From Ralstonia sp. TCR112 (GTDB taxonomy: Bacteria; Pseudomonadota; Gammaproteobacteria; Burkholderiales; Burkholderiaceae): a stretch of DNA of 64,000 nt. The notes beneath the pieces are model-generated. The model worked only from the letters and a program-made list of their open reading frames with translations, was not told the origin of the DNA and made no database searches. Both the position numbers and the translations under genes were made by a program. Numbering within the stretch: position 1 is the first letter of the stretch; each line of letters opens with the position of its first letter. The stretch covers positions 41,376 to 105,375 of the forward strand of contig NZ_VOSS01000076.1 of NCBI RefSeq assembly GCF_007997035.1, in the 5' to 3' direction. Shown piece by piece: positions 1 through 64,000 of the stretch.

Positions 1-254
1 GCGCCAACGCTGTTCGCCAATGGACCGATCTGCTCAACGATGCACAGCGCTCATATCTTCGGCAGGCCACCGAATGGCACGATCAGTTCCAACATCGACC
101 GGGGACGGCTGCGTCCCCAGCACAACTGTGGATCGCCTCTCTCGACTCCTGGCAGACGTTGGTCAACACCTTCAACGTAATCGCCGCATCGGCTACGCAA
201 GCCCAACCGCCGCTCCAAACGCACGCCGCGTCCAGGCGCGCGCAAGGCGCCTGA
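1..254 (+). CDS. Phasin-like protein, C-terminal fragment (5' end outside window)
   Basis: An open frame runs in from the left edge (first full codon at 3) and stops with TGA at 252-254, giving 83 residues. No start codon lies inside the window, so this is the tail of a longer gene. The sequence RQWTDLLNDAQ...TEWHDQFQ followed by LWIASLDSWQTLVNTFNVIA aligns by eye with the C-terminal half of the phasin-like protein at 5789-6277 (KTWAEFTNKLQ...TEWTQQMQ and LFAASSDSLKAFFDSFNLMA). Phasins coat polyhydroxyalkanoate granules. Assignment as a paralogue rests on this visible similarity. The last ~20 residues are Ala/Arg/Gln rich, as phasin tails often are. Confidence in coding is good, in function moderate. 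Confidence 0.6.
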   Translation, partial: ANAVRQWTDLLNDAQRSYLRQATEWHDQFQHRPGTAASPAQLWIASLDSWQTLVNTFNVIAASATQAQPPLQTHAASRRAQGA

Positions 255-329
255 CGGCTCGTCGTCGCGAAAGAAGATACGCACGCCAGGAAGCGATGTG
301 CCAGGCACGCGTCGACGGTGAAGAGGAGC

Positions 330-343
330 TTGATTCCTGTCAA
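330..343 (+). promoter_or_regulatory. Fnr box with class II spacing, upstream of the repeat-protein gene
   Basis: TTGAT-tcct-GTCAA matches the Fnr/Anr consensus TTGAT-N4-ATCAA at 9 of 10 positions. TATTCT at 365-370 is a good -10 hexamer exactly 21 nt downstream, which centres the box near -40.5, the position of an Fnr class II activator site. The predicted transcript starts near 377, about 68 nt before the ATG at 445. Confidence 0.65.
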
Positions 344-444
344 CGAGGCTGTCTCACAGGTGCCTATTCTTGAAATAGCCGTCGCCACGCACACGCGGTA
401 GACGGAAACCATTGGATCGACTGGATTGTTTGCAGGAGAAAAAA

Positions 445-912
445 ATGCGCGGAAAACTCATGATGGCGGTGCTCGTCATCGCGGCAGCGTCCACATCGGT
501 GTACGCACAAACGAAGACCGGCTCGGCGCAGAGCGACAACGGACAGGGGACTGACAAAATCAACCCCTACACGGAGGGTGCAAAACAAGCCAAGCCCGAT
601 CCGTATACAGAGGGATCGAGACGCGGCAAGTTCGATCCGTACACAGAGGGCGCAAAGGGCAAACGCGACCCCTATACGGAAGGCGCCAAACATGCCAAGC
701 GCGACCCGTACACAGAGGGATCAAGGCGCGGCAAGTTCGACCCTTACACGGAAGGCGCAAAGGGCAGGCGTGACGTTTATACGGACGGCGCCAAGCAGGC
801 GAAGCGCGACCCGTACACAGAAGGATCGAGGAGCGGCAAGTTCGATCCATACACAGAAGGCGCAAAGGGCAAGCGTGACGCTTATACGGACGGCGGAAAC
901 CAGACGAAGTAG
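445..912 (+). CDS. Exported PYTEG/PYTDG tandem-repeat protein
   Basis: This 155-residue protein has an N-terminal signal peptide (about residues 1-22, hydrophobic MMAVLVIAAAS, cleavage likely after VYA). The mature part is ten copies of an 11-12 residue unit with core PYTEG or PYTDG followed by basic residues (AKQAK, SRRGKF, AKGKR). The units are arranged as a 105-bp higher-order repeat (three units, 35 residues) present three times between about 562 and 876. The ATG at 445 is chosen because GGAGAA precedes it by a few bases; an upstream TTG at 412 in the same frame lacks a signal-like start. The mature protein is highly charged and Gly/Pro rich, with no visible catalytic motif. It follows an Fnr-type promoter, so low-oxygen induction is likely. 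Small exported proteins with this motif occur in Burkholderiales, but I know of no defined function. Confidence 0.75.
   Translation: MRGKLMMAVLVIAAASTSVYAQTKTGSAQSDNGQGTDKINPYTEGAKQAKPDPYTEGSRRGKFDPYTEGAKGKRDPYTEGAKHAKRDPYTEGSRRGKFDPYTEGAKGRRDVYTDGAKQAKRDPYTEGSRSGKFDPYTEGAKGKRDAYTDGGNQTK
562..876 (+). repeat. 105-bp in-frame tandem repeat, three copies
   Basis: Three consecutive 105-bp blocks each encode three PYT(E/D)G units of 12, 12 and 11 residues. A partial fourth block follows. Copies differ mostly by synonymous or conservative changes (for example SRRGKF against SRSGKF), so copy number may vary between strains by slippage or recombination. Confidence 0.75.
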
Positions 913-1098
913 CCGCGTTTGGTTTGGCCCCGACGGACGCCACGGACGCCGTCTGTGCGCGTAGAGACCGTCGTCAATGCGCACCCGCTCGACACGCTGC
1001 GTCCGCCGTTGAAGCGGACCATGTGACGCCGGGCGGGAGGCATCACCTCGGCCGGCCTGTCTCTGCACTGCAACATGTCGCCTGCCGGGCCAAACGGT

Positions 1099-1112
1099 TT
1101 GATCCGAGTCAA
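1099..1112 (+). promoter_or_regulatory. Fnr box upstream of the S30AE (hibernation factor) gene
   Basis: TTGAT-ccga-GTCAA matches the Fnr consensus at 9 of 10 positions and has the same second half-site as the box at 330-343. AACAAT at 1134-1139 lies 21 nt downstream as a plausible -10, again centring the box near -40.5. The predicted start near 1146 is about 40 nt before the ATG at 1187. Confidence 0.6.
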
Positions 1113-1186
1113 GGTGCCGGAAATCATGCGATCAACAATGAACGCATCGATGTCCACTCCCCCACCAGACCCACCGGAGCCTAACC

Positions 1187-1504
1187 ATGAGTCTTCCAGT
1201 CGATATTTCTTTCCAGGGTGTTGCGCATTCCAAGGCCGTCGAAGAGGCCGTTATCGACCGTGCAGACCGCTTGACGCGTATTCGTGGCGATCTGGAACGC
1301 TGCCGTGTCAGCCTTACCGTAGGGGCCAAGCATCAGCACAAGGGCAAGCCGTTCGACGTGCACGTCCACGTGTTTGCGCCGCATCAGACGCATGTGTCCA
1401 GCAATACGTCCCACGAAGACCCCTACGTCGCGCTTCACGAAGCGTTCACGCACGTGGAGCGCATGCTGGTGGAGGCCAACGGCAAACGCTCGCCACAGTC
1501 CTGA
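1187..1504 (+). CDS. HPF/RaiA-like ribosome-associated protein (S30AE domain)
   Basis: A 105-residue protein with the S30AE fold pattern: VDISFQGVAHSKAVEEAVIDRADRL at the N-terminus, then an alternating strand FDVHVHVFAPH and a C-terminal helix ALHEAFTHVERML. Proteins of this family bind the 30S subunit and block or dimerise idle ribosomes during stress or stationary phase. It is shorter than long-form HPF and lacks a C-terminal dimerisation domain, so it is of the short RaiA/HPF type. An Fnr-type promoter (1099-1139) suggests induction when oxygen falls, which fits a role in dormancy. Confidence 0.8.
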   Translation: MSLPVDISFQGVAHSKAVEEAVIDRADRLTRIRGDLERCRVSLTVGAKHQHKGKPFDVHVHVFAPHQTHVSSNTSHEDPYVALHEAFTHVERMLVEANGKRSPQS

Positions 1505-1531
1505 CGGATCGTTGGCGTGCGCACGCGTTAC

Positions 1532-1666
1532 TCATGCGATCGCATGCGTATTGCCCAATGAATGGGTGACCACAATCCGGTGCCCTTGCTCATGAAGACG
1601 GATGGCAATGGCCTGGACCAGGCCGCCCATGCCACCGGTGATGAGCGCAGTGCGATGTGTTGTCAT
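1532..1666 (-). pseudogene. Remnant of a PhaB-like short-chain dehydrogenase
   Basis: A 44-codon frame starts with ATG at 1666-1664 and reads TTHRTALITGGMGGLVQAIA, followed by a Rossmann-type strand HRIVVTHSLG, then stops. The TGGMGG motif and spacing match the N-terminus of acetoacetyl-CoA reductase (PhaB) and related 3-oxoacyl reductases, which are about 245 residues long. Four fifths of the protein is missing, and the glycine normally following GGMGG(I/L) is Val. It lies 7 nt after the stop of the upstream minus-strand gene, where a co-transcribed phaB gene would sit. I read it as a deletion remnant. Alternatively it could be a short ORF with chance resemblance. Confidence 0.55.
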
Positions 1667-1673
1667 GACGGCC

Positions 1674-2180
1674 TTATCGCGTTGCCGGACGCGCGCCAGC
1701 GCGCGGGCAGCCGCGCTTGCACAGCAGCCACTCGTCTGCGCCAGGCTCGATATGCAACCGCACGACCGCATCGACGGGCTGCGCGCCTGCGCGAACGCCC
1801 AGCGTTTGCATCGCTCCGCGATATGCGGCCGTGATCTGATAGTGCCCGCGGGGCAAGCGCATATACAGAAGCGGGCCCTCCGTGCGCACGCGCAAACGCA
1901 GCTTGCCGCGATCATCCGCAACCGACACATCCACGTCCGACAGCGCCTCGCCGGTTCTGGCCGACACCACGTTCAGCCGCACGTTGAAACGACGCGCCAT
2001 CGCGTGCAGGGTGTCGCGCTCGTCGCTTCCCACGCCGCCGGACACATAGGCGATCTCGTTCTGGAAGCGGACTTCCGGAGCCGCCGCTGCATCTGGCCCG
2101 GCTGCACCGGCGTGCGCGCTGGCAGCCAACGCCAATGCGGCGAACAGGCAGCGTTGCAAAAGACGACTTGCGTGGCTCAT
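1674..2180 (-). CDS. Exported protein with carboxypeptidase-regulatory-like fold
   Basis: A 168-residue protein with a signal peptide (hydrophobic CLFAALALAASAHAGAAG). The mature part has a beta-sandwich-like pattern: LNVVSARTGEALSDVDVSV, RLRVRTEGPLLYMRLPRGHY and QITAAYRGAMQTLGV, which resembles carboxypeptidase-regulatory/transthyretin-like domains. The ATG at 2180 is chosen over one at 2192 because GATGAGG lies just upstream. It follows the nitroreductase gene by about 14 nt in one minus-strand operon. The tail carries two cysteines (LLCKRGCP). No enzyme motif is visible; a structural or ligand-binding periplasmic role is inferred only from the fold. Confidence 0.65.
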   Translation of the reverse strand: MSHASRLLQRCLFAALALAASAHAGAAGPDAAAAPEVRFQNEIAYVSGGVGSDERDTLHAMARRFNVRLNVVSARTGEALSDVDVSVADDRGKLRLRVRTEGPLLYMRLPRGHYQITAAYRGAMQTLGVRAGAQPVDAVVRLHIEPGADEWLLCKRGCPRAGARPATR

Positions 2181-2194
2181 GTCATACCTCATCG

Positions 2195-2842
2195 CTAAGC
2201 GGCCGGGTGGCCGACTGTCTGCGCCAGCACCGGTACCTCGTCTTCGTTGAGCGACAAGGCCTCTGCCAGCAGGCGCTGGTTGAGCCAGCCGCGCACCACA
2301 CAGCCCAGCCCGACCGCGGCACAGTAGAGCGACACGTTCTGCGAGATCGCACCGGCCGCTACGCCGCAAAAGGTGTCGCGCACGGCTTCGGGCATCTGGT
2401 CCGCACGCGCATGGTTCACGACGTACACCAGATCCAGCGGGGCCCTCCCCACAAAATCCTGGTACCCCGTGAGGTTGCGCGCGTCCACGGCGTGCTTGAG
2501 GCGCAGGCGGTGCGCGCCAGGTTCGTATTCGTAGACGCCTTCAGGCAGCGCGACGTAGATGTCGATCTCGTTCAGGCCATGCGCAGAAGGCGCGGTGCGC
2601 CCGCCGGTTTCCGGCCGATTGATGCCATTCGCCGCCCATAGCAAGTCGCTCAGTTGCTGCAGCGATAGCGGCGTGGGTGCGAAATCCCGCACGCTTTTCC
2701 GCTTGGCAAGCGCCGCCGCCAACATGTTGCCGCCATCCAATAGCGGCGGCGCCAGCGCTATGGTTGCCGGCGCAGCATGGGATGTGGGCTGCGGCAGCAG
2801 ATGTTGCACAGGGTCGTAAGACAGGAGCATCGCCGCACTCAT
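2195..2842 (-). CDS. SagB/ThcOx-type nitroreductase family protein
   Basis: About 215 residues. The FMN-binding nitroreductase pattern is clear: KRKSVRDFAPTPLSLQQLSDLLWAANGINR near the N-terminus, and a C-terminal VAAGAISQNVSLYCAAVGLGCVVRGW block. Members reduce nitro compounds or quinones with NAD(P)H, or act as FMN oxidases. The start at 2842 (MSAAM) is preferred over a GTG at 2872 because GAGGTGG precedes it. The gene lies 47 nt after the alcohol dehydrogenase gene on the same strand and probably shares its Fnr-type promoter, so a redox role at low oxygen is likely. The substrate is unknown. Confidence 0.8.
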   Translation of the reverse strand: MSAAMLLSYDPVQHLLPQPTSHAAPATIALAPPLLDGGNMLAAALAKRKSVRDFAPTPLSLQQLSDLLWAANGINRPETGGRTAPSAHGLNEIDIYVALPEGVYEYEPGAHRLRLKHAVDARNLTGYQDFVGRAPLDLVYVVNHARADQMPEAVRDTFCGVAAGAISQNVSLYCAAVGLGCVVRGWLNQRLLAEALSLNEDEVPVLAQTVGHPAA

Positions 2843-2889
2843 GGCATCCACCTCACAGAGCTGAAAAGTCACCGAACATGTGTCGCCAT

Positions 2890-3927
2890 CTAGGCGGAGA
2901 TGATCACCTTGAGCGCCTGTGTTTTCGCGGCGTTGCGGAAGGTGTCATAGGCGGCGAGGATGTCATCGAGCTTGAAGCGGTGCGTAATGAGCTGCCCAGG
3001 CAGCAGCTTGCCCGCGCGCACCGTTTTGAGGAGCATCGGTGTGCTGACCGTATCGACCAGCCTCGTGGTGATGGCGATGTTCTGGCTCCACAACGTTTCC
3101 AGATGCAGGTCTGCCTTCACGCCATGCACGCCGATGTTCGCAATCACGCCACCCGGCGCAACCAGTTGCTGGCAGAGCTCGAACGTCGCGGGCACGCCCA
3201 CCGCCTCGATTGCACAATCGACGCCCACGCCATCTGTCAGCCGCTTCACGGCGGCTACGGCATCTTCACTCGAGACATCGATACACGCGGTCGCGCCCAG
3301 CCGGCCCGCCACTTCCAGCCGCGCGGTATTCGTGTCAATCATGATGATCTGCGCCGGCGAGTAGAACTGCGCCGTCAGTAGCGAAGCCAGCCCGATGGGG
3401 CCTGCACCCACGATCGCCACGCTGTTGCCGGGCTGAACACGGCCGTTCAGCACGCCACATTCGAATCCGGTGGGGAAGATGTCCGACAGCATGACGAGCG
3501 CCTCCTCGTCAACGCCAGGCGGCAGTTTGTACAGGCTCGTCTCCGCATGCGGAATTCGGACGTACTCGGCCTGCACGCCGTCGATGCGGTGGCCCAGGAT
3601 CCAGCCGCCCGTCTCGCAATGCGAGTACATGCCGCGCCGGCAGTTCGCACATTTTCCGCACGACGAAATACAGGAGATCAGCACATGGTCCCCCGGCTGC
3701 AGCGATGTCACGGCCGCGCCAACCGACTCCACCACGCCCACGCCTTCGTGGCCCAAGGTGCGCCCAGGCTCGCAGGTCGGCACGTCGCCCTTGATGATGT
3801 GCAGATCGGTACCGCAGATCGTCGTCAACGTGACACGCACGACGGCGTCGCCCGGCGACTGCACCTCCGGTTTCGGCTTGTCGGCCAGGGTGATCTTGCC
3901 GGGCCCTTCGTAGACGAGCGCTTTCAT
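2890..3927 (-). CDS. Zinc-dependent alcohol dehydrogenase family protein
   Basis: A 345-residue MDR-superfamily enzyme. The catalytic zinc site is seen as CGTDLHIIKGD and GHEGVGVV; the structural zinc cysteines are in CISSCGKCANCRRGMYSHC; the NAD(P) Rossmann motif is VGAGPIG. Length and motifs match NAD-dependent alcohol dehydrogenases. The start at 3927 (MKALVYEGPG) matches the family N-terminus; the open frame continues upstream to 4824, but that extension is antisense to the 4055 gene and has no family similarity. It is the first gene of the operon ADH, nitroreductase, exported protein, phaB remnant. A divergent Fnr-like site lies upstream. It may serve fermentative redox balance when oxygen is low. 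Confidence 0.88.
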   Translation of the reverse strand: MKALVYEGPGKITLADKPKPEVQSPGDAVVRVTLTTICGTDLHIIKGDVPTCEPGRTLGHEGVGVVESVGAAVTSLQPGDHVLISCISSCGKCANCRRGMYSHCETGGWILGHRIDGVQAEYVRIPHAETSLYKLPPGVDEEALVMLSDIFPTGFECGVLNGRVQPGNSVAIVGAGPIGLASLLTAQFYSPAQIIMIDTNTARLEVAGRLGATACIDVSSEDAVAAVKRLTDGVGVDCAIEAVGVPATFELCQQLVAPGGVIANIGVHGVKADLHLETLWSQNIAITTRLVDTVSTPMLLKTVRAGKLLPGQLITHRFKLDDILAAYDTFRNAAKTQALKVIISA

Positions 3928-3982
3928 GGGAGTCCCCAAGGAAGACGATGACTCCATGCTAGGCAACCGCCCTGCGCGCACG

Positions 3983-3996
3983 TTGATCTGCGTCAG
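3983..3996. promoter_or_regulatory. Candidate Fnr box between divergent ADH and kinase-fusion genes
   Basis: Plus strand TTGAT-ctgc-GTCAG (8 of 10). Read towards the ADH gene it is CTGAC-GCAG-ATCAA with TAGCAT at 3961-3956 as the -10; read towards the 4055 gene, GATATT at 4018-4023 could be the -10. Each lies 21 nt from the box. The hexamers are weak (4 of 6), so this is supported mainly by the repeated spacing. Confidence 0.45.
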
Positions 3997-4054
3997 GGCG
4001 CATGTCGGCATGCGCGCGATATTGATGTTCAATGTCCGGAGATGAAACCCGCGT

Positions 4055-5641
4055 ATGGCCGAACAAGCCGCCACCATTCCAAGCACGCAGGCAGCGGAAG
4101 CGTTCGTCAGCCGCATGCTTGAGGCCGCTGCGTATCCGCACCCCGCCACCGATCTGCAGATGATCGAAACGCATCTGTCGTGGGTCTTCCTGGCCGGAGC
4201 GTTTGCGTACAAGGTGCGCAAGCCAGTCAAGCTCGATTTCGTCGACTTTTCGACGCTCCGCGCGCGGCAAATCGATTGCGAGGAAGAGTGCCGTCTCAAC
4301 CGTCGCCTCGCCCCCGCGCTATACGTTGGCGTGGTGCCGATTTCGCGCGATCCGGCCACGGGCGCCATCCGCATCAACGGGCAAGGGGTGCCTGATGAAT
4401 ACGCCGTCTGCATGCGGCGGTTCGCCCAGCAAGACGTACTCTGTGCGGTGGCGCGTGACCGGCGGCTCGGCCCAGAAGAAGTCGACGCGCTGGCCGACCT
4501 GATTGCAGACTTCCACGCCTCCGCGCCGGTCGCCAGTGCGGGTTCAGAGGATGGAACGCCCTCAGCCATTCGCCACACACTCGAGGATTGCGCAGCCGGA
4601 GTCATTGCCTTAAGCACAGAACCAGCGCTGGCCCAAGCCACGGTATCGCAGCTTCGTCGACAGACCGACCGCCTCGAAGCGACATTCGCGTCACGCCGAC
4701 GCAGTCGCCACATCCGCGAATGCCATGGCGACCTGCACCTGGGCAACATCGTCTTGATCGACGGCCAGCCGACCCCGTTCGACTGTCTGGAATTCTCAGC
4801 CTCACTGCGGTGGATCGACACCATCTACGACGCCGCGTTCCTGTTCATGGATTTGCTCGCCACAGGTCTGGACGGGCTGGCGTATCGATTCATCAACCGC
4901 TATCTCGAACGATGCGGCGACTATGGCGGGTTGGCAGTTCTGCCCTTCTACGCATCGATGCGTGCACTCGTGCGCGCTCGCGTACTGCTCGAACGCGCCC
5001 GTCAGCTGGACAGCACCCCGGATCTGGGCGCCAAGCCACGCGCCGAGGCACGCCGCATGCTCGACCTGTCCCACAAGCTGCTCTGCCGAAACGACGCGTG
5101 CATTGTCCTCATGCACGGTCTTTCCGGCAGTGGAAAATCCACGCGTGCCGCACAGCTTGCCGAAGCGGAAGCGATGATCCGCGTGCGCTCCGATGTCGAA
5201 CGCCAACGCGTTCGGTATGCCGGCCCTGCCGATCGCTATCTGCCGCGTGCGCTCGAGCGTACCTATCGACGCCTGGCCGCGATCTGCAAGCTCGGTGCAG
5301 ACGCTGGTTTTCCGATGATTGCGGACGCCACGTTCCTGGCCGAGCATCAGCGCCGACGCTTTTTCTCGCTGGGCCGGCGGCTGAGCGTGGCGGTGGGCAT
5401 CGCGGACTGCGTTGCCGACGTCGACACGCTGCGTAAGCGCATCCGCCATCGCATGCGCGGCGGGCACGATGCATCCGAGGCAGATCTGGGCGTGCTGGAC
5501 GCTCAGATCACCACGCAGGAGCCACTCAACGCGCAGGAGCGGGCACATGTCATTCCTTGTGAGATATCCAACGTGGTGCCTCATCTCAGGGGCACAGGGC
5601 AGTGCATTCCTCCGGCTGGCTCAGGCAAGCAAATGCCCTGA
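4055..5641 (+). CDS. APH-like phosphotransferase fused to a P-loop kinase
   Basis: A 528-residue two-domain protein. The N-terminal ~330 residues are aminoglycoside-phosphotransferase-like, with the catalytic loop HGDLHLGNIVL near residue 225 and PFDCLEF supplying the metal-binding Asp. The C-terminal ~180 residues are an AAA_33-type kinase with a Walker A motif (GLSGSGKST near residue 354) and the later Asp of IADATFL. This architecture is known as bifunctional aminoglycoside phosphotransferase/ATP-binding protein, but its substrate is not established and it should not be taken as a resistance gene. It is divergent from ADH and may share the Fnr-like site at 3983-3996. Confidence 0.8.
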   Translation: MAEQAATIPSTQAAEAFVSRMLEAAAYPHPATDLQMIETHLSWVFLAGAFAYKVRKPVKLDFVDFSTLRARQIDCEEECRLNRRLAPALYVGVVPISRDPATGAIRINGQGVPDEYAVCMRRFAQQDVLCAVARDRRLGPEEVDALADLIADFHASAPVASAGSEDGTPSAIRHTLEDCAAGVIALSTEPALAQATVSQLRRQTDRLEATFASRRRSRHIRECHGDLHLGNIVLIDGQPTPFDCLEFSASLRWIDTIYDAAFLFMDLLATGLDGLAYRFINRYLERCGDYGGLAVLPFYASMRALVRARVLLERARQLDSTPDLGAKPRAEARRMLDLSHKLLCRNDACIVLMHGLSGSGKSTRAAQLAEAEAMIRVRSDVERQRVRYAGPADRYLPRALERTYRRLAAICKLGADAGFPMIADATFLAEHQRRRFFSLGRRLSVAVGIADCVADVDTLRKRIRHRMRGGHDASEADLGVLDAQITTQEPLNAQERAHVIPCEISNVVPHLRGTGQCIPPAGSGKQMP

Positions 5642-5684
5642 AACGAAGCACCAAAGCGATGGCGCTTCACGCGCGGCCGGCTGT

Positions 5685-5698
5685 TTGCGCCACGTCAA
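5685..5698 (+). promoter_or_regulatory. Weak Fnr-like site upstream of the phasin gene
   Basis: TTGCG-ccac-GTCAA matches 7 of 10 consensus positions. TACGCT at 5720-5725 is 21 nt downstream, the same spacing as at the stronger sites, but matches only 3 of 6 -10 positions. Reported because the spacing recurs; weak on its own. Confidence 0.25.
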
Positions 5699-5788
5699 CG
5701 CACCCAGCCGCAGAGGGCCTACGCTGCATATGGATTCCCCATTCGGCGGCCCGCTCACCTGTCCGCCAAGACCCCACCGGAGAACGTA

Positions 5789-6277
5789 ATGCAACAACCT
5801 GCTGATATGGCCTGCAACCTGGCATGCGCCGCTCTGCGCGAAATGAGCCGCACCGCCAGCTTCATGCTCGAGGCGCAAATCGACCTGGCCCATTTCCGCC
5901 TGAAGCTCGCCGAGGCCGTGCTGGAAGATGTGCGTGAACTGGAACATGAACTGAGCGGCACGCATGACTGGACATCGCTGACCGCTGCGAACAGCATCTT
6001 CATGAAGATGCAATCGAGCCACGGGGCTAACGCGCTGAAAACGTGGGCCGAGTTCACGAATAAGCTGCAAGCCGCCTCCTTGCGTCGAATGACGGAGTGG
6101 ACCCAGCAGATGCAGCAACCCGAAGGGCAAACCTCTTCTTCCCAGCTGTTTGCCGCGTCGTCCGATTCGCTGAAGGCGTTCTTCGACAGCTTCAACCTCA
6201 TGGCCCTGCCCGACTCCGAAGCGAAGAAGAACGGACTGGCACGCACCGCAAAGGCAAGGGCTCAACAGGCCGCCTGA
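5789..6277 (+). CDS. Phasin family protein
   Basis: A 162-residue, almost wholly helical protein without membrane segments. Heptad-like amphipathic stretches (FRLKLAEAVLEDVRELEHEL; MTEWTQQMQ) and the Ala/Lys-rich tail are typical of phasins, which bind the surface of polyhydroxybutyrate granules and also act in stress protection. GGAGAACGTA precedes the ATG. The C-terminal half resembles the truncated protein at 1-254. In the Burkholderia low-oxygen locus a phasin accompanies PHB genes; here only a phaB fragment (1532-1666) remains nearby. It stands alone between the kinase-fusion gene and the hydrolase, with a weak Fnr-like site upstream. Confidence 0.75.
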   Translation: MQQPADMACNLACAALREMSRTASFMLEAQIDLAHFRLKLAEAVLEDVRELEHELSGTHDWTSLTAANSIFMKMQSSHGANALKTWAEFTNKLQAASLRRMTEWTQQMQQPEGQTSSSQLFAASSDSLKAFFDSFNLMALPDSEAKKNGLARTAKARAQQAA

Positions 6278-6363
6278 TCGACGAACCTCGGTAGTGCCCA
6301 GCCAGCACCAAACACGTAGCGCACCTGCCGGCTGGCTGCGCCTCACTTCCGGATATCCGCTCC

Positions 6364-7047
6364 ATGAACGCCGAACCGCTTTCTCTCAGCATGGACATCG
6401 TGGCGGATGAGGCAGTCCTGGAAGGCACCCTTGACTGCCCCGGCAACGCCACCGGCCTGGTCATCTTTGCGCATGGCAGCGGCAGTTCGCGGCTGAGCCC
6501 GCGCAACCGGTATGTGGCTGATCAGCTCCACGCCGCCGGCGTGGGCACGCTGCTGTTCGATCTGTTGAGTGCCGACGAGGCGTCACACGCATCGTGCCGG
6601 TTCGACATCGGCCTTCTGGCGCGTCGTCTGCAGACAGCTACACACGCGGTACGGAGCATCGCGCGCGAACGCAGTCTGCGACTCGGGTATTTCGGCGCCA
6701 GCACGGGCGCCGCAGCGGCGATCCTGGCAGCGTCGGAGCAGGACGACGCGTGCGCGATCGAAGCGGTCGTCAGCCGCGGCGGTCGCCCGGATCTTGCTGG
6801 CCAACGTGCGCTGAGCACGCTTGCCTGCCCGACCCTGCTGATTGTGGGGGCCGCCGATTTGGATGTTCTTGATCTCAACCGTCAGGCGCTGAGCCAGATG
6901 CAATGCGAAAAAGCCCTGGAGACAGTGCCCCACGCAACGCACCTTTTTGAAGAGGCCGGCGCGCTGGAACATGTTGCCGAGCTGGCGCGCGCATGGTTTG
7001 CCCGTCACCTGGGTGCAGCGACCCAACCCCACCGACATACGAGGTAG
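6364..7047 (+). CDS. Alpha/beta hydrolase (dienelactone-hydrolase-like)
   Basis: A 227-residue protein with the alpha/beta-hydrolase order: a beta-strand and oxyanion region VIFAHGSGSSR at about 36-46, a nucleophile elbow GASTG near residue 117 (GxSxG), LLIVGAADLDV carrying the probable acid Asp, and a late His in PHATHLFEE. All three triad residues are present. Substrate is unknown. Its stop codon overlaps the ribosome-binding sequence GAGGTAG of the next gene, so the two are translationally linked. In some Burkholderiales the same hydrolase and phosphoribosyltransferase types are found adjacent or fused, which suggests a shared task. Confidence 0.75.
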   Translation: MNAEPLSLSMDIVADEAVLEGTLDCPGNATGLVIFAHGSGSSRLSPRNRYVADQLHAAGVGTLLFDLLSADEASHASCRFDIGLLARRLQTATHAVRSIARERSLRLGYFGASTGAAAAILAASEQDDACAIEAVVSRGGRPDLAGQRALSTLACPTLLIVGAADLDVLDLNRQALSQMQCEKALETVPHATHLFEEAGALEHVAELARAWFARHLGAATQPHRHTR

Positions 7048-7051
7048 CGCC

Positions 7052-7702
7052 ATGCGGTTCAAAGATCGATTGGATGCAGCGCGCATGCTGGCACAGGCGC
7101 TGGAGCAGTACAGGGGCGTGCATCCCTTGGTATTGGCCATCCCCAGGGGCGCGGTTCCCATGGGCGCTCTCATCGCAACCGCACTTGGAGGTCAGCTCGA
7201 TGTGGTGCTGGTCCGCAAGCTGGGCGCGCCATTCAACCCGGAACTGGCAGTGGGGTCCGTCGAAGAAGGCGGCTGGACCTACACCGCACCCTATGCAAGA
7301 CGCATTGGCGCAGACACCACATACCTCGCACAGGAAAGCGCCGAACAGATGGATGTCATCCGCCGACGCCGTGCGCTCTATACCCCGAACCGCGGTCCGT
7401 ATGACGTAGAAGGACGCGTCGTGATCGTGGTCGACGATGGGCTGGCAACCGGGGCATCAATGAAGGCAGCACTCCACGCCATACGCCAGCGCCATCCGCA
7501 ACGCCTCATCTGCGCCGTTCCTGTGGCGGCACCGGACAGCCTGGAAGACATCCGCCCCCTCGCCGATGAAGTGATCTGCCTCTACGCGCCGCAGGGCTTC
7601 CGCGCGGTCGGCATGTATTACGCCGATTTTCCTCAAGTGGAAGACGCTGAAGTGCGTGCTGCGTTGGGCGCTGCCCCGCAAACCGAGCGCCAGGCGGGCT
7701 GA
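7052..7702 (+). CDS. Phosphoribosyltransferase family protein
   Basis: A 216-residue type I PRTase. The PRPP-binding signature VVIVVDDGLATGAS (two acidic residues followed by TGAS) is at about 125-138, and LAIPRGAVPMGA at the N-terminus is the family's PPi loop region. The hood domain is not recognisable, so the base or substrate cannot be named. ATG at 7052 has GAGGTAG just upstream; a longer frame opens at 6947 but overlaps the hydrolase. It is co-transcribed with the hydrolase and ends 10 bp from the convergent mgtA gene. Confidence 0.82.
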   Translation: MRFKDRLDAARMLAQALEQYRGVHPLVLAIPRGAVPMGALIATALGGQLDVVLVRKLGAPFNPELAVGSVEEGGWTYTAPYARRIGADTTYLAQESAEQMDVIRRRRALYTPNRGPYDVEGRVVIVVDDGLATGASMKAALHAIRQRHPQRLICAVPVAAPDSLEDIRPLADEVICLYAPQGFRAVGMYYADFPQVEDAEVRAALGAAPQTERQAG

Positions 7703-7712
7703 CACGCCCGGC

Positions 7713-10343
7713 TCAATCAAGACCGTACCTGCGCACGTACCACGCTTTCATCATGTAGGCGCACACGCCGTAGACCAGCACGATCGCCACCAGACAGGGC
7801 CAGTAGGCAAGCGGCAGCGGCACAAAACCGAACAGTGCGCCGACTGGCGTCAACGGCATGGCAACGCCCACGCACGCAATGGCTAGGCTCGTCAGCACCA
7901 GCGCGGTACTTGCCCGGCTTTGCACGAAGGGCACCTTGCCCGTGCGAATGATATGGATGATGAGTGTCTGCGTAAGCAGCGACTCAACAAACCACCCCGA
8001 CTGGAAAAGCGCCGGACTCCCCCACGCGTGAAACACCCCCAGCAGCAGCGCATACGTTGCAAAGTCAAACAGCGAACTGACAGGGCCCATGCACAGCATG
8101 AACTTCAGGATGCTGCCGATCTCCCACCGCCGCGGCTTGACGAGGTAGTCGTCGTCCACGTTGTCAGTCGGGATGGCGGTTTGCGAGAAGTCGTATAGCA
8201 GGTTGTTGAGCAACACCTGCACGGGTGCCATCGGCAGAAAAGGCAGAAACAGGCTGGCGCCCAGTACGCTGAACATGTTTCCAAAGTTCGAGCTGGCGCC
8301 CATCTTGATGTACTTGACGATGTTGCCGAATACCTTGCGCCCTTCCGTCACGCCCTCCCCCAGCACCGCCAGGCTTTTCTCCAACAGGATGATGTCGGCG
8401 GACTCCTTGGCAATGTCGACCGCGCTGTCCACGGAGATGCCGACATCGGCGGCCTTGAGCGCCGGCCCGTCATTGATGCCGTCACCCATGAAGCCCACGA
8501 CGTGGCCCCTGCGGTGCAGCGCCTCGACAATGGCCGCCTTCTGCGCGGGCGACACCTTGGCAAACACGGATGCGCGCTCTGCCACGTCGGCCATCTGCTC
8601 CGGCGACATGCCGGCCAGCTCGGTCCCGAGCACGACAGGCTCCACGGCCAGCCCGACCTCGCGACAGACCTTGCGCGCAACAATGGCGTTGTCCCCCGTC
8701 AGGATCTTGACCGCCACACCGCTGGCCTTCAACGCGGCAATGGCGGGCGCGGCCGTATCGCGCGGCGGGTCGAGAAAGGCGATATACCCCAGCAACGTCA
8801 ACCCGGACTCGTCCGCCACGGCGTACTGGCTTTGCTCGGGCGGCATCTCCTTGTAGGCAACGGCCACGACACGGAAACCATCGGCGTTCAGGTTCTCGGC
8901 CAATTGCCGCGTAGCTTCGAGATGGCTCGCCTCCAACGGCCCAGCCTCGTCTCCGCTCACGTAACGCGCACTGGCGGCCAGCACTTCTTCCACCGCGCCT
9001 TTGCAGATCAATACGTGCGTGCCGTCTTCCTGCGCCAGCACCACCGACATGCGCCTGCGCTCGAAGTCAAACGGCAGCTCATCGATCTTCTGGAAACGCG
9101 CGTGCACGTCCAGGCGCTGCTCCAGCTCCACATGCTTGAGCACGGCCACGTCCAGCAGGTTCTTCAGGCCCGACTGATAAAAGCTGTTCAGGAACGCATA
9201 CTCCAGCACCTGGTCGGATTCTTCGCCGCGCAAGTCCAGGTGATGTTTGAGGATGATGCGGTCTTGCGTGAGCGTGCCGGTCTTGTCGGTGCAGAGCACG
9301 TCCATCGCCCCGAAATTCTGGATGGCATTGAGCCGCTTGACGATGACCTTCTTGCGCGACATGGCAATGGCGCCCTTGGCCAGATTGACCGTCACGATCA
9401 TCGGCAGCATCTCGGGCGTCAGGCCCACGGCTACGGCCACCGCAAACAAGAGTGCCTCGAACCAGTTGCCCTTCGTCAGCCCGTTGATGAGAAACACCGT
9501 GGGCGCCATCACCAGGATCAACGTCAGCATCAGCCACGTGAACCGCGTAATGCCGCGATCGAAGCTGGTCTGAACACGTTGCCCGGCAATCAGGTTGGCC
9601 ACATGGCCAAAGGCGGTCCGCTGGCCCGTGGTCAGGATCACGCCTTTGGCGTAGCCGCTCACCACGGCGCTGCCCATGAAGCACAGGTTGGCGCGATCGA
9701 AATCTGCCGCAGGGTGGCTGTCGGAAGGCTCCGCGTGTTTTTCCTGCGGCATGGCTTCGCCAGTCAGGGCCGACTGGTTGACGAACACATCCTTCGCGCT
9801 GAGCAGTCGCAAGTCGGCCGGGACCATGTCACCGGCGGAAAGCTGGACGATATCGCCGGGCACCAATTGCTCGATGGGGATTTCTTGGGTTGCTTCGACG
9901 CCGTCGGAACCGATGCGCCTGACCGTCGCTGTTGTGTGCACCATGCGGCGCAGTGCTTCCGCTGCGCGGTTCGAGCGATGTTCCTGCAGAAAGCCGAGCA
10001 CCACGCTCAGCACCACCATGACGGCAATCAGCACCGCCGCCCGGACATCGCCCAGCACCGCGGAGACGCCCGCCAGCGAGATCAGCAGCAAGTTCAGCGG
10101 ATTGACGGAGCGGCGAGCCAACTCGACCAGCACAGCCTCGTGATGGCCGTTGGCCACGCGGTTGGGCCCGTATTCACGCAGGCGCTGTGCGGCGGCGTCC
10201 TGTGTCAGGCCGTGCGCCTGGGTATGGAGCCGATCCAGCACGTCTTGCGGGGCAAGCGCTGACCACGTAGAGAGATCGTCGGCGGCGGGTGAATGCACGG
10301 GCAGCACATCGGGCAGCACTTGCCAGCCTGGTTGACCGCGCAT
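7713..10343 (-). CDS. mgtA: Magnesium-translocating P-type ATPase
   Basis: An 876-residue P3B-type ATPase that imports Mg2+ across the inner membrane. Visible motifs: actuator LTGEAMP, phosphorylation loop CTDKTGTLT with the aspartyl-phosphate at about Asp353, nucleotide domain ICKGAVEEV, and hinge MGDGINDGPAL. About ten membrane segments are grouped as expected, including the cation-site helix VGLTPEMLP. Length and order match MgtA/MgtB. A strong AAGGAGAT ribosome site lies before the ATG. The 248-bp upstream gap holds no convincing Fnr box, and I could not recognise an mgtA leader RNA. In the Burkholderia low-oxygen locus a cation ATPase of this kind is also present. Confidence 0.9.
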   Translation of the reverse strand: MRGQPGWQVLPDVLPVHSPAADDLSTWSALAPQDVLDRLHTQAHGLTQDAAAQRLREYGPNRVANGHHEAVLVELARRSVNPLNLLLISLAGVSAVLGDVRAAVLIAVMVVLSVVLGFLQEHRSNRAAEALRRMVHTTATVRRIGSDGVEATQEIPIEQLVPGDIVQLSAGDMVPADLRLLSAKDVFVNQSALTGEAMPQEKHAEPSDSHPAADFDRANLCFMGSAVVSGYAKGVILTTGQRTAFGHVANLIAGQRVQTSFDRGITRFTWLMLTLILVMAPTVFLINGLTKGNWFEALLFAVAVAVGLTPEMLPMIVTVNLAKGAIAMSRKKVIVKRLNAIQNFGAMDVLCTDKTGTLTQDRIILKHHLDLRGEESDQVLEYAFLNSFYQSGLKNLLDVAVLKHVELEQRLDVHARFQKIDELPFDFERRRMSVVLAQEDGTHVLICKGAVEEVLAASARYVSGDEAGPLEASHLEATRQLAENLNADGFRVVAVAYKEMPPEQSQYAVADESGLTLLGYIAFLDPPRDTAAPAIAALKASGVAVKILTGDNAIVARKVCREVGLAVEPVVLGTELAGMSPEQMADVAERASVFAKVSPAQKAAIVEALHRRGHVVGFMGDGINDGPALKAADVGISVDSAVDIAKESADIILLEKSLAVLGEGVTEGRKVFGNIVKYIKMGASSNFGNMFSVLGASLFLPFLPMAPVQVLLNNLLYDFSQTAIPTDNVDDDYLVKPRRWEIGSILKFMLCMGPVSSLFDFATYALLLGVFHAWGSPALFQSGWFVESLLTQTLIIHIIRTGKVPFVQSRASTALVLTSLAIACVGVAMPLTPVGALFGFVPLPLAYWPCLVAIVLVYGVCAYMMKAWYVRRYGLD

Positions 10344-10591
10344 CGCTAATCTCCTTGCGCCCAGGTGTATGCGCGGCGAGCTGCGACCCTCGCATCATCG
10401 GCCGGCCCCACGACCACCCGCTTGCGTTTCAGAATGGCTTGCACATGGCTCCCGTTTGGCCATGCACGGCAGACAGGGGCGCGCCCCCGGGGTGAAATCA
10501 ACCAGCCGATGCATGTGCATCAACGATAGCGATTCGGGGCTGGCGGCCCTTGATGTGTCGCAAGGCCGCGCCGAGTCCCGCAGGAAATGCG

Positions 10592-11239
10592 CTACAGCGT
10601 GTCGTCGTCCGAGAACAAGCGATGACGTATTGCGTAACGCACAAGGGCGGCTTCGCTGGAGAGCTGCAGTTTGTCCATCAACCGCATCTTGTAGGTGCTG
10701 ACCGTCTTGGCGCTCACACACAGGCTGGTGGCGATCTCGGTCAGAGGCTCGCCCCGCACCAGGCGGCGATAGACCTCCATCTCGCGGTCGGACAGGCGCG
10801 TGTGGGCCGCCTCTTCACTGGGCTCGCCCAGGCTGTGCGCGAGCTTCTCCGCCATGGGCGGACTGACATAGGTGCCGCCGTTCGCCACCTTCTGCAGCGC
10901 GGTGACGAGTTCGGTCGCCGCGCTTTCCTTCGTCAGGTAGCCGGCGGCCCCGGCACGAAAAGCCCGCGCCACGTACTGTTCTTCCGCGTGCATGGTCAAC
11001 ACCAGCACACGCACCCTGGGGTGATCGTCATGCAACTGACGAAGCAGCTCGAGCCCGCTGCGCCCCGGCATGGAAAGATCGAGCACGAGCACCTGCGGTT
11101 GATGGTCGCGCACCAGTTGCACGACCTGCGTGCCGTCGGAGGCTTCGCATGCGACTTCAAAATCTCCAGCGCGCTCCAAGATATGACGCACGCCATCGCG
11201 CATCACGGCATGATCGTCGGCGATCATCACGCGAATCAT
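10592..11239 (-). CDS. NarL/FixJ-family response regulator
   Basis: A 215-residue regulator. The receiver domain (residues 1-120) has the acidic pocket ADD at 7-9, phospho-acceptor Asp54 in LVLDLSMPG, and Lys in LTKES. A LuxR-type helix-turn-helix (about 150-205) carries LSDREMEVYRRLVRG and IATSLCVSAKTVSTYKMRLM. Its ATG overlaps the stop of the sensor kinase gene by 4 nt, so the pair is translationally coupled. The system may control neighbouring stress genes. Because the partner kinase is frameshifted, the regulator may be orphaned in this sequence. Confidence 0.88.
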   Translation of the reverse strand: MIRVMIADDHAVMRDGVRHILERAGDFEVACEASDGTQVVQLVRDHQPQVLVLDLSMPGRSGLELLRQLHDDHPRVRVLVLTMHAEEQYVARAFRAGAAGYLTKESAATELVTALQKVANGGTYVSPPMAEKLAHSLGEPSEEAAHTRLSDREMEVYRRLVRGEPLTEIATSLCVSAKTVSTYKMRLMDKLQLSSEAALVRYAIRHRLFSDDDTL

Positions 11240-12581
11240 GTCCGCGCCTCCTCAGTGGTTTCGTGCACGGCCGGAAAACTTACGTTCAAGCGGAAGCCGC
11301 CGCCTGGCGAGTGTGTGATCGTCGCTTGCCCGCCAAGTAGCCGGGCGCGCTCGCGAATGCCAAGCAACCCCAGCGGCTTGCGCTCCCCCGCCGCGGGAGG
11401 TGCGCCGCTCCAGCCATGTCCATTGTCTTGAATGGACAGTTCCCACACGCCATCCTGCTGCGAGAACTCGATCTCGACGCGCGTTGCGTCGGCATGGCGC
11501 ACGACATTGTTGAGTGCCTCCTGCACGATCCGGAAGACCGAGATGGCGGCGCGCTCGTTCATCGCCAGCTCTTGGGCACGCACGGTGACGACCAGCCCAA
11601 AGCGCTGCGAAAATTCTTGGCCAACCATTCGATGGACGGCACAAGCCCCAGCTCGTCGAGCAACGGCGGTCGAAGATCGGCCGAGATCTGCCGCACGGCG
11701 GCGATCGTCTCGTCGATCACGTGTTGCATTGCCTGGGTCTGGTCGATCAGCGTCTTGTCGCTCCGTGCCGCCTGCAGATCGGCCGCCAGCAGAGAAATGT
11801 CCATCTTGAGCGCGCTCAGACGTTGGCCAAGATCGTCGTGCAGTTCTCGGGCGATGCGGTGCCGCTCCTCCTCGCGCGTGGACAGGATGCTGTCCGACAG
11901 ATGCTGGAGTTCTTCCTGCGAGCGCCGCAGCGCCGCTTCCGCGCGGACGCGCTCCGTGGTGTCGCGCAGCATCACCGTGAAGAGCTTGCCGCCGTTGACT
12001 TCGATCTGTGAAATCGATGCTTCGATCGGAAACTCGCGCCCATCGGTATGCAGAGCAAACAGAGGGCGCTGCTTGCCCATCTGCCGCTCCGATACGCCCG
12101 TCACGCCGAAGCGCCGCACATGCGCTTCGTGTGCGCCGCGAAACCGCTCGGGAATAAAGTCCGACAGCGGACGGCCGATGGCGTGGCGCGCGGGGCATCC
12201 GAACAGTGTCTCCGCCATGGGATTGAAGAGCACGATGCGCTGAGCGTCATCGACCGAAATGATGGCTTCCATGGACGAGCGGATGATGCCGGCCAGCCGG
12301 GCTTCGCTCTTTTCCAGGTATGTCAGATCCCGCGCGACGGCCGCGCGCAGCTTCCGGAGCCGCAGCCAATAGAACACCAGTGCGACAACCGCAGCGATAC
12401 TTGCCGAGGCCAGCAAAATGAACGGAGCATCGCCGGCCCGGAGTGCGAACGCCAACCGAGCCACCGTTGCAGCCAGCAGCAAAACGGCCAGCACCCCCAC
12501 CACAAGTTCGGCTGAGGTGGATTGCAACTGCAATAGTCGCCTGTGCGTTGCCTTCGAAGATGGAGTGTCTTGGTCCGCCAC
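11236..12581 (-). pseudogene. PAS sensor histidine kinase, NarX-like, interrupted by a frameshift
   Basis: The gene is open in one frame from a GTG at 12581 to about codon 325, and continues in the next frame to the stop at 11236. Frame 1 has two membrane helices (about 27-70), a PAS domain (about 95-210) and a HisKA_3 block with the phospho-His in ARELHDDLGQ (His248). Frame 2 carries the ATPase domain: VFRIVQEALNNVVRHADA, DNGHGWSG and GLLGIRERA. The join is at AAAA, 11610-11613; one extra base there would restore WLAKNF-SQRFGLVV and a 448-residue kinase. As written, the protein has lost its kinase ATPase. A homopolymer sequencing error is possible. No strong RBS is visible before the GTG. 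Confidence 0.8.
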
Positions 12582-12878
12582 CGGGCACCAAAAAAGGGCT
12601 GGAATGCAGACAACATAGCTTATTCCGGGGGCGGCAGATACCGGCTGTGTGATGGAGGCGCCCCCCGGGAAACCCTGTCACGGCCTGTCAGGAAACCCTG
12701 ACAAGAGCGCAGCGCACGCCGACGCGCATCTCAGCGCTGCCTGATTTCGCGCAAACGCGGCGCCTCCCATACTTCTACTCACGGACATCAGGCCTTGATG
12801 GAGGGCTGTGACCGGATACCCACCACCTCTCGGAGGATGTGTGGTTCAAACACAACAACCGCCTTCCGGAGCCGCCCC
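12582..12878. other. Divergent intergenic region between sensor kinase and fnr
   Basis: About 300 bp with no gene. It holds an inverted repeat TGTCAGG-AAAC-CCTGACA at 12686-12703 and a poor Fnr-like match CTGAT-ttcg-CGCAA at 12741-12754 that has no properly spaced -10. CATACT at 12769-12774 is a possible -10 for fnr. Promoters for both divergent units must lie here, but I cannot place them firmly. Confidence 0.4.
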
Positions 12879-13679
12879 ATGATTCCGCGCACGATAGAGT
12901 CGCCCACGCCCGTCGAAACCCGCCACCCCGCTGCCCTTCCCCAGCTCCGGCTCGTCCGTGACGCAACACAGGCCCGCCAGACAACGCCGCTGATCCCGAG
13001 CAGCCAGTGCGCCAATTGCATGATGCACTGGGCCTGCATCGCCAGCGCTGTACCGACCGCACAACGCGAACAGCTGGATCAGATGGTGCACACCTGGCGC
13101 AAGATCCCCAAGGGCGAAGCACTGTTCCGCGCGGGTGACAGCTTCCACGCGCTCTATTCCATCCGCTCGGGTTCGTTCAAGACCGTGCTTTCGCACCCCA
13201 ACGGCGCAAACCACGTCAGCGGCTTCCAGCTGCCCGGCGAAACGCTCGGCCTCGACGGCATCGCCACTGATCGCCACAGCTGCGATGCGATTGCACTGGA
13301 AGACAGCACGGTTTGCTCCATGCCGTTCCATTGCATTGAGGACCTGTGCCAGGACATCCGCCCGCTGCAGCATCGCCTTCACCAATTGATGGCCGAAGAG
13401 ATCGTGCGCGGGTCGGGGCTCATGCTGCTGCTCGCCGGGCTGAGTGCCGAAGCGCGCGTGGCGACCTTCCTGCTGAACCTCTCCTCGCGCATGCAAGACC
13501 GCGGCTACTCGGCCTCCAGCTTCACGCTGCGCATGACCCGCGAAGAAATCGGCAGCTACCTTGGCATGCAGCTCGAGACCGTCAGCCGTGCACTGTCGAG
13601 GTTCCAGCGCGAAGGCTGGATCGTTGTGAGCGGCAAGAACATCGAACTGACCGACAGGGCCGCACTGACCGAGCTTTGA
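12879..13679 (+). CDS. fnr: Fnr-type oxygen-sensing transcription regulator
   Basis: A 266-residue CRP/FNR regulator. Cys44, Cys47 and Cys53 (CANCMMHWAC) have the C-x2-C-x5-C spacing of E. coli FNR Cys20/23/29, and Cys146 in STVCSMPF lies 93 residues after Cys53, exactly as FNR Cys122 does. All four [4Fe-4S] ligands are therefore present. The recognition helix LETVSRALSRFQREG keeps the Glu-x2-Ser-Arg that reads TTGAT-N4-ATCAA. ATG at 12879 is chosen because CCGGAG precedes it and the shorter N-terminus fits the family; a frame upstream to 12795 is unlikely. Matching boxes occur at 330, 1099, 17606, 17653 and 17745, so it probably activates this block in low oxygen. It could also be called Anr. 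Confidence 0.9.
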   Translation: MIPRTIESPTPVETRHPAALPQLRLVRDATQARQTTPLIPSSQCANCMMHWACIASAVPTAQREQLDQMVHTWRKIPKGEALFRAGDSFHALYSIRSGSFKTVLSHPNGANHVSGFQLPGETLGLDGIATDRHSCDAIALEDSTVCSMPFHCIEDLCQDIRPLQHRLHQLMAEEIVRGSGLMLLLAGLSAEARVATFLLNLSSRMQDRGYSASSFTLRMTREEIGSYLGMQLETVSRALSRFQREGWIVVSGKNIELTDRAALTEL

Positions 13680-13703
13680 TCGCTCGGCTCGCCCCCATAA
13701 AAG

Positions 13704-13742
13704 AACGCCGCCCCCCTTTTTTCAGGTTGGGCGGCGTTTCTG
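13704..13742. terminator. Bidirectional rho-independent terminator between fnr and BON gene
   Basis: Perfect 10-bp stem AACGCCGCCC (13704-13713) with GGGCGGCGTT (13729-13738) and a 15-nt loop. T-rich sequence follows in both directions (TTTCTGCTT on plus; TTCTTTTAT on minus), suited to ending both convergent transcripts. Confidence 0.7.
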
Positions 13743-13791
13743 CTTCCCCCGCGTTTCCCCGCTTGGCTTCCCCGCCTTGTTTCTGCCCTCA

Positions 13792-14439
13792 CTACGGCGC
13801 GATCTGGAGATGATCGATGACTTCCGTCACGCCAGGTGCGGACCATGCCGCGCCCTTGGCCGCCCGCCGCTCGGATGCGGAACCGATGTGGCCGCTGAGC
13901 GTGACCGTCCCGCCCTGAACAGAGACCTGGATATGGTCAGCTTCCCGCGCGGCATGCCGCTTGAGCGCCGCACCGATCTGCTCGGCAACATTGGCCGGCG
14001 CCACGCGCGCTTTGATCCGCAAGCGGTTGATCAAGCCCGCCACACCGCGCAATGACCCCACCGCATGCGCTGCCTGTTCGCTCTGGTAGGGCCAGTCGAC
14101 CTCCCCGGAGAGCGTCACCCAGCCGTTTTCGACCAGCACCTCGATGCGATTGGACGGCAAGGTCACCTGCCATTCAAGCGCGGCACGGGCTGCCTGCGCG
14201 ACGTCCGCGTCCGTGTGCGCGCCCGGCAGGCGGACTTCAATTTTTTGCACAACACCGCGCACGCCGCCAACACGCTCGGCGGCATGCTCGGCAGCGAGTT
14301 TCTCCATGTAGCTGCGGACGTGGCCGGTCAGTGTCACCACGCCGTTTTCCACTTCCACGCCAATCGCTGCGGCATCCACCGCGGGCTCCCAAAGCAGTTC
14401 GTCGTTGACGTCCTGCTTGATACCCAGATCGCTTTTCAT
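13792..14439 (-). CDS. Triple BON-domain protein
   Basis: A 215-residue protein with three BON domains (about 3-70, 75-143, 148-215), each with the strand-turn VxNGWVTLSGEV or QGGTVTLSGHI and a following helix, and VRGV...I at the end. BON domains bind membranes or phospholipids and are often in the periplasm, but this protein lacks a signal peptide, as do related cytoplasmic stress BON proteins of Burkholderiales. It begins with MKSDLGIKQDVNDEL and is paralogous to the 15456-16109 gene. It is the last gene of the six-gene minus-strand operon (17524 to 13792), 30 nt after the TraR/DksA gene. Confidence 0.85.
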   Translation of the reverse strand: MKSDLGIKQDVNDELLWEPAVDAAAIGVEVENGVVTLTGHVRSYMEKLAAEHAAERVGGVRGVVQKIEVRLPGAHTDADVAQAARAALEWQVTLPSNRIEVLVENGWVTLSGEVDWPYQSEQAAHAVGSLRGVAGLINRLRIKARVAPANVAEQIGAALKRHAAREADHIQVSVQGGTVTLSGHIGSASERRAAKGAAWSAPGVTEVIDHLQIAP

Positions 14440-14469
14440 ACCTCGCTCCTGCTAGATAGCGTCGCCTTG

Positions 14470-14832
14470 CTACGCCCACCGGCGCTCGCGCGCGGTTTGG
14501 CATGGCAGACAGCGCATGGCAGTCGGCTGGGCTTGCAGGCGTAAAAACGGAATCGCCTCGCCACAATCGACGCAGATGCCGTAGCTGTGCTGCTGCATGC
14601 GCTCGCGTGCAGCGTCCAGTTGCTCCAGCTCGCTGCGATATCGGGCGAGCATGACGTCGTTCGTTTGCTCTCCTGCCTCTTCATCGGCAAGATCCGCGTT
14701 TTCGAACGGCGCCTCACGCGGCAACGGCACCGCGGATGCCCCCAGTGCGGACAACTGACGCTGCACGCGTGCGTCCTGTTCGTCGAGCAAGCTCCTCAGC
14801 CGTTCCCATTGCGCCTCGGTAAAGCGGCTCAT
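14470..14832 (-). CDS. TraR/DksA-family zinc-finger protein
   Basis: A 120-residue protein. An N-terminal coiled-coil-like helix pair (SRFTEAQWERLRSLLDEQDA) is followed by a C4 zinc finger CVDCGEAIPFLRLQAQPTAM and CLPC. This matches the TraR/DksA family, which enters the RNA polymerase secondary channel and alters stringent-type transcription. The tip acidic pair of true DksA is not obvious, so activity on polymerase is inferred only. AAGGAGAC precedes the ATG at 14832; an upstream frame to 14931 lacks support. It lies between the flavodoxin and BON genes in one operon. Confidence 0.8.
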   Translation of the reverse strand: MSRFTEAQWERLRSLLDEQDARVQRQLSALGASAVPLPREAPFENADLADEEAGEQTNDVMLARYRSELEQLDAARERMQQHSYGICVDCGEAIPFLRLQAQPTAMRCLPCQTARERRWA

Positions 14833-14879
14833 GCCAAGTCTCCTTCGATTGATCCAATGTCCGAGCGGTGTGTTGAAGG

Positions 14880-15410
14880 TCAGGCTTCCGTTGGCGAGAG
14901 CCAAGCGGGGCGTTGCCTCGACTGCTCCCACCGGCCGGCGGTCTTCACCTGATCGATGAAGCCCGCCATCTCCTCCTGCGACAACCCGCTGAGCACGTCG
15001 CGCTGGAACAGCGCCAGCACGGGCGCAGGAATGGTCGCGGTGATCCGCATGATCTCTTCGACTGCACGGAAGGCCCCGCGCGCTGCCATGACGCAGATCA
15101 CGGACAGGTGCGTGGACCCTGGCAACTGGTCGGCCAGGAAGTCCCGCATGGGCGAAGCTAGGTGGCCCATCCAGATGGGGGCAATCACGACGACATGCTC
15201 GACTTCATCGAGCGGCGGGCCTTCATAGCGGTACTTCGCGCGGGCATGGAACACGGTTTCGATGACGCAGCGCGCATCCCCGAGGAAACCGGCGCGGGGA
15301 TGCTCGTCCGTCACCTCGGCAAGCTGCCATCCGCTCTGCGCAGCCATCTGCTCGGCCACCTGACGTGCCGTACCGGTACGCGAGTAGTACACGATCAGCT
15401 TCTTTTCCAT
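14880..15410 (-). CDS. Flavodoxin family protein
   Basis: A 176-residue protein with the FMN phosphate loop YYSRTGTARQVAE at residues 8-20 and a second FMN loop near APIWMGHLASPMRDFLAD, typical of flavodoxin or protoporphyrinogen-oxidase-like (HemG-type) folds. It is probably a cytoplasmic electron carrier or oxidoreductase. ATG at 15410 (MEKKLIVYY) is chosen as GGAG lies 6 nt before it. Genes for two BON proteins flank the flavodoxin/TraR pair, all on one strand with gaps of 30-50 nt. Confidence 0.82.
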   Translation of the reverse strand: MEKKLIVYYSRTGTARQVAEQMAAQSGWQLAEVTDEHPRAGFLGDARCVIETVFHARAKYRYEGPPLDEVEHVVVIAPIWMGHLASPMRDFLADQLPGSTHLSVICVMAARGAFRAVEEIMRITATIPAPVLALFQRDVLSGLSQEEMAGFIDQVKTAGRWEQSRQRPAWLSPTEA

Positions 15411-15455
15411 CTCGGACTCCAAAGATTTCGAAAGCAGTGGAACAGCGGATTGCTT

Positions 15456-16109
15456 CTAGGAACCTACCCACATGCGGTCGACGACGGCACGCACGCCTGG
15501 CGCATCCCATGCAGCCTCGCGGGCCGCACGGCACTCGTTGAGGTTGCGCAGCGGCCCGTACAGCGTGACCGTCCCGTCCGTCACGGAAACATTCAGGCGC
15601 GAGGCGTCCACCGCAGCCAGGCGTTGCAGTGCCTTTGCGATGCGATCGCTCAGATCGGCCGGCCCGGAGGCGGCGCGCAATGTCAGCGCATTGGCGACAG
15701 ACTTCACGCCGCGCACCCTGCGCACCGTGTCCAACGCCGCACGGCGCTGGAAGTCCTGGTCGACTTCACCGCGCAGCGTCACGGCGCCCTCTTCGACGCT
15801 AATGCGGATGGCATCCGCCGGCACGGATACATTCCAGTGCAACGCGCTGCTGATTGCCTGCGCAATGTCTTCATCGGGGCGCACCATATCCGCCGGCATC
15901 CGTACATCCACATGGATGACAAGCGCGGTCACGCCGGCAACGCGCCGGATCGCCTCTTCCGCGGCATGCTTGTCGGCGAACGTGTCGACGCGGCCGGAGA
16001 GCGTGACGACGCCGTCCTTGGCCTGAACCGCAAAGCGACTGGCATCCACCGCCGGATCCCATTGCAGTTCTTCTTCGACATCGTGCTTGAGCTGGATATC
16101 GTTCTTCAT
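15456..16109 (-). CDS. Triple BON-domain protein (paralogue)
   Basis: 217 residues, three BON domains, starting MKNDIQLKHDVEEELQWDPAVDAS. Repeated features: DGVVTLSGRVD, EGAVTLRGEVD and DGTVTLYGPL, each followed by a helix and a VxGV segment. No signal peptide. The N-terminus and domain order match the protein at 13792-14439 closely, so the two arose by duplication. It lies 34 nt after the tandem universal stress gene. A role in envelope or osmotic stress is suggested by the family; the ligand is unknown. Confidence 0.85.
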   Translation of the reverse strand: MKNDIQLKHDVEEELQWDPAVDASRFAVQAKDGVVTLSGRVDTFADKHAAEEAIRRVAGVTALVIHVDVRMPADMVRPDEDIAQAISSALHWNVSVPADAIRISVEEGAVTLRGEVDQDFQRRAALDTVRRVRGVKSVANALTLRAASGPADLSDRIAKALQRLAAVDASRLNVSVTDGTVTLYGPLRNLNECRAAREAAWDAPGVRAVVDRMWVGS

Positions 16110-16143
16110 GGCGATCTCATCAGGTTCAGTCGCGGCCCAGGGC

Positions 16144-16983
16144 TCAGTGCGACATCAGCGCCGGTACGGTCATCGTCTTCAGCAGGGTGCGCGTCACGCC
16201 GCCCAGCACGAGTTCGCGCAGGCGGCTGTGCCCGTAGGCGCCCATCACGATCAGATCGGCATTGAAGTCGGCCGCCCGCGAGAGCAGCAGCTCGCCCACG
16301 GCGGTGTCGGAATCCGCGCAGTCGGCCTCTTCAACCGTCGTTTGAATGCCGCGCGCATTCAGCGCACGCGCCACCTGGCCCACGGTGGTTTCTTCGGCCC
16401 AGTGCTTTGGCTGCCTGCTGGTGATCTGCAGCACGTGCACGTTGGCACCCTTCATGATCGGCATGGCGTCGTGCACCGCACGGGCGGCTTCGCGGCCGCC
16501 GCTCCAGGCGACCAGTACACGCTTGGGCAATGCGGTGAAGTTGCCCGCATACGGCACAACCAGTACAGGGCGGCCCGACTCCAGGATCAGGGTTTCCACA
16601 AAGTCGCCGGCGATGAATTCATCCGGATCATCGTGGTTTCGTTGTCCGACCACGAGAAGATCGCTCTCTCGCGCCTCGCGCAGCACGAGCGCCACGGGGT
16701 CGCCCTCCACTGCGCGCCACTCCGTTTCCACCCCAAGGCTCTCCGTCGCCTGGCGAAAGCGCGCATGTACGGCGTCCCGAACGCTGTCGCGCCGGATACG
16801 GTCTTCTTCCAGATAGCGGGCTGCGTTCTCCATCATGTAGAACCAGCTGAGACTGGGCGCAAAGCTCGCATAGATGCCGACGAGTTTGGCGCCATGCGCC
16901 TGCGCGTACTGGGCTGCAAGGTTGAGACGGTGCATGGCGCGCTCGCTGCGGTCCAGATGCACCATCACACTGGCGTAACTCAT
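16144..16983 (-). CDS. Tandem-domain universal stress protein
   Basis: A 279-residue protein with two UspA domains. The first starts MSYASVMVHLDRSERAMHRL, and the second has VLVAWSGGREAARAVHDAMP and ends with LIVMGAYGHSRLRELVLGG, the G-x2-G-x9-G ATP loop typical of ATP-binding Usp proteins. In domain 1 the loop DLLVVGQRNHDDPDEF is altered, so only domain 2 seems competent for nucleotide. The ATG at 16983 is supported by AGGAT; the frame extending to 17382 is antisense-like read-through. It is the second gene in the operon, 40 nt after the single-domain Usp. Confidence 0.85.
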   Translation of the reverse strand: MSYASVMVHLDRSERAMHRLNLAAQYAQAHGAKLVGIYASFAPSLSWFYMMENAARYLEEDRIRRDSVRDAVHARFRQATESLGVETEWRAVEGDPVALVLREARESDLLVVGQRNHDDPDEFIAGDFVETLILESGRPVLVVPYAGNFTALPKRVLVAWSGGREAARAVHDAMPIMKGANVHVLQITSRQPKHWAEETTVGQVARALNARGIQTTVEEADCADSDTAVGELLLSRAADFNADLIVMGAYGHSRLRELVLGGVTRTLLKTMTVPALMSH

Positions 16984-17023
16984 GGTCAGATCCTGGTGTC
17001 GTGTCAGAGGGGGAACTACCCGG

Positions 17024-17524
17024 TCAGGCAATGACGGCATTGGCCAGCGGTTCGGTAGCTTCGCGCGCTGCTTCCGTGGGCACCGCGCGGACGAGCAGCA
17101 CCGGCAGCGTGCTGCGGCGTACAACGCTCTCAGCCACGCTGCCCAGGAACAAGCGCTGGAAGCCGCGACGCCCATGCGTGCCCAGCACCAGGGCCTGGGC
17201 GCCGACGTTCTGTGCCGCCTGTTCGATGGCGGTGCCGATGTCGAAGGTTCCGATGGGGTCGTCCACCACCACGCTGTGGACATGTACACCGGCCTTTTCG
17301 GCCTTGTCCCGCGCGTCGGCAACGATTTGCTTGCCTTGTTTGACCAGTGCCTCGGTAAAGGCGCCGACATCGATATAGCCAACGTCGTACATCAGATACG
17401 AGTTGTCGATCACGTGCGCGATGACCAGCTCAGAGCCGAGCTTTTTTGCCAGCTGGATGGCCTCGTCCAGCGCGCGCTCCGCCGTAGGACTGCCATCCAC
17501 GGCTACCAGAATCCTGTCGTACAT
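17024..17524 (-). CDS. Universal stress protein (UspA family), operon leader
   Basis: A 166-residue single UspA domain: MYDRILVAVDGSPTAERALDEA at the start and ALVLGTHGRRGFQRLFLGSVAE, carrying the G-x2-G-x9-G(S/T) ATP-binding loop, near the end. Usp proteins aid survival in starvation and anoxia. GGAGG is placed 7 nt before the ATG at 17524. This is the first gene of a six-gene minus-strand operon (Usp, tandem Usp, BON, flavodoxin, TraR/DksA, BON). Its upstream region has an Fnr-like box at 17606-17619. Confidence 0.88.
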   Translation of the reverse strand: MYDRILVAVDGSPTAERALDEAIQLAKKLGSELVIAHVIDNSYLMYDVGYIDVGAFTEALVKQGKQIVADARDKAEKAGVHVHSVVVDDPIGTFDIGTAIEQAAQNVGAQALVLGTHGRRGFQRLFLGSVAESVVRRSTLPVLLVRAVPTEAAREATEPLANAVIA

Positions 17525-17605
17525 GATGTGCCTCCATCTCGAATCCGTCGTCCGCCCCACACGGGGTTGCTGGATTCCATGTTGGACCACCATGCGGATC
17601 AGCCC

Positions 17606-17619
17606 TTGATTTACATCAG
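17606..17619 (-). promoter_or_regulatory. Fnr box for the minus-strand Usp/BON operon
   Basis: On the plus strand TTGAT-ttac-ATCAG (9 of 10 matches); on the minus strand CTGAT-GTAA-ATCAA. CAACAT at 17584-17579 lies 21 nt further on as the -10 for the minus-strand operon (3 of 6). The predicted start near 17572 leaves a 47-nt leader before the ATG at 17524. Confidence 0.5.
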
Positions 17620-17652
17620 CGTTTGGCTTGCCGGCGCCTCAGGCAATGCCAA

Positions 17653-17666
17653 TTGATCTGCCTCAA
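17653..17666. promoter_or_regulatory. Second Fnr-like box in the divergent Usp/CBS region
   Basis: TTGAT-ctgc-CTCAA matches 9 of 10 positions. On the plus strand TAGACT at 17688-17693 is a possible -10 at the same 21-nt spacing. It lies between the two sites assigned to each divergent transcript and could serve the plus-strand CBS gene from a further promoter or modulate both. Confidence 0.45.
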
Positions 17667-17744
17667 GGGCCTGCGCGCCGCGCTCGATAGACTCGTGCGC
17701 TATCCGCTGCCTCTCGGGTGCAGTTCTGGAAAGCTCACGGCACC

Positions 17745-17758
17745 TTGTGCGGGATCAA
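17745..17758 (+). promoter_or_regulatory. Fnr box with TATAGT -10 for the CBS gene
   Basis: TTGTG-cggg-ATCAA (8 of 10) followed after 21 nt by TATAGT at 17780-17785, a strong -10 hexamer. The centre is near -40.5 of a start at about 17792, 21 nt before the ATG at 17813. Best promoter candidate for the CBS/DUF2892 pair. Confidence 0.55.
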
Positions 17759-17812
17759 CTTCTGACACCGGCCCGTTCTTATAGTGAAAACGTACGCGCA
17801 TCGGAGTTCAGC

Positions 17813-18271
17813 ATGAGGGTCAACGAGATCTGTTCCCACCGCATCGTCCACGTCCAGGCGACGGCGACGCTGCAGCAAGCCGCCCGGCTGATGCGCGACG
17901 AAAGCGCCCGGGCGCTGCTTGTCACGGAACAAGCCGTTGGAGGTTCACGGGTGGTCGGCATCGTGACAGACCGCGACATGGTGGTGCACGGCATTGCCAG
18001 CCAAAGCGACTGCACCCACACCGCCGTCTCCGAAGTCATGACGCGCGGCCTCCTGACCATCCACGATGACGCCGTGATCAGTGAAGCCCTGCGCTCGATG
18101 CTGAGCCACGGCCTGCACCGTCTAGGCGTGGTCGATCGTCAGCAACGGCTGGTGGGCATGCTCAGCCTGGACGACACCATCCGCGCGATCGGCGGCGAAT
18201 GGACGTTGCTCGCCGGCATTCTCGGTCGCGACAACGCGACGCGCCCCGCCACCATGCGCCGTCCGACTTGA
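17813..18271 (+). CDS. CBS-domain pair protein
   Basis: A 152-residue protein made almost only of two CBS motifs: VNEICSHRIVHVQATATLQQA...VVGIVTDRDMV and VSEVMTRGLLTIHDDAVISEA...LVGMLSLDDTI. CBS pairs bind adenosine nucleotides and usually regulate an attached or partner protein; no partner domain is fused here, as in stand-alone CBS stress proteins. CGGAG precedes the ATG at 17813. The Fnr-type site at 17745-17785 lies directly upstream. The DUF2892 gene follows after 40 nt and is probably co-transcribed. Confidence 0.85.
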   Translation: MRVNEICSHRIVHVQATATLQQAARLMRDESARALLVTEQAVGGSRVVGIVTDRDMVVHGIASQSDCTHTAVSEVMTRGLLTIHDDAVISEALRSMLSHGLHRLGVVDRQQRLVGMLSLDDTIRAIGGEWTLLAGILGRDNATRPATMRRPT

Positions 18272-18311
18272 TTCTCTAAGGCTTCACTCACTGTTATCCA
18301 GGAGCACTGCC

Positions 18312-18494
18312 ATGTTCACCAATGTTGGAACCGCGGACCGCGCCGTCCGCATCTTGATCGGCGTCGCCATGATCCTGCTGGCGTTCTTTGGCAAGGTGCC
18401 CGCGTGGGTCGGCTGGGTGGGTCTGATCCCCCTGGTGACCGGCCTCGTCCGCATGTGCCCGCTCTACTGGGTGCTGGGCATCGGACGAGATTGA
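18312..18494 (+). CDS. DUF2892 (YgaP-like) small membrane protein
   Basis: A 60-residue inner-membrane protein: MFTNVGTADRAVRILIGVAM, then two hydrophobic helices (about 13-27 and 31-46), and the conserved CPLYWVLGI end. This is the DUF2892/YgaP transmembrane module without a rhodanese domain. The family's role is unclear, and the retained Cys of CPLY may be redox active. AGGAG precedes the ATG. Its TGA directly abuts the stop of the convergent MgtC/DUF4010 gene. Confidence 0.82.
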   Translation: MFTNVGTADRAVRILIGVAMILLAFFGKVPAWVGWVGLIPLVTGLVRMCPLYWVLGIGRD

Positions 18495-19721
18495 TCAGGC
18501 AACCAACCAGAACACCGCCCAGCTGGCCAGCAGCATGGTCAGCAGACCGGCGGTGACCTTGCCGGCAAATGCCCGGCCTCCGCTGACGGCCACGACAACC
18601 TTCGAGAAAGTGTTGGCCGTCAGCGCAAGCATCACGAGCGCGCCCGCCGTCGATATTTGCAGCGTGTGGCTTGCCGCCTGCGTTGCGATGGAAGCGGTGG
18701 CGGCATGGACATCGGCAAACGCACCGAAGACCGTGACGGCCACGACCGCTGCCGTCCCGAACCACATGCGCGCGGCGGCTGCGGCAAGCAGCAACGCCGC
18801 CGTCCACAGCGCAAAACCGATCGCGATGCGCCAGTTGATGGCGGACGCTGCGTCCTCCGGCGCCGCCTGAAGCGGCTCGCTGCCGCGCCATATCCATAGG
18901 GCGGACCATGCCACGGTCACCACCATGGCCACCGCCAGCGGGGCTGCCAGCAGGCGCAACAAGTCGATGCTGATGGCGGCAATCAGCAACAGCATCTGCA
19001 CCAGCGTGGCAACGTTGGAGAGCAGTGCAGCGGCAACCGCGCCGTCAACGGGGCGATGGTCTTTCCGCGCCCGTGCCGCCATCGTCGTGATCGTTGCCAC
19101 ACTCGAGGCAAACCCGCTGAACAAGCCGGCCAGCGGCAGACCGAGGCGCTCTCCAAACCCTCGCGCCGCAAAGTGGCCCATGTTGCCGGTCAGCATGACA
19201 AGCAGCACAACGAGCCACAGCGTATGCGGGTTCCAGGCGTTCAGCGGCCCGAGGTTCCGGTCTGGAACAGCGGGCCAGATCAGCAATGCCGCCACGGCAA
19301 GGATCAGCAGATCGGCCAGTTCACGCTGGGTGATGACCGTGCGGGCAAACCGATGCAAACCGGCTTTGGCATAGAGCAGAACAAGAAGGACCGTGCCCAG
19401 GCCGGCCGTCATTTCCGGCTCGGTCACGGCATAGGCGCCCAGCAGCGTGGTCGCCACAAGCGCGAGCTCCGTCGTCACACCAGGGTCAACATTGGCCGAA
19501 TGGTGATACCCCATCGCCGCCAACACCGCGACGGCCAGCAACACCGTGGGCACGGCAAACGGTATCGGCAGGCTTGCCGCAATGGCGCCTGCGAGCGCCC
19601 CGATCGCAAACGTTCGCATGCCCGCCGGCAACTCGGCGCTGCCGGCATGACTACGCTCGCGCTCAAGGCCGATCGCCAGGCCCACGCCCAGGGCAACCGA
19701 GAAAGACAGCAGTGAAGACAT
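18495..19721 (-). CDS. MgtC/SapB-DUF4010 family membrane protein
   Basis: A 408-residue, very hydrophobic protein with roughly twelve membrane helices. The N-terminus (LGVGLAIGLERERS, then GMRTFAIGALAGA) is the MgtC/SapB motif region; the rest matches DUF4010 transporters-like proteins, including NAWNPHTLWLVVLLV and GFASSVATITTMAARAR. Function is unknown. MgtC proteins affect Mg2+ and membrane potential homeostasis, and an MgtA pump lies 8 kb away, but a link is only inferred. No Fnr box of good quality precedes it. Confidence 0.78.
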   Translation of the reverse strand: MSSLLSFSVALGVGLAIGLERERSHAGSAELPAGMRTFAIGALAGAIAASLPIPFAVPTVLLAVAVLAAMGYHHSANVDPGVTTELALVATTLLGAYAVTEPEMTAGLGTVLLVLLYAKAGLHRFARTVITQRELADLLILAVAALLIWPAVPDRNLGPLNAWNPHTLWLVVLLVMLTGNMGHFAARGFGERLGLPLAGLFSGFASSVATITTMAARARKDHRPVDGAVAAALLSNVATLVQMLLLIAAISIDLLRLLAAPLAVAMVVTVAWSALWIWRGSEPLQAAPEDAASAINWRIAIGFALWTAALLLAAAAARMWFGTAAVVAVTVFGAFADVHAATASIATQAASHTLQISTAGALVMLALTANTFSKVVVAVSGGRAFAGKVTAGLLTMLLASWAVFWLVA

Positions 19722-19875
19722 TCAGTGAAGTCGGATAGTCGTTGCAATGCACCCATTCAGTATTGCGCGCGGCAACGCTTTCCGATTGATCTGGCGCAGT
19801 CGATGGTCGACTGTCGGGCAGCCGTTCCGTGGTGCTGACCGATACTGTTCAGGCACGCCATTCTCGGAGACAGCG

Positions 19876-20886
19876 ATGTCTGAATCGATGCAGGCCATGG
19901 TGATGGAAGGCGCGGGAAAGCCGTTGAGCTGGCGTGAAGTGCCGCTGCCCGCCCCTGGCCCGGGAGAAGTCCGGATCGCCGTCTCGGTATGTGGTGTCTG
20001 CCGTACCGATCTGCATATCGTGGACGGCGAACTGACCGCCCCGAAACCATCGCTCATTCCCGGTCACGAGATCGTGGGCGTCGTCGAGTCATGCGGCGAA
20101 GGCGTGACAACACCCGCTCCAGGCGAGCGCGTCGGCGTGCCGTGGCTCGGCTGGACATGCGGCGTCTGCCCGTACTGCCTGCACGGCCGCGAAAACCTGT
20201 GCGACCACCCTGCCTTCACCGGCTATACGCGCGACGGCGGGTATGCCCAATACGTCGTCTGCGACGCGCGATACTGCCTGCCGATTCCAGCGCGGTACGA
20301 CGATGCCCACGCCGCGCCGCTGCTCTGTGCCGGGCTGATCGGCTACCGCACGCTGCGCATGGCCGGCGATGCGCGCCGGATCGGCATCTACGGCTTTGGC
20401 GCGGCGGCCCACCTCATCACGCAGATTGCCGTGGCAGAGCAGCGCGAAGTCTTCGCCTTCACCCGCGCCGGCGACACAGCAGCCCAGCAACTTGCGCTCG
20501 ACACCGGCGCCAGCTGGGCAGGCGCAGGCGACGCGCCCGCCCCAGAACCGCTTGACGCCGCGCTGATCTTCGCGCCCATCGGCGCGCTCGTGCCGCAGGC
20601 GCTGAAAGCCGTGGTCAAGGGCGGCCCGGTGGTCTGCGGCGGCATCCACATGAGCGACATCCCCACGTTTCCGTACCGGCTGCTTTGGGAAGAACGCAAG
20701 CTCGTGTCGGTGGCAAACCTGACGCGCGCCGATGGAATCGCCCTCATGCGCACCGCCGCAGAGGTGCCCTTGCGCGTTCACGTCACGCCCTATCCGCTGC
20801 AAGACGCCAACACCGCCTTGGAAGACCTCCGCGCGGGGCGCGTGGCGGGCGCTGCCGTCCTGCAGGTGGCGTCGAAAGACCTTTGA
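19876..20886 (+). CDS. Zinc-dependent alcohol dehydrogenase
   Basis: A 336-residue MDR enzyme. Catalytic zinc ligands are in CGVCRTDLHIVDGE and PGHEIVGVVE; structural zinc cysteines in CGVCPYCLHGRENLCDHPAF; NAD(P) loop IGIYGFGAAAH. Similar proteins (AdhA/AdhP-like, zinc-binding alcohol dehydrogenase family) oxidise or reduce short alcohols and aldehydes. The start at 19876 is set by GGAGA 7 nt upstream, though the frame opens at 19747. It differs clearly from the 2890-3927 enzyme. It is followed after 80 nt by a Usp gene. Confidence 0.87.
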   Translation: MSESMQAMVMEGAGKPLSWREVPLPAPGPGEVRIAVSVCGVCRTDLHIVDGELTAPKPSLIPGHEIVGVVESCGEGVTTPAPGERVGVPWLGWTCGVCPYCLHGRENLCDHPAFTGYTRDGGYAQYVVCDARYCLPIPARYDDAHAAPLLCAGLIGYRTLRMAGDARRIGIYGFGAAAHLITQIAVAEQREVFAFTRAGDTAAQQLALDTGASWAGAGDAPAPEPLDAALIFAPIGALVPQALKAVVKGGPVVCGGIHMSDIPTFPYRLLWEERKLVSVANLTRADGIALMRTAAEVPLRVHVTPYPLQDANTALEDLRAGRVAGAAVLQVASKDL

Positions 20887-20966
20887 CGCGCATCAACAAC
20901 CCCGCCGCCACGCTGTCTACGCTGATTACACGCGGTGCCGTACTGCGCAACGCCTTGGAGACCACC

Positions 20967-21422
20967 ATGTACCAGCGAATCCTGCTCGCCGTCGACGGCA
21001 GCCACGCGTCGTATCTCGCGCTGCACCAGGCCATTGTGGTCAGCAAGGCAACGGGCGCCGAAGTCGAAGCCCTCTTCGTTGCCGACAGCAGCGACATCAC
21101 CTTCGACATGGTCGGCGCGGACTCGATTGCCTACGCCAACCAGGTCGTCAATTACGGCCGGGACACGCTCGCCGAGGTTTCGAAAAAGCTCGACGCTGCA
21201 GGCGTCAAGCATTCGACCAAGTTGCTCGAAAAATCCATTGCGCCGGGGCAGATCTCGGCAACGATCGTCGCAGAAGCCAACGAGACCGCCGCCGACCTGA
21301 TCGTGCTCGGGACACATGGCCGACGCGGGCTCAAGCATCTGGTGCTCGGCAGCGTGGCCGAAGGCGTGGTGCGCAAGACCAACAAGCCGGTGTTGATGGT
21401 GCGTAGCGAGGTCGAGGAGTAA
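20967..21422 (+). CDS. Universal stress protein (UspA family)
   Basis: 151 residues, a single UspA domain: MYQRILLAVDGSHASYLALHQA at the start and LIVLGTHGRRGLKHLVLGSVAE with an intact ATP-binding loop. Strongly similar to the protein at 17024-17524. GGAG lies 8 nt before the ATG at 20967. It lies behind the second alcohol dehydrogenase on the same strand. No Fnr box is visible in the 80-nt gap, so it may depend on the ADH promoter. Confidence 0.87.
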   Translation: MYQRILLAVDGSHASYLALHQAIVVSKATGAEVEALFVADSSDITFDMVGADSIAYANQVVNYGRDTLAEVSKKLDAAGVKHSTKLLEKSIAPGQISATIVAEANETAADLIVLGTHGRRGLKHLVLGSVAEGVVRKTNKPVLMVRSEVEE

Positions 21423-21741
21423 GGCCACAACCTTCCCCGATCGTCTGACGCCGCCCGTCCGAGCTCATCGGCGGGCGGCAAAGTCTTGCTCGAAGCGCTT
21501 GCGCACCTGAGTGCACTCGGCCCTGCCTTCCGGATTCAAACCGACGCCACCTCCTTCTGCGTCAATTTGACCAAGGCGCGTTTGTTACTTTCGGTTCCAA
21601 AACGCAGCCAAACCCTCATCCCAGTGGTCGATGCATCGGCTCGGGGCCATTGCCCGCGAGCCTGCCCACCAATACGGCGGCCTGCGACAGGCGTACGGAG
21701 CGCATCGCTCCAGATTCCTGCCCGCCCAGATTCACTCGACC
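21423..21741 (+). other. Non-coding gap with a hairpin, between usp and mscS
   Basis: About 320 bp without a credible gene. GCCGCCCG (21451-21458) pairs with CGGGCGGC (21473-21480) around a 14-nt loop, a possible terminator for the Usp transcript, though no T run follows. I see no Fnr box or clear promoter in the remainder. Confidence 0.4.
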
Positions 21742-22648
21742 ATGGAAGACTTTCTCTCGCACCTTCATCCCGAACGCCTGAACTTCATCTGGGACGCCTT
21801 CAGCCGCCTGGCCGTCAGCCTGTGCGCGGCGATGCTCATCCTGTTTCTCGGCTGGTGGATCTCCAAACGCATCGGCCGGTGGCTCAACCGGCTGGCCAGC
21901 GGCCAGACCCGCGTCGACGCCACGCTCAGGCCCATCCTGTGCGACATCGCCGTCTGGGGCATCCGGATTCTCGCCATTGTCGGGGCGCTGTCCCGGCTGG
22001 GCATTGAAACGGCCAGCATCATTGCCGTACTCGGCGCGGCGGGCCTTGCCATCGGGCTGGCGCTGCAGGGCACGCTGCAGAACATTGCGGCGGGCATCAT
22101 GCTGCTCGCGCTACGGCCCTTTCGGGTGGGCGACTACATCGATGGCGGCGGCGGTGAAGTTGCCGGCACGGTGGAAGAAGTCAGCCTGTTCATGACGCGC
22201 CTGACCAAGCCCGACGGCATCTGCGAATACGTGCCGAACAGCGCGCTGTGGAGTCACTCCGTGCGCAACTACACGCGCAACCCGACCCGCCGGCTGGATC
22301 TGGAGATCCGAGGTCTCGCTCCAAGACGATATTCCGCGTGCGCTTGAGGCACTCCAAACGCTGGCCGCCAATGAACCGCAGGTGCTGGCCGACCCGGCGC
22401 CGCTGGCCATGGTGATGCGTTTTGACGACAGTATTGCCGTGTTGAATCTGCGCGTCTGGGCACGGACGGAGCACTTCTGGGACATGCGTTGGACGCTCGC
22501 CCAGAAAGTCCGCGCCACCCTCGCAGAGGCCCGCTGCGCCGTCCCCATGCGGATTCGCGAACTTCATATTGTGCGAGACGACACCAAGAAAATGGACGAT
22601 GGACCGAGCCGTCAAGACCGAAAAAGCACCCATCCCATGGCCGGATGA
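21742..22648 (+). pseudogene. Small-conductance mechanosensitive channel (MscS family), frameshifted
   Basis: The frame from ATG 21742 gives three membrane helices and the pore-lining MscS motif LGAAGLAIGLALQGTLQNIAAG, then the beta domain RPFRVGDYIDG. After LDLEI the frame runs into an early stop at 22347. The +1 frame from about 22310 continues the family sequence (VSLQDDIPRALEALQTLA, then MRFDDSIAVLNLRVWA) to the stop at 22648. One extra C at 22308-22309 explains the break; without it the protein has 301 residues, normal for short MscS channels. As written, the pore is intact but the C-terminal vestibule is lost. A sequencing error is possible. Confidence 0.78.
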
Positions 22649-22727
22649 GGGTCGGGATTTTCTTGTGCATTCGCAAACGCATTGCATAGACTCACCTTTC
22701 AAGGCATCCCTTACAGGCAAACGCATC

Positions 22728-23621
22728 ATGTGTCGCTGGCTGGCGTATTCTGGCAATCCCATTCAGATGGAGACAGTGCTGTTCCGGCCGCGGCACTCGT
22801 TGATCGACCAAAGTCTGCGCTCCCGCCTCGGCGGCGAGACGACCACCAACGGCGACGGTTTCGGCATCGGCTGGTACGGCCGCTACTCTGAAGTGCCCTT
22901 CCGATACCGCTGCCTGCACCCCGCGTGGAACGACACCAACCTGCGTGAAGCCGCCCGCGCCATCCGCTCGTCGATGTTCATCGCCCACGTGCGAGCGGCC
23001 ACCGACACCCCGGCACAAGAGACCAATTGCCATCCGTTCCGCTACGGCCGGTGGCTTTTTGCGCACAACGGGCTGATCCGCGAATATCCGATGCTGCGCC
23101 GGGCGCTGATGATGGAAGTGGCGCCGGAGCTGTTCCGGTGGATCGAGGGGTCGACCGACTCCGAAGTCATGTTTTTCCTGGCGCTGTCGTTCGGGCTCGA
23201 CCGCGACCCGCGCGGCGCCCTGGAACAGATGGTCGGGCTGATTGAAGACATCGGCCGTCGCCACGGCGTCGAATACCCACTGAACATGACGGTCTGCGCA
23301 ACGGACGGCGTCCAGATCGTGGCAGCGCGCTATTCCAGCGAGGGGGAATCGCGCTCGCTCTTCCACAGCACGTCTTTCAAGCATCTGCACCAGCTCTATC
23401 CTGACAGCGCTGCGATTGAAGACGCCGGGGACGGCGCGTTTCTTGTGCTGTCCGAACCGCTTGTCGACCTGCCCGGCGCTTGGGCCGAGATCCCCGAAGA
23501 GACCGTCGTCATCGTCAAGGGTGGCGTGGTCGAGCACCACCGTTTTGTGCCGCGCAAGCCCGGCCCCACGGGCTTCGACCTGCCAGCCAATCAGGCTTCC
23601 TACGGGCGCGAGGTAGGCTGA
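22728..23621 (+). CDS. Class II glutamine amidotransferase (EgtC/GAT-like)
   Basis: A 297-residue Ntn hydrolase. MCRWLAYSG gives the N-terminal nucleophile Cys2; the family's GDGFGIGWY and FIAHVRAAT and CHPFRYGRWLFAHNG blocks follow. Such enzymes release ammonia from glutamine or hydrolyse gamma-glutamyl amides (YafJ/EgtC type). The start is fixed by the need for Cys at position 2; the frame opens upstream at 22569 but that part overlaps the mscS tail and has no family match. No synthase partner is adjacent, so the acceptor is unknown. Confidence 0.86.
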   Translation: MCRWLAYSGNPIQMETVLFRPRHSLIDQSLRSRLGGETTTNGDGFGIGWYGRYSEVPFRYRCLHPAWNDTNLREAARAIRSSMFIAHVRAATDTPAQETNCHPFRYGRWLFAHNGLIREYPMLRRALMMEVAPELFRWIEGSTDSEVMFFLALSFGLDRDPRGALEQMVGLIEDIGRRHGVEYPLNMTVCATDGVQIVAARYSSEGESRSLFHSTSFKHLHQLYPDSAAIEDAGDGAFLVLSEPLVDLPGAWAEIPEETVVIVKGGVVEHHRFVPRKPGPTGFDLPANQASYGREVG

Positions 23622-23681
23622 CCGCCCAGCCGCGGGGATGATACAAGCGTCACCCCACTCTTTTTCCTGCTCCGCTGAAAC

Positions 23682-23705
23682 CTCCTGACAAAACGCTGTC
23701 AGGAG
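23682..23705. other. Perfect inverted repeat between glutamine amidotransferase and uvrA genes
   Basis: CTCCTGACA (23682-23690), a 6-nt loop, then TGTCAGGAG (23697-23705), a perfect 9-bp stem. No T run follows, so it is either a weak terminator of the amidotransferase transcript or an operator for uvrA. It shares CCTGACA/TGTCAGG with the repeat at 12686-12703. Confidence 0.45.
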
Positions 23706-23864
23706 CCCTGCGTTACGCTCGCGCCCGCGACTCGTTTCGTAGACGAACCGGATCTTGATAATCCGCTACAGTTTACGGCTCGAATTCTGATTGCCGGCGC
23801 AGCTGCCATAGGTTCACCCGCGCCGGCATTCCCCCTTACCTCCAAGCTCCAAGGAACGCCCTCC

Positions 23865-26800
23865 ATGTCCTCCGGTGTCATTCGCCTGCGCGGAGCCCGT
23901 CAGCACAATCTCAAAAACCTCGATCTGGATCTGCGCACGGGCGAAATGACCGTCGTGACCGGCCCGTCGGGGTCCGGCAAGTCCAGCCTCGTTTTCGACA
24001 CGCTCTACGCCGAAGGCCAGCGCCGCTACGTCGAAACCTTCAGCGCCTACGCGCGCCAGTTCCTCGACCGCATGGACCGGCCGCAGGTCGAGCACGTCGA
24101 AGGCGTGCCGCCCGCCATCGCCATCGACCAGACCAACCCCGTGCGCAGCTCGCGCTCGACAGTCGGCACGATGACGGAACTGAACGATCACCTGAAGCTG
24201 CTGTTTGCGCGCGCCGCGCAGCTGTTCGACCGCGAAACCGCGCTGCCGGTGCGGCACGACACGCCGGAAACCATCTACGACGACCTGCTTTCGCGCACGC
24301 GCGAGGGCGATCCGCGCCTGGTGGTGACGTTTCCCGTCGAGCTGCCCGCCAATACGAGCCCTGAAGAAGTCACGCAGTGGCTGTCGGTCAGCGGCTATAC
24401 GCGCGTGCAGGCCGAGCGCGTGGTCGAGTCGCCTACCGGCAAGCGCAAGCTGCTCGACGTGGTGGCTGATCGCTTCCGCCTGCAGGGCACCGAGCGTGCG
24501 CGTGCGCTGGAGGCCATCGAGTCGTCGCTCAAGCGCGGCGGCGGGCGCGTCAGCGTGTACGTTTTGCCTGCAGAGGAAGGTGCGGAACCCACGATCTGGC
24601 GCTTTTCCACCGGCCTGCACTGCCCCGAAAGCGACCTGCGCTACGCAGACCCGCAGCCGGCGCTCTTCTCGTTCAATTCCGCCTACGGCGCTTGCGATGC
24701 CTGCCGCGGTTTCGGCCGCGTCATCGGCGTCGATCTGGGGCTGGTGATTCCGGACGAGCGCAAGACCCTGCGCGACGGCGCCATCAAGCCGATGCAGACG
24801 CCGGCCTGGAAGGAGTGCCAGGACGACCTGATGCGCTACGCCGCCGCTGCCGACATCCCGCGCGGCACGCCGTGGGCGGAGATGACCGAAGCCCAGCGCA
24901 ACTGGGTCATCAATGGCGACCCGGCCTTCAAGCGCGGCGGGTGGAACAAGCAGTGGTACGGCGTGCGCCGCTTCTTCGACTACCTGGAGTCGAAGGCGTA
25001 CAAGATGCACATCCGCGTGCTGCTCTCCAAGTACCGCAGCTACACGACCTGCGAAACCTGCGGCGGCGCCCGCCTGAAAACCGAGTCGATGCAATGGCGC
25101 CTCGGCACCAAGGAAAACGCCGACGCCGTGCTGGCGCCCGAACACCGCTTCATGCCGCGCGGCGTCGCCTGGAGCCGCGCCCAGCTCGAAGCCTTGCCGG
25201 GGCTGACCGTGCACGACCTGATGCTGCTGCCGATCGAGCGCATCCGCCGCTTCTTCGATGAGCTGACGCTGCCCTCCACGCTGCTCGACGACGCGCTCAA
25301 GCTGCTGCTGGACGAGGTGCGCACGCGCCTGGCCTATCTGTGCGACGTCGGCATCGGCTATCTCACGCTCGACCGCCAGAGCCGCACGCTGTCGGGCGGC
25401 GAAGTGCAGCGGATCAACCTGACCACGGCGCTGGGCACATCGCTCGTCAACACGCTGTTCGTGCTGGATGAACCCAGCATCGGCCTGCACCCGCGTGACC
25501 TGGACCGGATTGTCCAAGCCATGCAGCGCCTGCGCGACGCCGGCAACACGCTGGTGGTGGTCGAGCACGACCCTTCGGTGATGCTGGCGGCCGACCGCCT
25601 GATCGACATGGGCCCCGGCCCGGGCGAGCGCGGCGGCAACATCGTCTTCGACGGCACGCCGGCGTCGATCCGCCAGGCGGACACACTCACGGGCGCGTAT
25701 CTGTCGGGCCAGCGCCGCGTGGCCGATGCGACGGACTGGCAAGCGCGGCCCGTCAATGACGCCACGCCGCGTCTGGTTCTGGAAGGCGCGTCGGAACACA
25801 ACCTGCGCGATGTCACGGTCGAGATTCCGTTGCAGCGCCTGGTGTGCGTGACCGGCGTGTCCGGCTCGGGCAAATCGACGTTGATCCAGGACGTGCTGCA
25901 CCCCGCGCTGGCGCGCCATTTTGGCAAGGCAACGGAATCGCCCGGTGCATTCCGTGCACTGCGCGGCGCCGATCAGATCAGCGACGTGGTGTTCGTCGAC
26001 CAATCCCCGATCGGCAAGACCGCGCGTTCGAACCCGGCCAGCTACGTTGGCGCGTTCGATGAAATCCGCAAGCTGTTCGCCAAGGCGCCGATGGCGCTGC
26101 AGCGCGGCTACACGGCCGGCACGTTCAGCTTCAACTCGGGCGATGGCCGTTGCCCGACCTGCGGCGGCTCGGGCTTCGAACACGTCGAGATGCAGTTCCT
26201 CTCCGACATCTACCTGCGCTGCCCCGATTGCGACGGCACGCGCTATCGCGCCGAAATCCTGGAGGTGAAGCTGCCGCGTGGCGGCCGCGCATTGTCGGTG
26301 GCCGATGTGCTGGAACTGACGGTGAGCGAAGCCGCCAGCGTGTTCGCCGATGACGCCGACGTGCTGCGCGTGCTGCAACCGATCGTCGACGTCGGCCTGG
26401 AGTACGTGAAGCTTGGCCAGCCGGTGCCGACGCTCTCCGGCGGCGAGGCGCAACGCCTGAAGCTGGCAGGCTTCCTGGCCGAAGCCGCACAGGCCGCCCA
26501 GACGGCGGCGCGCAAGCGCGTGAAGCAGGACGTGCCGGCCAACGCGGGCCGCCTGTTCATGTTCGACGAGCCGACCACCGGCCTGCACTTTGACGACATC
26601 GCCAAGCTGATGCGCGCGTTCGGCAAGCTGCTCGACGCCGGGCATTCGCTGATCGTGATCGAACACAATCTCGACGTGGTGCGTGCGGCGGATTGGATCA
26701 TCGACCTCGGCCCCGAAGGCGGCGACGCCGGCGGCCTGCTGGTCTGCGCCGGCACGCCCGCGCAGGTCAAAGCCTGCGCTGCATCGCACACCGGCGCCGC

Positions 26801-29714
26801 GCTCAAGCAATACGAAGCCAGCGTCGGCCAGCCGGAAGCCATCGAAGGCGTACCGCTGCAGACAGCACTGGCCGACCGCCGCGCCAAGCGTGCGGCGCTG
26901 GCGGAAGTCCAGGGCGAAAACGTCGTGCGCATCGTCCACGCACACGAGCACAACCTCAAGGGCCTGAACGTCGATATTCCGCACGGCAAGTTCAACGTGG
27001 TGACGGGCGTGTCGGGTTCGGGCAAGTCGACGCTGGCGTTCGACATCCTTTTCCACGAAGGGCAGCGTCGCTATCTTGAATCGCTCAATGCGTATGCGCG
27101 TTCCATCGTGCAGCCCGCGGGGCGGCCGGAAGTCGATGCCGTGTACGGCATTCCGCCCACCGTGGCCATCGAGCAGCGCCTGTCGCGCGGCGGCCGCAAG
27201 AGCACGGTGGCGACGACGTCCGAGGTGTGGCACTTCCTGCGCCTGCTGTACGTGAAGCTGGGCGTGCAGCACTGCATCCACGACGGCACGCCGGTATCGG
27301 CGCAAAGCCCGGAGGCGATCTTTGCCCAACTCATGCGCGATCATCGCGGCCAGCACATCGGCCTGCTCGCGCCGCTGGTCGTGAACCGCAAGGGCGTCTA
27401 CACCGACCTGGCCAAATGGGCCAAGGCGCGCGGCTATACGCACCTGCGCGTCGACGGCGAATTCCTGAGCGTCGACCCATGGCCGCGCCTGGACCGCTTC
27501 CGCGAGCACACGCTGGAACTGCCGGTGGGCGACCTCGTTGTCTCGCCGGAAAACGAAGCCGCGCTGCGTGCGCTGCTGGAGCAGGCGCTGGAATATGGCA
27601 AGGGCATCATGCACGTGCTCGCGCCGCTCGACGGCCTGCAGCACGCCATGCACAACGGCGGTACGGCGCACGTCGGCAATGTGAAGGTGTTTTCGACCAA
27701 GCGCGCGTGCGCCACCTGCGGCACCAGCTACCCCGAGCTGGATCCGCGCATGTTCTCGTACAACAGCAAGCACGGCTGGTGCGCGAGCTGCGTCGGTACC
27801 GGGTTGGCGCTCACGCGCGAGCAGCGTGCCGCGTTTGACGACACCGTCCTCGGCGGAGACGATCGCGGCCGCGAGCAGACGCTGCCGTCGGAAGAGGTTG
27901 ATCCGGAAGGCATGACCGACCTGCCCTGCCCGGACTGCCACGGCACACGCCTGAACCCGACGGCGCGCGCGGTGACCTTTGCCGACAAGCCCATCGTCGA
28001 CATTGCGCAGTGGACGGTCAGCCAGACCCGCCGCTGGGTCGAGGGCCTGGACCTGACCGGCCGCGACGCCGACATCGCCCGCGACGTGGTGGCCGAGATT
28101 CACAGCCGCCTGTCGTTCCTGGAGGAAGTCGGCCTGGGCTACCTGAGCCTGGATCGCGCCGCACCGAGCCTGTCGGGCGGCGAAGCGCAGCGTATCCGCC
28201 TGGCAGCGCAGCTCGGCAGCAACCTGCAGGGCGTCTGCTATGTGCTGGATGAGCCGACCATCGGCCTGCATCCGCGCGACAACCAGATCCTGCTCGACGC
28301 GCTGCGCAAGCTGGGCGACAAGGGCAACACGCTGGTGGTGGTTGAGCATGACGAAGACACCATCCGCCGCGCCGACCACATCATCGATATCGGCCCAGGC
28401 GCCGGCAAGCGCGGCGGCACGCTCGTCGCGCAAGGCGGCGTGGCAGACCTTGCAGCCCAGCCGGATTCGCTCACGGGCCGATTCCTGTCGCAGCCGATCG
28501 AGCATCCGCTGCAGCCGCGCCGCCAGGTGGTTGCTCCCCGTACGGGCGCACAAGCGGTGCCCGAGCAGTGGCTGACGGTGCACGGTGCCAAGTTGCACAA
28601 CCTGCGCAACGTGACCGCGACGATGCCGCTGTCGCGTCTGGTGGCGATTACGGGGGTGTCGGGCTCGGGCAAATCGACGCTGGCGCGCGATGTGTTGATG
28701 ACGAACCTGCTCGATGCAGTGGGCCGTTCGGTGCTGTCTTCGCCGGCAACGCGCCGTGCACGCAAGGCCGCGCAGGCTGAGGTGCCTGACGCCAAGATGC
28801 CGCGCAAGCTCGACGTCAAACACGACTGGCACGGCTGTGACAGCGTCACCGGCTGGGAAACCATCGACCGGGTGCTTGAGGTCGACCAGACCCCCATCGG
28901 CAAGACGCCGCGCTCCTGCCCGGCCACGTACATCGGCGTGTGGGACACCATCCGCAAGCTCTTTGCCGACACGCTCGAGGCGCGGGCACGCGGCTACACC
29001 GCGTCGCGCTTCTCGTTCAACACCGGCGACGGCCGTTGCCCCGCCTGTGAAGGCCAGGGCGTGCGCACCATCGCCATGAGCTTCCTGCCCGACGTGAAGG
29101 TCGGCTGCGACGTCTGCCACGGTCAGCGCTTCAATGCAGAAACGCTGGCCGTCACCTGGCGCGGCAAGAACATCGGCGATGTGCTGACCATGGAGATCGA
29201 CGAAGCGGTCGAGTTTTTCGGTGCGATGAACAGCATCGCCCACCCGCTGCAGTTGATGAAGGACGTCGGCCTCGGCTACCTGACGCTGGGCCAGCCCTCG
29301 CCCACGCTGTCCGGCGGCGAGGCGCAGCGCATCAAGCTTGTCACCGAGTTGTCCAAGGTGCGCGACGACGTGACGCGCCGCGGCCAGAAGGCGCCCCACA
29401 CGCTGTACGTCCTGGACGAGCCGACCGTGGGCCTGCACATGGCCGACGTGGCCAAGCTGATTCGCGTGCTGCATCGCCTGGCGGACGGCGGCCACAGCGT
29501 GATCGTGATCGAACACGACCTCGACGTGATTGCCGAGGCGGACTGGATTCTCGATCTCGGCCCCGAAGGCGGCGACGAAGGCGGCACGATCGTCGCGGCT
29601 TGCGGGCCGGAGGCGTTGACGCGCGTGCCGGCGAGCCATACCGGCGCAGCGTTGGTGCCGGTGCTGGCGCGCGGCAAACAGGTCGATCCGAGCAAGGAAG
29701 GCGCGACGGTCTAG
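23865..29714 (+). CDS. uvrA: Double-length UvrA (tandem excinuclease ATPase)
   Basis: A 1949-residue protein, twice the usual ~940. It has four Walker A motifs (GPSGSGKSS near 36; GVSGSGKST near 665, 1047 and 1597) and four LSGGE signatures (near 508, 857, 1436 and 1814), the order of two complete UvrA units fused head to tail. Each half keeps UvrA zinc-module cysteines: CDACRGFG and [10 protein letters not shown] in half 1, [10 protein letters not shown] and [10 protein letters not shown] in half 2. Canonical UvrA recognises DNA lesions with UvrB. Long forms of this kind occur in Ralstonia/Burkholderia genomes; whether this one works with UvrB is not visible. AAGGA precedes the ATG. A hairpin (29725-29752) follows the stop. 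Confidence 0.88.
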
Positions 29715-29724
29715 CGTGGCGCCC

Positions 29725-29752
29725 GGCGGTTTCCAGCTTGGTGGAAGCCGCC
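29725..29752 (+). terminator. Possible terminator hairpin after uvrA
   Basis: GGCGGTTTCCA pairs with TGGAAGCCGCC (11 bp with one G-U) around a 6-nt loop. The sequence lies 10 nt past the uvrA stop. There is no downstream T run, so termination efficiency is uncertain. Confidence 0.4.
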
Positions 29753-29911
29753 GCCGCTGCCCCACAGGCCGATGTGGCGTCGGCAAACCTTTCGCTTTCC
29801 TGAGCAAAACGGAACCCAATCGCTGCCGGAGCAGGGTTTGCCCTAAAGAACTGCGCAACGCTGCCGTCACATTGTGGAGATTGTGAAGAAAGCGTTTGCG
29901 CGCGTCCGACC

Positions 29912-31948
29912 ATGGCCACTTCGTCCACGAGCAATAACTACATTCCGCCGATCTCCGTTCCGGGCATCGGTACGAACATCGACGTCAACAGCCTTGTCAC
30001 GAAGCTGATCCAGGCCGAAAGCAAGGGCATGACCCTGCGGCAGACGCAGCAGAAGGCGTTTCAGACGCAGTTGTCGGCGGTCGGCTCGCTCAAAAGCGCG
30101 CTGGCGACCTTCCAGACAGCCATGGCGGCCCTGAACAATCCGGACACGTTCACCGGCAACAAGGCCAGCGGGCACGATACGTCGATCCTCACGGCTTCGT
30201 TGTCGAACACGGCGCCGGCGGGCACGTATCAGGTCAACGTGACGCAGCTTGCGCAGGCGCAGGTGCTGTCGGCAGCCGGGCAGGCGTCGAGCAAGACGCC
30301 CATCGGCGGCGGCACGCCCACCACGCTCACGTTTTCGTTCGGCAGTGTCTCGGGCGGCAGCTTTGCCGACGGCAAATACACCGGCGCCACCTTCACGCAG
30401 AACGGCAACCAGGCCGGCGGCTCGATCACCATCGACCCGTCGAACAACACGCTCGCCGGCATCCGCGACGCGATCAACAACGCCAACCTGGGCGTTTCGG
30501 CCAGCATCGTCAACGACGGCAGCAATTCGCCCTACCGGCTGGTGCTGACGTCCACCACGGGCGGCGCCAATTCGGAAATGAAGATTGCCGTCTCGGGCGA
30601 CTCGACACTGCAATCCTTGCTGAGCCACGATCCGGCCGGCACGCAGAACATGAGCGAGGTCGCGACGGGCCGCAACGCCATGGCCACCGTCAACGGCATC
30701 AGCGTGCAAAGCGCCACCAATACGCTGACGGACGTGGTAGACGGAACCTCGTTCACGCTGGCCAAGACGGGCAGCACGACGGTCACGGTCGGCAGCGACG
30801 CCGGCCAGGCCAGCCAGTCGGTGCTGAACTTCGTCAAGGCGTACAACGCGCTGCGCATCCAGCTCAACGCGTTGACCAAGTTCGACACCGCCAATGCCGC
30901 CAACAACGGCGCGCTGGCCGGCGATGTCAGCACCAAGGCGATGATCAACCAGCTGACCGACGTGCTGGGCCAGGGCATCGGCAACGGCGCGTTCCAGTCG
31001 CTGGGCAGCATTGGCGTGACGATGGACAAGGAAGGCACGCTGTCGATTGACGACGCGAAGCTCACCGCGGCGCTCAAGAAATCGCCCAGCCAGGTGGCAG
31101 CGCTCTTTGCCGGCACGGGCACGGCGACGGATTCGCTGCTGAAGGTCTCGTCGTTTTCAACGACCACGCAAGCCGGCAGCTATGCCGTCAACGTGACCCA
31201 GTTGGCGACGCAGGGTTCGCTCAAGGGCTCGGCGGCGGCCAACACGACCATCCAGAGCGGTGTGAACGACAGCCTGTCGGTCACGCTCAGCGGCATCACG
31301 ACCAACATCCAAGTGCCGGCCGGCAGCTACACCGCGTCGAGCCTGGCTGCACAGATCCAGAGCCAGATCAACGCGTCGCCCGACCTGCAGAGAGCCAAGG
31401 TGGAAGTCGCCATCGGCACCGATGCCAACGGCGTGCTGACGTTGACCGACAAGCAATACGGCTCGGTATCGACGGTGTCGGTGTCAGGGAATGGCGCCGC
31501 ATCGCTGTTGGGCGGCAGCCCAACGGCCACGGCCGGACGCGATGTACAAGGCACCATCAACGGCACGGCCGCAACGGGTTCGGGCCAGAACTTGTACGGC
31601 GCCAGTGGATCGGCCATCGATGGCCTGACGGTGCAAGTGACCGGCGGTGCGTTGGGCGACCGTGGCACCGTCACCGTGCAGCGTGGCTACGCCGCGCAAC
31701 TGCATACCGTGTCGGGCAACTTGCTGTCGAACAACGGCATGGTGCAGAACGCCACCGACGCCATCAACAGCTCCATCACCTCGCTCGGCAAGCAGATCGA
31801 TCTGATGCAGAAGCAGCTCGATGCCAAGCAGGCGCTGTACTACGCGCAGTTCAATGCGCTGTCAAAGGTGGTGGCGAGTATGACCAATACGAGCAATTAC
31901 CTGACGACGCAGTTGGCGATGTTGCAGAAGCAGCGGACGGGGGGGTAA
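29912..31948 (+). CDS. fliD: Flagellar filament-capping protein
   Basis: A 678-residue FliD. The N-terminal motif ISVPGIGTNIDVNSLVTKLIQAE and the C-terminal helical region (ISSLGKQIDLMQKQLDAKQALYYAQFN class, about 610-670) are diagnostic. FliD caps the flagellum and helps flagellin fold. A segment GTYQVNVTQLAQAQ (about 108-121) recurs as GSYAVNVTQLATQG (about 425-438), an internal duplication of the FliD N-domain strand set. The protein is longer than E. coli FliD (~470) by this extra part. No fliS, fliT or flagellin gene is adjacent, so this is an orphan copy or sits apart from the main cluster. Confidence 0.88.
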   Translation: MATSSTSNNYIPPISVPGIGTNIDVNSLVTKLIQAESKGMTLRQTQQKAFQTQLSAVGSLKSALATFQTAMAALNNPDTFTGNKASGHDTSILTASLSNTAPAGTYQVNVTQLAQAQVLSAAGQASSKTPIGGGTPTTLTFSFGSVSGGSFADGKYTGATFTQNGNQAGGSITIDPSNNTLAGIRDAINNANLGVSASIVNDGSNSPYRLVLTSTTGGANSEMKIAVSGDSTLQSLLSHDPAGTQNMSEVATGRNAMATVNGISVQSATNTLTDVVDGTSFTLAKTGSTTVTVGSDAGQASQSVLNFVKAYNALRIQLNALTKFDTANAANNGALAGDVSTKAMINQLTDVLGQGIGNGAFQSLGSIGVTMDKEGTLSIDDAKLTAALKKSPSQVAALFAGTGTATDSLLKVSSFSTTTQAGSYAVNVTQLATQGSLKGSAAANTTIQSGVNDSLSVTLSGITTNIQVPAGSYTASSLAAQIQSQINASPDLQRAKVEVAIGTDANGVLTLTDKQYGSVSTVSVSGNGAASLLGGSPTATAGRDVQGTINGTAATGSGQNLYGASGSAIDGLTVQVTGGALGDRGTVTVQRGYAAQLHTVSGNLLSNNGMVQNATDAINSSITSLGKQIDLMQKQLDAKQALYYAQFNALSKVVASMTNTSNYLTTQLAMLQKQRTGG

Positions 31949-31993
31949 GGGCGCCCTGAGTGCGCGTGCCCTGCAAGCAGCGGCGCCAGACTA

Positions 31994-32926
31994 TCAATTT
32001 GCGCCAGCCCTGGTAAGCGGCGAAACAGGTTGATCACCGGCTGTCTCGTCCGGATTGCGATAGCTGATGTCAATGCTATAGCCCTGAACCTTCAGCTTTT
32101 GCTCGGCGGCAGCCCGCTCTGCACGCATCTGCCGCTGCAAGCCGGGAAAGAGGTCACGCCAATGTGGGCGGTCCTGCTCGTTGAACGCGTTGCGCCAATA
32201 ATTGGCGTAGCCCTCCAACTCGATCTTGACGAAGTACGCGCCCGGTTCATCCACCCTCATGCGCTTCGAGTCCCTGGACATCTGAACGTCCATGTATACC
32301 CCGTCGAGGTAAAAGCGCCACGACGTCATATCCGCGAGCTTCATCCAGTCTTCGAGACTGGGCACATAGCTCGGATCCAGTGAATCGACCCCTTGGTCTT
32401 TTACAAGTCGATAGCGGACGGCTTCGCCCCCCGACAGCCGAGGGTTTTCCGGGAATATCCACCGTTTCCAGCCTGCCTGCTGAATTCGCTTGAGCATTTC
32501 GTAGAACTGCAGGCGTGCCTGGTCGTGCGTAACGTTGTTTCGCGGGGGAATGCCGAGGCTGATGCTGTAGTCGTAGATACCCTCATCGGCGTGGGCCTTG
32601 TCGAACGAGCCCGAGACACCCAACGCTGTGTCGAGGCGCACCTCGCTCTTTTGATTCTTGATAACGACCGTACCTTGCGAGCTGTCAGGCCAATCCACCG
32701 CATAGAACGTCACGCCATAGGCCTGCTCATTCTTGTTGTCAACATCCACGGCCTTGCCATAACGCCCAATGAGCGCCTGCGGCGACTCGCCTAGCTCAAT
32801 CTCAATGCTGTTCGGCATCACCGTTTTGCTGGATGACTTGCTAGCGGAAGGCTGGCACCCCATGACCAAAAGCGCGGCCAACATTGCGAGGAGACACGAA
32901 ACCGTGCGCCGTACTTGAAACATCAT
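31994..32926 (-). CDS. Lipoprotein of the T6SS lipase module
   Basis: 310 residues with a lipoprotein signal (RRTVSCLLAMLAALLVMGCQ, lipobox VMGC near residue 22), so probably anchored in the outer or inner membrane facing the periplasm. The rest has no motif I recognise. It contains long aromatic-rich stretches (YSISLGIPPRNN, WRFYLDGVYMDVQMSRDS). The start at 32926 follows from the signal peptide; an upstream frame to 33199 lacks support. It is the last gene of the minus-strand VgrG-Tle1 module, so an orphan immunity role is possible but not shown. Confidence 0.6.
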   Translation of the reverse strand: MMFQVRRTVSCLLAMLAALLVMGCQPSASKSSSKTVMPNSIEIELGESPQALIGRYGKAVDVDNKNEQAYGVTFYAVDWPDSSQGTVVIKNQKSEVRLDTALGVSGSFDKAHADEGIYDYSISLGIPPRNNVTHDQARLQFYEMLKRIQQAGWKRWIFPENPRLSGGEAVRYRLVKDQGVDSLDPSYVPSLEDWMKLADMTSWRFYLDGVYMDVQMSRDSKRMRVDEPGAYFVKIELEGYANYWRNAFNEQDRPHWRDLFPGLQRQMRAERAAAEQKLKVQGYSIDISYRNPDETAGDQPVSPLTRAGAN

Positions 32927-33167
32927 CGTGCAGGCGCTGTTTGATTGGATCCGCGAGAAGCAGATTGTGGCGATGGTGGCGCGGGCCACAGCAACAATGC
33001 CGTACTCAGATAGTCGCCGTAAGCCATCTAGAGAGAATCGACACTGCATCGTCATGCGTCCTATTTGTTTTGTCTTTAGGTACTCATTTGATCGGGTTGG
33101 ACGGAGATAGCGCAGCGGTTTGCTGAGACATATCCAGACCGCTGGGCCAACGAGTGCAAGTGGAGGG
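32927..33167 (-). other. Intergenic region upstream of the lipoprotein gene
   Basis: About 240 bp, lower in GC than the surrounding core genes, without a credible gene. It probably holds the promoter of the lipoprotein gene, but I cannot place -35 and -10 boxes with confidence. Confidence 0.3.
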
Positions 33168-34115
33168 CTACCGGCAAACCACCGGCGTAACTTGCCCACC
33201 CTGCGCGATCACCAAATCATTGCCGTTGCCGTCTGTGCCAACGCCCATCGCGGTGTAGGCATACGCAGATTGGTACTGCGTGCCGTCATAGCGGTAATAG
33301 GTCACGTAATGCTCGCCCATGCTGACGCGCGCACTCGTCATAAGATCCGGCATGCCATTGCACGTAGTTTTCAACACGCCAGACGGTCCATCATCGATGT
33401 CGAGTAGCGATTCAAGCTTGGCGCCTCTAACGCGATAGAGCCATTCTGGAGCGTTCACCTGATTGCCACTCATCGTGCATCCCGCAAAGACGAGGGTGCC
33501 TTGCGCCCCCCTGCAGGTTTGCACGGAAAACGACTCTGGCGCGCACTTGTCGACAATGCCTTTTTGAATTTTGGGGCCGAGCAATGTGCGCACCTTGTTC
33601 GCCGGCACGTCGACAGCTTTCGACATGCATAGACCTGTTCCATTCGGCCATTCCGGATGGGAATTCAGGTACACAGGCGACAAAGCGGTAATCGTCGCAT
33701 CCAACTCGCGGTCCAGGCATTCCGTGTCCTTGCATCGGCCGATGGCTTCGTTCTGTACGCGAATCTTTGCATCGAGATTCCATGGATCGCTTACCACCGC
33801 AATCGAGGCGTACTGCAGAAATCGCGCTTTGAACAACTTCTCCACCAGCGCGGGGGATTCGCACGTGTTCGGAGGTAGCCCTTTCCGCGCGTCCGCGACT
33901 TGCTTCAGAAGATCGTCGTTCGGCTCGGGCGACCATTCACGAATATCCAGGCATGGCTTGAGCAGCAATGCCGTGCTCAGATAGCCGCCGTTGGTCTGTT
34001 CGCTACGTGGAATCGCGGGCGGCCCATCCGCCAAGGCGGGAAAGGCCGAAGCCAATACATACGCCAGCAAAGCGCCGCGCAGCACCTTCAATCCGGATCC
34101 AACCGTGTTACGCAT
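33168..34115 (-). CDS. Exported protein of unknown function in the T6SS module
   Basis: 315 residues with a signal peptide (VLRGALLAYVLASAFPALA). The mature part has many cysteines (PCLDIREW, NTCESP, GRCKDTECLDRE, DKCAPESFSVQTCRG, AGCTMSG), which suggests disulphides in the periplasm. The C-terminal part is Gly/Tyr rich (YVTYYRYDGTQYQSAYAYTAMG). Its start overlaps the end of the upstream gene by 28 nt, so the pair is coupled. No known family is recognised; position in the Tle1 module suggests an immunity-like periplasmic role, as inference only. Confidence 0.6.
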   Translation of the reverse strand: MRNTVGSGLKVLRGALLAYVLASAFPALADGPPAIPRSEQTNGGYLSTALLLKPCLDIREWSPEPNDDLLKQVADARKGLPPNTCESPALVEKLFKARFLQYASIAVVSDPWNLDAKIRVQNEAIGRCKDTECLDRELDATITALSPVYLNSHPEWPNGTGLCMSKAVDVPANKVRTLLGPKIQKGIVDKCAPESFSVQTCRGAQGTLVFAGCTMSGNQVNAPEWLYRVRGAKLESLLDIDDGPSGVLKTTCNGMPDLMTSARVSMGEHYVTYYRYDGTQYQSAYAYTAMGVGTDGNGNDLVIAQGGQVTPVVCR

Positions 34116-34543
34116 GACTGGGAAATGTTGTCCTCGAAGAATGTACTGATCAGCCGTTTTCGCTGCGCGTCCACTCGAAGGTTGAGGAACGCGTCGCCAC
34201 AGCCGGGATGGCGCTCAACAAAATCGTTCCGCCTTCGTGACAAGGTGAAAACACGGTAGAGCTTGTACACGCCCTGCCCTTCGTCGATCGACCAGAAAGC
34301 GAAGCCTTGTCGTCCGCTGAAATCGTAGTCGGCAGTTTCTAGGTGAATTGCCTTTTCAGTTTCAGTGGCAATTGTTGCGTTGCGAATGCCGGCCGGAGTT
34401 CGCAACTCGTAGTAGATGTCGCTGCCCCGTATTTCGATTGTGGCGTTGGTGCGTTGACCGGGCGAAATCGCAACGGCGTCCGCTGCCGATGCCGAGTGCG
34501 GGGCCGCAAAGAAAAATGCTAACGCTGTCGCTATGCGGCGCAT
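34088..34543 (-). CDS. Exported protein resembling XAC2610-type periplasmic proteins
   Basis: About 151 residues with a signal peptide (MRRIATALAFFFAAPHSASA). The pattern ADYDFSGRQGFAFWSIDEG, GVYKLYRVFTLS and the C-terminal NLRVDAQRKRLISTFFEDN is like XAC2610-family proteins (DF-G-D stretch, then Y-x2-YxF, then LxVD), some of which inhibit lytic enzymes. That likeness is by eye and tentative. AGG stands 4 nt before the ATG at 34543. It overlaps the next gene by 28 nt. Confidence 0.55.
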   Translation of the reverse strand: MRRIATALAFFFAAPHSASAADAVAISPGQRTNATIEIRGSDIYYELRTPAGIRNATIATETEKAIHLETADYDFSGRQGFAFWSIDEGQGVYKLYRVFTLSRRRNDFVERHPGCGDAFLNLRVDAQRKRLISTFFEDNISQSCVTRLDPD

Positions 34544-34637
34544 GCAACCTGTCGTTTGGAGAGGCAAAGAAGACCGTTCAGCACGAGATATTGGTTGTCC
34601 GATTCCGACGGCGGCGGGGTGCGCTGAGGTATATGAA

Positions 34638-35339
34638 TCACCCTTGGATATGGTGGTAGCCAGGTGGTGTCGTCGCGTCTCGCTTCACACCGGGCGCGAT
34701 CTCGTCGGGCAAAAGTGGTATCGGCTCTGCCGGCGCCTGAGGGGGTGGCGGCGCATTCTTCAACGCGCGCATTTCTTCTTGAAGTCGGGCCCGTCCCGCC
34801 GCTTGCGCTCGGGCGCGCTGTTCAGCCTCACGCGCTGCACGTCGGCTTGGCTCAAAATGGAAATCTGCCGGCTTAACAGGATAGGCTGGCCCAGGATATT
34901 CCGGGTGGCCAGCCACCTTGGTTGAAATGATGAGGCGAACCTTTCCTCCTGGCAGGAAATGCACGTTTACCTTGCCTGCCTCCACATATTTCTCAATGGG
35001 AACGACAGCCTCGTGCCAATGCGGCTTCACTGCGTCGCCCGTCGCATTCGGATCAGAACTGGACGTTGTCCACTTCACCGTGGCAGTGAGGCCCGGGCGC
35101 CATGTTCTTGGGTATGCAACGCAACAGACAAATTTGCCTCCACCGCCGTACGCGAACGAGTTGCCCGCCCAAGTTCCATCCACGTAGAACTGATGGATAT
35201 AGTCGGGAGTATGGTTGTACGAAGTGATGCTAGCCGCTACCTCGTCATCCGTTGGTGCAGGCTTAGTGGTGCACGCAGTCAGTACGCAAAACGCCGTTGA
35301 AGCGATGGCCGCTGCGCCGAGGCATCTGCAGGTTTTCAT
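34638..35339 (-). CDS. DUF3304 lipoprotein (Tle1 immunity-like), distal copy
   Basis: A 233-residue lipoprotein (signal AAAIASTAFCVLTAC with a lipobox before Cys). The DUF3304 core is plain: ITSYNHTPDYIHQFYVDGTW, YGGGGKFVCC, WRPGLTATVKWTTSSSDPN. The C-terminal third is Arg/Ala rich, then Pro rich. It is about 65 per cent alike by eye to the copy at 39245-39922. DUF3304 proteins lie next to DUF2235 lipases in T6SS loci and are thought to neutralise them in the periplasm. This copy is separated from the lipase by two genes and may be a duplicate or orphan immunity protein against a different allele. Confidence 0.75.
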   Translation of the reverse strand: MKTCRCLGAAAIASTAFCVLTACTTKPAPTDDEVAASITSYNHTPDYIHQFYVDGTWAGNSFAYGGGGKFVCCVAYPRTWRPGLTATVKWTTSSSDPNATGDAVKPHWHEAVVPIEKYVEAGKVNVHFLPGGKVRLIISTKVAGHPEYPGPAYPVKPADFHFEPSRRAAREAEQRARAQAAGRARLQEEMRALKNAPPPPQAPAEPIPLLPDEIAPGVKRDATTPPGYHHIQG

Positions 35340-35423
35340 TGCGTTTCTTTGTGGACCGGTGAGATCAAGATCAAGGTTCTTTCTCAGGCGGCACCACGTC
35401 GCTCGTCCGAATGCAAACCGCTC

Positions 35424-35699
35424 TTACTGCTGCGGCTTCCCCCACAACGGATTCCTGCTATCGGAACCCAGGACTTGCGCGAGCACTTCTGCGTCGCCAT
35501 CACGCGCGACTGCGGTGTTCTTGCGTGCACGGGCGACCTTGGTACGCTTGCCCTGCTTCTTTGCGTGCACGGCCTTCTTGATTCCGCTTTGCGGGGCATT
35601 GGCTGATGCCGGCTCGGTGGAGGTGTGCTGGGCGCAGACGCCTGCGGTCATCCAGGCGGTGGTCAAGAGGGCTACGGCAAGTTTGTATTGCAGGTTCAT
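35424..35699 (-). CDS. Small exported basic protein
   Basis: 91 residues with a signal peptide (LQYKLAVALLTTAWMTAGVCAQ) and a short lysine/arginine-rich mature part (KKAVHAKKQGKRTKVARARK). No family is recognised. No strong ribosome site precedes the ATG at 35699, but the signal peptide and in-line position between the membrane protein and DUF3304 genes favour a real gene. It could be an additional immunity or accessory factor; function unknown. Confidence 0.5.
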   Translation of the reverse strand: MNLQYKLAVALLTTAWMTAGVCAQHTSTEPASANAPQSGIKKAVHAKKQGKRTKVARARKNTAVARDGDAEVLAQVLGSDSRNPLWGKPQQ

Positions 35700-35749
35700 T
35701 TGAGAGAGTCAGGTTGTTTTAGGGTTGAATTCACAACGACGTCGCCCGG

Positions 35750-37030
35750 TCATCCGGAAAACGCGTCAATGTTTTTCTGGTTGGTGTTGTCACAAATCAT
35801 CCGGTCAGCCCGTACGCCTGCGGGGACGCCCGTGGTGACGGTTCTCTGGTCTCCGCCGAGAAGGTTCTGTGTTAGAAACTGCTCCGCGGCAACGACGCCA
35901 CCATCCAAAAAATACAATCGAACGTTACGGACAGATGCTTGCATAGCCCGTGACGTCGTCCCTTGAAAGGCGGGAACGCTTACGCTTGCCTCGTGCCAAC
36001 GGGCCGGATCGTCCAGCGTCTGCCAGCGCACTGCAAGCGGCGCTTGAATGTCCAGCAGCGCACTGCCAACAAAACTCGAACGTCGATCGCACGGCGTTTC
36101 AAAAACGCGCTCATTGTCAGTTCCAATCACCAGAGTCTGACCATCGATCTCAAGTCTCGCCAAACCTCGCGGGTATTGATCGGACAGATAGAAGGACACG
36201 ACATTGCCCACTAGGCCCTGTAGTTCGTCCAATTTCGATGCGTCCAATCTACCAAGCCCTGGCGCGACGTCTACATGATCGTAGTAATGAAAGTACTGAT
36301 ACACCAGCAAGTCGCTCTCGCGAAGGTCCGACCGAAGTCTGCCGAGATCCGGGTATGGGCGTAGCAGCAGTGGGCGCGGGCGTACCCCTACAGGCCGTCC
36401 TGCCTCGTCCGTATCGGCGTAGGCGTATGAATGCTCGCTCTCACGCAGGCGGCTTCCCGTATATGGAAAGCGCCCCTGGTTGACGTCGTCTTCCTGAGGA
36501 TGACGAATGAAGCCGGCAAACCTTGCCTCTGGCCCCGACAGCAACGGCATATGCGGCCATGAACCTGCGCCTGTCTGAGCGCTGCCTACTGCAAGCCACA
36601 ACGGTCTTCCGCTGAAGTTGACATGCAGTTCGCGGATATCCGGGTGCGCTTGACTGAACCACCTTCGCGCTGTGTCCTGCACGCCCACTCCAATCGGAAG
36701 AATGCCCAACGCTGCCAGCGTTGGCAGAAACATGGCCGCATGCAACTTCGCCGGCAACGGCGTGGAGGCGCGACGCCGATACGTGAACCACGTAAGCAGC
36801 AATGCGGCACACAACGGCAGACCAATGACTAGCGCAAGCAGGATCAGCAGCACCACGCCATAGTCGAGATTAGGCGTAAGAAGCGCGATAAAGCTAAGCG
36901 TGATTAGCAGGATTGCGAGTGCTGCGCTGAGGGTGATGCCGAGCCAATAGCGCTCCAGCATGGAGCGCGGCCTCCCATTCGTTGAAGGGCTAGCCGTCCC
37001 CTGAGGCGGCGTGCGGTGCTCTGGCTTCAA
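35750..37030 (-). CDS. Polytopic membrane protein of the T6SS lipase module
   Basis: 426 residues. Three or four N-terminal hydrophobic helices (YWLGITLSAALAILLITLSF, GVVLLILLALVIGLPLCAAL, FLPTLAALGILPIGVG; about 28-130) are followed by a large domain of about 280 residues probably outside the cytoplasm. No known domain is recognised. It lies 67 nt after the DUF2235 lipase gene on the same strand. Membrane-anchored proteins in this position are often accessory or immunity factors; that is inference. A second ATG at codon 24 is a possible start. Confidence 0.6.
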   Translation of the reverse strand: MKPEHRTPPQGTASPSTNGRPRSMLERYWLGITLSAALAILLITLSFIALLTPNLDYGVVLLILLALVIGLPLCAALLLTWFTYRRRASTPLPAKLHAAMFLPTLAALGILPIGVGVQDTARRWFSQAHPDIRELHVNFSGRPLWLAVGSAQTGAGSWPHMPLLSGPEARFAGFIRHPQEDDVNQGRFPYTGSRLRESEHSYAYADTDEAGRPVGVRPRPLLLRPYPDLGRLRSDLRESDLLVYQYFHYYDHVDVAPGLGRLDASKLDELQGLVGNVVSFYLSDQYPRGLARLEIDGQTLVIGTDNERVFETPCDRRSSFVGSALLDIQAPLAVRWQTLDDPARWHEASVSVPAFQGTTSRAMQASVRNVRLYFLDGGVVAAEQFLTQNLLGGDQRTVTTGVPAGVRADRMICDNTNQKNIDAFSG

Positions 37031-37097
37031 ATTACTAGTCGTCGTGTGCAGCTTTCAGCAAATCAAAGGGACTGGAGAAAGCTGAAAATCAGCGGTA

Positions 37098-39248
37098 TCA
37101 ACTGTGGTCGAACACCCGCCGGTATCGGCCATGTCCGTGTGGCTCGCGGCGCGTCTCGGTTCCGAGGATCCACATTGCAACACTGGTTCCTGTACCCGCG
37201 TTCGCCCGCAAATCTGCCGCGTCGGCATCGCTCATTATCGGAACAGCTCCCGGTGATTTCGCATCCGCCTCAAGCACCCGACGCTCAAACCCATTGAGTT
37301 CGTAGGCCAACGCTGCGCGTCGCATGTTGTTGGCATAGCCGGGGTTAGTGGCTGCCTCTGCTTCACGTAGCAAACGGTCATGCTCAGCCTTCTTGGCCTT
37401 GATGTCGGCGATGAATGCGGTGCGTTGAGCTGCAGTGATCGGGCCAAGCAGCCAGAATCCTCCGTGCGAATCATGTACGTACTTGTCAAAGAAATCGCTG
37501 GCACCGGCAGTCACCTTCGCCGCAGCATTTACCTCGGCGACGATCTGTTTTTGAAGCTGCGTTGCGGTGGGGGGAGCGTCGACGAATCCGAATCTCCCTC
37601 GAAACACTCGGCGCGGCCTCATTGCCTCTTGGGCGCGCGCAACGTCTCTCCGCCAATCCAACTCGGACTCCCATAGATCGATCCGGTCTTGGGCGTCTGA
37701 GTGGGTGTAGGACGACATCGCCTTAAAGGTCGCGTCGCTGGAGACATGCGCACGCCACCGCCAGTACAAATGGGTGTGGTACTGCATGCGGTTCTCGCAA
37801 GGGAGCCCCTTGCCATCGGCAACATTCTGCTTCTCGGAAAGAGTCGTCCAAGTGGAATATGCGGAAAATGCTTTGTCCAGTGCAGGCGATACGGAAAAAT
37901 CGTCGGCTAGGCTAGCCTGCATCTCGCTTTTCGGCAGGAGCTTCACGCCTGCATTGCAGGCTTCAAAGTACATATCGTTCAGCGGGATCTGGGATAGAAG
38001 TTCAGATCGCCCATTGATGGCCTTGCCTTGCGATCCAGGGCCATACCCTCCCCCTACATCCGAATGCGCACCTGGATAAATGTACTCCCTCGTGTTCTTG
38101 GGGTAGTGCTTGCCGCCAATCCGCGCGGTGGAAAGCGGGAACGATTGACGAATTTCATGCGCGGCCACGAAGTGGGTCACGCTTTCAAAATCGCCTATGT
38201 CCATCGTACCGTCCGCCCAATCCATAAAGCCCGATCCGACAGGCGACGAATCCGCCAAACCGACTGACGCGACTGTGTCAAAAACACCGAGAAAGCGCAT
38301 GTTCAGCTCGGCGTATCCCACCTTCATCTTCGTTGCTTTCCGGATCCACTGGCAGCACGTACGAGCCTCCGCTGCGCCACGCGAAAATCCAAATACGGAA
38401 AGATGGACCTTCGTGACTCGAGGACGCGCATCCTTGATCTTGGCGAGTAGCTGCTTCTGAAGATCCGCGAAGATGCTGATCATCTTGTCATCGCCCAATC
38501 GCCACGCAGTCGCCAACCCACTTTTAGTTGTGACTAGCCGCTTCATCTGCGCCGTAGTCAGCAGACCGGCATCGGCTGATGCTGCGTTTGCGCCGATCGA
38601 TGCACGACATACTGCGTTGAGCACTTGCAACATGCCCCAATGAATGCGAGCCTCGCCGCCGGCGGCATACGCTTTGCCTGCATCAGTCTCCTCAGGCTCA
38701 CCGATTTCTTTGAATGCAGTTCCAACGCCAGGCATGTAATACCGAAAATGTTCGGACTGATCATTGCGATGTGCGTTGAAAAGGACCACCACATTTGAGT
38801 GCGACCGAGACGGCATGTCGCGCTCCATGTTGTTATTGGTACCGTCGAAAAACAACCCTACATGTATTTCTTTGGAACAGCTCGCACTTTGCTTTCCTGC
38901 AATATCCGCAGTCCCGGCACGACTGCACAACTCGCTCAAGGTCGGCTTGCGTAGTGGGCGAGAACCTGCCCCCGGCAATTCGGGTTTATAGTCCTTTCCG
39001 CCTGGCGGGTTATCCCACCAGTCCCCCTTCTTTGCGGCCGCGAGCGGGCGATATGCAGATTGCCACTGTGCCGTCTTGCCTGGACCATTTACGCCGGCGG
39101 GATCCGACCACAGCAGGATCTGTTGCCCCGTACTCTTGAGCAGACACTCTGCTGTGTACGTAGACGGATTCTTAAAAAAACGGCATCGGCGATCACGCGT
39201 GCTCGCATCGAAACTGATTTCGTACCATCCGGAGCGGAACTCACTCAT
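37098..39248 (-). CDS. T6SS lipase effector, Tle1 type (DUF2235)
   Basis: 716 residues. DUF2235 features: VGLFFDGTNNNMERD near 130-145, the nucleophile elbow VFGFSRGAAEAR (GxSxG, Ser near 288), and YPGAHSDVGGGYG (catalytic Asp, near 395), with the C-terminal part supplying the expected His. Tle1 proteins are phospholipases A2/A1 delivered by VgrG into the periplasm of rival bacteria. No signal peptide, as expected for a T6SS cargo. The ATG overlaps the stop of the DUF3304 gene by 4 nt (ATGA). Order VgrG, DUF4123 adaptor, DUF3304, lipase is the usual effector-immunity arrangement. About 600 residues longer than the hydrolase core; the N-terminal ~120 may be a docking region. Confidence 0.87.
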   Translation of the reverse strand: MSEFRSGWYEISFDASTRDRRCRFFKNPSTYTAECLLKSTGQQILLWSDPAGVNGPGKTAQWQSAYRPLAAAKKGDWWDNPPGGKDYKPELPGAGSRPLRKPTLSELCSRAGTADIAGKQSASCSKEIHVGLFFDGTNNNMERDMPSRSHSNVVVLFNAHRNDQSEHFRYYMPGVGTAFKEIGEPEETDAGKAYAAGGEARIHWGMLQVLNAVCRASIGANAASADAGLLTTAQMKRLVTTKSGLATAWRLGDDKMISIFADLQKQLLAKIKDARPRVTKVHLSVFGFSRGAAEARTCCQWIRKATKMKVGYAELNMRFLGVFDTVASVGLADSSPVGSGFMDWADGTMDIGDFESVTHFVAAHEIRQSFPLSTARIGGKHYPKNTREYIYPGAHSDVGGGYGPGSQGKAINGRSELLSQIPLNDMYFEACNAGVKLLPKSEMQASLADDFSVSPALDKAFSAYSTWTTLSEKQNVADGKGLPCENRMQYHTHLYWRWRAHVSSDATFKAMSSYTHSDAQDRIDLWESELDWRRDVARAQEAMRPRRVFRGRFGFVDAPPTATQLQKQIVAEVNAAAKVTAGASDFFDKYVHDSHGGFWLLGPITAAQRTAFIADIKAKKAEHDRLLREAEAATNPGYANNMRRAALAYELNGFERRVLEADAKSPGAVPIMSDADAADLRANAGTGTSVAMWILGTETRREPHGHGRYRRVFDHS

Positions 39249-39922
39249 TTTTCATCCTTAGGCAAAACCGGAGGAGGAGGTAATTTAGTTCCCGCGGGTT
39301 GGTCAGACGGAGATAACTTTTTTGCTGATGCGCCGCCTTGCAGCGCGCGCATCTCTGCCTCGGCCTGCGCCCGCCCTTCAGCTTGCGCCCGAGCGCGCTC
39401 CTCTTCTTCGCGCGCGGCACGTCGGCTAGGCGCGAAATGAAAATCGGCGGGCTTAATGGGATAGGAAGGTCCGGGATAGTTAGGTTGTCCTGCAACCATA
39501 TTCGAGATAATGAGCCGAACTTTTCCGTCGGGCAGGAAGTGCACATTCAGCGTACCGCCATCATCCTTATATTTCTCAATCGGGACGACAACTTCATGCC
39601 AATGCTCCTGGGCAGCATCCCCCTCAGCATTTGGATCCGAGCTTGAAGTTGTCCACTTCACCTTCGCCGTTAAGCCGGGCCGCCAAATCTTGGGATACAC
39701 CAAGCAACAGACAAAACTGCCGCCACCGCCATAGGCAAACGAATTCCCTCCCCAGGTACCGTCCACATAGAACTGGTGAATGTAGTCAGGCGTGTGGTTG
39801 TACGAAGTGATATCGGCTGTCGCCTTGCCTTCCATTGGATCCGGTTTTTTTGCGCAAGCGGTCAACGCATACAGCGAAGCCGCTGCCACCGCTGTCAACC
39901 CTAAGACTTTCCAAATCTTCAT
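39245..39922 (-). CDS. DUF3304 lipoprotein, probable Tle1 immunity protein
   Basis: 225 residues; lipoprotein signal (LTAVAAASLYALTAC). The core shares ITSYNHTPDYIHQFYVDGTW and WTTSSSDPNAEGD with the copy at 34638. A periplasmic lipoprotein directly before the lipase, overlapping it by 4 nt, is the arrangement seen for Tli1 immunity proteins, which keep the cell safe from its own lipase. GGAAGG lies before the ATG at 39922, so that start is preferred to a GTG at 39931. The tail is charged (EEEERARAQAEGRAQAEAEM), a probable coiled coil. Confidence 0.78.
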   Translation of the reverse strand: MKIWKVLGLTAVAAASLYALTACAKKPDPMEGKATADITSYNHTPDYIHQFYVDGTWGGNSFAYGGGGSFVCCLVYPKIWRPGLTAKVKWTTSSSDPNAEGDAAQEHWHEVVVPIEKYKDDGGTLNVHFLPDGKVRLIISNMVAGQPNYPGPSYPIKPADFHFAPSRRAAREEEERARAQAEGRAQAEAEMRALQGGASAKKLSPSDQPAGTKLPPPPVLPKDEK

Positions 39923-39935
39923 TGTCAACACCTTC

Positions 39936-40877
39936 CTAAACGTCAGACACCGCCGCGTCGACCTCTCCGGGGTCCAGAGCGCTCCAGATCTCTGGCGTCC
40001 AAGATTTCATGAGCTCTTTGAGGCTTGCTCCTTGAGCAACCTCATTCCACATCGCTGCCAATGCCGGCAAGCGATGAAAATCCTCGCCGCAATACACGCT
40101 CAGCACCGCAAATTGCAGGCGATCCGGTGCCTGCGTCACCTGCAGCTCCGTAGCACGTGCGAGTGACTGTGTCAGCGTCCGATACAAGTCCGATCGACGC
40201 CGATCCACGATCAACTCGGGCGTTGTTTCCAAAAACGCGCTGAAAATGGTGTCAGGTTCGCTGGCGTCGAGTACGGCACCAAATTGGCGGGCGTCGAGTT
40301 CCAATGTACCGGCAAACGCTGATACCGCGGGCAGGACTTCAGCAGACTTGGTAGCGAGCTCGATCGGATGCCCTGCTCGGTCGCAGCAACCCCAAGCCAC
40401 GACGCGGTCGGATAGCGCCGCATACTGCTCTTCAGACAGCGCAGCCCACAGCGCTGGTAGCACTCGCGTATCAGCAAACCGGCAATGCACGTCCATGTCA
40501 CCGTCGATACGCACAAGGCCTAGATGCGCCAGCGCCTCACATAAGGCGTCCGCCGACTGCCGTGAAAAAATCCAACTAAAAGCCGGCGATGCCGAATGCG
40601 GCCGCAGCAGCTTCGCCAGCTTTGACGTGACCTCGCCCAAGTCGCGCGGCAGTTCAATGAGGTGCGGGGCCTGTGCCCCGAATGACGCTAGCCTTGATCT
40701 GGCAAAAACGTTGTGAATCGGCCAGCCCCAGTTGGCTGCCAGCGAGGAGATGCGATGAAATTCAACCAGCGCAGCATCCACCAGCAGCCACGTGGTGCCA
40801 TTCACATCCTGCTGTTGCTTGTCGCAAATTTGTGCAACAACTTCATCAACCGCGATGGGGTCTGTCAGGAATTCCAT
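39936..40877 (-). CDS. DUF4123 T6SS adaptor (Tap/TEC-like)
   Basis: 313 residues of the DUF4123 family, with the typical N-terminal NGTTWLLVDAALVEF and later HLIELPRD and a SWIFSRQS block. These cytoplasmic chaperones load a specific effector onto the C-terminal tail of its VgrG. Here it lies 8 nt after the VgrG gene and 13 nt before the DUF3304 gene, so it should serve the Tle1 lipase. A DUF4123 paralogue at 62068-63003 serves the other module. No signal or membrane helix. Confidence 0.83.
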   Translation of the reverse strand: MEFLTDPIAVDEVVAQICDKQQQDVNGTTWLLVDAALVEFHRISSLAANWGWPIHNVFARSRLASFGAQAPHLIELPRDLGEVTSKLAKLLRPHSASPAFSWIFSRQSADALCEALAHLGLVRIDGDMDVHCRFADTRVLPALWAALSEEQYAALSDRVVAWGCCDRAGHPIELATKSAEVLPAVSAFAGTLELDARQFGAVLDASEPDTIFSAFLETTPELIVDRRRSDLYRTLTQSLARATELQVTQAPDRLQFAVLSVYCGEDFHRLPALAAMWNEVAQGASLKELMKSWTPEIWSALDPGEVDAAVSDV

Positions 40878-40885
40878 ACCGACGA

Positions 40886-43762
40886 TTACTGCAGAGCGGA
40901 AAACGGACTACCGTTCATCGCGGCCTTCAACATGCATTCCACGCAAACGCTCTGTGGGAAGAGTGGCAGCGGATAGCTACTGCTTGTCGGCCCCTGAAAC
41001 ACCCGTTGCGCCGCCTTATACGTAATCGCCCCCGCACACTCCACGGTGATATTCCCACCTTCCAGCGTGATCGACGCCCCGCCGGCAGTGGCGATGCGGA
41101 TGCGCTTGGCCGCCGCAAAATCCACATTCATATTGGCCGACACCAGCTTCAGGTCCTGCTTGGCCATCAGCTTGAGCACGTCGTGCTGGGCTTGCACGTC
41201 GATGTTGTCTTGCCCTGCGGTGAGCTGCAGGCCGATGTTGTTGTCGCCCGCCTTGGACAAAGCTGCAGCCACGCCGATCGCCTGGCCGGCGTGCATGCGC
41301 CCTTGTTTGCCGATGGCGAGGTTGGTGTCCTGGCCGCTGCCCAGCGCAATGCTTTCGCCGTTGGCGAGCTGCAGGTCTTGCCCCGCCACCATGACGAGGC
41401 CCGCGCGGCCCGCCAGGTGGGCAATGGCCTCGCTCTGATGCGGCACCTTGCCTTGCGTGGCGGTGTTGCCGGCGCTGGCGTCCTGCTTGGCAGCATCGAG
41501 CGCCTTACCGTCGACCATTCCCGCAACTGCCTTGGCTTGCTTGGCCAGCGGGGCATCGTCGTTCTTGGCGGTGTCCAGCGCGGCGATCTGATGCGTGACC
41601 GCCCCTTGCCCGAGCGATGACGTCAATTCCTTGGCTTGCTTGATCAGCGCAATGCCGGCAGCGTTGTCGCCGGTGGGCACGGCTTTGCCGCTGCTGGCGT
41701 CGCGGTAGGTGGTCAGCAGCAGGCCGGCCTGGCCGCGCACGGCGGCGTGGCCATCGGTGCGCAGCTCGAAGCCCTGGCCGCGGAAACTGCCACGCCGGTT
41801 GTCTTGCTGATGGACGAGATGGCCGAGGTTGAGCTGGGTGAATTGCTGCGTGGTGGCGAGCTGCGTGCGCAACTGGCCGTCGCTGTCGTCAAAGACGAGG
41901 TGGTTGTAACCACTGCCGCCGTGTTCCGCGCTCTTGAAGCCGGTGTGGGCGGCGGCGTTGCGGTGGCCTTCGGCTTCCGCGCCCATGCCGTGCCAGGCGG
42001 GGCTGTGGCCGCCGGCCACGTTGCCTTGCGCGCTTGCGGCGCTGTCGCTGCCTTGCTTGTAGAGGGCGGTGCCGTCGCTTTGGTCGGATGCCCCCTGCCC
42101 GCCCGGCGTGGGCGCGATGCCTGCCTCGCCCTGGCCGTTGTACAGCGAGCCGATCACGACGGGCTGGTCGATGTCGTCTTCGCTGAACTTGACGAGCACT
42201 TCCTGCCCGATGCGCGGCAGCCATTGCCAGCCCATGCCGGAACCGGCCTGCCGTTGCGCGACGCGTACCCAGCGGCTGCTGCGGTCATCCGCGCGCTCGC
42301 CTTGTTGCCAGGGAAAGCGCACGCGGATTTCACCTGCGGGGCTGGCATGATGCTCGCCGTCTCCGCCGGCTTGGGTCTGGCCGTCCGGGCCGACCACGAT
42401 GGCGCTGTGTACGCCTTGCGCGGTGGGCGCCGCGTAGAGACGGCCGCAATCGGGTTCAGTCACGGCCGGACGCCAGGGCCGGCGTGCGTCGCTGGCGCGG
42501 AACAGGCCAGCGTAGCCGTGCGTCCGTGCGGCTTTGAGCAGATCGCCAGTCGGCGTGCTGCGCTCGATGGGGCCTTCTGCTTCCTGGAAACCAAAAACGC
42601 CCGGGCCGGATTCCGGTGCGCTGGGCGGCGTATCGAACGCCAGTGCGGCATCGAGCCCGCCCAAACGCTGGCTGAGCGCGTTGTGCGTATCGACGGTCAG
42701 GTTGTTGATGCCGCAGTGCTCGACCAGATCCATCAACAGCGGATAGGCGCCTTCCACGTCTTGCGGCAGGTGCGGGCAATCCACCACCTGCAGGCGCGTT
42801 CCGCTGCGCAGTGTGCGCACGGTGCCGCGCCCTGAAAACAACAGCGCGCGCGCTTCCAGGCTTTCCATGACCTGCTCGGCAATGCGCTGGGCATTGGCGG
42901 AATCCGGTGCCAGCGATGGGCTGATCGACAGATACGCATCCGGGCTGCCCGCGCTGGTGGCGAAGCGTGCAGGCGCGTGGGCGCGAGCGTTCTGCTTGCC
43001 TTCCGGGTCCCAGGCGGCCACCGCCACACCGCCCACCGTCGTGCGGCTGTGGCAGGCGAGTTGCTGGATGGCGTCGCGCTCTTCCAGGCTGTGCGCGCGG
43101 TGGAAACGGATACCGCCCGCCGCAGCCGATTCCGCATCTTCCGGCAGCTGCGTGCTGTCGGCAAAAATCACCAGCGTGTGGCCGCCGTGCGCCTGGTCGT
43201 CTTCCACCGTGGTGAAGCCGAGCCCCGCTTCGGCCAGCAGCCGCGTGACGAAGTGGTAGTCGGTCTCGCGAAACTGGGCGATGTGCGCGCGTGTACCGAA
43301 ATCGCTCATGCGCGCTTCGGCACCGGCCGCGTAGCGCCACGAGGCATACGGCTCGTACGGCGACAGCATCTGCTCAAAAATGTCGGCGAGCGGCCGATTC
43401 TGGAACACCTGGCTGTGGCGCTGCTGCGTGGTCAACCAGAACCACGGCACCACGGTCAGGCGATAGCGCGTGAGGCTGCCGTCCGCGCCAAGCTTCTCGG
43501 CCAGACGGATCAAGCCCGTGCGCGTGGCCTGCGTACCGTCTGCCAGCGTCGTAACCAGCGTGACGCGCTGGCCCAGCAACGATTTGAGTGCGATGCGCGC
43601 ATTGGCGCTGACAGCCACCACGCGCCATTCAAACAGCTCGGAGAGCGCCTCGCGACCGAGCCAGGCTTCCACCGCGAGCTCCGCAAGCGGCCCCTCGCCT
43701 TCCAGCGTGTACAGGCGGCGTGTGGGTGCGAAGAGGTTCTGAAGAAGGGTCGTGGCGTCCAT
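40886..43762 (-). CDS. vgrG: T6SS spike protein VgrG
   Basis: A 958-residue VgrG. The gp27-like N-terminal part (AELAVEAWLGREALSELFEW and LLEAGLGFTT region) is followed by the gp5 OB domain (EIRVRFPWQQGERADDRSS, near 490; then GWQWLPRIGQEVLVKFSEDD), and a C-terminal DUF2345 region (SGYNHLVFDDSDGQ). It trimerises to tip the T6SS tube, with PAAR on its end. The C-terminal tail (ending MLKAAMNGSPFSALQ) presumably binds the DUF4123/lipase complex. It heads the minus-strand lipase module. The DUF2345 part resembles the other VgrG at 63003-64000. Confidence 0.93.
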   Translation of the reverse strand: MDATTLLQNLFAPTRRLYTLEGEGPLAELAVEAWLGREALSELFEWRVVAVSANARIALKSLLGQRVTLVTTLADGTQATRTGLIRLAEKLGADGSLTRYRLTVVPWFWLTTQQRHSQVFQNRPLADIFEQMLSPYEPYASWRYAAGAEARMSDFGTRAHIAQFRETDYHFVTRLLAEAGLGFTTVEDDQAHGGHTLVIFADSTQLPEDAESAAAGGIRFHRAHSLEERDAIQQLACHSRTTVGGVAVAAWDPEGKQNARAHAPARFATSAGSPDAYLSISPSLAPDSANAQRIAEQVMESLEARALLFSGRGTVRTLRSGTRLQVVDCPHLPQDVEGAYPLLMDLVEHCGINNLTVDTHNALSQRLGGLDAALAFDTPPSAPESGPGVFGFQEAEGPIERSTPTGDLLKAARTHGYAGLFRASDARRPWRPAVTEPDCGRLYAAPTAQGVHSAIVVGPDGQTQAGGDGEHHASPAGEIRVRFPWQQGERADDRSSRWVRVAQRQAGSGMGWQWLPRIGQEVLVKFSEDDIDQPVVIGSLYNGQGEAGIAPTPGGQGASDQSDGTALYKQGSDSAASAQGNVAGGHSPAWHGMGAEAEGHRNAAAHTGFKSAEHGGSGYNHLVFDDSDGQLRTQLATTQQFTQLNLGHLVHQQDNRRGSFRGQGFELRTDGHAAVRGQAGLLLTTYRDASSGKAVPTGDNAAGIALIKQAKELTSSLGQGAVTHQIAALDTAKNDDAPLAKQAKAVAGMVDGKALDAAKQDASAGNTATQGKVPHQSEAIAHLAGRAGLVMVAGQDLQLANGESIALGSGQDTNLAIGKQGRMHAGQAIGVAAALSKAGDNNIGLQLTAGQDNIDVQAQHDVLKLMAKQDLKLVSANMNVDFAAAKRIRIATAGGASITLEGGNITVECAGAITYKAAQRVFQGPTSSSYPLPLFPQSVCVECMLKAAMNGSPFSALQ

Positions 43763-43874
43763 TCGCTGTCCGATGCTGCAACGCGTGGCGTATCACGGAG
43801 CGATTTCGTGAAACCAGCGCGGGCATTTACGAGGCAGCGCAATGTCGGGCATTGCAGCCGCCTCCGCTCAATCA

Positions 43875-43896
43875 CCCGGTTGTAAAAACAACCGGG
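43875..43896. terminator. Perfect 9-bp hairpin near the end of the 43908 gene
   Basis: CCCGGTTGT-AAAA-ACAACCGGG forms a perfect stem with a 4-nt loop. It lies 12 nt past the stop of the minus-strand gene at 43908 and about 110 nt before the VgrG start. Neither side has a long T run; termination is plausible but weak. It could also be a regulatory stem for the VgrG transcript. Confidence 0.4.
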
Positions 43897-43907
43897 CAGC
43901 CGGGCGG

Positions 43908-44675
43908 CTATTGCCCTTTGTAAGTGGTTGAATTGGCGGCCTTATTGGCAGCATTCTGCGGCGCAAGCAATGCGGCCAGCAGATCGGCGTCAGGATCATC
44001 CGGCGCCAATGTGCCTTTTCGGTTCTTGGCGGATTTGGCCGCGGATTGCGCCTTCGGCTTTGACGGCTGCTGCAGCGCCTTAAATGGCGTATTCGTCGAT
44101 TTCGCCACGAGCTTGGCGGTTGCCGTCTTGCCTTCCTCGGTATCGGCCGTGGTGCTGCCGGACTTTGCCGCCACGGCATGCGCGGCTGGCGTTGCGTCAT
44201 GCGCGTCTTTGGCGGGCACGCTGGCAACCGGCGTCTTCTCGCTCTTATCGCCCTTCTCGTTTGCGTGGTCTTCGCCCGGCGCGACGTTGACGATGGTGGC
44301 GGCCTGCGCTTCTGCCACAGGCTCGCTTGCGGAGGCAACCGGCGCCGCAGCGGCCGTGTGAGCGGCTTCCGCGGCTGCAGCCTGTGTAGACGCAGGCGCT
44401 TGCGCGGCTGCAGGCGTGGCCTGTTCTGCCACCTGCGCGGGCGCAGATTCGCCGCTCGGATTCAGCAGGACCCACGCGCCGATACCGGCGGCCAGCACGA
44501 CAACCGCCGCCGCAACGCCATAGCGCTGCCCCGACTTTTTTGGTGCCTTGCCGTTGGCCGCAACGCGGCCCTCCAGGCTCGCAAGAATGCGCGTATGCCC
44601 GGCCTCATCGGTCTCGGATTCAGAATTGAAGAGCGTTGGAGGCCCTTCTTGTTTCAAATCGCCGTTATTACTCAT
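43908..44675 (-). CDS. Ala-rich single-pass membrane protein at the T6SS locus
   Basis: About 255 residues. A cytoplasmic N-terminal part (about 50 residues) leads to one membrane helix (YGVAAAVVVLAAGIGAWVLL near 53-72), then a long Ala/Pro/Lys-rich low-complexity region (PAAAQAPASTQAAAAEAAHT) and a basic C-terminal end. No domain is recognised. It is divergent from the TagX gene across a 260-bp AT-rich gap, and lies upstream of VgrG on the same strand. It may span to the peptidoglycan as a scaffold; this is inference from shape only. The start is M2 (44675); a GTG at 44678 is also possible. Confidence 0.6.
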   Translation of the reverse strand: MSNNGDLKQEGPPTLFNSESETDEAGHTRILASLEGRVAANGKAPKKSGQRYGVAAAVVVLAAGIGAWVLLNPSGESAPAQVAEQATPAAAQAPASTQAAAAEAAHTAAAAPVASASEPVAEAQAATIVNVAPGEDHANEKGDKSEKTPVASVPAKDAHDATPAAHAVAAKSGSTTADTEEGKTATAKLVAKSTNTPFKALQQPSKPKAQSAAKSAKNRKGTLAPDDPDADLLAALLAPQNAANKAANSTTYKGQ

Positions 44676-44936
44676 CACGGGTCCAGAATTGAAATAGAAT
44701 GCGCGGCGAACGTATGGATTACAAACAAGCGCCGATTCCGGTGGTGGCTGCTGATTCTAAGTCTGGCCTTGCTGAAAGACAAATGATTGGCGCAGGTTGC
44801 GGTATTTTCTTTATCGTTTCTTAATATTTCTGTGTAGCGAGCGCTGGATTATTACCGTTTATTAATAATTTAGCGTTGTAAATACAGATATAAATCTGGA
44901 TGAATTGACGTAGGCGCGCACGCTCCGCAGGTCGGT
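44676..44936. promoter_or_regulatory. AT-rich divergent promoter region of the T6SS cluster
   Basis: About 260 bp with much lower GC than either flanking gene, ending with TTGTAAATACAGATATAAAT (near 44874-44893) upstream of the TagX start. -10-like words (TATAAA) are common, but I cannot single out a -35. A sigma-54 match (GG-N10-GC) was looked for and not found. The AT tract suggests H-NS-type silencing targets or acquired DNA, as inference. Confidence 0.4.
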
Positions 44937-45794
44937 ATGGTTTTTGTCGCTCTGGTTCTCTACTTCGTTGCCATGGTGGTGGTGGCTGCCGTGCTGCTGC
45001 TGCCGTCGGTACGGCAGCGCTGCGCGGCGTTGCTGCGTGCGCAGTGGCAGCGCGTGAGCACGGGGGCTGCGGTGGTGGGCGCGCGCTCCGCAGGGTCGTT
45101 GCGCGAGTCGGTGGACAACGCAACGTCCGGGGTGTCGGCGTTCAAGCAGTTCGTGGTGCGGCGGCGGATGCTGCTGCTCGGCGCGCTCGGCGTGCTTTCG
45201 GTGCCGCCCATGCTGGCACTGGCGCTGCGCGAGCAGCAGTCGTTCGAGTTCGATGACGACCAGGTGCGCGAGCCGGATCCGCACATCTCGGCATTGCTCA
45301 ACGGTGAACGGCTGATCCCGCCGCCGCCCCTGCCGCCCGAGGTGTTCACCACGCGTGAAGTCGAGCAGATCCGCCCGGCCATCCGCGATGCGAGCCGCGA
45401 CTGGAACCTGCTCGACGCGGATTTCCGTCAGCGCCTGCTGCTGGTCTACAAGATCATGCGCGACGAACACGGTTACGAGATGGCGCTGCTCGAAGGCTAC
45501 CGAAGCCCCGAGCGGCAAGTGAAGCTGGCGGCGATGGGCAGCAATGTCACGCAGGCCACGGCGTTCCAGAGCTATCACCAGTACGGCCTGGCCGCGGACA
45601 GCGCGTTCTTCCGCGAGGGCAAGCTGGTCATCAGCGAGAAAGACCCGTGGGCGATGCGCGGCTACGAGCTGTACGGCCAGACGGCGGAATCGGTCGGCCT
45701 CGTGTGGGGCGGCCGCTGGAAGATGATGGACCTGGGCCACGTCGAGCTGCGCCGCAAGGGCGTGCTCGGCAAGCAGCCTGCACCAAGGCAATGA
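44937..45794 (+). CDS. TagX-like M15 peptidoglycan peptidase of the T6SS
   Basis: 285 residues. Two membrane segments (FVALVLYFVAMVVVAAVLLL at the N-terminus and MLLLGALGVLSVPPMLALAL near 78-97) are followed by an M15/VanY-like domain. The zinc site is SYHQYGLAAD (His214, Asp221) and DLGHVEL (His268, with Asp265 nearby). TagX-type enzymes cut the cell wall so the apparatus can assemble, and lie at T6SS loci as here. AGG lies 6 nt before the ATG at 44937. It begins the plus-strand structural operon; PAAR follows after 25 nt. Confidence 0.83.
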   Translation: MVFVALVLYFVAMVVVAAVLLLPSVRQRCAALLRAQWQRVSTGAAVVGARSAGSLRESVDNATSGVSAFKQFVVRRRMLLLGALGVLSVPPMLALALREQQSFEFDDDQVREPDPHISALLNGERLIPPPPLPPEVFTTREVEQIRPAIRDASRDWNLLDADFRQRLLLVYKIMRDEHGYEMALLEGYRSPERQVKLAAMGSNVTQATAFQSYHQYGLAADSAFFREGKLVISEKDPWAMRGYELYGQTAESVGLVWGGRWKMMDLGHVELRRKGVLGKQPAPRQ

Positions 45795-45819
45795 CGAAAG
45801 GACACATGGGGAGCATGCA

Positions 45820-46089
45820 ATGACACGGCCCTTCATCCTGCTGGGTGACAAGACGGACCACGGCGGCGTGGTGATCACTGCGTCGGGCAACACAAGCACG
45901 GGCGGCAAGGGCATCGCCTGCGTGGGCGACAAGGTGACGTGCCCGAAGAACGGCCACGGCAGCACGACCGTCATCGTGACGGGCGACCCGAACGTCATCA
46001 TCGACGGCAAGCAGGCGGCACGCCACGGCGACAAAACCGCCTGCGGCGCCACGCTCCTGTCCAGCCAGGGCAACACCGGCAGCATCTGA
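45820..46089 (+). CDS. PAAR-domain spike tip protein
   Basis: An 89-residue PAAR protein with the repeated turns KTDHGGVVITASGNTSTGGK and VIIDGKQAARHGDKTACGA, and the Cys/His positions that bind zinc at the cone apex. It sharpens the VgrG tip. No effector extension is fused. GGGGAG precedes the ATG at 45820. Next gene starts 11 nt later. Confidence 0.9.
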   Translation: MTRPFILLGDKTDHGGVVITASGNTSTGGKGIACVGDKVTCPKNGHGSTTVIVTGDPNVIIDGKQAARHGDKTACGATLLSSQGNTGSI

Positions 46090-46100
46090 ACGCGCACGAC

Positions 46101-47585
46101 ATGGTTGCAAGACTCTTCCGGTCCGGGCTGACGCTGCTCGCTGTCTTCGTGGTGGTGTGGATTGCCGTCATCGTGTGGTGGCAGTCCGCCAACCGCATGC
46201 CGACCACCGGCGACATCCTGACTTACCTGCTGTTGCTGCCGGTCGGGATGATCGTCGGCTATTGGGTCATCAAGCGTGCGCTGGACGGCATTCGCTCGAA
46301 TGTCGTTGCGGGCCGCGAACTGGCGGCGGCCACGCCGGCCGCAACAGGCACCGATGCCAAAACCGCCGACCCGCAAGACGCCACGCGCCAATGGCGCGCC
46401 GTGCTGCTCGCCAGCGCCCTGCGTGCGCCCGCCGGCGGCGATGCCGCTTCAGTGGTGGAGGCCGTGCAAGCCAATGCGCAGCCCGGCCTGACCGATGTGC
46501 AAGGCTTCGGCCAGCCGATCTTTGCTGCGCAAGTGGAAGGCATCGACATCGAAGACCTGCGTGCCGAACTGGCAGAGCAACATCCCGATGTCGACTGGCT
46601 GGATGAACGCCTGCGCGCCCTGTCGCTGGCCGGCCAGGTGGCCGAAGAACTGGCCGCACACGCCGTTGCGCAAGCCCCGGAAACAACAGAGCCGGACACC
46701 ACGCGGCTGATCATCACCGCACTGCTCCCCCGCGAGTGGACACCGCAGGATCAAGCAGCCGCCGATGGCTGGCTGCGCCGCCGCATCGCGTTGATCTGGC
46801 CGGCAGACCGTTTAACGCTGGAGCCCATCACCGCCAAGGGCGATGCCGATGCGCTGCTGTTGCTCGATCGCGCCACGCAAGGCGTCAACCGCGCCAGCGA
46901 CGAGCGCGTGCTGCGCATGGTGGTGGTGGCGGATTCGCTGGTGGGCCCCAGCGCGGTCGAACAACTGATGCAGCACGAGCAGCTGTTCGAAGCCAATCGG
47001 CAGCATGGCCGCGTGCCGGGCGAAGCCGCTGCGGGCGTGCTGCTGTGCGCGCCGACGATGGCGCAGAGCCTGCTGCCACCCGCGCTGGACGGGGACGCCG
47101 CGGCAACGGCACCCTTCACGATCACGCGCGCCGGCGTGGCGCGGCTGGAATCGCCGACGCCTGATCGCGGCCAGCCGCAACTGCAGGCGCTGGGCGACGC
47201 CGTGGGCCACGTACTCGACACCTTGGCCGCCGCACCGGTCAAGGCCAAGCAGGATGCAGCGCCCGCCGAGAAGGCCGAAACCGCGGAGGGCGATCCAGCC
47301 GCCGAACCCATCACCGTGGCCGGCGTCGTTTCAGACACCGGCATGCACCCCGTACGCACCGTCGAGGTGGCTCGCGTGTTTTCCGAACGTTTCCCCGCGC
47401 TGGACCTTGCCGCAGATCTGCTGCCTGTTGGCACGCCCTGCGGCTATGTGGGCGCTGCGGGCCCGCTGCTATCGGTGGTGGTGGCGCACCAGTTGAGCCA
47501 GCAGACCGGCAAGCCGGTGCTGGCCATTACCGCCAACGATATCCAGCAGCGCGGCGCCATCGCGGTGGTGCCCAGCCTGACCTGA
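46101..47585 (+). CDS. T6SS-locus membrane protein of unknown function
   Basis: About 494 residues. Two N-terminal helices (LTLLAVFVVVWIAVIVWW, then ILTYLLLLPVGMIVGYWVI; about 8-58) precede a large soluble part. No motif beyond that is recognised. A long open frame continues to 45939, inside PAAR; the ATG at 46101 is chosen because it matches a hydrophobic membrane start. Its position between PAAR and TssM is conserved in Burkholderiales T6SS clusters as far as I know, so it is probably a T6SS accessory membrane component. Confidence 0.62.
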   Translation: MVARLFRSGLTLLAVFVVVWIAVIVWWQSANRMPTTGDILTYLLLLPVGMIVGYWVIKRALDGIRSNVVAGRELAAATPAATGTDAKTADPQDATRQWRAVLLASALRAPAGGDAASVVEAVQANAQPGLTDVQGFGQPIFAAQVEGIDIEDLRAELAEQHPDVDWLDERLRALSLAGQVAEELAAHAVAQAPETTEPDTTRLIITALLPREWTPQDQAAADGWLRRRIALIWPADRLTLEPITAKGDADALLLLDRATQGVNRASDERVLRMVVVADSLVGPSAVEQLMQHEQLFEANRQHGRVPGEAAAGVLLCAPTMAQSLLPPALDGDAAATAPFTITRAGVARLESPTPDRGQPQLQALGDAVGHVLDTLAAAPVKAKQDAAPAEKAETAEGDPAAEPITVAGVVSDTGMHPVRTVEVARVFSERFPALDLAADLLPVGTPCGYVGAAGPLLSVVVAHQLSQQTGKPVLAITANDIQQRGAIAVVPSLT

Positions 47586-47637
47586 TCTTGTTCCAGATTT
47601 CGAATCCGATTCCGTCTGTTCCCGAGCCGAAGGCAAC

Positions 47638-50600
47638 ATGCAACGCTTCCTGAACTTCCTGACCAACTCACGCACGCTATCGATTCTTGGCGTGATCGTG
47701 CTGACCATCTTCCTGCTGCTGATGGCGCAGACCTTCGAGGTTGGCCTGGTCTGGGTCGGCATCGCGCTGGGCGTGCTGCTCGCGCTGTGGCTGCTGACGT
47801 ATCTCTGGAAGCGCTGGCGCGCGCGTCAGGCCAGCAACAAGCTGGAGGGCGTGCTGGAACAGGCCGCCGCTGACAAGACCGCCACGCCAGACAAGCGCGA
47901 AGAAGTGGAAGCCCTGCGCGTGCGCCTTGCCGAAGCCGTCAAGACCATCAAGCGCTCCAAGCTCGGGCAGATGTCGGGCAGCGCAGCGCTGTACGAGCTG
48001 CCCTGGTACATCGTGATCGGCAACCCGGCGGCGGGCAAAAGTACGGCCGTGCTCAATTCCGGCCTGCAGTTTCCGTTTGCCGACAAGGGCGGCGCGGTCA
48101 TCCAGGGCATCGGCGGCACGCGTAACTGCGACTGGTTCTTCACCACCGAAGGCATCCTGCTCGACACGGCCGGCCGTTACTCCGTGCACGAAGAAGACCG
48201 CCGCGAGTGGCTGGGCTTCCTCGACCTGCTCAAGCGCTATCGCCCCAAGGCGCCCATCAACGGCATCGTCGTGACGGTGAGCGTGTCGGAACTCACGCAA
48301 AACCGCCCCGAATTCGCCATCAACCTGGCCAAGAACCTGCGCCAGCGCGTGCAGGAGCTGACCGAACGCCTGGAAGTGTTTGCCCCGGTGTACGTGATGT
48401 TCACGAAGGCCGACCTGATCACCGGCTTTACCGAATTCTTTGGCGACAGCGAGAAGCAGGAGCGCGACCGCGTCTGGGGCGCCACCCTGCCCTTCGAGCC
48501 CGATTCGAAGCCCGACGTGGCCGCCGTGTTCGACCAACGCTTTGACGAGCTGTGCGATGGGCTGAAGGAGATCAGCGTGGCGCAGATCGCACTGCACCGG
48601 AACAACAAGCTCTCGCCGGGGCTGCTGAGCTTCCCGCTGGAATTTGCGTCGATCAAGCCGACGCTGCGTGCGTTCCTGATGACGCTGTTCGATGAGAACC
48701 CGTTCCAGTACAAGCCGGTATTCCGCGGCTTCTACTTCACCAGCGCGCTCCAGGAAGGCGCCACCAACAGCGTGTCGGCCGAACGCATCGCACGACGCTT
48801 TGGCCTGTCGACCGACGGCGCCGCACGCACGCGAGAGGTGTTCTCCAAGAACGGCTTCTTCCTGCGCGACCTGTTCTCGAAAGTGATCTTTGCCGACAAG
48901 CAGACCGTGCGGCAGTTCGCCAGCCCCGCCAAGACGCGCCTGCGCATCGCTACGTTCTTTGCGCTGGTGCTGGCGCTGGGCGTGATGCTGGGCGGCTGGA
49001 CGTGGTCGTACATGGGCAACCGCACGCTCACGGCCAACGTGCAGGCAGACCTCGACAAGATCGTGAAGATGCAGCAGAACCGGGTGGACCTGCAGGCCCG
49101 CCTGGAGGCGCTCGACATTCTGCAAGACCGGATCGAACAGCTCGACCGGTATCGCAACGACCATCCGCTCGCGCTGTCGCTGGGCCTGTACCAGGGCGAC
49201 ACGCTGCAGCACAAGCTGCTCGACGAGTACTACAACGGCCTGCGCCAGGTCATGCTCAAGCCGGTCGGCGGTGCGATCGAAACCTTCCTGGCAGAGGTCA
49301 ACGCGCATCCGGATCAGCTCGCCCCGATGGTGCGTCCGCCGGAAACCGGCGCAGTGATGACCACGTCCGTGACGACGGCTACCGCCACGCTGGGTGGTGC
49401 GTCGGCTGCAGCAGCCGGCGCGCCTGCCGCGCCAAACCAGGCTACGGCGTCGACCGGGGCCAAGCGCTACACCGATGCCTCGCCCACCAACGTGGAAGAC
49501 GGCTACAACGCGCTCAAGACCTACCTGATGCTGTCGGACAAGCGCCACGTGGAAGTCGCGCACCTGACCGATCAAGTGACGCGTTTCTGGCGCGGCTGGC
49601 TGGAAGACAACCGCGGCAACATGCCGCGCGAGCAGATGATCCGCTCGGCGGAGCGCAACCTGTCGTTCTTCCTGGCCCGCGTGAACGACGACAACTGGCC
49701 GCTGCTGGAAGGCAACCTCTCGCTGGTCGACCAGACGCGTGAGAACCTGCGCCGCGTGGTGCGCGGCATGCCCGCACGCGAACGCGCGTACGCGGAGATC
49801 AAGGCCCGCGCGTCCACGCGCTACGCCCCGATGACGGTCGCACGCATCGTTGGTGACACCGGTGCAGGCCTGGTTGCTGGCAGCTACGCCGTGCCCGGCA
49901 CGTTCACCAAGGAAGCGTGGTTCGGCTATGTGCAATCCGCCATCAAGGAAGCTGCCAACAAGGAACTGCAGACCAAGGACTGGGTGTTGAACGTTGCCGC
50001 CCGCGACGACCTCACGCTGGAAGGCAGCCCCGAGCAGATTCAGAAGGCGCTGGTCACGATGTACAAGACCGAATACGCGCGCGAATGGCAACGCTTCATG
50101 CAGGGCGTGGCGATCCAGGATTTCACCAGCTTCGACCAGGCCGTCACCGGGATGAACCTGCTGGGCGATCCGACCAACTCGCCGATCCGCAAGGTGCTCG
50201 ACACCGCGTATGACCAGACGTCGTGGGACAACCCGTCGATGTTCAACGCGGGGCTGAAGCAGGCCAAGACCGGCGTGCTGGGCTGGTTCAAGCAGCTGTT
50301 TGCGCGCCAGACGCCGTCGCAGGTGAACGTCAACCTGGAGGTGGGTGGCAATGCCGATGCCGGCGCCATTCCGATGGGCCCGGTGGGCAAGGAGTTCTCG
50401 GGGCTGGCACGCGTGGTCGTCATGCGCGACGACAAGTCGCTGCTGCGCGGCTACATGGATTCGCTGTCCAAGGTGCGCACGCGCTTCAACCAGATCAAGA
50501 ATCAGGGCGACCCGGGGCCAGGCGCGCGCCAGCTGATGCAGCAGACGCTGGACGGCAACGGCTCGGAGCTGGCCGACACGCTCAAGTACGTGGATGAGCA

Positions 50601-51579
50601 GATGCTGACCGGCATGACCGACAGCGAGCGCGCGACGCTGCGTCCGCTGCTGGTGCGTCCGCTGCTGCAGTCGTATGCGGTGGCGATCCGCCCGGCCACG
50701 ACGGAAGTCAACAAGGTGTGGAACGCGCAGGTGTATCAGCCGTTCGCCACCACGCTGGCCGACAAGTACCCGTTTGCGCCCAACGCCAAGATCGAGGCGA
50801 GCGCGGCCGAGATCGGCCAGGTGTTCGGCCCGGACGGCGCGATCGCGAAGTTCGCCAGCACGACGATCGGTCCGCTGTCGGTGCGACGTGGCGACATGAT
50901 CGCCTCCCGCACGTGGGGCGACCTGGGCATCGCGTTTGTGCCCGAGTTCACCACGGGCTTCACACGCTGGATCGCGCCGCTCACGGGTGGTGCTGCCGGC
51001 GGTGCTGGCGGTGCGGCAGCCGCGGCGCCGCAGACGGTGTTCCAGATCCTGCCGGTGCCGTCGCAAGGCGCCACCGAATACACGATCGAGATCGACGGGC
51101 AGCAACTGCGCTATCGCAACACGCCGCCGCAGTGGGCCAACTTCGTGTGGCCGAATCCGCAGGGCACGCCAGGTGCGCGCGTGACGGCCACCACCTTTGA
51201 CGGCCGCACGGTGGAACTGCTCAACGAGCCGGGCCGCTTCGGCCTGGAGCGCCTGATTGCGACGGCGCAACGCAAGCGTCGTCCGGATGGCGCATTCGAT
51301 CTGTCCTGGACGAAGGACAACCTGACGGTATCGATCAGCCTGCGCATCATCAGCAGCCCGCAGACCGGCGGCACCACCGCATCCGATTCGCCGCAAGGCC
51401 AGGGCCTGCGCGGCTTGCGTCTGCCGACGTCGATTGCCGATGCATCGGCACCGCAGAACACCCTGACGCCGCCCGCCCCGGCAGCGCCAACAGGCACGCC
51501 GCCTGCGGCCCAAGCCGCGGTGTCCACGCAGGCCGCACGCCACAACATCACGGAAGAGCAAGGAGGGACGGCGCAATGA
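47638..51579 (+). CDS. tssM: T6SS inner-membrane protein TssM (IcmF)
   Basis: 1313 residues. Two membrane helices (about 19-62) precede a cytoplasmic NTPase-like domain with Walker A GNPAAGKST (near 129-137) and a Walker B-like LLDTAGRYS. A third helix near 440-460 (IATFFALVLALGVMLGGW) leads to the periplasmic part that contacts TssJ. TssM and TssL form the membrane anchor of the T6SS. The final ~60 residues are Ala/Pro/Thr-rich. The TagF gene overlaps its stop by 4 nt. Confidence 0.93.
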   Translation: MQRFLNFLTNSRTLSILGVIVLTIFLLLMAQTFEVGLVWVGIALGVLLALWLLTYLWKRWRARQASNKLEGVLEQAAADKTATPDKREEVEALRVRLAEAVKTIKRSKLGQMSGSAALYELPWYIVIGNPAAGKSTAVLNSGLQFPFADKGGAVIQGIGGTRNCDWFFTTEGILLDTAGRYSVHEEDRREWLGFLDLLKRYRPKAPINGIVVTVSVSELTQNRPEFAINLAKNLRQRVQELTERLEVFAPVYVMFTKADLITGFTEFFGDSEKQERDRVWGATLPFEPDSKPDVAAVFDQRFDELCDGLKEISVAQIALHRNNKLSPGLLSFPLEFASIKPTLRAFLMTLFDENPFQYKPVFRGFYFTSALQEGATNSVSAERIARRFGLSTDGAARTREVFSKNGFFLRDLFSKVIFADKQTVRQFASPAKTRLRIATFFALVLALGVMLGGWTWSYMGNRTLTANVQADLDKIVKMQQNRVDLQARLEALDILQDRIEQLDRYRNDHPLALSLGLYQGDTLQHKLLDEYYNGLRQVMLKPVGGAIETFLAEVNAHPDQLAPMVRPPETGAVMTTSVTTATATLGGASAAAAGAPAAPNQATASTGAKRYTDASPTNVEDGYNALKTYLMLSDKRHVEVAHLTDQVTRFWRGWLEDNRGNMPREQMIRSAERNLSFFLARVNDDNWPLLEGNLSLVDQTRENLRRVVRGMPARERAYAEIKARASTRYAPMTVARIVGDTGAGLVAGSYAVPGTFTKEAWFGYVQSAIKEAANKELQTKDWVLNVAARDDLTLEGSPEQIQKALVTMYKTEYAREWQRFMQGVAIQDFTSFDQAVTGMNLLGDPTNSPIRKVLDTAYDQTSWDNPSMFNAGLKQAKTGVLGWFKQLFARQTPSQVNVNLEVGGNADAGAIPMGPVGKEFSGLARVVVMRDDKSLLRGYMDSLSKVRTRFNQIKNQGDPGPGARQLMQQTLDGNGSELADTLKYVDEQMLTGMTDSERATLRPLLVRPLLQSYAVAIRPATTEVNKVWNAQVYQPFATTLADKYPFAPNAKIEASAAEIGQVFGPDGAIAKFASTTIGPLSVRRGDMIASRTWGDLGIAFVPEFTTGFTRWIAPLTGGAAGGAGGAAAAAPQTVFQILPVPSQGATEYTIEIDGQQLRYRNTPPQWANFVWPNPQGTPGARVTATTFDGRTVELLNEPGRFGLERLIATAQRKRRPDGAFDLSWTKDNLTVSISLRIISSPQTGGTTASDSPQGQGLRGLRLPTSIADASAPQNTLTPPAPAAPTGTPPAAQAAVSTQAARHNITEEQGGTAQ

Positions 51580-52571
51580 GCCAGACCCAGTTGCAGCTTT
51601 CGTACTTCGGCAAGCTTCCGTCGCGCGGCGATTTCGTCAAAAGCGCCAACAACGTCCAGCTGCTCGACACGCTCGACCGCTGGCTGGCGCAAGGCATGGA
51701 ATTGCTGGCCGAAGCCCCTGACTGGAAGACGACCTACGACAATTGGAAGCCGGTGCAGTTTGCGTTTCTCGGCTCGCAGAGCAAGCTCGCCATTGCGGGC
51801 ACGCTCATGGCCAGCAGCGATCTGTCGTCGCGCCGCTTTCCGTTCCTGACGGCTGCGGCGATGGAAGTCGATCGCCCGATCAATTTCATCGCCCGCAGCC
51901 CGATTGCGCTGGCCCGCCTGTGGACGCGCGCCGGCCAGCAGATGCTTTCGCTCGGCACCGCGACCGACGCCACTGAAGGCCTGCGCCTGCTTGCCGAAGG
52001 GCAACACGGCGTAGAGACCGGCACCGGCGGCACGAGCACGCAGTCGCACGACGCGAGCTTTTCGGATTTCATCGACTTCCAGACCGTTGCCGGCCTTGAG
52101 CAGATGCTGCGCTCGGAGGGCCACAACATCCGTCTGCGCCGCACCCTGCTCGCGCTTGGCACCCTGCTGCAGCCCGTGATGGCGAACGGCTCGTCGCGGC
52201 TTGAGAAAGGGCTCACGCTGCCGCTGCCGGCAGACCCGCTCTATCGCAGCTTGGTCGCGAGTTTCTGGCTGGAGCTGGTGTCGCGCTTCCTGCAGCGGGC
52301 GGACTTCGAGCTCTCGCTGTTCCTGGGCGATATCAACGGCGCGGAGCGACTCGTCATCGGCTTCAACGGCGCCTCGTCGCGCACGCTGCACAGCGTCATG
52401 TCGCCGCTGGCGTATGCCGAACAGAACATCAACATCGACGATCCGGAGTGGGTCGACCAGCACGTCAGCGGAGAGTACGGCTTGGCCAAGTTCGTGAGTT
52501 ACCTGGATCAACCGCAGTTGTCGCTGCGCGTGGCGGTCGATACCTTCCGCGAAGTCTTCATCGGAGAATGA
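51576..52571 (+). CDS. tagF: T6SS post-translational regulator TagF
   Basis: 331 residues of the DUF2094/TagF family, with the diagnostic SYFGKLPSRGDFVKSAN opening. TagF represses T6SS assembly, in Pseudomonas by binding Fha or by controlling TssM. It overlaps TssM by 4 nt (ATGA) and is followed by the OmpA-family gene. No PppA phosphatase fusion is present. Family length (~240 in others) is exceeded by ~90 residues, mostly in the C-terminal half. Confidence 0.88.
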   Translation: MSQTQLQLSYFGKLPSRGDFVKSANNVQLLDTLDRWLAQGMELLAEAPDWKTTYDNWKPVQFAFLGSQSKLAIAGTLMASSDLSSRRFPFLTAAAMEVDRPINFIARSPIALARLWTRAGQQMLSLGTATDATEGLRLLAEGQHGVETGTGGTSTQSHDASFSDFIDFQTVAGLEQMLRSEGHNIRLRRTLLALGTLLQPVMANGSSRLEKGLTLPLPADPLYRSLVASFWLELVSRFLQRADFELSLFLGDINGAERLVIGFNGASSRTLHSVMSPLAYAEQNINIDDPEWVDQHVSGEYGLAKFVSYLDQPQLSLRVAVDTFREVFIGE

Positions 52572-52573
52572 AC

Positions 52574-53392
52574 ATGGGTCTGGATGCAATCAAGCGCGGC
52601 TTCCGGCCTGCAACACTCCTGGCAAGCGCCGCCATGCTGGCCTGCCTGGCCAGCGCCCTGCCCGCCCACGCAGCGGCGGGCGATGCTGCGCCCGTGCCTG
52701 GCCAGGTCGTCGCGGGCGGCATGGTGCCGGACGAAGCCACCAAGGCGACCGTGCTGGCCAAGCTGCGCGAGCTGTACGGCAGCGCCAACGTGGTCGATCA
52801 GATCGAAGTTGGCAACGTGGTGTCGCCGCCCAACTGGTCGGCCAACGTGCAGAAGATCCTGTCGCCGGCCATCAAGCAGGTGAACCGCGGGCAGCTCAAC
52901 ATCGACGGTACGCAGGTCTCCCTGCACGGCGACGTCGGCAACGAGGCGCAGCGCCAGCAGCTGACCAGCGACATGGCGACGGCGCTGGGCCAGAGCTACA
53001 CGATCAAGAATGGGCTGCGCGTGGCGGCCGCGTCCGAACAAGGGCTGCTGGACCAGACGCTGGCCAACCGCATCATCGAGTTTGAAACCGGCAGCGCCAC
53101 GCTCACCCCCAAGGGCCGCGCGATTCTGGATGAAATGGCCGCCGTGCTGCCGCGTCTGAACGGCCGCAAGATCGAAATCGTCGGCCACACCGACAACTCC
53201 GGCAGCCGCGCGTTGAACCTCAACCTGAGCCAGGCCCGCGCCGAGACGGTCAAGAACTACCTCATCGCCAAGGGCGCCGAGCAAGGCACGCTGACCGCGA
53301 TGGGCGTGGGGCCGGATCAGCCGGTGGCGGCCAACAACACCGATGAAGGCCGCTCGCGCAATCGGCGGATCGAGTTTCGGGCGAGTAAGTGA
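52574..53392 (+). CDS. OmpA-family exported protein of the T6SS locus
   Basis: 272 residues with a signal peptide (ATLLASAAMLACLASALPAHA). The OmpA peptidoglycan-binding domain lies at about 160-272: IEFETGSATLTPKGRAILDE, IVGHTDNSGS, LSQARAETVKNYL, GRSRNRRIEF, with the Asp and Arg that hold diaminopimelate. ATG at 52574 is preferred over 52568 since GGAGA is then 7 nt away. A TagL/TssL-associated anchor or envelope factor of the T6SS is likely. An N-terminal BON-like segment (INIDGTQVSLHGDVGNEAQR) is visible. Confidence 0.85.
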   Translation: MGLDAIKRGFRPATLLASAAMLACLASALPAHAAAGDAAPVPGQVVAGGMVPDEATKATVLAKLRELYGSANVVDQIEVGNVVSPPNWSANVQKILSPAIKQVNRGQLNIDGTQVSLHGDVGNEAQRQQLTSDMATALGQSYTIKNGLRVAAASEQGLLDQTLANRIIEFETGSATLTPKGRAILDEMAAVLPRLNGRKIEIVGHTDNSGSRALNLNLSQARAETVKNYLIAKGAEQGTLTAMGVGPDQPVAANNTDEGRSRNRRIEFRASK

Positions 53393-54927
53393 CACACGAA
53401 GATCAGGCAGCGCCGACCGACGCAGATCGCCAAGCCTGCCTGCTTCGGCTGAGCCAATATTCGCCCGATGCGCCTGACGCGCCGGTCCCTTACAGCCAAC
53501 GTCTGGCGGAGGCCGAGGGGTGGTCGCGTTTATATACGCTGACCGTCATCGAGGAATACAAGCGCTTCGCGTATCTGGCGGTGTTTGCGGGGCACCCCGT
53601 CACGCCTTCCGAGGCCATCGATGCGGCCTGGCATCTTCATCTGCAATATTCGAAAGAGTATTGGACGGTGTTTTGCGGAGAAGTCCTGCGCGCGCCGCTG
53701 CACCACGCACCCGGCATTGGCGCGCCAGACGAAGACGACACATACGCGCAGCACTACCAGCAGACGATCGATAGCTACCGGCGTACGTTCGGCGTCGAGC
53801 CGCCTGCCGACGTCTGGCCGGTGCCAGAACCTGCGCCGCCGAACAGCGCGCCTGAGGCTGCCAGCCCCGCACGGCATGCTCTTGACCCGGTCACGCCGCC
53901 ACCCGCATCGGCCCATCGTTCGGTCATGCCTTCCGTATGGCTTCTGATCGGAGCCATCCTCATCGTCATCACCACGAACATCGCATCGGATTTCGATGTG
54001 CTGAACTTTCCGGGGCCGCGCTTTCTCGCGTTCTATCTCGGCATGAGCGTGATGGCGTGTCTGCTGATCCGGGGCCTGCATCGCGCGGCGTACGACCGCC
54101 GCCCTTGGGGCGTCGCCGATGGCAACGTGCCGCGTCAGTTGACGCCTGCCGAAGCCGCGCTGATCACCGGCGACCCCACACGAATGGCGCAGGTCGCGAC
54201 GCTGACACTGCTCGACGCGGGTGCGATCCGCGTTGCTTCTCCGGCAAAGCGGAAACGTGACCGCAACACATATGTGGTCGCCCACGAGACGCCAATGCCC
54301 CAGCGTCACGTCAACGCGTGGACCTGGCTCGCACGGCAACCACAGCGCCGTTCGCCATGGCCGGCCTTTCGGGACCGACTCCTCGACGAAGCCATCGACA
54401 TGACGGATCGGCTGCGCCACGAAGGCTGGATGTGGGCCCGCGGCGCGATGCGCGCGACGACTGTCGCTGCATGGGCCATTGCGCTGGCGATGCTGTGGCT
54501 CGGGGTGATGAAGGTCTTTGTGGGCTTGTCCCGACAGCGTCCGGTGATGTGGTTGCTGATCGAGATGGCGTTGTTCGCAATCGTGTACTGGTGCGTGACC
54601 GCGCGGCTGATCGGCGTAGGGCGTGCCGGCCCGACTGCCGGCGCCAACGCCACGCTGAATGTTCATCGTCAGCGCAGCCAGCAGGCGCCACGTGCCGGTT
54701 TGTCGACGAACGATCTACTGTGGCTGGCGGCGTTTGGCGGAACCAGCGTGCTGGCCAACACAGCGTGGGCCGGATACCGATCGATGATGGGAACCCCCGT
54801 CGGCGCCAGTTCCGGCGGCTCCGGAGGTGACACGTCGAGCAACTGCAGTTCAAGCAGCAGTGGCTCCAGCAGTTGCAGCTCGAGTAGCTGCGGATCCAGC
54901 GGCTGCGGCGGCTGCTCGAGCAGCTAG
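53389..54927 (+). CDS. TIGR04222-like membrane protein with Ser/Cys/Gly tail
   Basis: 512 residues from a GTG at 53389 that overlaps the OmpA-gene stop (GTGA). The N-terminal ~120 residues have EEYKRFAYLAVFAGHPVTPS and AAWHLHLQYSKEYW, which resembles the GRDP/DUF1399-like WHLHL motif. Then come membrane helices (about 180-220 and 357-412), and the C-terminal ~40 residues are almost only Ser, Gly and Cys (SSSCSSSSCGSSGCGGCSSS), with seven cysteines. TIGR04222 membrane proteins have a similar Cys/Gly-rich end. The function is unknown. Its coupling to the OmpA gene makes it part of the T6SS operon in this genome. Codon use is like its neighbours. Confidence 0.68.
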   Translation: MTHEDQAAPTDADRQACLLRLSQYSPDAPDAPVPYSQRLAEAEGWSRLYTLTVIEEYKRFAYLAVFAGHPVTPSEAIDAAWHLHLQYSKEYWTVFCGEVLRAPLHHAPGIGAPDEDDTYAQHYQQTIDSYRRTFGVEPPADVWPVPEPAPPNSAPEAASPARHALDPVTPPPASAHRSVMPSVWLLIGAILIVITTNIASDFDVLNFPGPRFLAFYLGMSVMACLLIRGLHRAAYDRRPWGVADGNVPRQLTPAEAALITGDPTRMAQVATLTLLDAGAIRVASPAKRKRDRNTYVVAHETPMPQRHVNAWTWLARQPQRRSPWPAFRDRLLDEAIDMTDRLRHEGWMWARGAMRATTVAAWAIALAMLWLGVMKVFVGLSRQRPVMWLLIEMALFAIVYWCVTARLIGVGRAGPTAGANATLNVHRQRSQQAPRAGLSTNDLLWLAAFGGTSVLANTAWAGYRSMMGTPVGASSGGSGGDTSSNCSSSSSGSSSCSSSSCGSSGCGGCSSS

Positions 54928-54932
54928 CCAGG

Positions 54933-56009
54933 TCAGCTGGCGCTTTCCGAGGGCGGATCGCCCAGGCCCAGCAGCTCCTCGATCTGCGACAGCGTCGCAT
55001 CGTCCTTGACCACCGTGCGCAGCCAGGCGTGCAGCGGCATGTCGCCCCACTTGGCAGCACGTGCGGCGAGGTACGCAACAGGGCTGTGCGGCTCGGTCTG
55101 GCGGAAGAACTCGGCCACATCGCGCAGCTGGTTCAACGCCTGGGCGCGCGTGCGGATGGGGCCGGAAACGACCGTCTCGATGACGGTGCCGGCGGCAGAC
55201 TGCGTCGCCTGTTGTGGAGCACCCTTCGCTTCCACGGCGGTAGGCTTGGGCTCCGGCTTGCCGCCGAAGCGCTCCACCAACGCGCGCACCGCTTGCAAGG
55301 CCTCGCGCGCGGGGCGGAAACTCGGCGCGTGATCACCCGCCCGTGCATCCAGAACGGATTCCAACCGCAGCAGCGCAGCGCCGCAGCCGACCACATCGTC
55401 GTGCAGCGTCTTGTAGAACGCGGGCGGCGTTGCGCGCCGTGCAGACTCGAACTGTTCCTGCGTGACTTTTCCGCGCGACAGCTCGTCCGCCTGTTCCGGA
55501 TCGCGGCGGATGGCTTCGACCAGGCTGGTCGCGACTTCCCAATCGATCAAGCTGTAGCCGCCCTTGCCCGCTTCCACCAGCGGCACCTCGCGAATGAGCT
55601 GGCTCGAACGCGTGGCAAGCCATGCCATGCTGCCTGTCCGCGCTTCGGGGTCGTCAGCTTCCGGCAGCGGATAGATGTGTTCCCAGAACTGCTCGCACAA
55701 GCCGGCGATCAATTCGTAGCCCTCGCGCAGGCCGGCAAAGCCACGCTCCTTCGACAACGCCTCGGCCAACCATGCAGCCAGGCGCAGATCCTTCGTGCGG
55801 TTCTGCAGCAGCGACGTGCTCTCGGCGATGACTGCGCGCCAGTCGGCTTCCTTGATCTCCGTGACCCACTCGCCCTGATCGAGCGACGGATCATCAAAGC
55901 GGCGCGCATCCTGGATGCTGTCGAATTCTGCAGAGAAGAGCATGTCTTCGCCGCAGGGCTGAGCGCCCGGCAGTGGAGCGAGCAATTGGTCAAACGGAAG
56001 AGAGGCCAT
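54933..56009 (-). CDS. tssA: T6SS assembly protein TssA (ImpA-N family)
   Basis: 358 residues. The ImpA_N domain is at the N-terminus (FDQLLAPLPGAQPCGEDMLF and DWRAVIAESTSLLQNRTKDLRLAAWLAEA, then REGYELIAGLCEQFWEHIYP). The C-terminal part ends with HSPVAYLAARAAKWGDMPLHAW, typical of short TssA proteins. TssA primes or caps tube and sheath growth. Start ATG at 56009 sits 12 residues before conserved sequence; a frame up to 56114 has no support. Convergent to the TIGR04222-like gene with only 5 nt between stops. Confidence 0.9.
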   Translation of the reverse strand: MASLPFDQLLAPLPGAQPCGEDMLFSAEFDSIQDARRFDDPSLDQGEWVTEIKEADWRAVIAESTSLLQNRTKDLRLAAWLAEALSKERGFAGLREGYELIAGLCEQFWEHIYPLPEADDPEARTGSMAWLATRSSQLIREVPLVEAGKGGYSLIDWEVATSLVEAIRRDPEQADELSRGKVTQEQFESARRATPPAFYKTLHDDVVGCGAALLRLESVLDARAGDHAPSFRPAREALQAVRALVERFGGKPEPKPTAVEAKGAPQQATQSAAGTVIETVVSGPIRTRAQALNQLRDVAEFFRQTEPHSPVAYLAARAAKWGDMPLHAWLRTVVKDDATLSQIEELLGLGDPPSESAS

Positions 56010-56047
56010 GATCTGAAGCGAAAGAAAACTGATGTGCGATACGAAAC

Positions 56048-56455
56048 TCAGGGCTTGGCGACGCGGCAATCCGCCAGCGCCAGCGTCAGGCCAACGAACT
56101 GCCGGTTCAGGCAATCCAGCGTGATGTCCTTGCTGGGCTTGTACGCCGCAAGCTTGCGATCGGGAAACAGCGCCTTGAGCGCGTCACGCTGATCGTCCTG
56201 GAACGGCGCGCCCACCTTCAGGTCTTCCGTCACGGCCAGCGTGTTCAGGCTGTCGTCGGACAACGGGTAGACCTGGCCCTTGAAAACCAGGCGGCGACCG
56301 TCGTATTTCTTCGACGCGGTCGGCGCGTCCTTGAAATATTCGGTCAGCACCTGGCGGTACGAAACCTGCAACGGGGTGTCGTCCTGGGCGAAGGCGGGCG
56401 TGACGAGCAACGCGACCACAGCAGAAGCGGTGGCGAAGCGGGACAGGGCGTTCAT
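56048..56455 (-). CDS. Small exported OB-fold-like protein
   Basis: 135 residues with a signal peptide (SAVVALLVTPAFAQ). The mature part KKYDGRRLVFKGQVYPLSDD resembles a tRNA_anti-like OB fold as seen in small exported proteins (y-x-G-x-x-V-x-F-x-G-x-V). The C-terminal end LTLDCLNRQFVGLTLALADC has two cysteines for a possible disulphide. It lies 38 nt before the TssA gene on the same strand. The function is unknown and its role in the T6SS is not shown. Confidence 0.6.
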   Translation of the reverse strand: MNALSRFATASAVVALLVTPAFAQDDTPLQVSYRQVLTEYFKDAPTASKKYDGRRLVFKGQVYPLSDDSLNTLAVTEDLKVGAPFQDDQRDALKALFPDRKLAAYKPSKDITLDCLNRQFVGLTLALADCRVAKP

Positions 56456-56624
56456 ATCAGCGTGCGTGATTGAGACGTCCGCGCGCGCGGAGCGGACGGT
56501 GGAGATGCTACGCAGGCTTGGGGCGGTTGGGGGGATTGTTTCTAAATCTTCATGTGCCGGCGGGCCCATCGCTCACATCTGCATGGCTGAGCTTCACGGG
56601 GGGCGCATCCCGGCACAAGGAAAC

Positions 56625-57578
56625 TCAATCGCGCGAATGTCGCCCGGTTCGCGAAACGATCTCTGCCGGCCACTTTGGCTCCGGCGCAAGGCGTTGCCCG
56701 ACGTACTCGAAAATACCCGCAGGAAGAAACAGCCAAAACAGCGGGATCCCAACCGCCGTCAGCAGCACCAACTCAACCGCGTGCATATTGGCGCGAAGCC
56801 GTGCGCCTTCTTCTGTCCGATCAAACAACGGATAGAACTCCAGCAGGCACCGCCGGAAACTGATATCGCGCGGGAACGGCCTGATGTCTCGCAGATTCTT
56901 TGGCCCCTCACTCATGAAGCAGCGGATATACGCCCACATCTGATGCAGCACGAGTGGAGTCGCCACCTGCAACTTCACGATGATCCGATCCTGGACCTTG
57001 GTCGTATTTGCTTCGCACTGCGCCAAAATCAGCCCATAGCGCACCGAGTACGTCTTGCCGTTGTATCCGGCGATCTTTCCAATTTCCGCTTCGGCGCGCG
57101 ACCAATCCAGCTCCTTGATCACGGTCTTCCATGTGGCGAATGGATTCGCCTTGGGCACATACTCAAACGCAAAGACCTTCCGGTTCTTTCGATCGAACAG
57201 AACCGGAAGGTCTCGTGGCGTCCGCACCCCTCTCTTGATGAGGTGAAGCAAAAGAACCGCAAGCCCCAGCAGCATCACGGCCAGCACCGACGCGATGACC
57301 GGCGACTCTTCAGGGTGACCGTCCTGATACATCTGACCGATGAACGGCAGCATGGCCACAAACGCGATGGAGACGCCCACCCCAAACATCAGACCAAAAC
57401 CACGCGGGATGGACGACGCCCGGGACAACTCAAACACGTCTTCATTCACGTAATTGAGGTCGAGTGCGAGGTTTGGTTGATCACTCTTGTCGCTGGACTT
57501 GAGCGGCACGGTTGGGCCGGGCAAGTCTTCATACCAGTAGGGGCTCTGCGGCTGCAGTTTTGAGCGGCGCTCTGCCAT
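56625..57578 (-). CDS. DUF6708-like two-TM protein (distal copy)
   Basis: 317 residues. Two membrane helices (LMFGVGVSIAFVAMLPFIGQ near 65-84 and VIASVLAVMLLGLAVLLLHL near 95-115) are followed by a domain with RDLPVLFDRKNRKVFAFEYV. This WPILF(D/N)...TF pattern is shared with the gene at 57798-58718 (MPSDWPILFNKVDRTVTFVR), so both are of one family, DUF6708, common next to VasX-type effectors. An immunity role is plausible, since membrane proteins with two TMs can block a pore effector. Two further helix-like stretches lie near the C-terminus (LVLLTAVGIPLFWLFL). ATG at 57578 chosen; frame opens at 57659. Confidence 0.65.
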   Translation of the reverse strand: MAERRSKLQPQSPYWYEDLPGPTVPLKSSDKSDQPNLALDLNYVNEDVFELSRASSIPRGFGLMFGVGVSIAFVAMLPFIGQMYQDGHPEESPVIASVLAVMLLGLAVLLLHLIKRGVRTPRDLPVLFDRKNRKVFAFEYVPKANPFATWKTVIKELDWSRAEAEIGKIAGYNGKTYSVRYGLILAQCEANTTKVQDRIIVKLQVATPLVLHQMWAYIRCFMSEGPKNLRDIRPFPRDISFRRCLLEFYPLFDRTEEGARLRANMHAVELVLLTAVGIPLFWLFLPAGIFEYVGQRLAPEPKWPAEIVSRTGRHSRD

Positions 57579-57594
57579 TGGAGTCGAAAACGAG

Positions 57595-57801
57595 TTACTC
57601 GTACTCGTAGCGGTATCCGTACTCGTCGTAGCTTTCAAGCGTGATGATCTTCGCGTCAACGGGTTTGCACGCTAACGCCCGGGTCTCGCCGATGGCATCG
57701 GCATCGCGCACAACCTCGGTTCCCCACTGCAGGCCGCCGCCAGATCTGCCCCGTAGGGCACTCCCTAAACGCGCAAGCATCGCCGGAATTTCTCTTGTCA
57801 T
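57595..57801 (-). CDS. Small ORF coupled to the DUF6708 gene
   Basis: 68 residues, starting at an ATG that overlaps the TGA of the DUF6708 gene by 4 nt. The sequence ends with an odd tyrosine/glutamate-rich stretch (LESYDEYGYRYEYE). No family is recognised and there is no signal peptide. The stop-start overlap and its place between two DUF6708 genes argue for translation, but no independent evidence is visible. Confidence 0.45.
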   Translation of the reverse strand: MTREIPAMLARLGSALRGRSGGGLQWGTEVVRDADAIGETRALACKPVDAKIITLESYDEYGYRYEYE

Positions 57802-58718
57802 GCCTCTGCTGCAACTCCGGCCAATCGCTCCACCTCTGCAACACTCAAAGCCGGACCACCCGCTGCCGCAATGACCTCCGGTGGAAATTCCAACGGCTTG
57901 CGGCTATTTGCAGGCTTGCGCAACTGCTCTCCCGGCTGGATGGACGGACCGCCCTCCTCCATGTAACGACGGATATGTTCCCAAACCTGGAACAGTCGCT
58001 CATCCTCAAAGTAGCCTTCGTAGCCGATTGGGACACAGTCTTTCACGACGTTGCGGCCATGTTCATCCTGCGCTCCCCATAGCAGCACCAGCCAATGTGA
58101 GTCGTGGAACGATTTGCCCGCATTGGACGCGAGGAGCTTGTAACTGCGCACCTTGACGCCATCCCATGGGTAGGTGTTGACGTCAGAGTTTGTGAATCCC
58201 CAGAATTTGAAAAACTTGGGGCGAACGGGGCGAACAAACGTGACAGTTCGATCTACCTTATTAAAAAGAATCGGCCAGTCGGATGGCATTCTCACTGTGA
58301 AATTGAAGAACCAGATTGATACCAAGGCTAAAATAACGGAACCTACCGCACTAACAGAGAATCCAACAAAATCATCATAGTCAGCACCAAGCGATTGAAT
58401 CGCAAAGAACCCGAGCGTCGCTGAGACTAAAGAGCAAAAAATTACCGCGAACCAACCAAGCCCTTTTTTATTTTGAGCATACGGCGAACCAATCGCAATG
58501 GCCCGCGGGTAGATTGCCACGAGGCATTTCCTGGTTCTTGCCAGAAGATGAGTTGTCTGACTTTTATCGTCAGGCGCGATACGCCAGGGATTCTTGCTTG
58601 GAGGAACAATCGGCTTCAGCTTATCTAAAACTTGAAAGTATGGATCGGGCTTATCCCAAACCGGAGCCAATACCGACTTACCAGATGGGCCATCAGCTTC
58701 ATCACGCTCGGCAGTCAA
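57798..58718 (-). CDS. DUF6708-like membrane protein, probable partner of the VasX-like effector
   Basis: 306 residues with two helices (WFAVIFCSLVSATLGFFAI near 89-107 and VSAVGSVILALVSIWFFNF near 122-140), then the DUF6708 domain (PSDWPILFNKVDRTVTFVRP). Its start overlaps the stop of the effector gene by 4 nt (ATGA), so the two are made together, as expected for an effector and its protector. Immunity to VasX-like pore formers is known in Vibrio as TsiV2, a membrane protein; this one is not homologous as far as I can see. It may also act in effector handling. Confidence 0.7.
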   Translation of the reverse strand: MTAERDEADGPSGKSVLAPVWDKPDPYFQVLDKLKPIVPPSKNPWRIAPDDKSQTTHLLARTRKCLVAIYPRAIAIGSPYAQNKKGLGWFAVIFCSLVSATLGFFAIQSLGADYDDFVGFSVSAVGSVILALVSIWFFNFTVRMPSDWPILFNKVDRTVTFVRPVRPKFFKFWGFTNSDVNTYPWDGVKVRSYKLLASNAGKSFHDSHWLVLLWGAQDEHGRNVVKDCVPIGYEGYFEDERLFQVWEHIRRYMEEGGPSIQPGEQLRKPANSRKPLEFPPEVIAAAGGPALSVAEVERLAGVAAEA

Positions 58719-61700
58719 TCTCGAATCTCCTCGTCAACAATGAGTGAGCGCGCATCAATGCCCTGAGCCTGACCATCACTTGAAGTTGTGAAGATTTGCA
58801 CGGTGCCACGCGCATTGCGGAAGCGCATCATATCAACCTTCGACGACAACACCAGCGTCGTCACACCGTTCTCGGTTTTCTCCTCAAAGGTCGGAGAAAT
58901 ACCGCTTGCTGTGCTGGGCATTTTCTTTGCGATCATGCCCGACCCACTGTAGGAGGCAGTTCCCACGAGAGTCTCGCCTTTGCCGCCCGATACGTAAACA
59001 CGCATTTCCCAACCAAGTCGATCACGTAGGGTTTTTGGCAACACGAACCGCAACCACGCCTCTCGGGTATAAGTCTGCTCTTCCCCGAAAAGCCCGGCAC
59101 CGTCTGCAGCCATAGCGGATGTACCAAGATTTTCGATCAGGTTCCAGCGGAAGGAAAAATCGATCTGCGCACACAGCAAAACCTTGTTTGCCTCTTTCAC
59201 CTCAACGGCGTAGCTCTCCCACTTATCTTCGGCTATTCCCCAAACCGTTTTTGCAGCCCATGTTTCAGGTGGCCGATCTTTGATAAGCAGGATTATAAAT
59301 CCGACAATGACACCAATCGCAACCAGCACCAACCCAACAACCGTAAATGTGAGCACGCTAATACCGAGAGCACCGCCGACAGTAGCGCCGATTGCCGCTC
59401 CGACAGCCAGCGCAAATAGCACACCTTGAACGATATACCCGGCCCTCGCCTTTCGGTCTCCATCGCTGCCAGCCTTACTGGCGTTTACGAAAGCCTGCGC
59501 CGCATCCACCGCAGTCGACCCTGCCGCCAAGAACCCTGCGATTCTTTTCACTCCTTCGACTGCCACCGTTCTACCCACATGCTCTAGGTACTGCGCCCGA
59601 AGCTCATAGAGCGCAGCTGTCAACCCCAATCCAGCCGACAGTAGCCCCGTCCGAGCGGCGAATCTCTCTTGATCGTTGCCATTGGCATAGTCGCCCCAAG
59701 CTTTGTGGATCAGCAACACTTGCAAAAGGCCGGAGCCGGCAGAAAACACACCGCTTCTGCTCATGGCCACCCTCATATGCCCTTTGGCCCACTCTGACGT
59801 CTTAACAGCATCAATGAACTGTCCTGCTGAGCGCGCTGCTTTGGCGCCATAGATTTCAGCGGGCGCCACAAGATATCGGGCACCCCTTGTCACGCTCTGG
59901 CCCGCCTTACTCAGCGTTGCCTCTGGATTACTAACCATCAGGTACACGTCGACCATGCCCATGGCGATCTTCGGGCTGCCATTCGCCTCAATCGCGACAG
60001 CCGTGTTCAGGAGCAGGCTCTCGACCTTGTTCTTTCCCGCTTGCGCCGTTTGCTTGACCGCTTCAGCAACCTCTCCACGCATGACGTTCCAGACCCGCAC
60101 AGCGTCAGACAGCGGCATCTGCACCCGCATAAGCTTGAGCAGTGGGTCGGCTTCACTCCGTGTCATCACCGCCATGGTGAGAAGCTTTAGCTGGTATCGC
60201 AGCTTCTCGGAGATCTGCCCCGCCTGCAAATCCAGTTTCGTCATGACGGCCGTGGTAGTGGCCAGCAGCGCTTGGGTTGCCAACCTAGCGTCATCAAGCA
60301 ATACGCCTTTACCTGCCTTGATAGCCGCTTTAACGGGCTCCAAGTCCATGATTCCTTTGACTGAATCCCACTCCTTGGATACCTGATCCTTCTCCGCGAT
60401 CCAGTCAATGAACTGCTTCTGATTACCGAGCAATGCCCGTGTGAGGAGCGCTTCCTTATCGTCGAACTTGGATGTCAAAAATGGTTTGAACCACTTCGCC
60501 CCCTCATCGGTCATGGGGCCACCCAGCGTCAGATTCGCAACGCATTGCGCGTAGTAAATCCCGTCGATATGAGTTGTCTCATCGAAGTCATGAGAGGTCA
60601 CAAGTTTGCGAGCGTCGCTCTGCAACCAAACCTTGTAGTCCTTCTCGACTTCTGCCAAGTGCTTCTGGTCGGCTGCCGCCTTGTCTCGATACCGCTGCAG
60701 ATATTGGGCATACGAACCACTGGGGCCGTTCGGCGACGGCAGATTTCTAAGCTTGCCGAGCAGGCGTGTGCGGGCATCCTTGGTGTCCTGATCAATCTCA
60801 CTAGCACCGGGAATGCGAACCGTTCCGTTGTTGGGGTCCGGATGCCAAAATTTCGGATTCATCCCTGGTTTGACCAAGTTCGGCATGAATTCTGCATCTG
60901 GCGGCAAACGGCCGTCCTTCTGCATCGCATCAAACTGCGTGCGCGTAACACTCGTGCCCTGCAGTTTGGAGAATCCTGCGTTGCGATCCTTATGCTGCTG
61001 GCCGTTCTGCTCGATCAATTTGAGCATGCCCTCGATCTGCAAGGCGGATTGGAACTTGCGGGCTTCTTCCTTGGTGACAACAGACTCTGCCGCTGAATTG
61101 CACAATGTGATCCGACGCTGGGCTGCTTCCGTGGTAATGCCCTCGGCATCGGGCACGCACACCATCATCAGCTTTGCATCGGTGTAGGTCTTATCCGACA
61201 ACTTTTCTACCATTGCGTGGGCTTGGTTCCACAGCAACTGCGCGTCGTCCGGGCGTACTTTCTGTTTTGGATTCTTAAAGAGCGGCGAGGATTGTTTGTC
61301 GTCCTGGGCGTCAGGCGATGGGGCTGCCGCCGCGCCGTTGGTCTGACCAGCCTTGGCGGGGATCAATCGTGGGAACGGATTTCCACGCAGTACATCAGGC
61401 TTGAGAGCACCGTCGTAGTCGGGCATGCATTGGGCAACGTTCTCGGGCGTGAGTGCGATTGAGGCCTCACTTGAGCTTGCTGGAGCGTTAATGCACGCCA
61501 TCCGTTTTTCACGGAGATCGAGCTGGCGTCCATACTTCTTCAGCGTCGCTGGGCTCCACGGGGACGAGCTGAAACCGACCCACACTCGCTTTGTCAGCTT
61601 CGGTTTTGGGATAACGAACAGCATCGCCGTGGCATAGCTTTCACTGCGCTTGCACGAGAAGGCTTCCTCGTCCTTGCCAGCCATCTCCAATGGGATTGGC

Positions 61701-62047
61701 GTCAGATAGCCACCGTGGTCGACACGGAATACCTGCCACCCATGTTGTTTGACCAACTCAGGCGTATGGGCCTTCTCATAGTAGGCATAGAGATAGCCCG
61801 CTCGTAGGGTCCGCAGAACATATCCGGAAGCCACTAGACCAGGGGCCTGCTGCTTTTTTATTACTGGCGCCAGAATCTTCTCGCGAGCAGCGGCGTAGCG
61901 TTTCTCTGCCAGTCCCAGGCGCGTGAGCAACACTGGCAAACCGGCTTTGACACAAGATGGGCATCCCTCCGTCCCGCAGGCGGGCTTTGCGGACGCCGCT
62001 GCAACTTGCGCATTGCGCGAGTAACTGATGGGTTGACCTTCGGCCAT
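58715..62047 (-). CDS. VasX-like T6SS pore-forming effector (BTH_I2691-type)
   Basis: 1110 residues. The N-terminal part matches VasX/BTH_I2691-type toxins: ACGTEGCPSCVKAG (Cys24, 29, 32), LVASGYVLRTLRAGYLYAYY, then KQHGWQVFRVDHGGYL. The long middle region is helical. Near 865-925 there is a hydrophobic block (GVLFALAVGAAIGATVGGAL and GISVLTFTVVGLVLVAIGVI), giving two or more transmembrane helices that could form a colicin-like pore. The C-terminal ~190 residues are soluble. ATG at 62047 (MAEGQPIS) fits the family start; the frame to 62122 does not. It follows DUF4123 by 20 nt and overlaps DUF6708 by 4 nt. Confidence 0.8.
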   Translation of the reverse strand: MAEGQPISYSRNAQVAAASAKPACGTEGCPSCVKAGLPVLLTRLGLAEKRYAAAREKILAPVIKKQQAPGLVASGYVLRTLRAGYLYAYYEKAHTPELVKQHGWQVFRVDHGGYLTPIPLEMAGKDEEAFSCKRSESYATAMLFVIPKPKLTKRVWVGFSSSPWSPATLKKYGRQLDLREKRMACINAPASSSEASIALTPENVAQCMPDYDGALKPDVLRGNPFPRLIPAKAGQTNGAAAAPSPDAQDDKQSSPLFKNPKQKVRPDDAQLLWNQAHAMVEKLSDKTYTDAKLMMVCVPDAEGITTEAAQRRITLCNSAAESVVTKEEARKFQSALQIEGMLKLIEQNGQQHKDRNAGFSKLQGTSVTRTQFDAMQKDGRLPPDAEFMPNLVKPGMNPKFWHPDPNNGTVRIPGASEIDQDTKDARTRLLGKLRNLPSPNGPSGSYAQYLQRYRDKAAADQKHLAEVEKDYKVWLQSDARKLVTSHDFDETTHIDGIYYAQCVANLTLGGPMTDEGAKWFKPFLTSKFDDKEALLTRALLGNQKQFIDWIAEKDQVSKEWDSVKGIMDLEPVKAAIKAGKGVLLDDARLATQALLATTTAVMTKLDLQAGQISEKLRYQLKLLTMAVMTRSEADPLLKLMRVQMPLSDAVRVWNVMRGEVAEAVKQTAQAGKNKVESLLLNTAVAIEANGSPKIAMGMVDVYLMVSNPEATLSKAGQSVTRGARYLVAPAEIYGAKAARSAGQFIDAVKTSEWAKGHMRVAMSRSGVFSAGSGLLQVLLIHKAWGDYANGNDQERFAARTGLLSAGLGLTAALYELRAQYLEHVGRTVAVEGVKRIAGFLAAGSTAVDAAQAFVNASKAGSDGDRKARAGYIVQGVLFALAVGAAIGATVGGALGISVLTFTVVGLVLVAIGVIVGFIILLIKDRPPETWAAKTVWGIAEDKWESYAVEVKEANKVLLCAQIDFSFRWNLIENLGTSAMAADGAGLFGEEQTYTREAWLRFVLPKTLRDRLGWEMRVYVSGGKGETLVGTASYSGSGMIAKKMPSTASGISPTFEEKTENGVTTLVLSSKVDMMRFRNARGTVQIFTTSSDGQAQGIDARSLIVDEEIRD

Positions 62048-62067
62048 GGTTCGATTTCCGTGAATGT

Positions 62068-63003
62068 CTAGTTGGTTTCCGGCAAGCCATCCGCAGTCAA
62101 CTCGTGTCGAATGCGGTCCCATCCCTCCGGATCTGGAATTTCCGCCAGCGCCTCATGCAGGGGCATATCGCTGCTTTTCGCTATGCGTACGAGTTCAGCA
62201 ACGCGCGGATGGTTGCAAAGGTCCGGGTGAATCTGCAGTTGATAAGCACTCATCAGCACAATGTCAGCAGATTCAGTTAGGCCGAGCGATCTCGCCGACC
62301 TCAATGCTCGCTCGATCTGTCGCACGTAGTCGGCCGGCAGCAATTCAGCAAAACTGGACCACCCTCGCAGCATCTGCTGAGCAAGTTCGCAGTCATGCAA
62401 GCGTGCCCACTGCGGGGCGGTCAGATGCAGCGCTTCCCCGTGGACATCGGCTGACTCAACGCTCTCAGCGGTGACCAAAGCCAGTTGACCGCGTCGGTCC
62501 AGCCGCCACCATTGCGTGATCTGACCAAGCCACGCTTTACGCTGCAAAGGGGAAAAAACCGGCCACAGCCACTCGAACACCCGGCGATCTGCCAGCCGCA
62601 GATACCGTCGGCCCACGCGCGGCTCCACGGGCAGCATCAAAGCTTGCAGATGCCGCACCAAGGCGCGCGGTTCCGCAGCAGATCGGAGCCATCCTCCTAT
62701 AGCCATGCCTGCCCGGCTCTCTCGCTCCGCGGTGCTCTGCTCTGACAGAGCCATGGCAACGCTTGCCGACAGGACCTCGACGGCTCTCGGCTTGAGTTTG
62801 ATAAGCCTTGGCCACTGATCGTCGTCCAACTGCGGCAGATCGATCGGGATCGGGAAAACTTCACAGCCGCTGGCCAATAGATCGATATCCGCCAGCGGCT
62901 CTCGCAACATCGGATCAACCAGCAGATACCCATGCTGCCCATCTTCAGCTTGCAGATGCTCGCCTAGCGTCCGTACCAGCGTCTCCAACGGCATAGGACT
63001 CAT
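62068..63003 (-). CDS. DUF4123 T6SS adaptor (second module)
   Basis: 311 residues of the DUF4123 family (HGYLLVDPMLREPLADIDLL near 23-42; later SAAEPRALVRHLQALML and RYLRLADRRVFEWLWPVF). It should chaperone the VasX-like effector to its VgrG. Its ATG overlaps the stop of VgrG by 1 nt (TGATG), so translation is coupled. It is only distantly like the DUF4123 protein at 39936, which suits a different cargo. Confidence 0.8.
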   Translation of the reverse strand: MSPMPLETLVRTLGEHLQAEDGQHGYLLVDPMLREPLADIDLLASGCEVFPIPIDLPQLDDDQWPRLIKLKPRAVEVLSASVAMALSEQSTAERESRAGMAIGGWLRSAAEPRALVRHLQALMLPVEPRVGRRYLRLADRRVFEWLWPVFSPLQRKAWLGQITQWWRLDRRGQLALVTAESVESADVHGEALHLTAPQWARLHDCELAQQMLRGWSSFAELLPADYVRQIERALRSARSLGLTESADIVLMSAYQLQIHPDLCNHPRVAELVRIAKSSDMPLHEALAEIPDPEGWDRIRHELTADGLPETN

Positions 63004-64000
63004 CAGATTAGTGCGGCGCCACCCGCCGCAGCGCCTTCATCTTTGGTCGGGCACGCCTTCAACTCGCCCTTCGCCAGTTGAGTATCGGCCCCCGCCCCAC
63101 CCGGCCCCACAAACCGATGCCCCGCCCCCTTAAACGTCACCATCCCGGGCGCATGCAGCTCAATCGTGCCATTCGTCACCTTGATCTGCGCACCGGCTGC
63201 ATTGACGAGCACGTGCTGCTTCGCCTCTGCAGTGACGTTGGCTTGCGTGGAGGCGACCGTCACGGCCTTCTCGGCCACCAGATGGGTCTCGCCCTTGAGG
63301 CTCGAAAGCCCCACCTTGCCGCTTGCGGCATGCATGGCGATGCCCGGTGTGGCATCCCCGGCTTGCCCGAGCGATTTGCCGTGCGCATAGAGGCTCAGCC
63401 CCTCGGCCACCGCCACTGAGAGATTGCCGCCCGCGGCGACGTTGGTGTCTTGCTTGGCGACCAACGTGGCTTGCGTGCCGGCAACCAGCACCGCATCGGC
63501 CGGTGTCGTGCTGAGGATGCCTTTGGGCGCCGAGACTTGCAGATGCGGCTCGCTGTAGGCAACGGCCTGCGCGCCTTCACCAGCGCTTTCGGCGTGGCGC
63601 AGCACTTCGGCGGTGTGGCGCAGTTGCTTGAGCGCGGGGAGTTTCTTGGCGGCGGGTTCGTCGGCCAGGCCGGCTTTCTGCTTCTGCGCTGCGTCGGCGA
63701 GGGATTCGGCGAGGTCGCTCACGGCTTCGATCTGGCTGGCGGCATCCTCGCTGTCCTGCAGCGATGCGCTGGTGCCGGCGCTGTGGGCGGTGAGCAGCAG
63801 GCCGGCGCCGGCGCGCACGGCGCCGCTGTCGTCGGTGGCGAGCGCGGCTCCGTGCCCGAGATCGGCCTGCCGCGCGCTGTCGACCTGTTCCTTGTGATGA
63901 CCGAGCACGAGGCCGGTCGCCGCCTGCGTGGTGCTCAGCTGCGTGCGGCCCTGCCCTTGGGAGTCATCAAAGACGAGTTGGTTGTAACCCGACGAGCCCG
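63003..64000 (-). CDS. vgrG: T6SS spike protein VgrG, C-terminal part (5' end outside window)
   Basis: The frame is open from the right edge to a stop at 63003; the 332 codons present encode the DUF2345 region and C-terminal tail. GSSGYNQLVFDDSQGQGRTQ near the edge matches the same block in VgrG at 40886-43762 (SGYNHLVFDDSDGQ). Further C-terminal elements include ALATDDSGAVRAGAGLLLTA and NGTIELHAPGMVTFKGAGHRFV. No in-frame ATG start is seen inside the window, so the gp27/gp5-like part lies beyond it. The last residues (CPTKDEGAAAGGAALI) differ from the other VgrG and may set adaptor choice. Confidence 0.88.
   Translation of the reverse strand, partial: GSSGYNQLVFDDSQGQGRTQLSTTQAATGLVLGHHKEQVDSARQADLGHGAALATDDSGAVRAGAGLLLTAHSAGTSASLQDSEDAASQIEAVSDLAESLADAAQKQKAGLADEPAAKKLPALKQLRHTAEVLRHAESAGEGAQAVAYSEPHLQVSAPKGILSTTPADAVLVAGTQATLVAKQDTNVAAGGNLSVAVAEGLSLYAHGKSLGQAGDATPGIAMHAASGKVGLSSLKGETHLVAEKAVTVASTQANVTAEAKQHVLVNAAGAQIKVTNGTIELHAPGMVTFKGAGHRFVGPGGAGADTQLAKGELKACPTKDEGAAAGGAALI

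What the first reader, a model, noticed from the sequence alone, without database searches (positions are those of the whole stretch)
1..18494. Low-oxygen persistence block under one Fnr-type switch
An Fnr regulator with all four iron-sulphur cysteines lies in the middle of genes for phasins, ribosome hibernation, universal stress proteins, BON, CBS, flavodoxin, TraR/DksA, MgtA, nitroreductase and alcohol dehydrogenase. Boxes resembling TTGAT-N4-ATCAA occur at 330, 1099, 3983, 17606, 17653 and 17745, with a weak one at 5685. In each case a -10-like word follows after exactly 21 nt, near -40.5, the class II site. For the three best sites (330, 1099, 17745) the hexamers are good; for the weaker ones I picked the hexamer by position, so they carry less weight. 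The set is reminiscent of the lxa locus of Burkholderia cenocepacia, but with its own gene order.
Basis: partly seen in the sequence, partly recalled or inferred. Interest (0 to 1): 0.72.

Follow-up and report, generated by a model that had tools for sequence, protein, structure and literature searches.

The report
Two-tier oxygen switch for dormancy genes
A Ralstonia bacterium carries a block of nearly 60 kilobases of survival genes in which at least nine predicted promoters bear the same precisely spaced box, predicted to bind an oxygen-sensing Fnr protein, and the block's own Fnr gene carries a nearly private DNA signature through which a neighbouring, predicted oxygen-sensing kinase pair likely switches it on.

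Summary
The boxes are real and the 21-nt rule holds: in all nine promoters footprinted across Ralstonia, a conserved -10 hexamer starts exactly 21 nt after the Fnr-type box. Box 17606 faces left, not right, and box 20883 was missed. The block is the right third (about 21 of 58 kb) of an lxa-type low-oxygen persistence locus; the rest lies left of the window. "One Fnr-type switch" is not supported. The genome has three Fnr-type proteins with four cysteines and the same recognition motif. Upstream of the local fnr no box scored within two mismatches; instead there is an 18-bp palindrome, TGTCAGG-N4-CCTGACA, found upstream of this Fnr in 16 of 16 Ralstonia genomes. The window's 5.44-Mb genome has two perfect copies, at Fnr and at Hsp20. 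It tracks the recognition helix of a linked NarL-type response regulator whose partner kinase has a FixL-like PAS domain. Best reading (binding and sign inferred): kinase and regulator raise Fnr, and Fnr then drives hibernation factor, stress proteins, CBS, phasin and others through class II boxes. lxa with an embedded FNR is known in Burkholderia; I found no report of the palindrome. New variant of a known kind.

The parts
330..343 (+). Fnr box TTGATTCCTGTCAA; -10 TATTCT at 365-370, 21 nt on; gene 445-912
   Evidence: same -10 at 21 nt in 3 of 3 further genomes fetched for it; a box at -129 in G008 too
445..912 (+). PYTEG-repeat protein with signal-like start, no Pfam hit
1099..1112 (+). Fnr box; -10 AACAAT at 1134-1139; upstream of HPF
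   Evidence: 8 of 8 genomes
1187..1504 (+). ribosome hibernation factor (S30AE)
   Evidence: E 2e-11
1674..3927 (-). likely leftward unit: ADH (2890-3927), nitroreductase (2195-2842), small protein (1674-2180)
   Evidence: gaps 47 and 14 nt
3983..3996 (.). one Fnr box between two divergent genes: rightward -10 GATATT 4018-4023 (kinase), leftward -10 TAGCAT 3956-3961 (ADH), both at 21 nt
   Evidence: 10 of 10 sequences (9 genomes) and 7 of 7
4055..5641 (+). APH/AAA_33 two-domain kinase
5685..5698 (+). weak Fnr box; -10 TACGCT 5720-5725; stronger form in relatives
   Evidence: score <=2 at -104 to -106 in 7 of 8 relatives' sequences, not in the window
5789..7702 (+). phasin-like protein (by eye), alpha/beta hydrolase-like (below Pfam cut-off), phosphoribosyltransferase
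7713..10343 (-). MgtA-type Mg2+ P-type ATPase; box upstream in 5 of 7 relatives' sequences, not in the window
10592..11239 (-). NarL-type response regulator, recognition helix STYKMR
11236..12581 (-). HisKA_3 sensor kinase with FixL-like PAS; reading frame broken in this genome (N-terminal piece 11559-12581)
12686..12703 (.). palindrome TGTCAGG-AAAC-CCTGACA between kinase and Fnr genes
   Evidence: 9 of 9; 2 perfect copies in the genome; 16 of 16 genus genomes
12879..13679 (+). Fnr-type regulator, four Cys, ETVSR recognition motif
13792..17524 (-). likely leftward six-gene unit USP (17024-17524), USP (16144-16983), BON, flavodoxin, DksA/TraR, BON
   Evidence: order kept in 8 of 8 named relatives
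17606..17619 (-). Fnr box for the leftward USP unit; -10 CAACAT 17579-17584
   Evidence: 9 of 9
17653..17666 (+). Fnr box, rightward; -10 TAGACT 17688-17693; first CBS promoter
   Evidence: 9 of 9
17745..17758 (+). Fnr box, rightward; -10 TATAGT 17780-17785; second CBS promoter
   Evidence: 9 of 9
17813..18494 (+). CBS-pair protein and YgaP-like membrane protein
19786..19799 (-). weak (3-mismatch) conserved box in the MgtC-like/ADH divergent region; -10 AATACT 19759-19764 for the leftward MgtC-like gene
   Evidence: 9 of 9; picked because it is conserved
20883..20896 (+).
   Evidence: 9 of 9

Best explanation
This block is the right third of a Ralstonia lxa-type persistence locus in which at least nine predicted promoters carry an Fnr-type box exactly 21 nt before a conserved -10 element, and it likely works as a two-tier oxygen cascade: a predicted FixL-like kinase and its NarL-type response regulator would act at a palindrome to raise Fnr, and Fnr, predicted to be active when oxygen falls, would then switch on the persistence genes as a class II activator. 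Shown here: the boxes, the spacing, their conservation, the palindrome and its positions, the gene linkage. Inferred: that Fnr-type proteins bind the boxes (any of three could), that the response regulator binds the palindrome, that it activates rather than represses, and that the kinase senses oxygen. Hsp20, which carries both elements, would be a two-input promoter.
For: Footprint over nine promoters, 7-10 sequences each: the TTGA and TCAA positions are invariant in 9 of 9 promoters, the six -10 positions at 21 nt in 0.89-1.00, the 21-nt spacer in 0.35 on average (my mean of the listed values). Spacing test. 5 of 16 genome-wide TTGATNNNNRTCAA sites fall within 46 kb of the locus, binomial P 1.8e-7, region chosen afterwards. 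Palindrome: 2 perfect copies in 5.44 Mb, both in the locus. In 16 genus genomes, 30 perfect copies: 16 upstream of the local Fnr, 8 upstream of Hsp20, 6 upstream of a second kinase-like gene. In G160, of another genus, one perfect copy sits between Fnr and Hsp20. Co-variation: helix KMR in six Ralstonia rows and in 8 genomes of two other genera; palindrome upstream of Fnr perfect in 4 of those 8, one mismatch in 1, two mismatches in 1, not found in 2; KTR or KAR in the 14 other loci read, none with <=1 mismatch in the stretch held. Kinase PAS: 13 of 16 PDB sequences matched are FixL or Dos-type haem PAS, best E 8.9e-15; the His aligned with FixL's haem ligand (numbering recalled) is kept in 21 of 21 rows.
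Against: No expression or binding data. Two other Fnr-type proteins could own the boxes. The eight named relatives are close (Fnr 78-94%). Co-variation is confounded by descent: KMR loci are the nearest relatives; in G106 and G155 (KMR) no copy was found (no full local Fnr hit in those stretches); G118 (KTR) has a perfect copy, but at an unrelated place. A 3-mismatch box-like word, CTGATTTCGCGCAA (12741), conserved nearly throughout upstream of fnr, leaves Fnr autoregulation possible, though no -10 lies 21 nt from it in the window (by eye). The palindrome's centre lies about 85-90 bp from the start sites I infer by eye, far for a NarL-type activator (recalled); repression is possible. The kinase frame is broken in this very genome (292-contig draft, may be an assembly error). 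The PAS His also occurs in non-haem PAS domains (recalled). The lxa-ordered locus L038 (KTR) lacks the palindrome.
Confidence: 0.6

Rival explanations
1. The boxes belong to the genome's general ANR/Fnr regulon, run mainly by the paralogue near the cbb3 genes (C216), and the local Fnr is a minor or redundant partner.
For: C216 and C282 proteins have four Cys and ETVSR. 11 of 16 strong boxes lie outside the block. In Herbaspirillum, Fnr3 activates a phasin and adhA, and two usp genes are co-activated by Fnr1 and Fnr3 (PMC5934665, passages). In B. cenocepacia H111, a strain without lxa (PMC3759415, passages), loss of both anr genes abolishes anoxic survival (PMC9104464, passages).
Against: An orthologue of the local Fnr (75-100%) is found in all 16 genus genomes, and strong boxes cluster in the block.
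Confidence: 0.3
2. The palindrome is bound by something other than the linked response regulator, for example an unlinked regulator or the second response regulator.
For: No binding data; 4 genus genomes have a second, 55-56% identical regulator near the second kinase-like gene.
Against: It lies between the kinase-RR and Fnr genes in the nine aligned genomes, upstream of Fnr in 16 of 16, and tracks the KMR helix.
Confidence: 0.3
3. The palindrome works as an RNA hairpin (terminator or leader structure).
For: 7-bp stem with a 4-nt loop.
Against: No T-run follows it in the sequences seen; the four one-mismatch copies at Hsp20 change one arm only. Identical arms in perfect copies say nothing, since the search demanded them.
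Confidence: 0.05
4. The block is a loose stress island with chance boxes.
For: 14-bp degenerate motif.
Against: Conservation and spacing tests.
Confidence: 0.02

Closest known systems
lxa locus of Burkholderia cenocepacia/contaminans (BCAM0275A-BCAM0323)
   Same: USPs, Hsp20, ADH, PHA polymerase, phosphate acetyl/butyryl transferase, acetate kinase, OM lipoprotein/HlyD/ABC genes, FtsH-like peptidase, 6-phosphofructokinase, cation ATPase, an FNR (BCAM0287) next to a response regulator (BCAM0288) (PMC4981469 Table 2); [quoted passage not shown] L038 shows the same order.
   Different: Own gene order; HPF, APH/AAA kinase, hydrolase/PRTase, MgtA and PYTEG genes as box-linked units; KMR-type regulator with palindrome, which L038 lacks.
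FixLJ-FixK2 oxygen cascade of rhizobia (recalled)
   Same: FixL-like PAS kinase, FixJ/NarL-type regulator, then a Crp/Fnr-family activator.
   Different: Kinase is HisKA_3; the Fnr keeps its Fe-S cysteines; the output is persistence genes.
Herbaspirillum seropedicae Fnr1/Fnr3 network (PMC5934665, passages)
   Same: Several Fnr paralogues; adhA, phasin and usp promoters are targets.
   Different: No response-regulator palindrome is mentioned in the passages I saw.
Mycobacterial DosRST dormancy regulon
   Same: USPs, alpha-crystallin and phosphofructokinase, as noted for lxa in PMC6127331 (passages); NarL-type regulator; other shared gene types recalled.
   Different: Regulator acts directly on the dormancy genes, no Fnr tier; sensors use GAF haem (recalled).

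Membership tests
lxa locus | clustered USPs, Hsp20, PHA, Pta/AckA and ADH genes around an FNR and a response regulator | tested here: met
   genes left of the window named by eye from translations
lxa locus | FNR-box motifs at its promoters | tested here: met
lxa locus | induction at low oxygen and need for anoxic survival | not testable with these tools
   needs RNA-seq and survival assays
FNR (Fe-S) | four cluster cysteines, cNMP-binding fold, HTH_Crp, E-x-x-S-R | tested here: met
FNR (Fe-S) | NCBIfam Fnr subfamily cut-off (NF008365, 228 bits) | tested here: not met
   209.3 bits, though the best family: a divergent FNR
FNR (Fe-S) | oxygen-labile [4Fe-4S] cluster | not testable with these tools
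   -
class II FNR promoter | box at fixed spacing from a -10, centre near -41 | tested here: met
   spacing; start sites not mapped
FixLJ-FixK cascade | haem-PAS kinase | tested here: inconclusive
   PAS closest to FixL/Dos PAS, His kept; haem not shown
FixLJ-FixK cascade | FixJ/NarL-type regulator acting at the promoter of the Crp/Fnr gene | tested here: inconclusive
   regulator and palindrome present; binding not shown
FixLJ-FixK cascade | FixK-type output without Fe-S cysteines (recalled) | tested here: not met
   local Fnr has all four Cys
DosRST regulon | DosR box at regulon promoters | not tested
   not searched

The most novel reading that the evidence does not exclude
A nearly private oxygen cascade for bacterial dormancy: a FixL-like haem kinase and a NarL-type regulator with one to three sites per genome (Fnr, Hsp20, a second kinase) switch on an iron-sulphur Fnr, which then fires a whole dormancy locus through strictly 21-nt-spaced promoters, with Hsp20 as a built-in AND gate reading both sensors.
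Probability: 0.45. Interest if true: 0.75.

Novelty: new variant of a known kind. Interest (0 to 1): 0.6.

Why it matters
The lxa locus is tied to persistence of the obligate aerobe B. cenocepacia without oxygen, while the roles of its several FNR regulators are called poorly defined (PMC4505428, passages). A cascade with a tiny, sequence-defined regulon (one to three perfect palindromes per Ralstonia genome) makes the switching directly testable: one protein, two promoters. It would join FixLJ-type and Fnr-type sensing in one dormancy switch, parallel to DosR in mycobacteria.

Tried and rejected
Rejected: a single-switch model (three Fnr-type proteins, palindrome); rightward reading of box 17606; chance boxes; RNA hairpin as the main role of the palindrome. 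Left open: Fnr autoregulation (no box scoring <=2 within 350 nt in 9 of 9, but a conserved 3-mismatch word at 12741); class I use of 19786 for the second ADH (spacing about -60.5, by eye); the MgtA box (5 of 7 relatives' sequences, absent in the window). Plasmid search: 29 records, best place 60-80% identical in 28 and 80-90% in 1, none covering 80% of the query. Literature: judged from titles and starts of abstracts, showed nothing on this palindrome or on a response regulator feeding lxa. One search listed two papers that hold both half-site strings (PMC5562331 on SsrB, PMC10294631 on CsrA); I did not open them. Sass 2013, the primary lxa paper, is not held; its motif is known to me only through PMC4505428 and PMC4981469. 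Dropped: L027 (Bradyrhizobium); L051, L055-L068 and L127 were fetched but enter no count. Seven one-mismatch palindromes were not followed; five of the nine perfect copies outside the genus have none of my 32 query genes near them. Of the RR matches in 74 of 150 genomes I read the helix only in the loci held. Duplicates: the kinase set has 10 sequences from 9 genomes, the PYTEG set 3 from 2 (L025/L033 and L026/L034 overlap). Recalled, from no call: E. coli FNR position numbers and the effect of position 28, FixL residue numbers, NreC-type sites, FixK and DosS/T features, DosR gene parallels beyond PMC6127331.
Full report
WHAT IS THERE. The window is bases 41,376-105,375 of a 105-kb contig of a 5.44-Mb draft genome. 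Eight named relatives carrying the same Fnr (78-94% identical) are seven Ralstonia records and one 'Burkholderiaceae bacterium'. The stretch left of the window continues the block: translations read by eye look like PhaC, OM lipoprotein/HlyD/ABC exporter, phasin, Pta, AckA, a copper-type P-ATPase, Hsp20, FtsH, PfkB and a phasin. This matches the published lxa list (PMC4981469, section 5, part 1 of 2, Table 2). A locus from another genus, L038, shows the lxa order ADH-FNR-RR-kinase-USPs-AckA-USP-PhaC. So the block is an lxa-type locus of about 58 kb (C267:4.6-62.8 kb), of which the window holds the right third.

BOXES AND SPACING. Of 16 distinct TTGATNNNNRTCAA sites in the genome (pattern read backwards: 1), five lie on this contig within 46 kb (binomial P 1.8e-7, region chosen afterwards). 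In the window and the eight named relatives, the 350-nt upstream regions of 21 genes gave 118 hits scoring <=2 against a mean of 7.05 (maximum 14) in 20 mononucleotide shuffles; orthologous hits are not independent and a few sequences are duplicates of one genome. Hits fall at HPF (8 of 8 genomes), the kinase (10 of 10 sequences, 9 genomes), the divergent ADH (7 of 7), USP/CBS (three boxes, 9 of 9), USP3 (9 of 9) and PYTEG (3 of 3 sequences, 2 genomes; and 3 of 3 further genomes). The phasin box scores <=2 at its place in 7 of 8 relatives' sequences, not in the window. MgtA has one in 5 of 7 relatives' sequences, not in the window. Upstream of Fnr, RR, kinase, nitroreductase, hydrolase, BON1, DksA, flavodoxin, USP2, the MgtC-like gene and ADH2 no box scored <=2 in any sequence; BON2 had one in 1 of 9. 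Weaker words exist: the conserved 3-mismatch site 19786 (counted as a promoter because a -10 follows at 21 nt) and CTGATTTCGCGCAA at 12741 upstream of fnr (no -10 at 21 nt in the window, by eye).

Averaged over nine promoters, the TTGA and TCAA positions are invariant in all nine, the six -10 positions at exactly 21 nt in 0.89-1.00, the spacer in 0.35 (the spacer mean is mine). The mean TATAAT match over ten promoters is 3.8 at 21 nt and at most 2.3 at any other spacing from 12 to 32; 0 of 2000 shuffles reach it. Three of the ten were picked or oriented after looking; without them the mean is 3.9. Box 3983 lies between two divergent genes and has a -10 at 21 nt on each side. The FtsH box outside the window is found in 11 of 11 loci scanned for it.

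WHO BINDS. The genome has three Fnr-type proteins with C-x2-C-x5-C and the fourth Cys, all with ETVSR. At the positions next to the cluster (22, 24, 28 in E. coli FNR; numbering recalled) the local one has N, M, A. Changes at 22 and 24 give aerobic FNR activity in E. coli, and P. putida has paralogues whose clusters react more slowly (PMC4505428, passages); position 28 is recalled. So the local Fnr may stay active at higher oxygen. This is inference.

THE SECOND ELEMENT. Between kinase and Fnr genes lies TGTCAGG-N4-CCTGACA, in 9 of 9. The genome has two perfect copies, the other about 167 nt upstream of Hsp20; none has one mismatch and six have two, against 2 for the reversed pattern. In 16 of 16 genus genomes a perfect copy precedes the local Fnr. 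All 30 perfect copies in these genomes lie upstream of Fnr (16), Hsp20 (8) or a second kinase-like gene (6; 42-47% similar to the kinase over about 120 residues, otherwise by eye). Of 11 one-mismatch copies, four lie at Hsp20 and seven were not followed. Reversed-pattern control at <=1 mismatch: 1 place in 1 of 16 genomes. In 150 family genomes, 23 have a perfect copy: the 14 Ralstonia and 9 of 136 others; four of these nine lie upstream of a local Fnr (51-55% identical), five lie elsewhere. In G160 a perfect copy lies between Fnr and Hsp20. Hsp20 promoters (12 of 12 aligned) also carry TTGATCTNCCGCAA, a 2-mismatch box, with CACGAT (3 of 6) 21 nt on, read by eye from the alignment.

LINK TO THE RESPONSE REGULATOR. 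The linked regulator has recognition helix STYKMR in the six Ralstonia rows aligned and in eight genomes of two other genera. Among these eight the palindrome upstream of Fnr is perfect in four, has one mismatch in one (G138, which also has a symmetrically changed dyad CGTCAGG-N4-CCTGACG upstream of its kinase), two mismatches in one (G077), and was not found in two (G106, G155; no full local Fnr hit in those stretches). The 14 KTR or KAR loci read have no copy with <=1 mismatch in the DNA held; eight of them had only 1.5 kb of flank, and G118 among them has a perfect copy at an unrelated place. Two KAR loci have related dyads upstream of Fnr (TCTAGGG-AATT-CCCTACA in L042, TGTAGGG-ATTT-CCTGACA in L035). 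Descent confounds this co-variation.

THE SENSOR. The kinase N-terminal piece has a PAS domain and HisKA_3 after a membrane-like segment (by eye). Of 16 PDB sequences matched, 13 are FixL or Dos-type haem PAS. The residue aligned with FixL's haem-ligating His (recalled numbering) is His in 21 of 21 rows. In the window's genome the kinase frame is broken; it is open in the 12 other Ralstonia loci looked at. Either the draft has an error or this strain has lost the first tier.

MECHANISM. Most likely: kinase and regulator respond to low oxygen, act at the palindrome to raise Fnr (and Hsp20), and Fnr activates class II promoters for ribosome hibernation, USPs, CBS, phasin, ADH and others. The first tier's signal, binder and sign are inferred. 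Compared with lxa it is a member by content; compared with FixLJ-FixK it works alike but is not a member (Fe-S Fnr output, HisKA_3 kinase).

NOVELTY. lxa with an embedded FNR and an FNR-box-like motif is in print (PMC4505428, passages; PMC4981469, passages and section 5 part 1). A DosR parallel is in print (PMC6127331, passages). Searches showed no paper, by title and abstract start, on the palindrome or on a regulator-to-Fnr cascade in lxa; most subscription journals are not covered and Sass 2013 is not held.

Noticed in passing
window 11236-12581 -: Sensor-kinase reading frame is broken in this genome; open in 12 of 12 other Ralstonia loci examined. Described only.
   Followed up: partly
L103, L104, L105, L108, L113, L114: Six genus genomes carry a second kinase-like gene (by similarity and by eye, membrane-type sensor) with the same palindrome just upstream; the window's genome has no such third site.
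   Followed up: partly
L042 9338-9355; L035 9480-9497: Related dyads TAGGG-N4-CCCTA and TAGGG-N4-CCTGA upstream of Fnr in loci with KAR-type regulators; the site may evolve with the recognition helix.
   Followed up: partly
L009 (G000:C229): A 5.6-kb contig holds a second copper-type P-ATPase gene, similar by eye to the one in the block, with two Fnr boxes.
   Followed up: no
window 445-912: PYTEG-repeat secreted-looking protein; repeat number varies between genomes, no Pfam family, yet one of the best Fnr boxes.
   Followed up: partly
window 40886-56569: Genes that read by eye like a type VI secretion cluster (VgrG-, PAAR-, TssM-like); not domain-tested.
   Followed up: no
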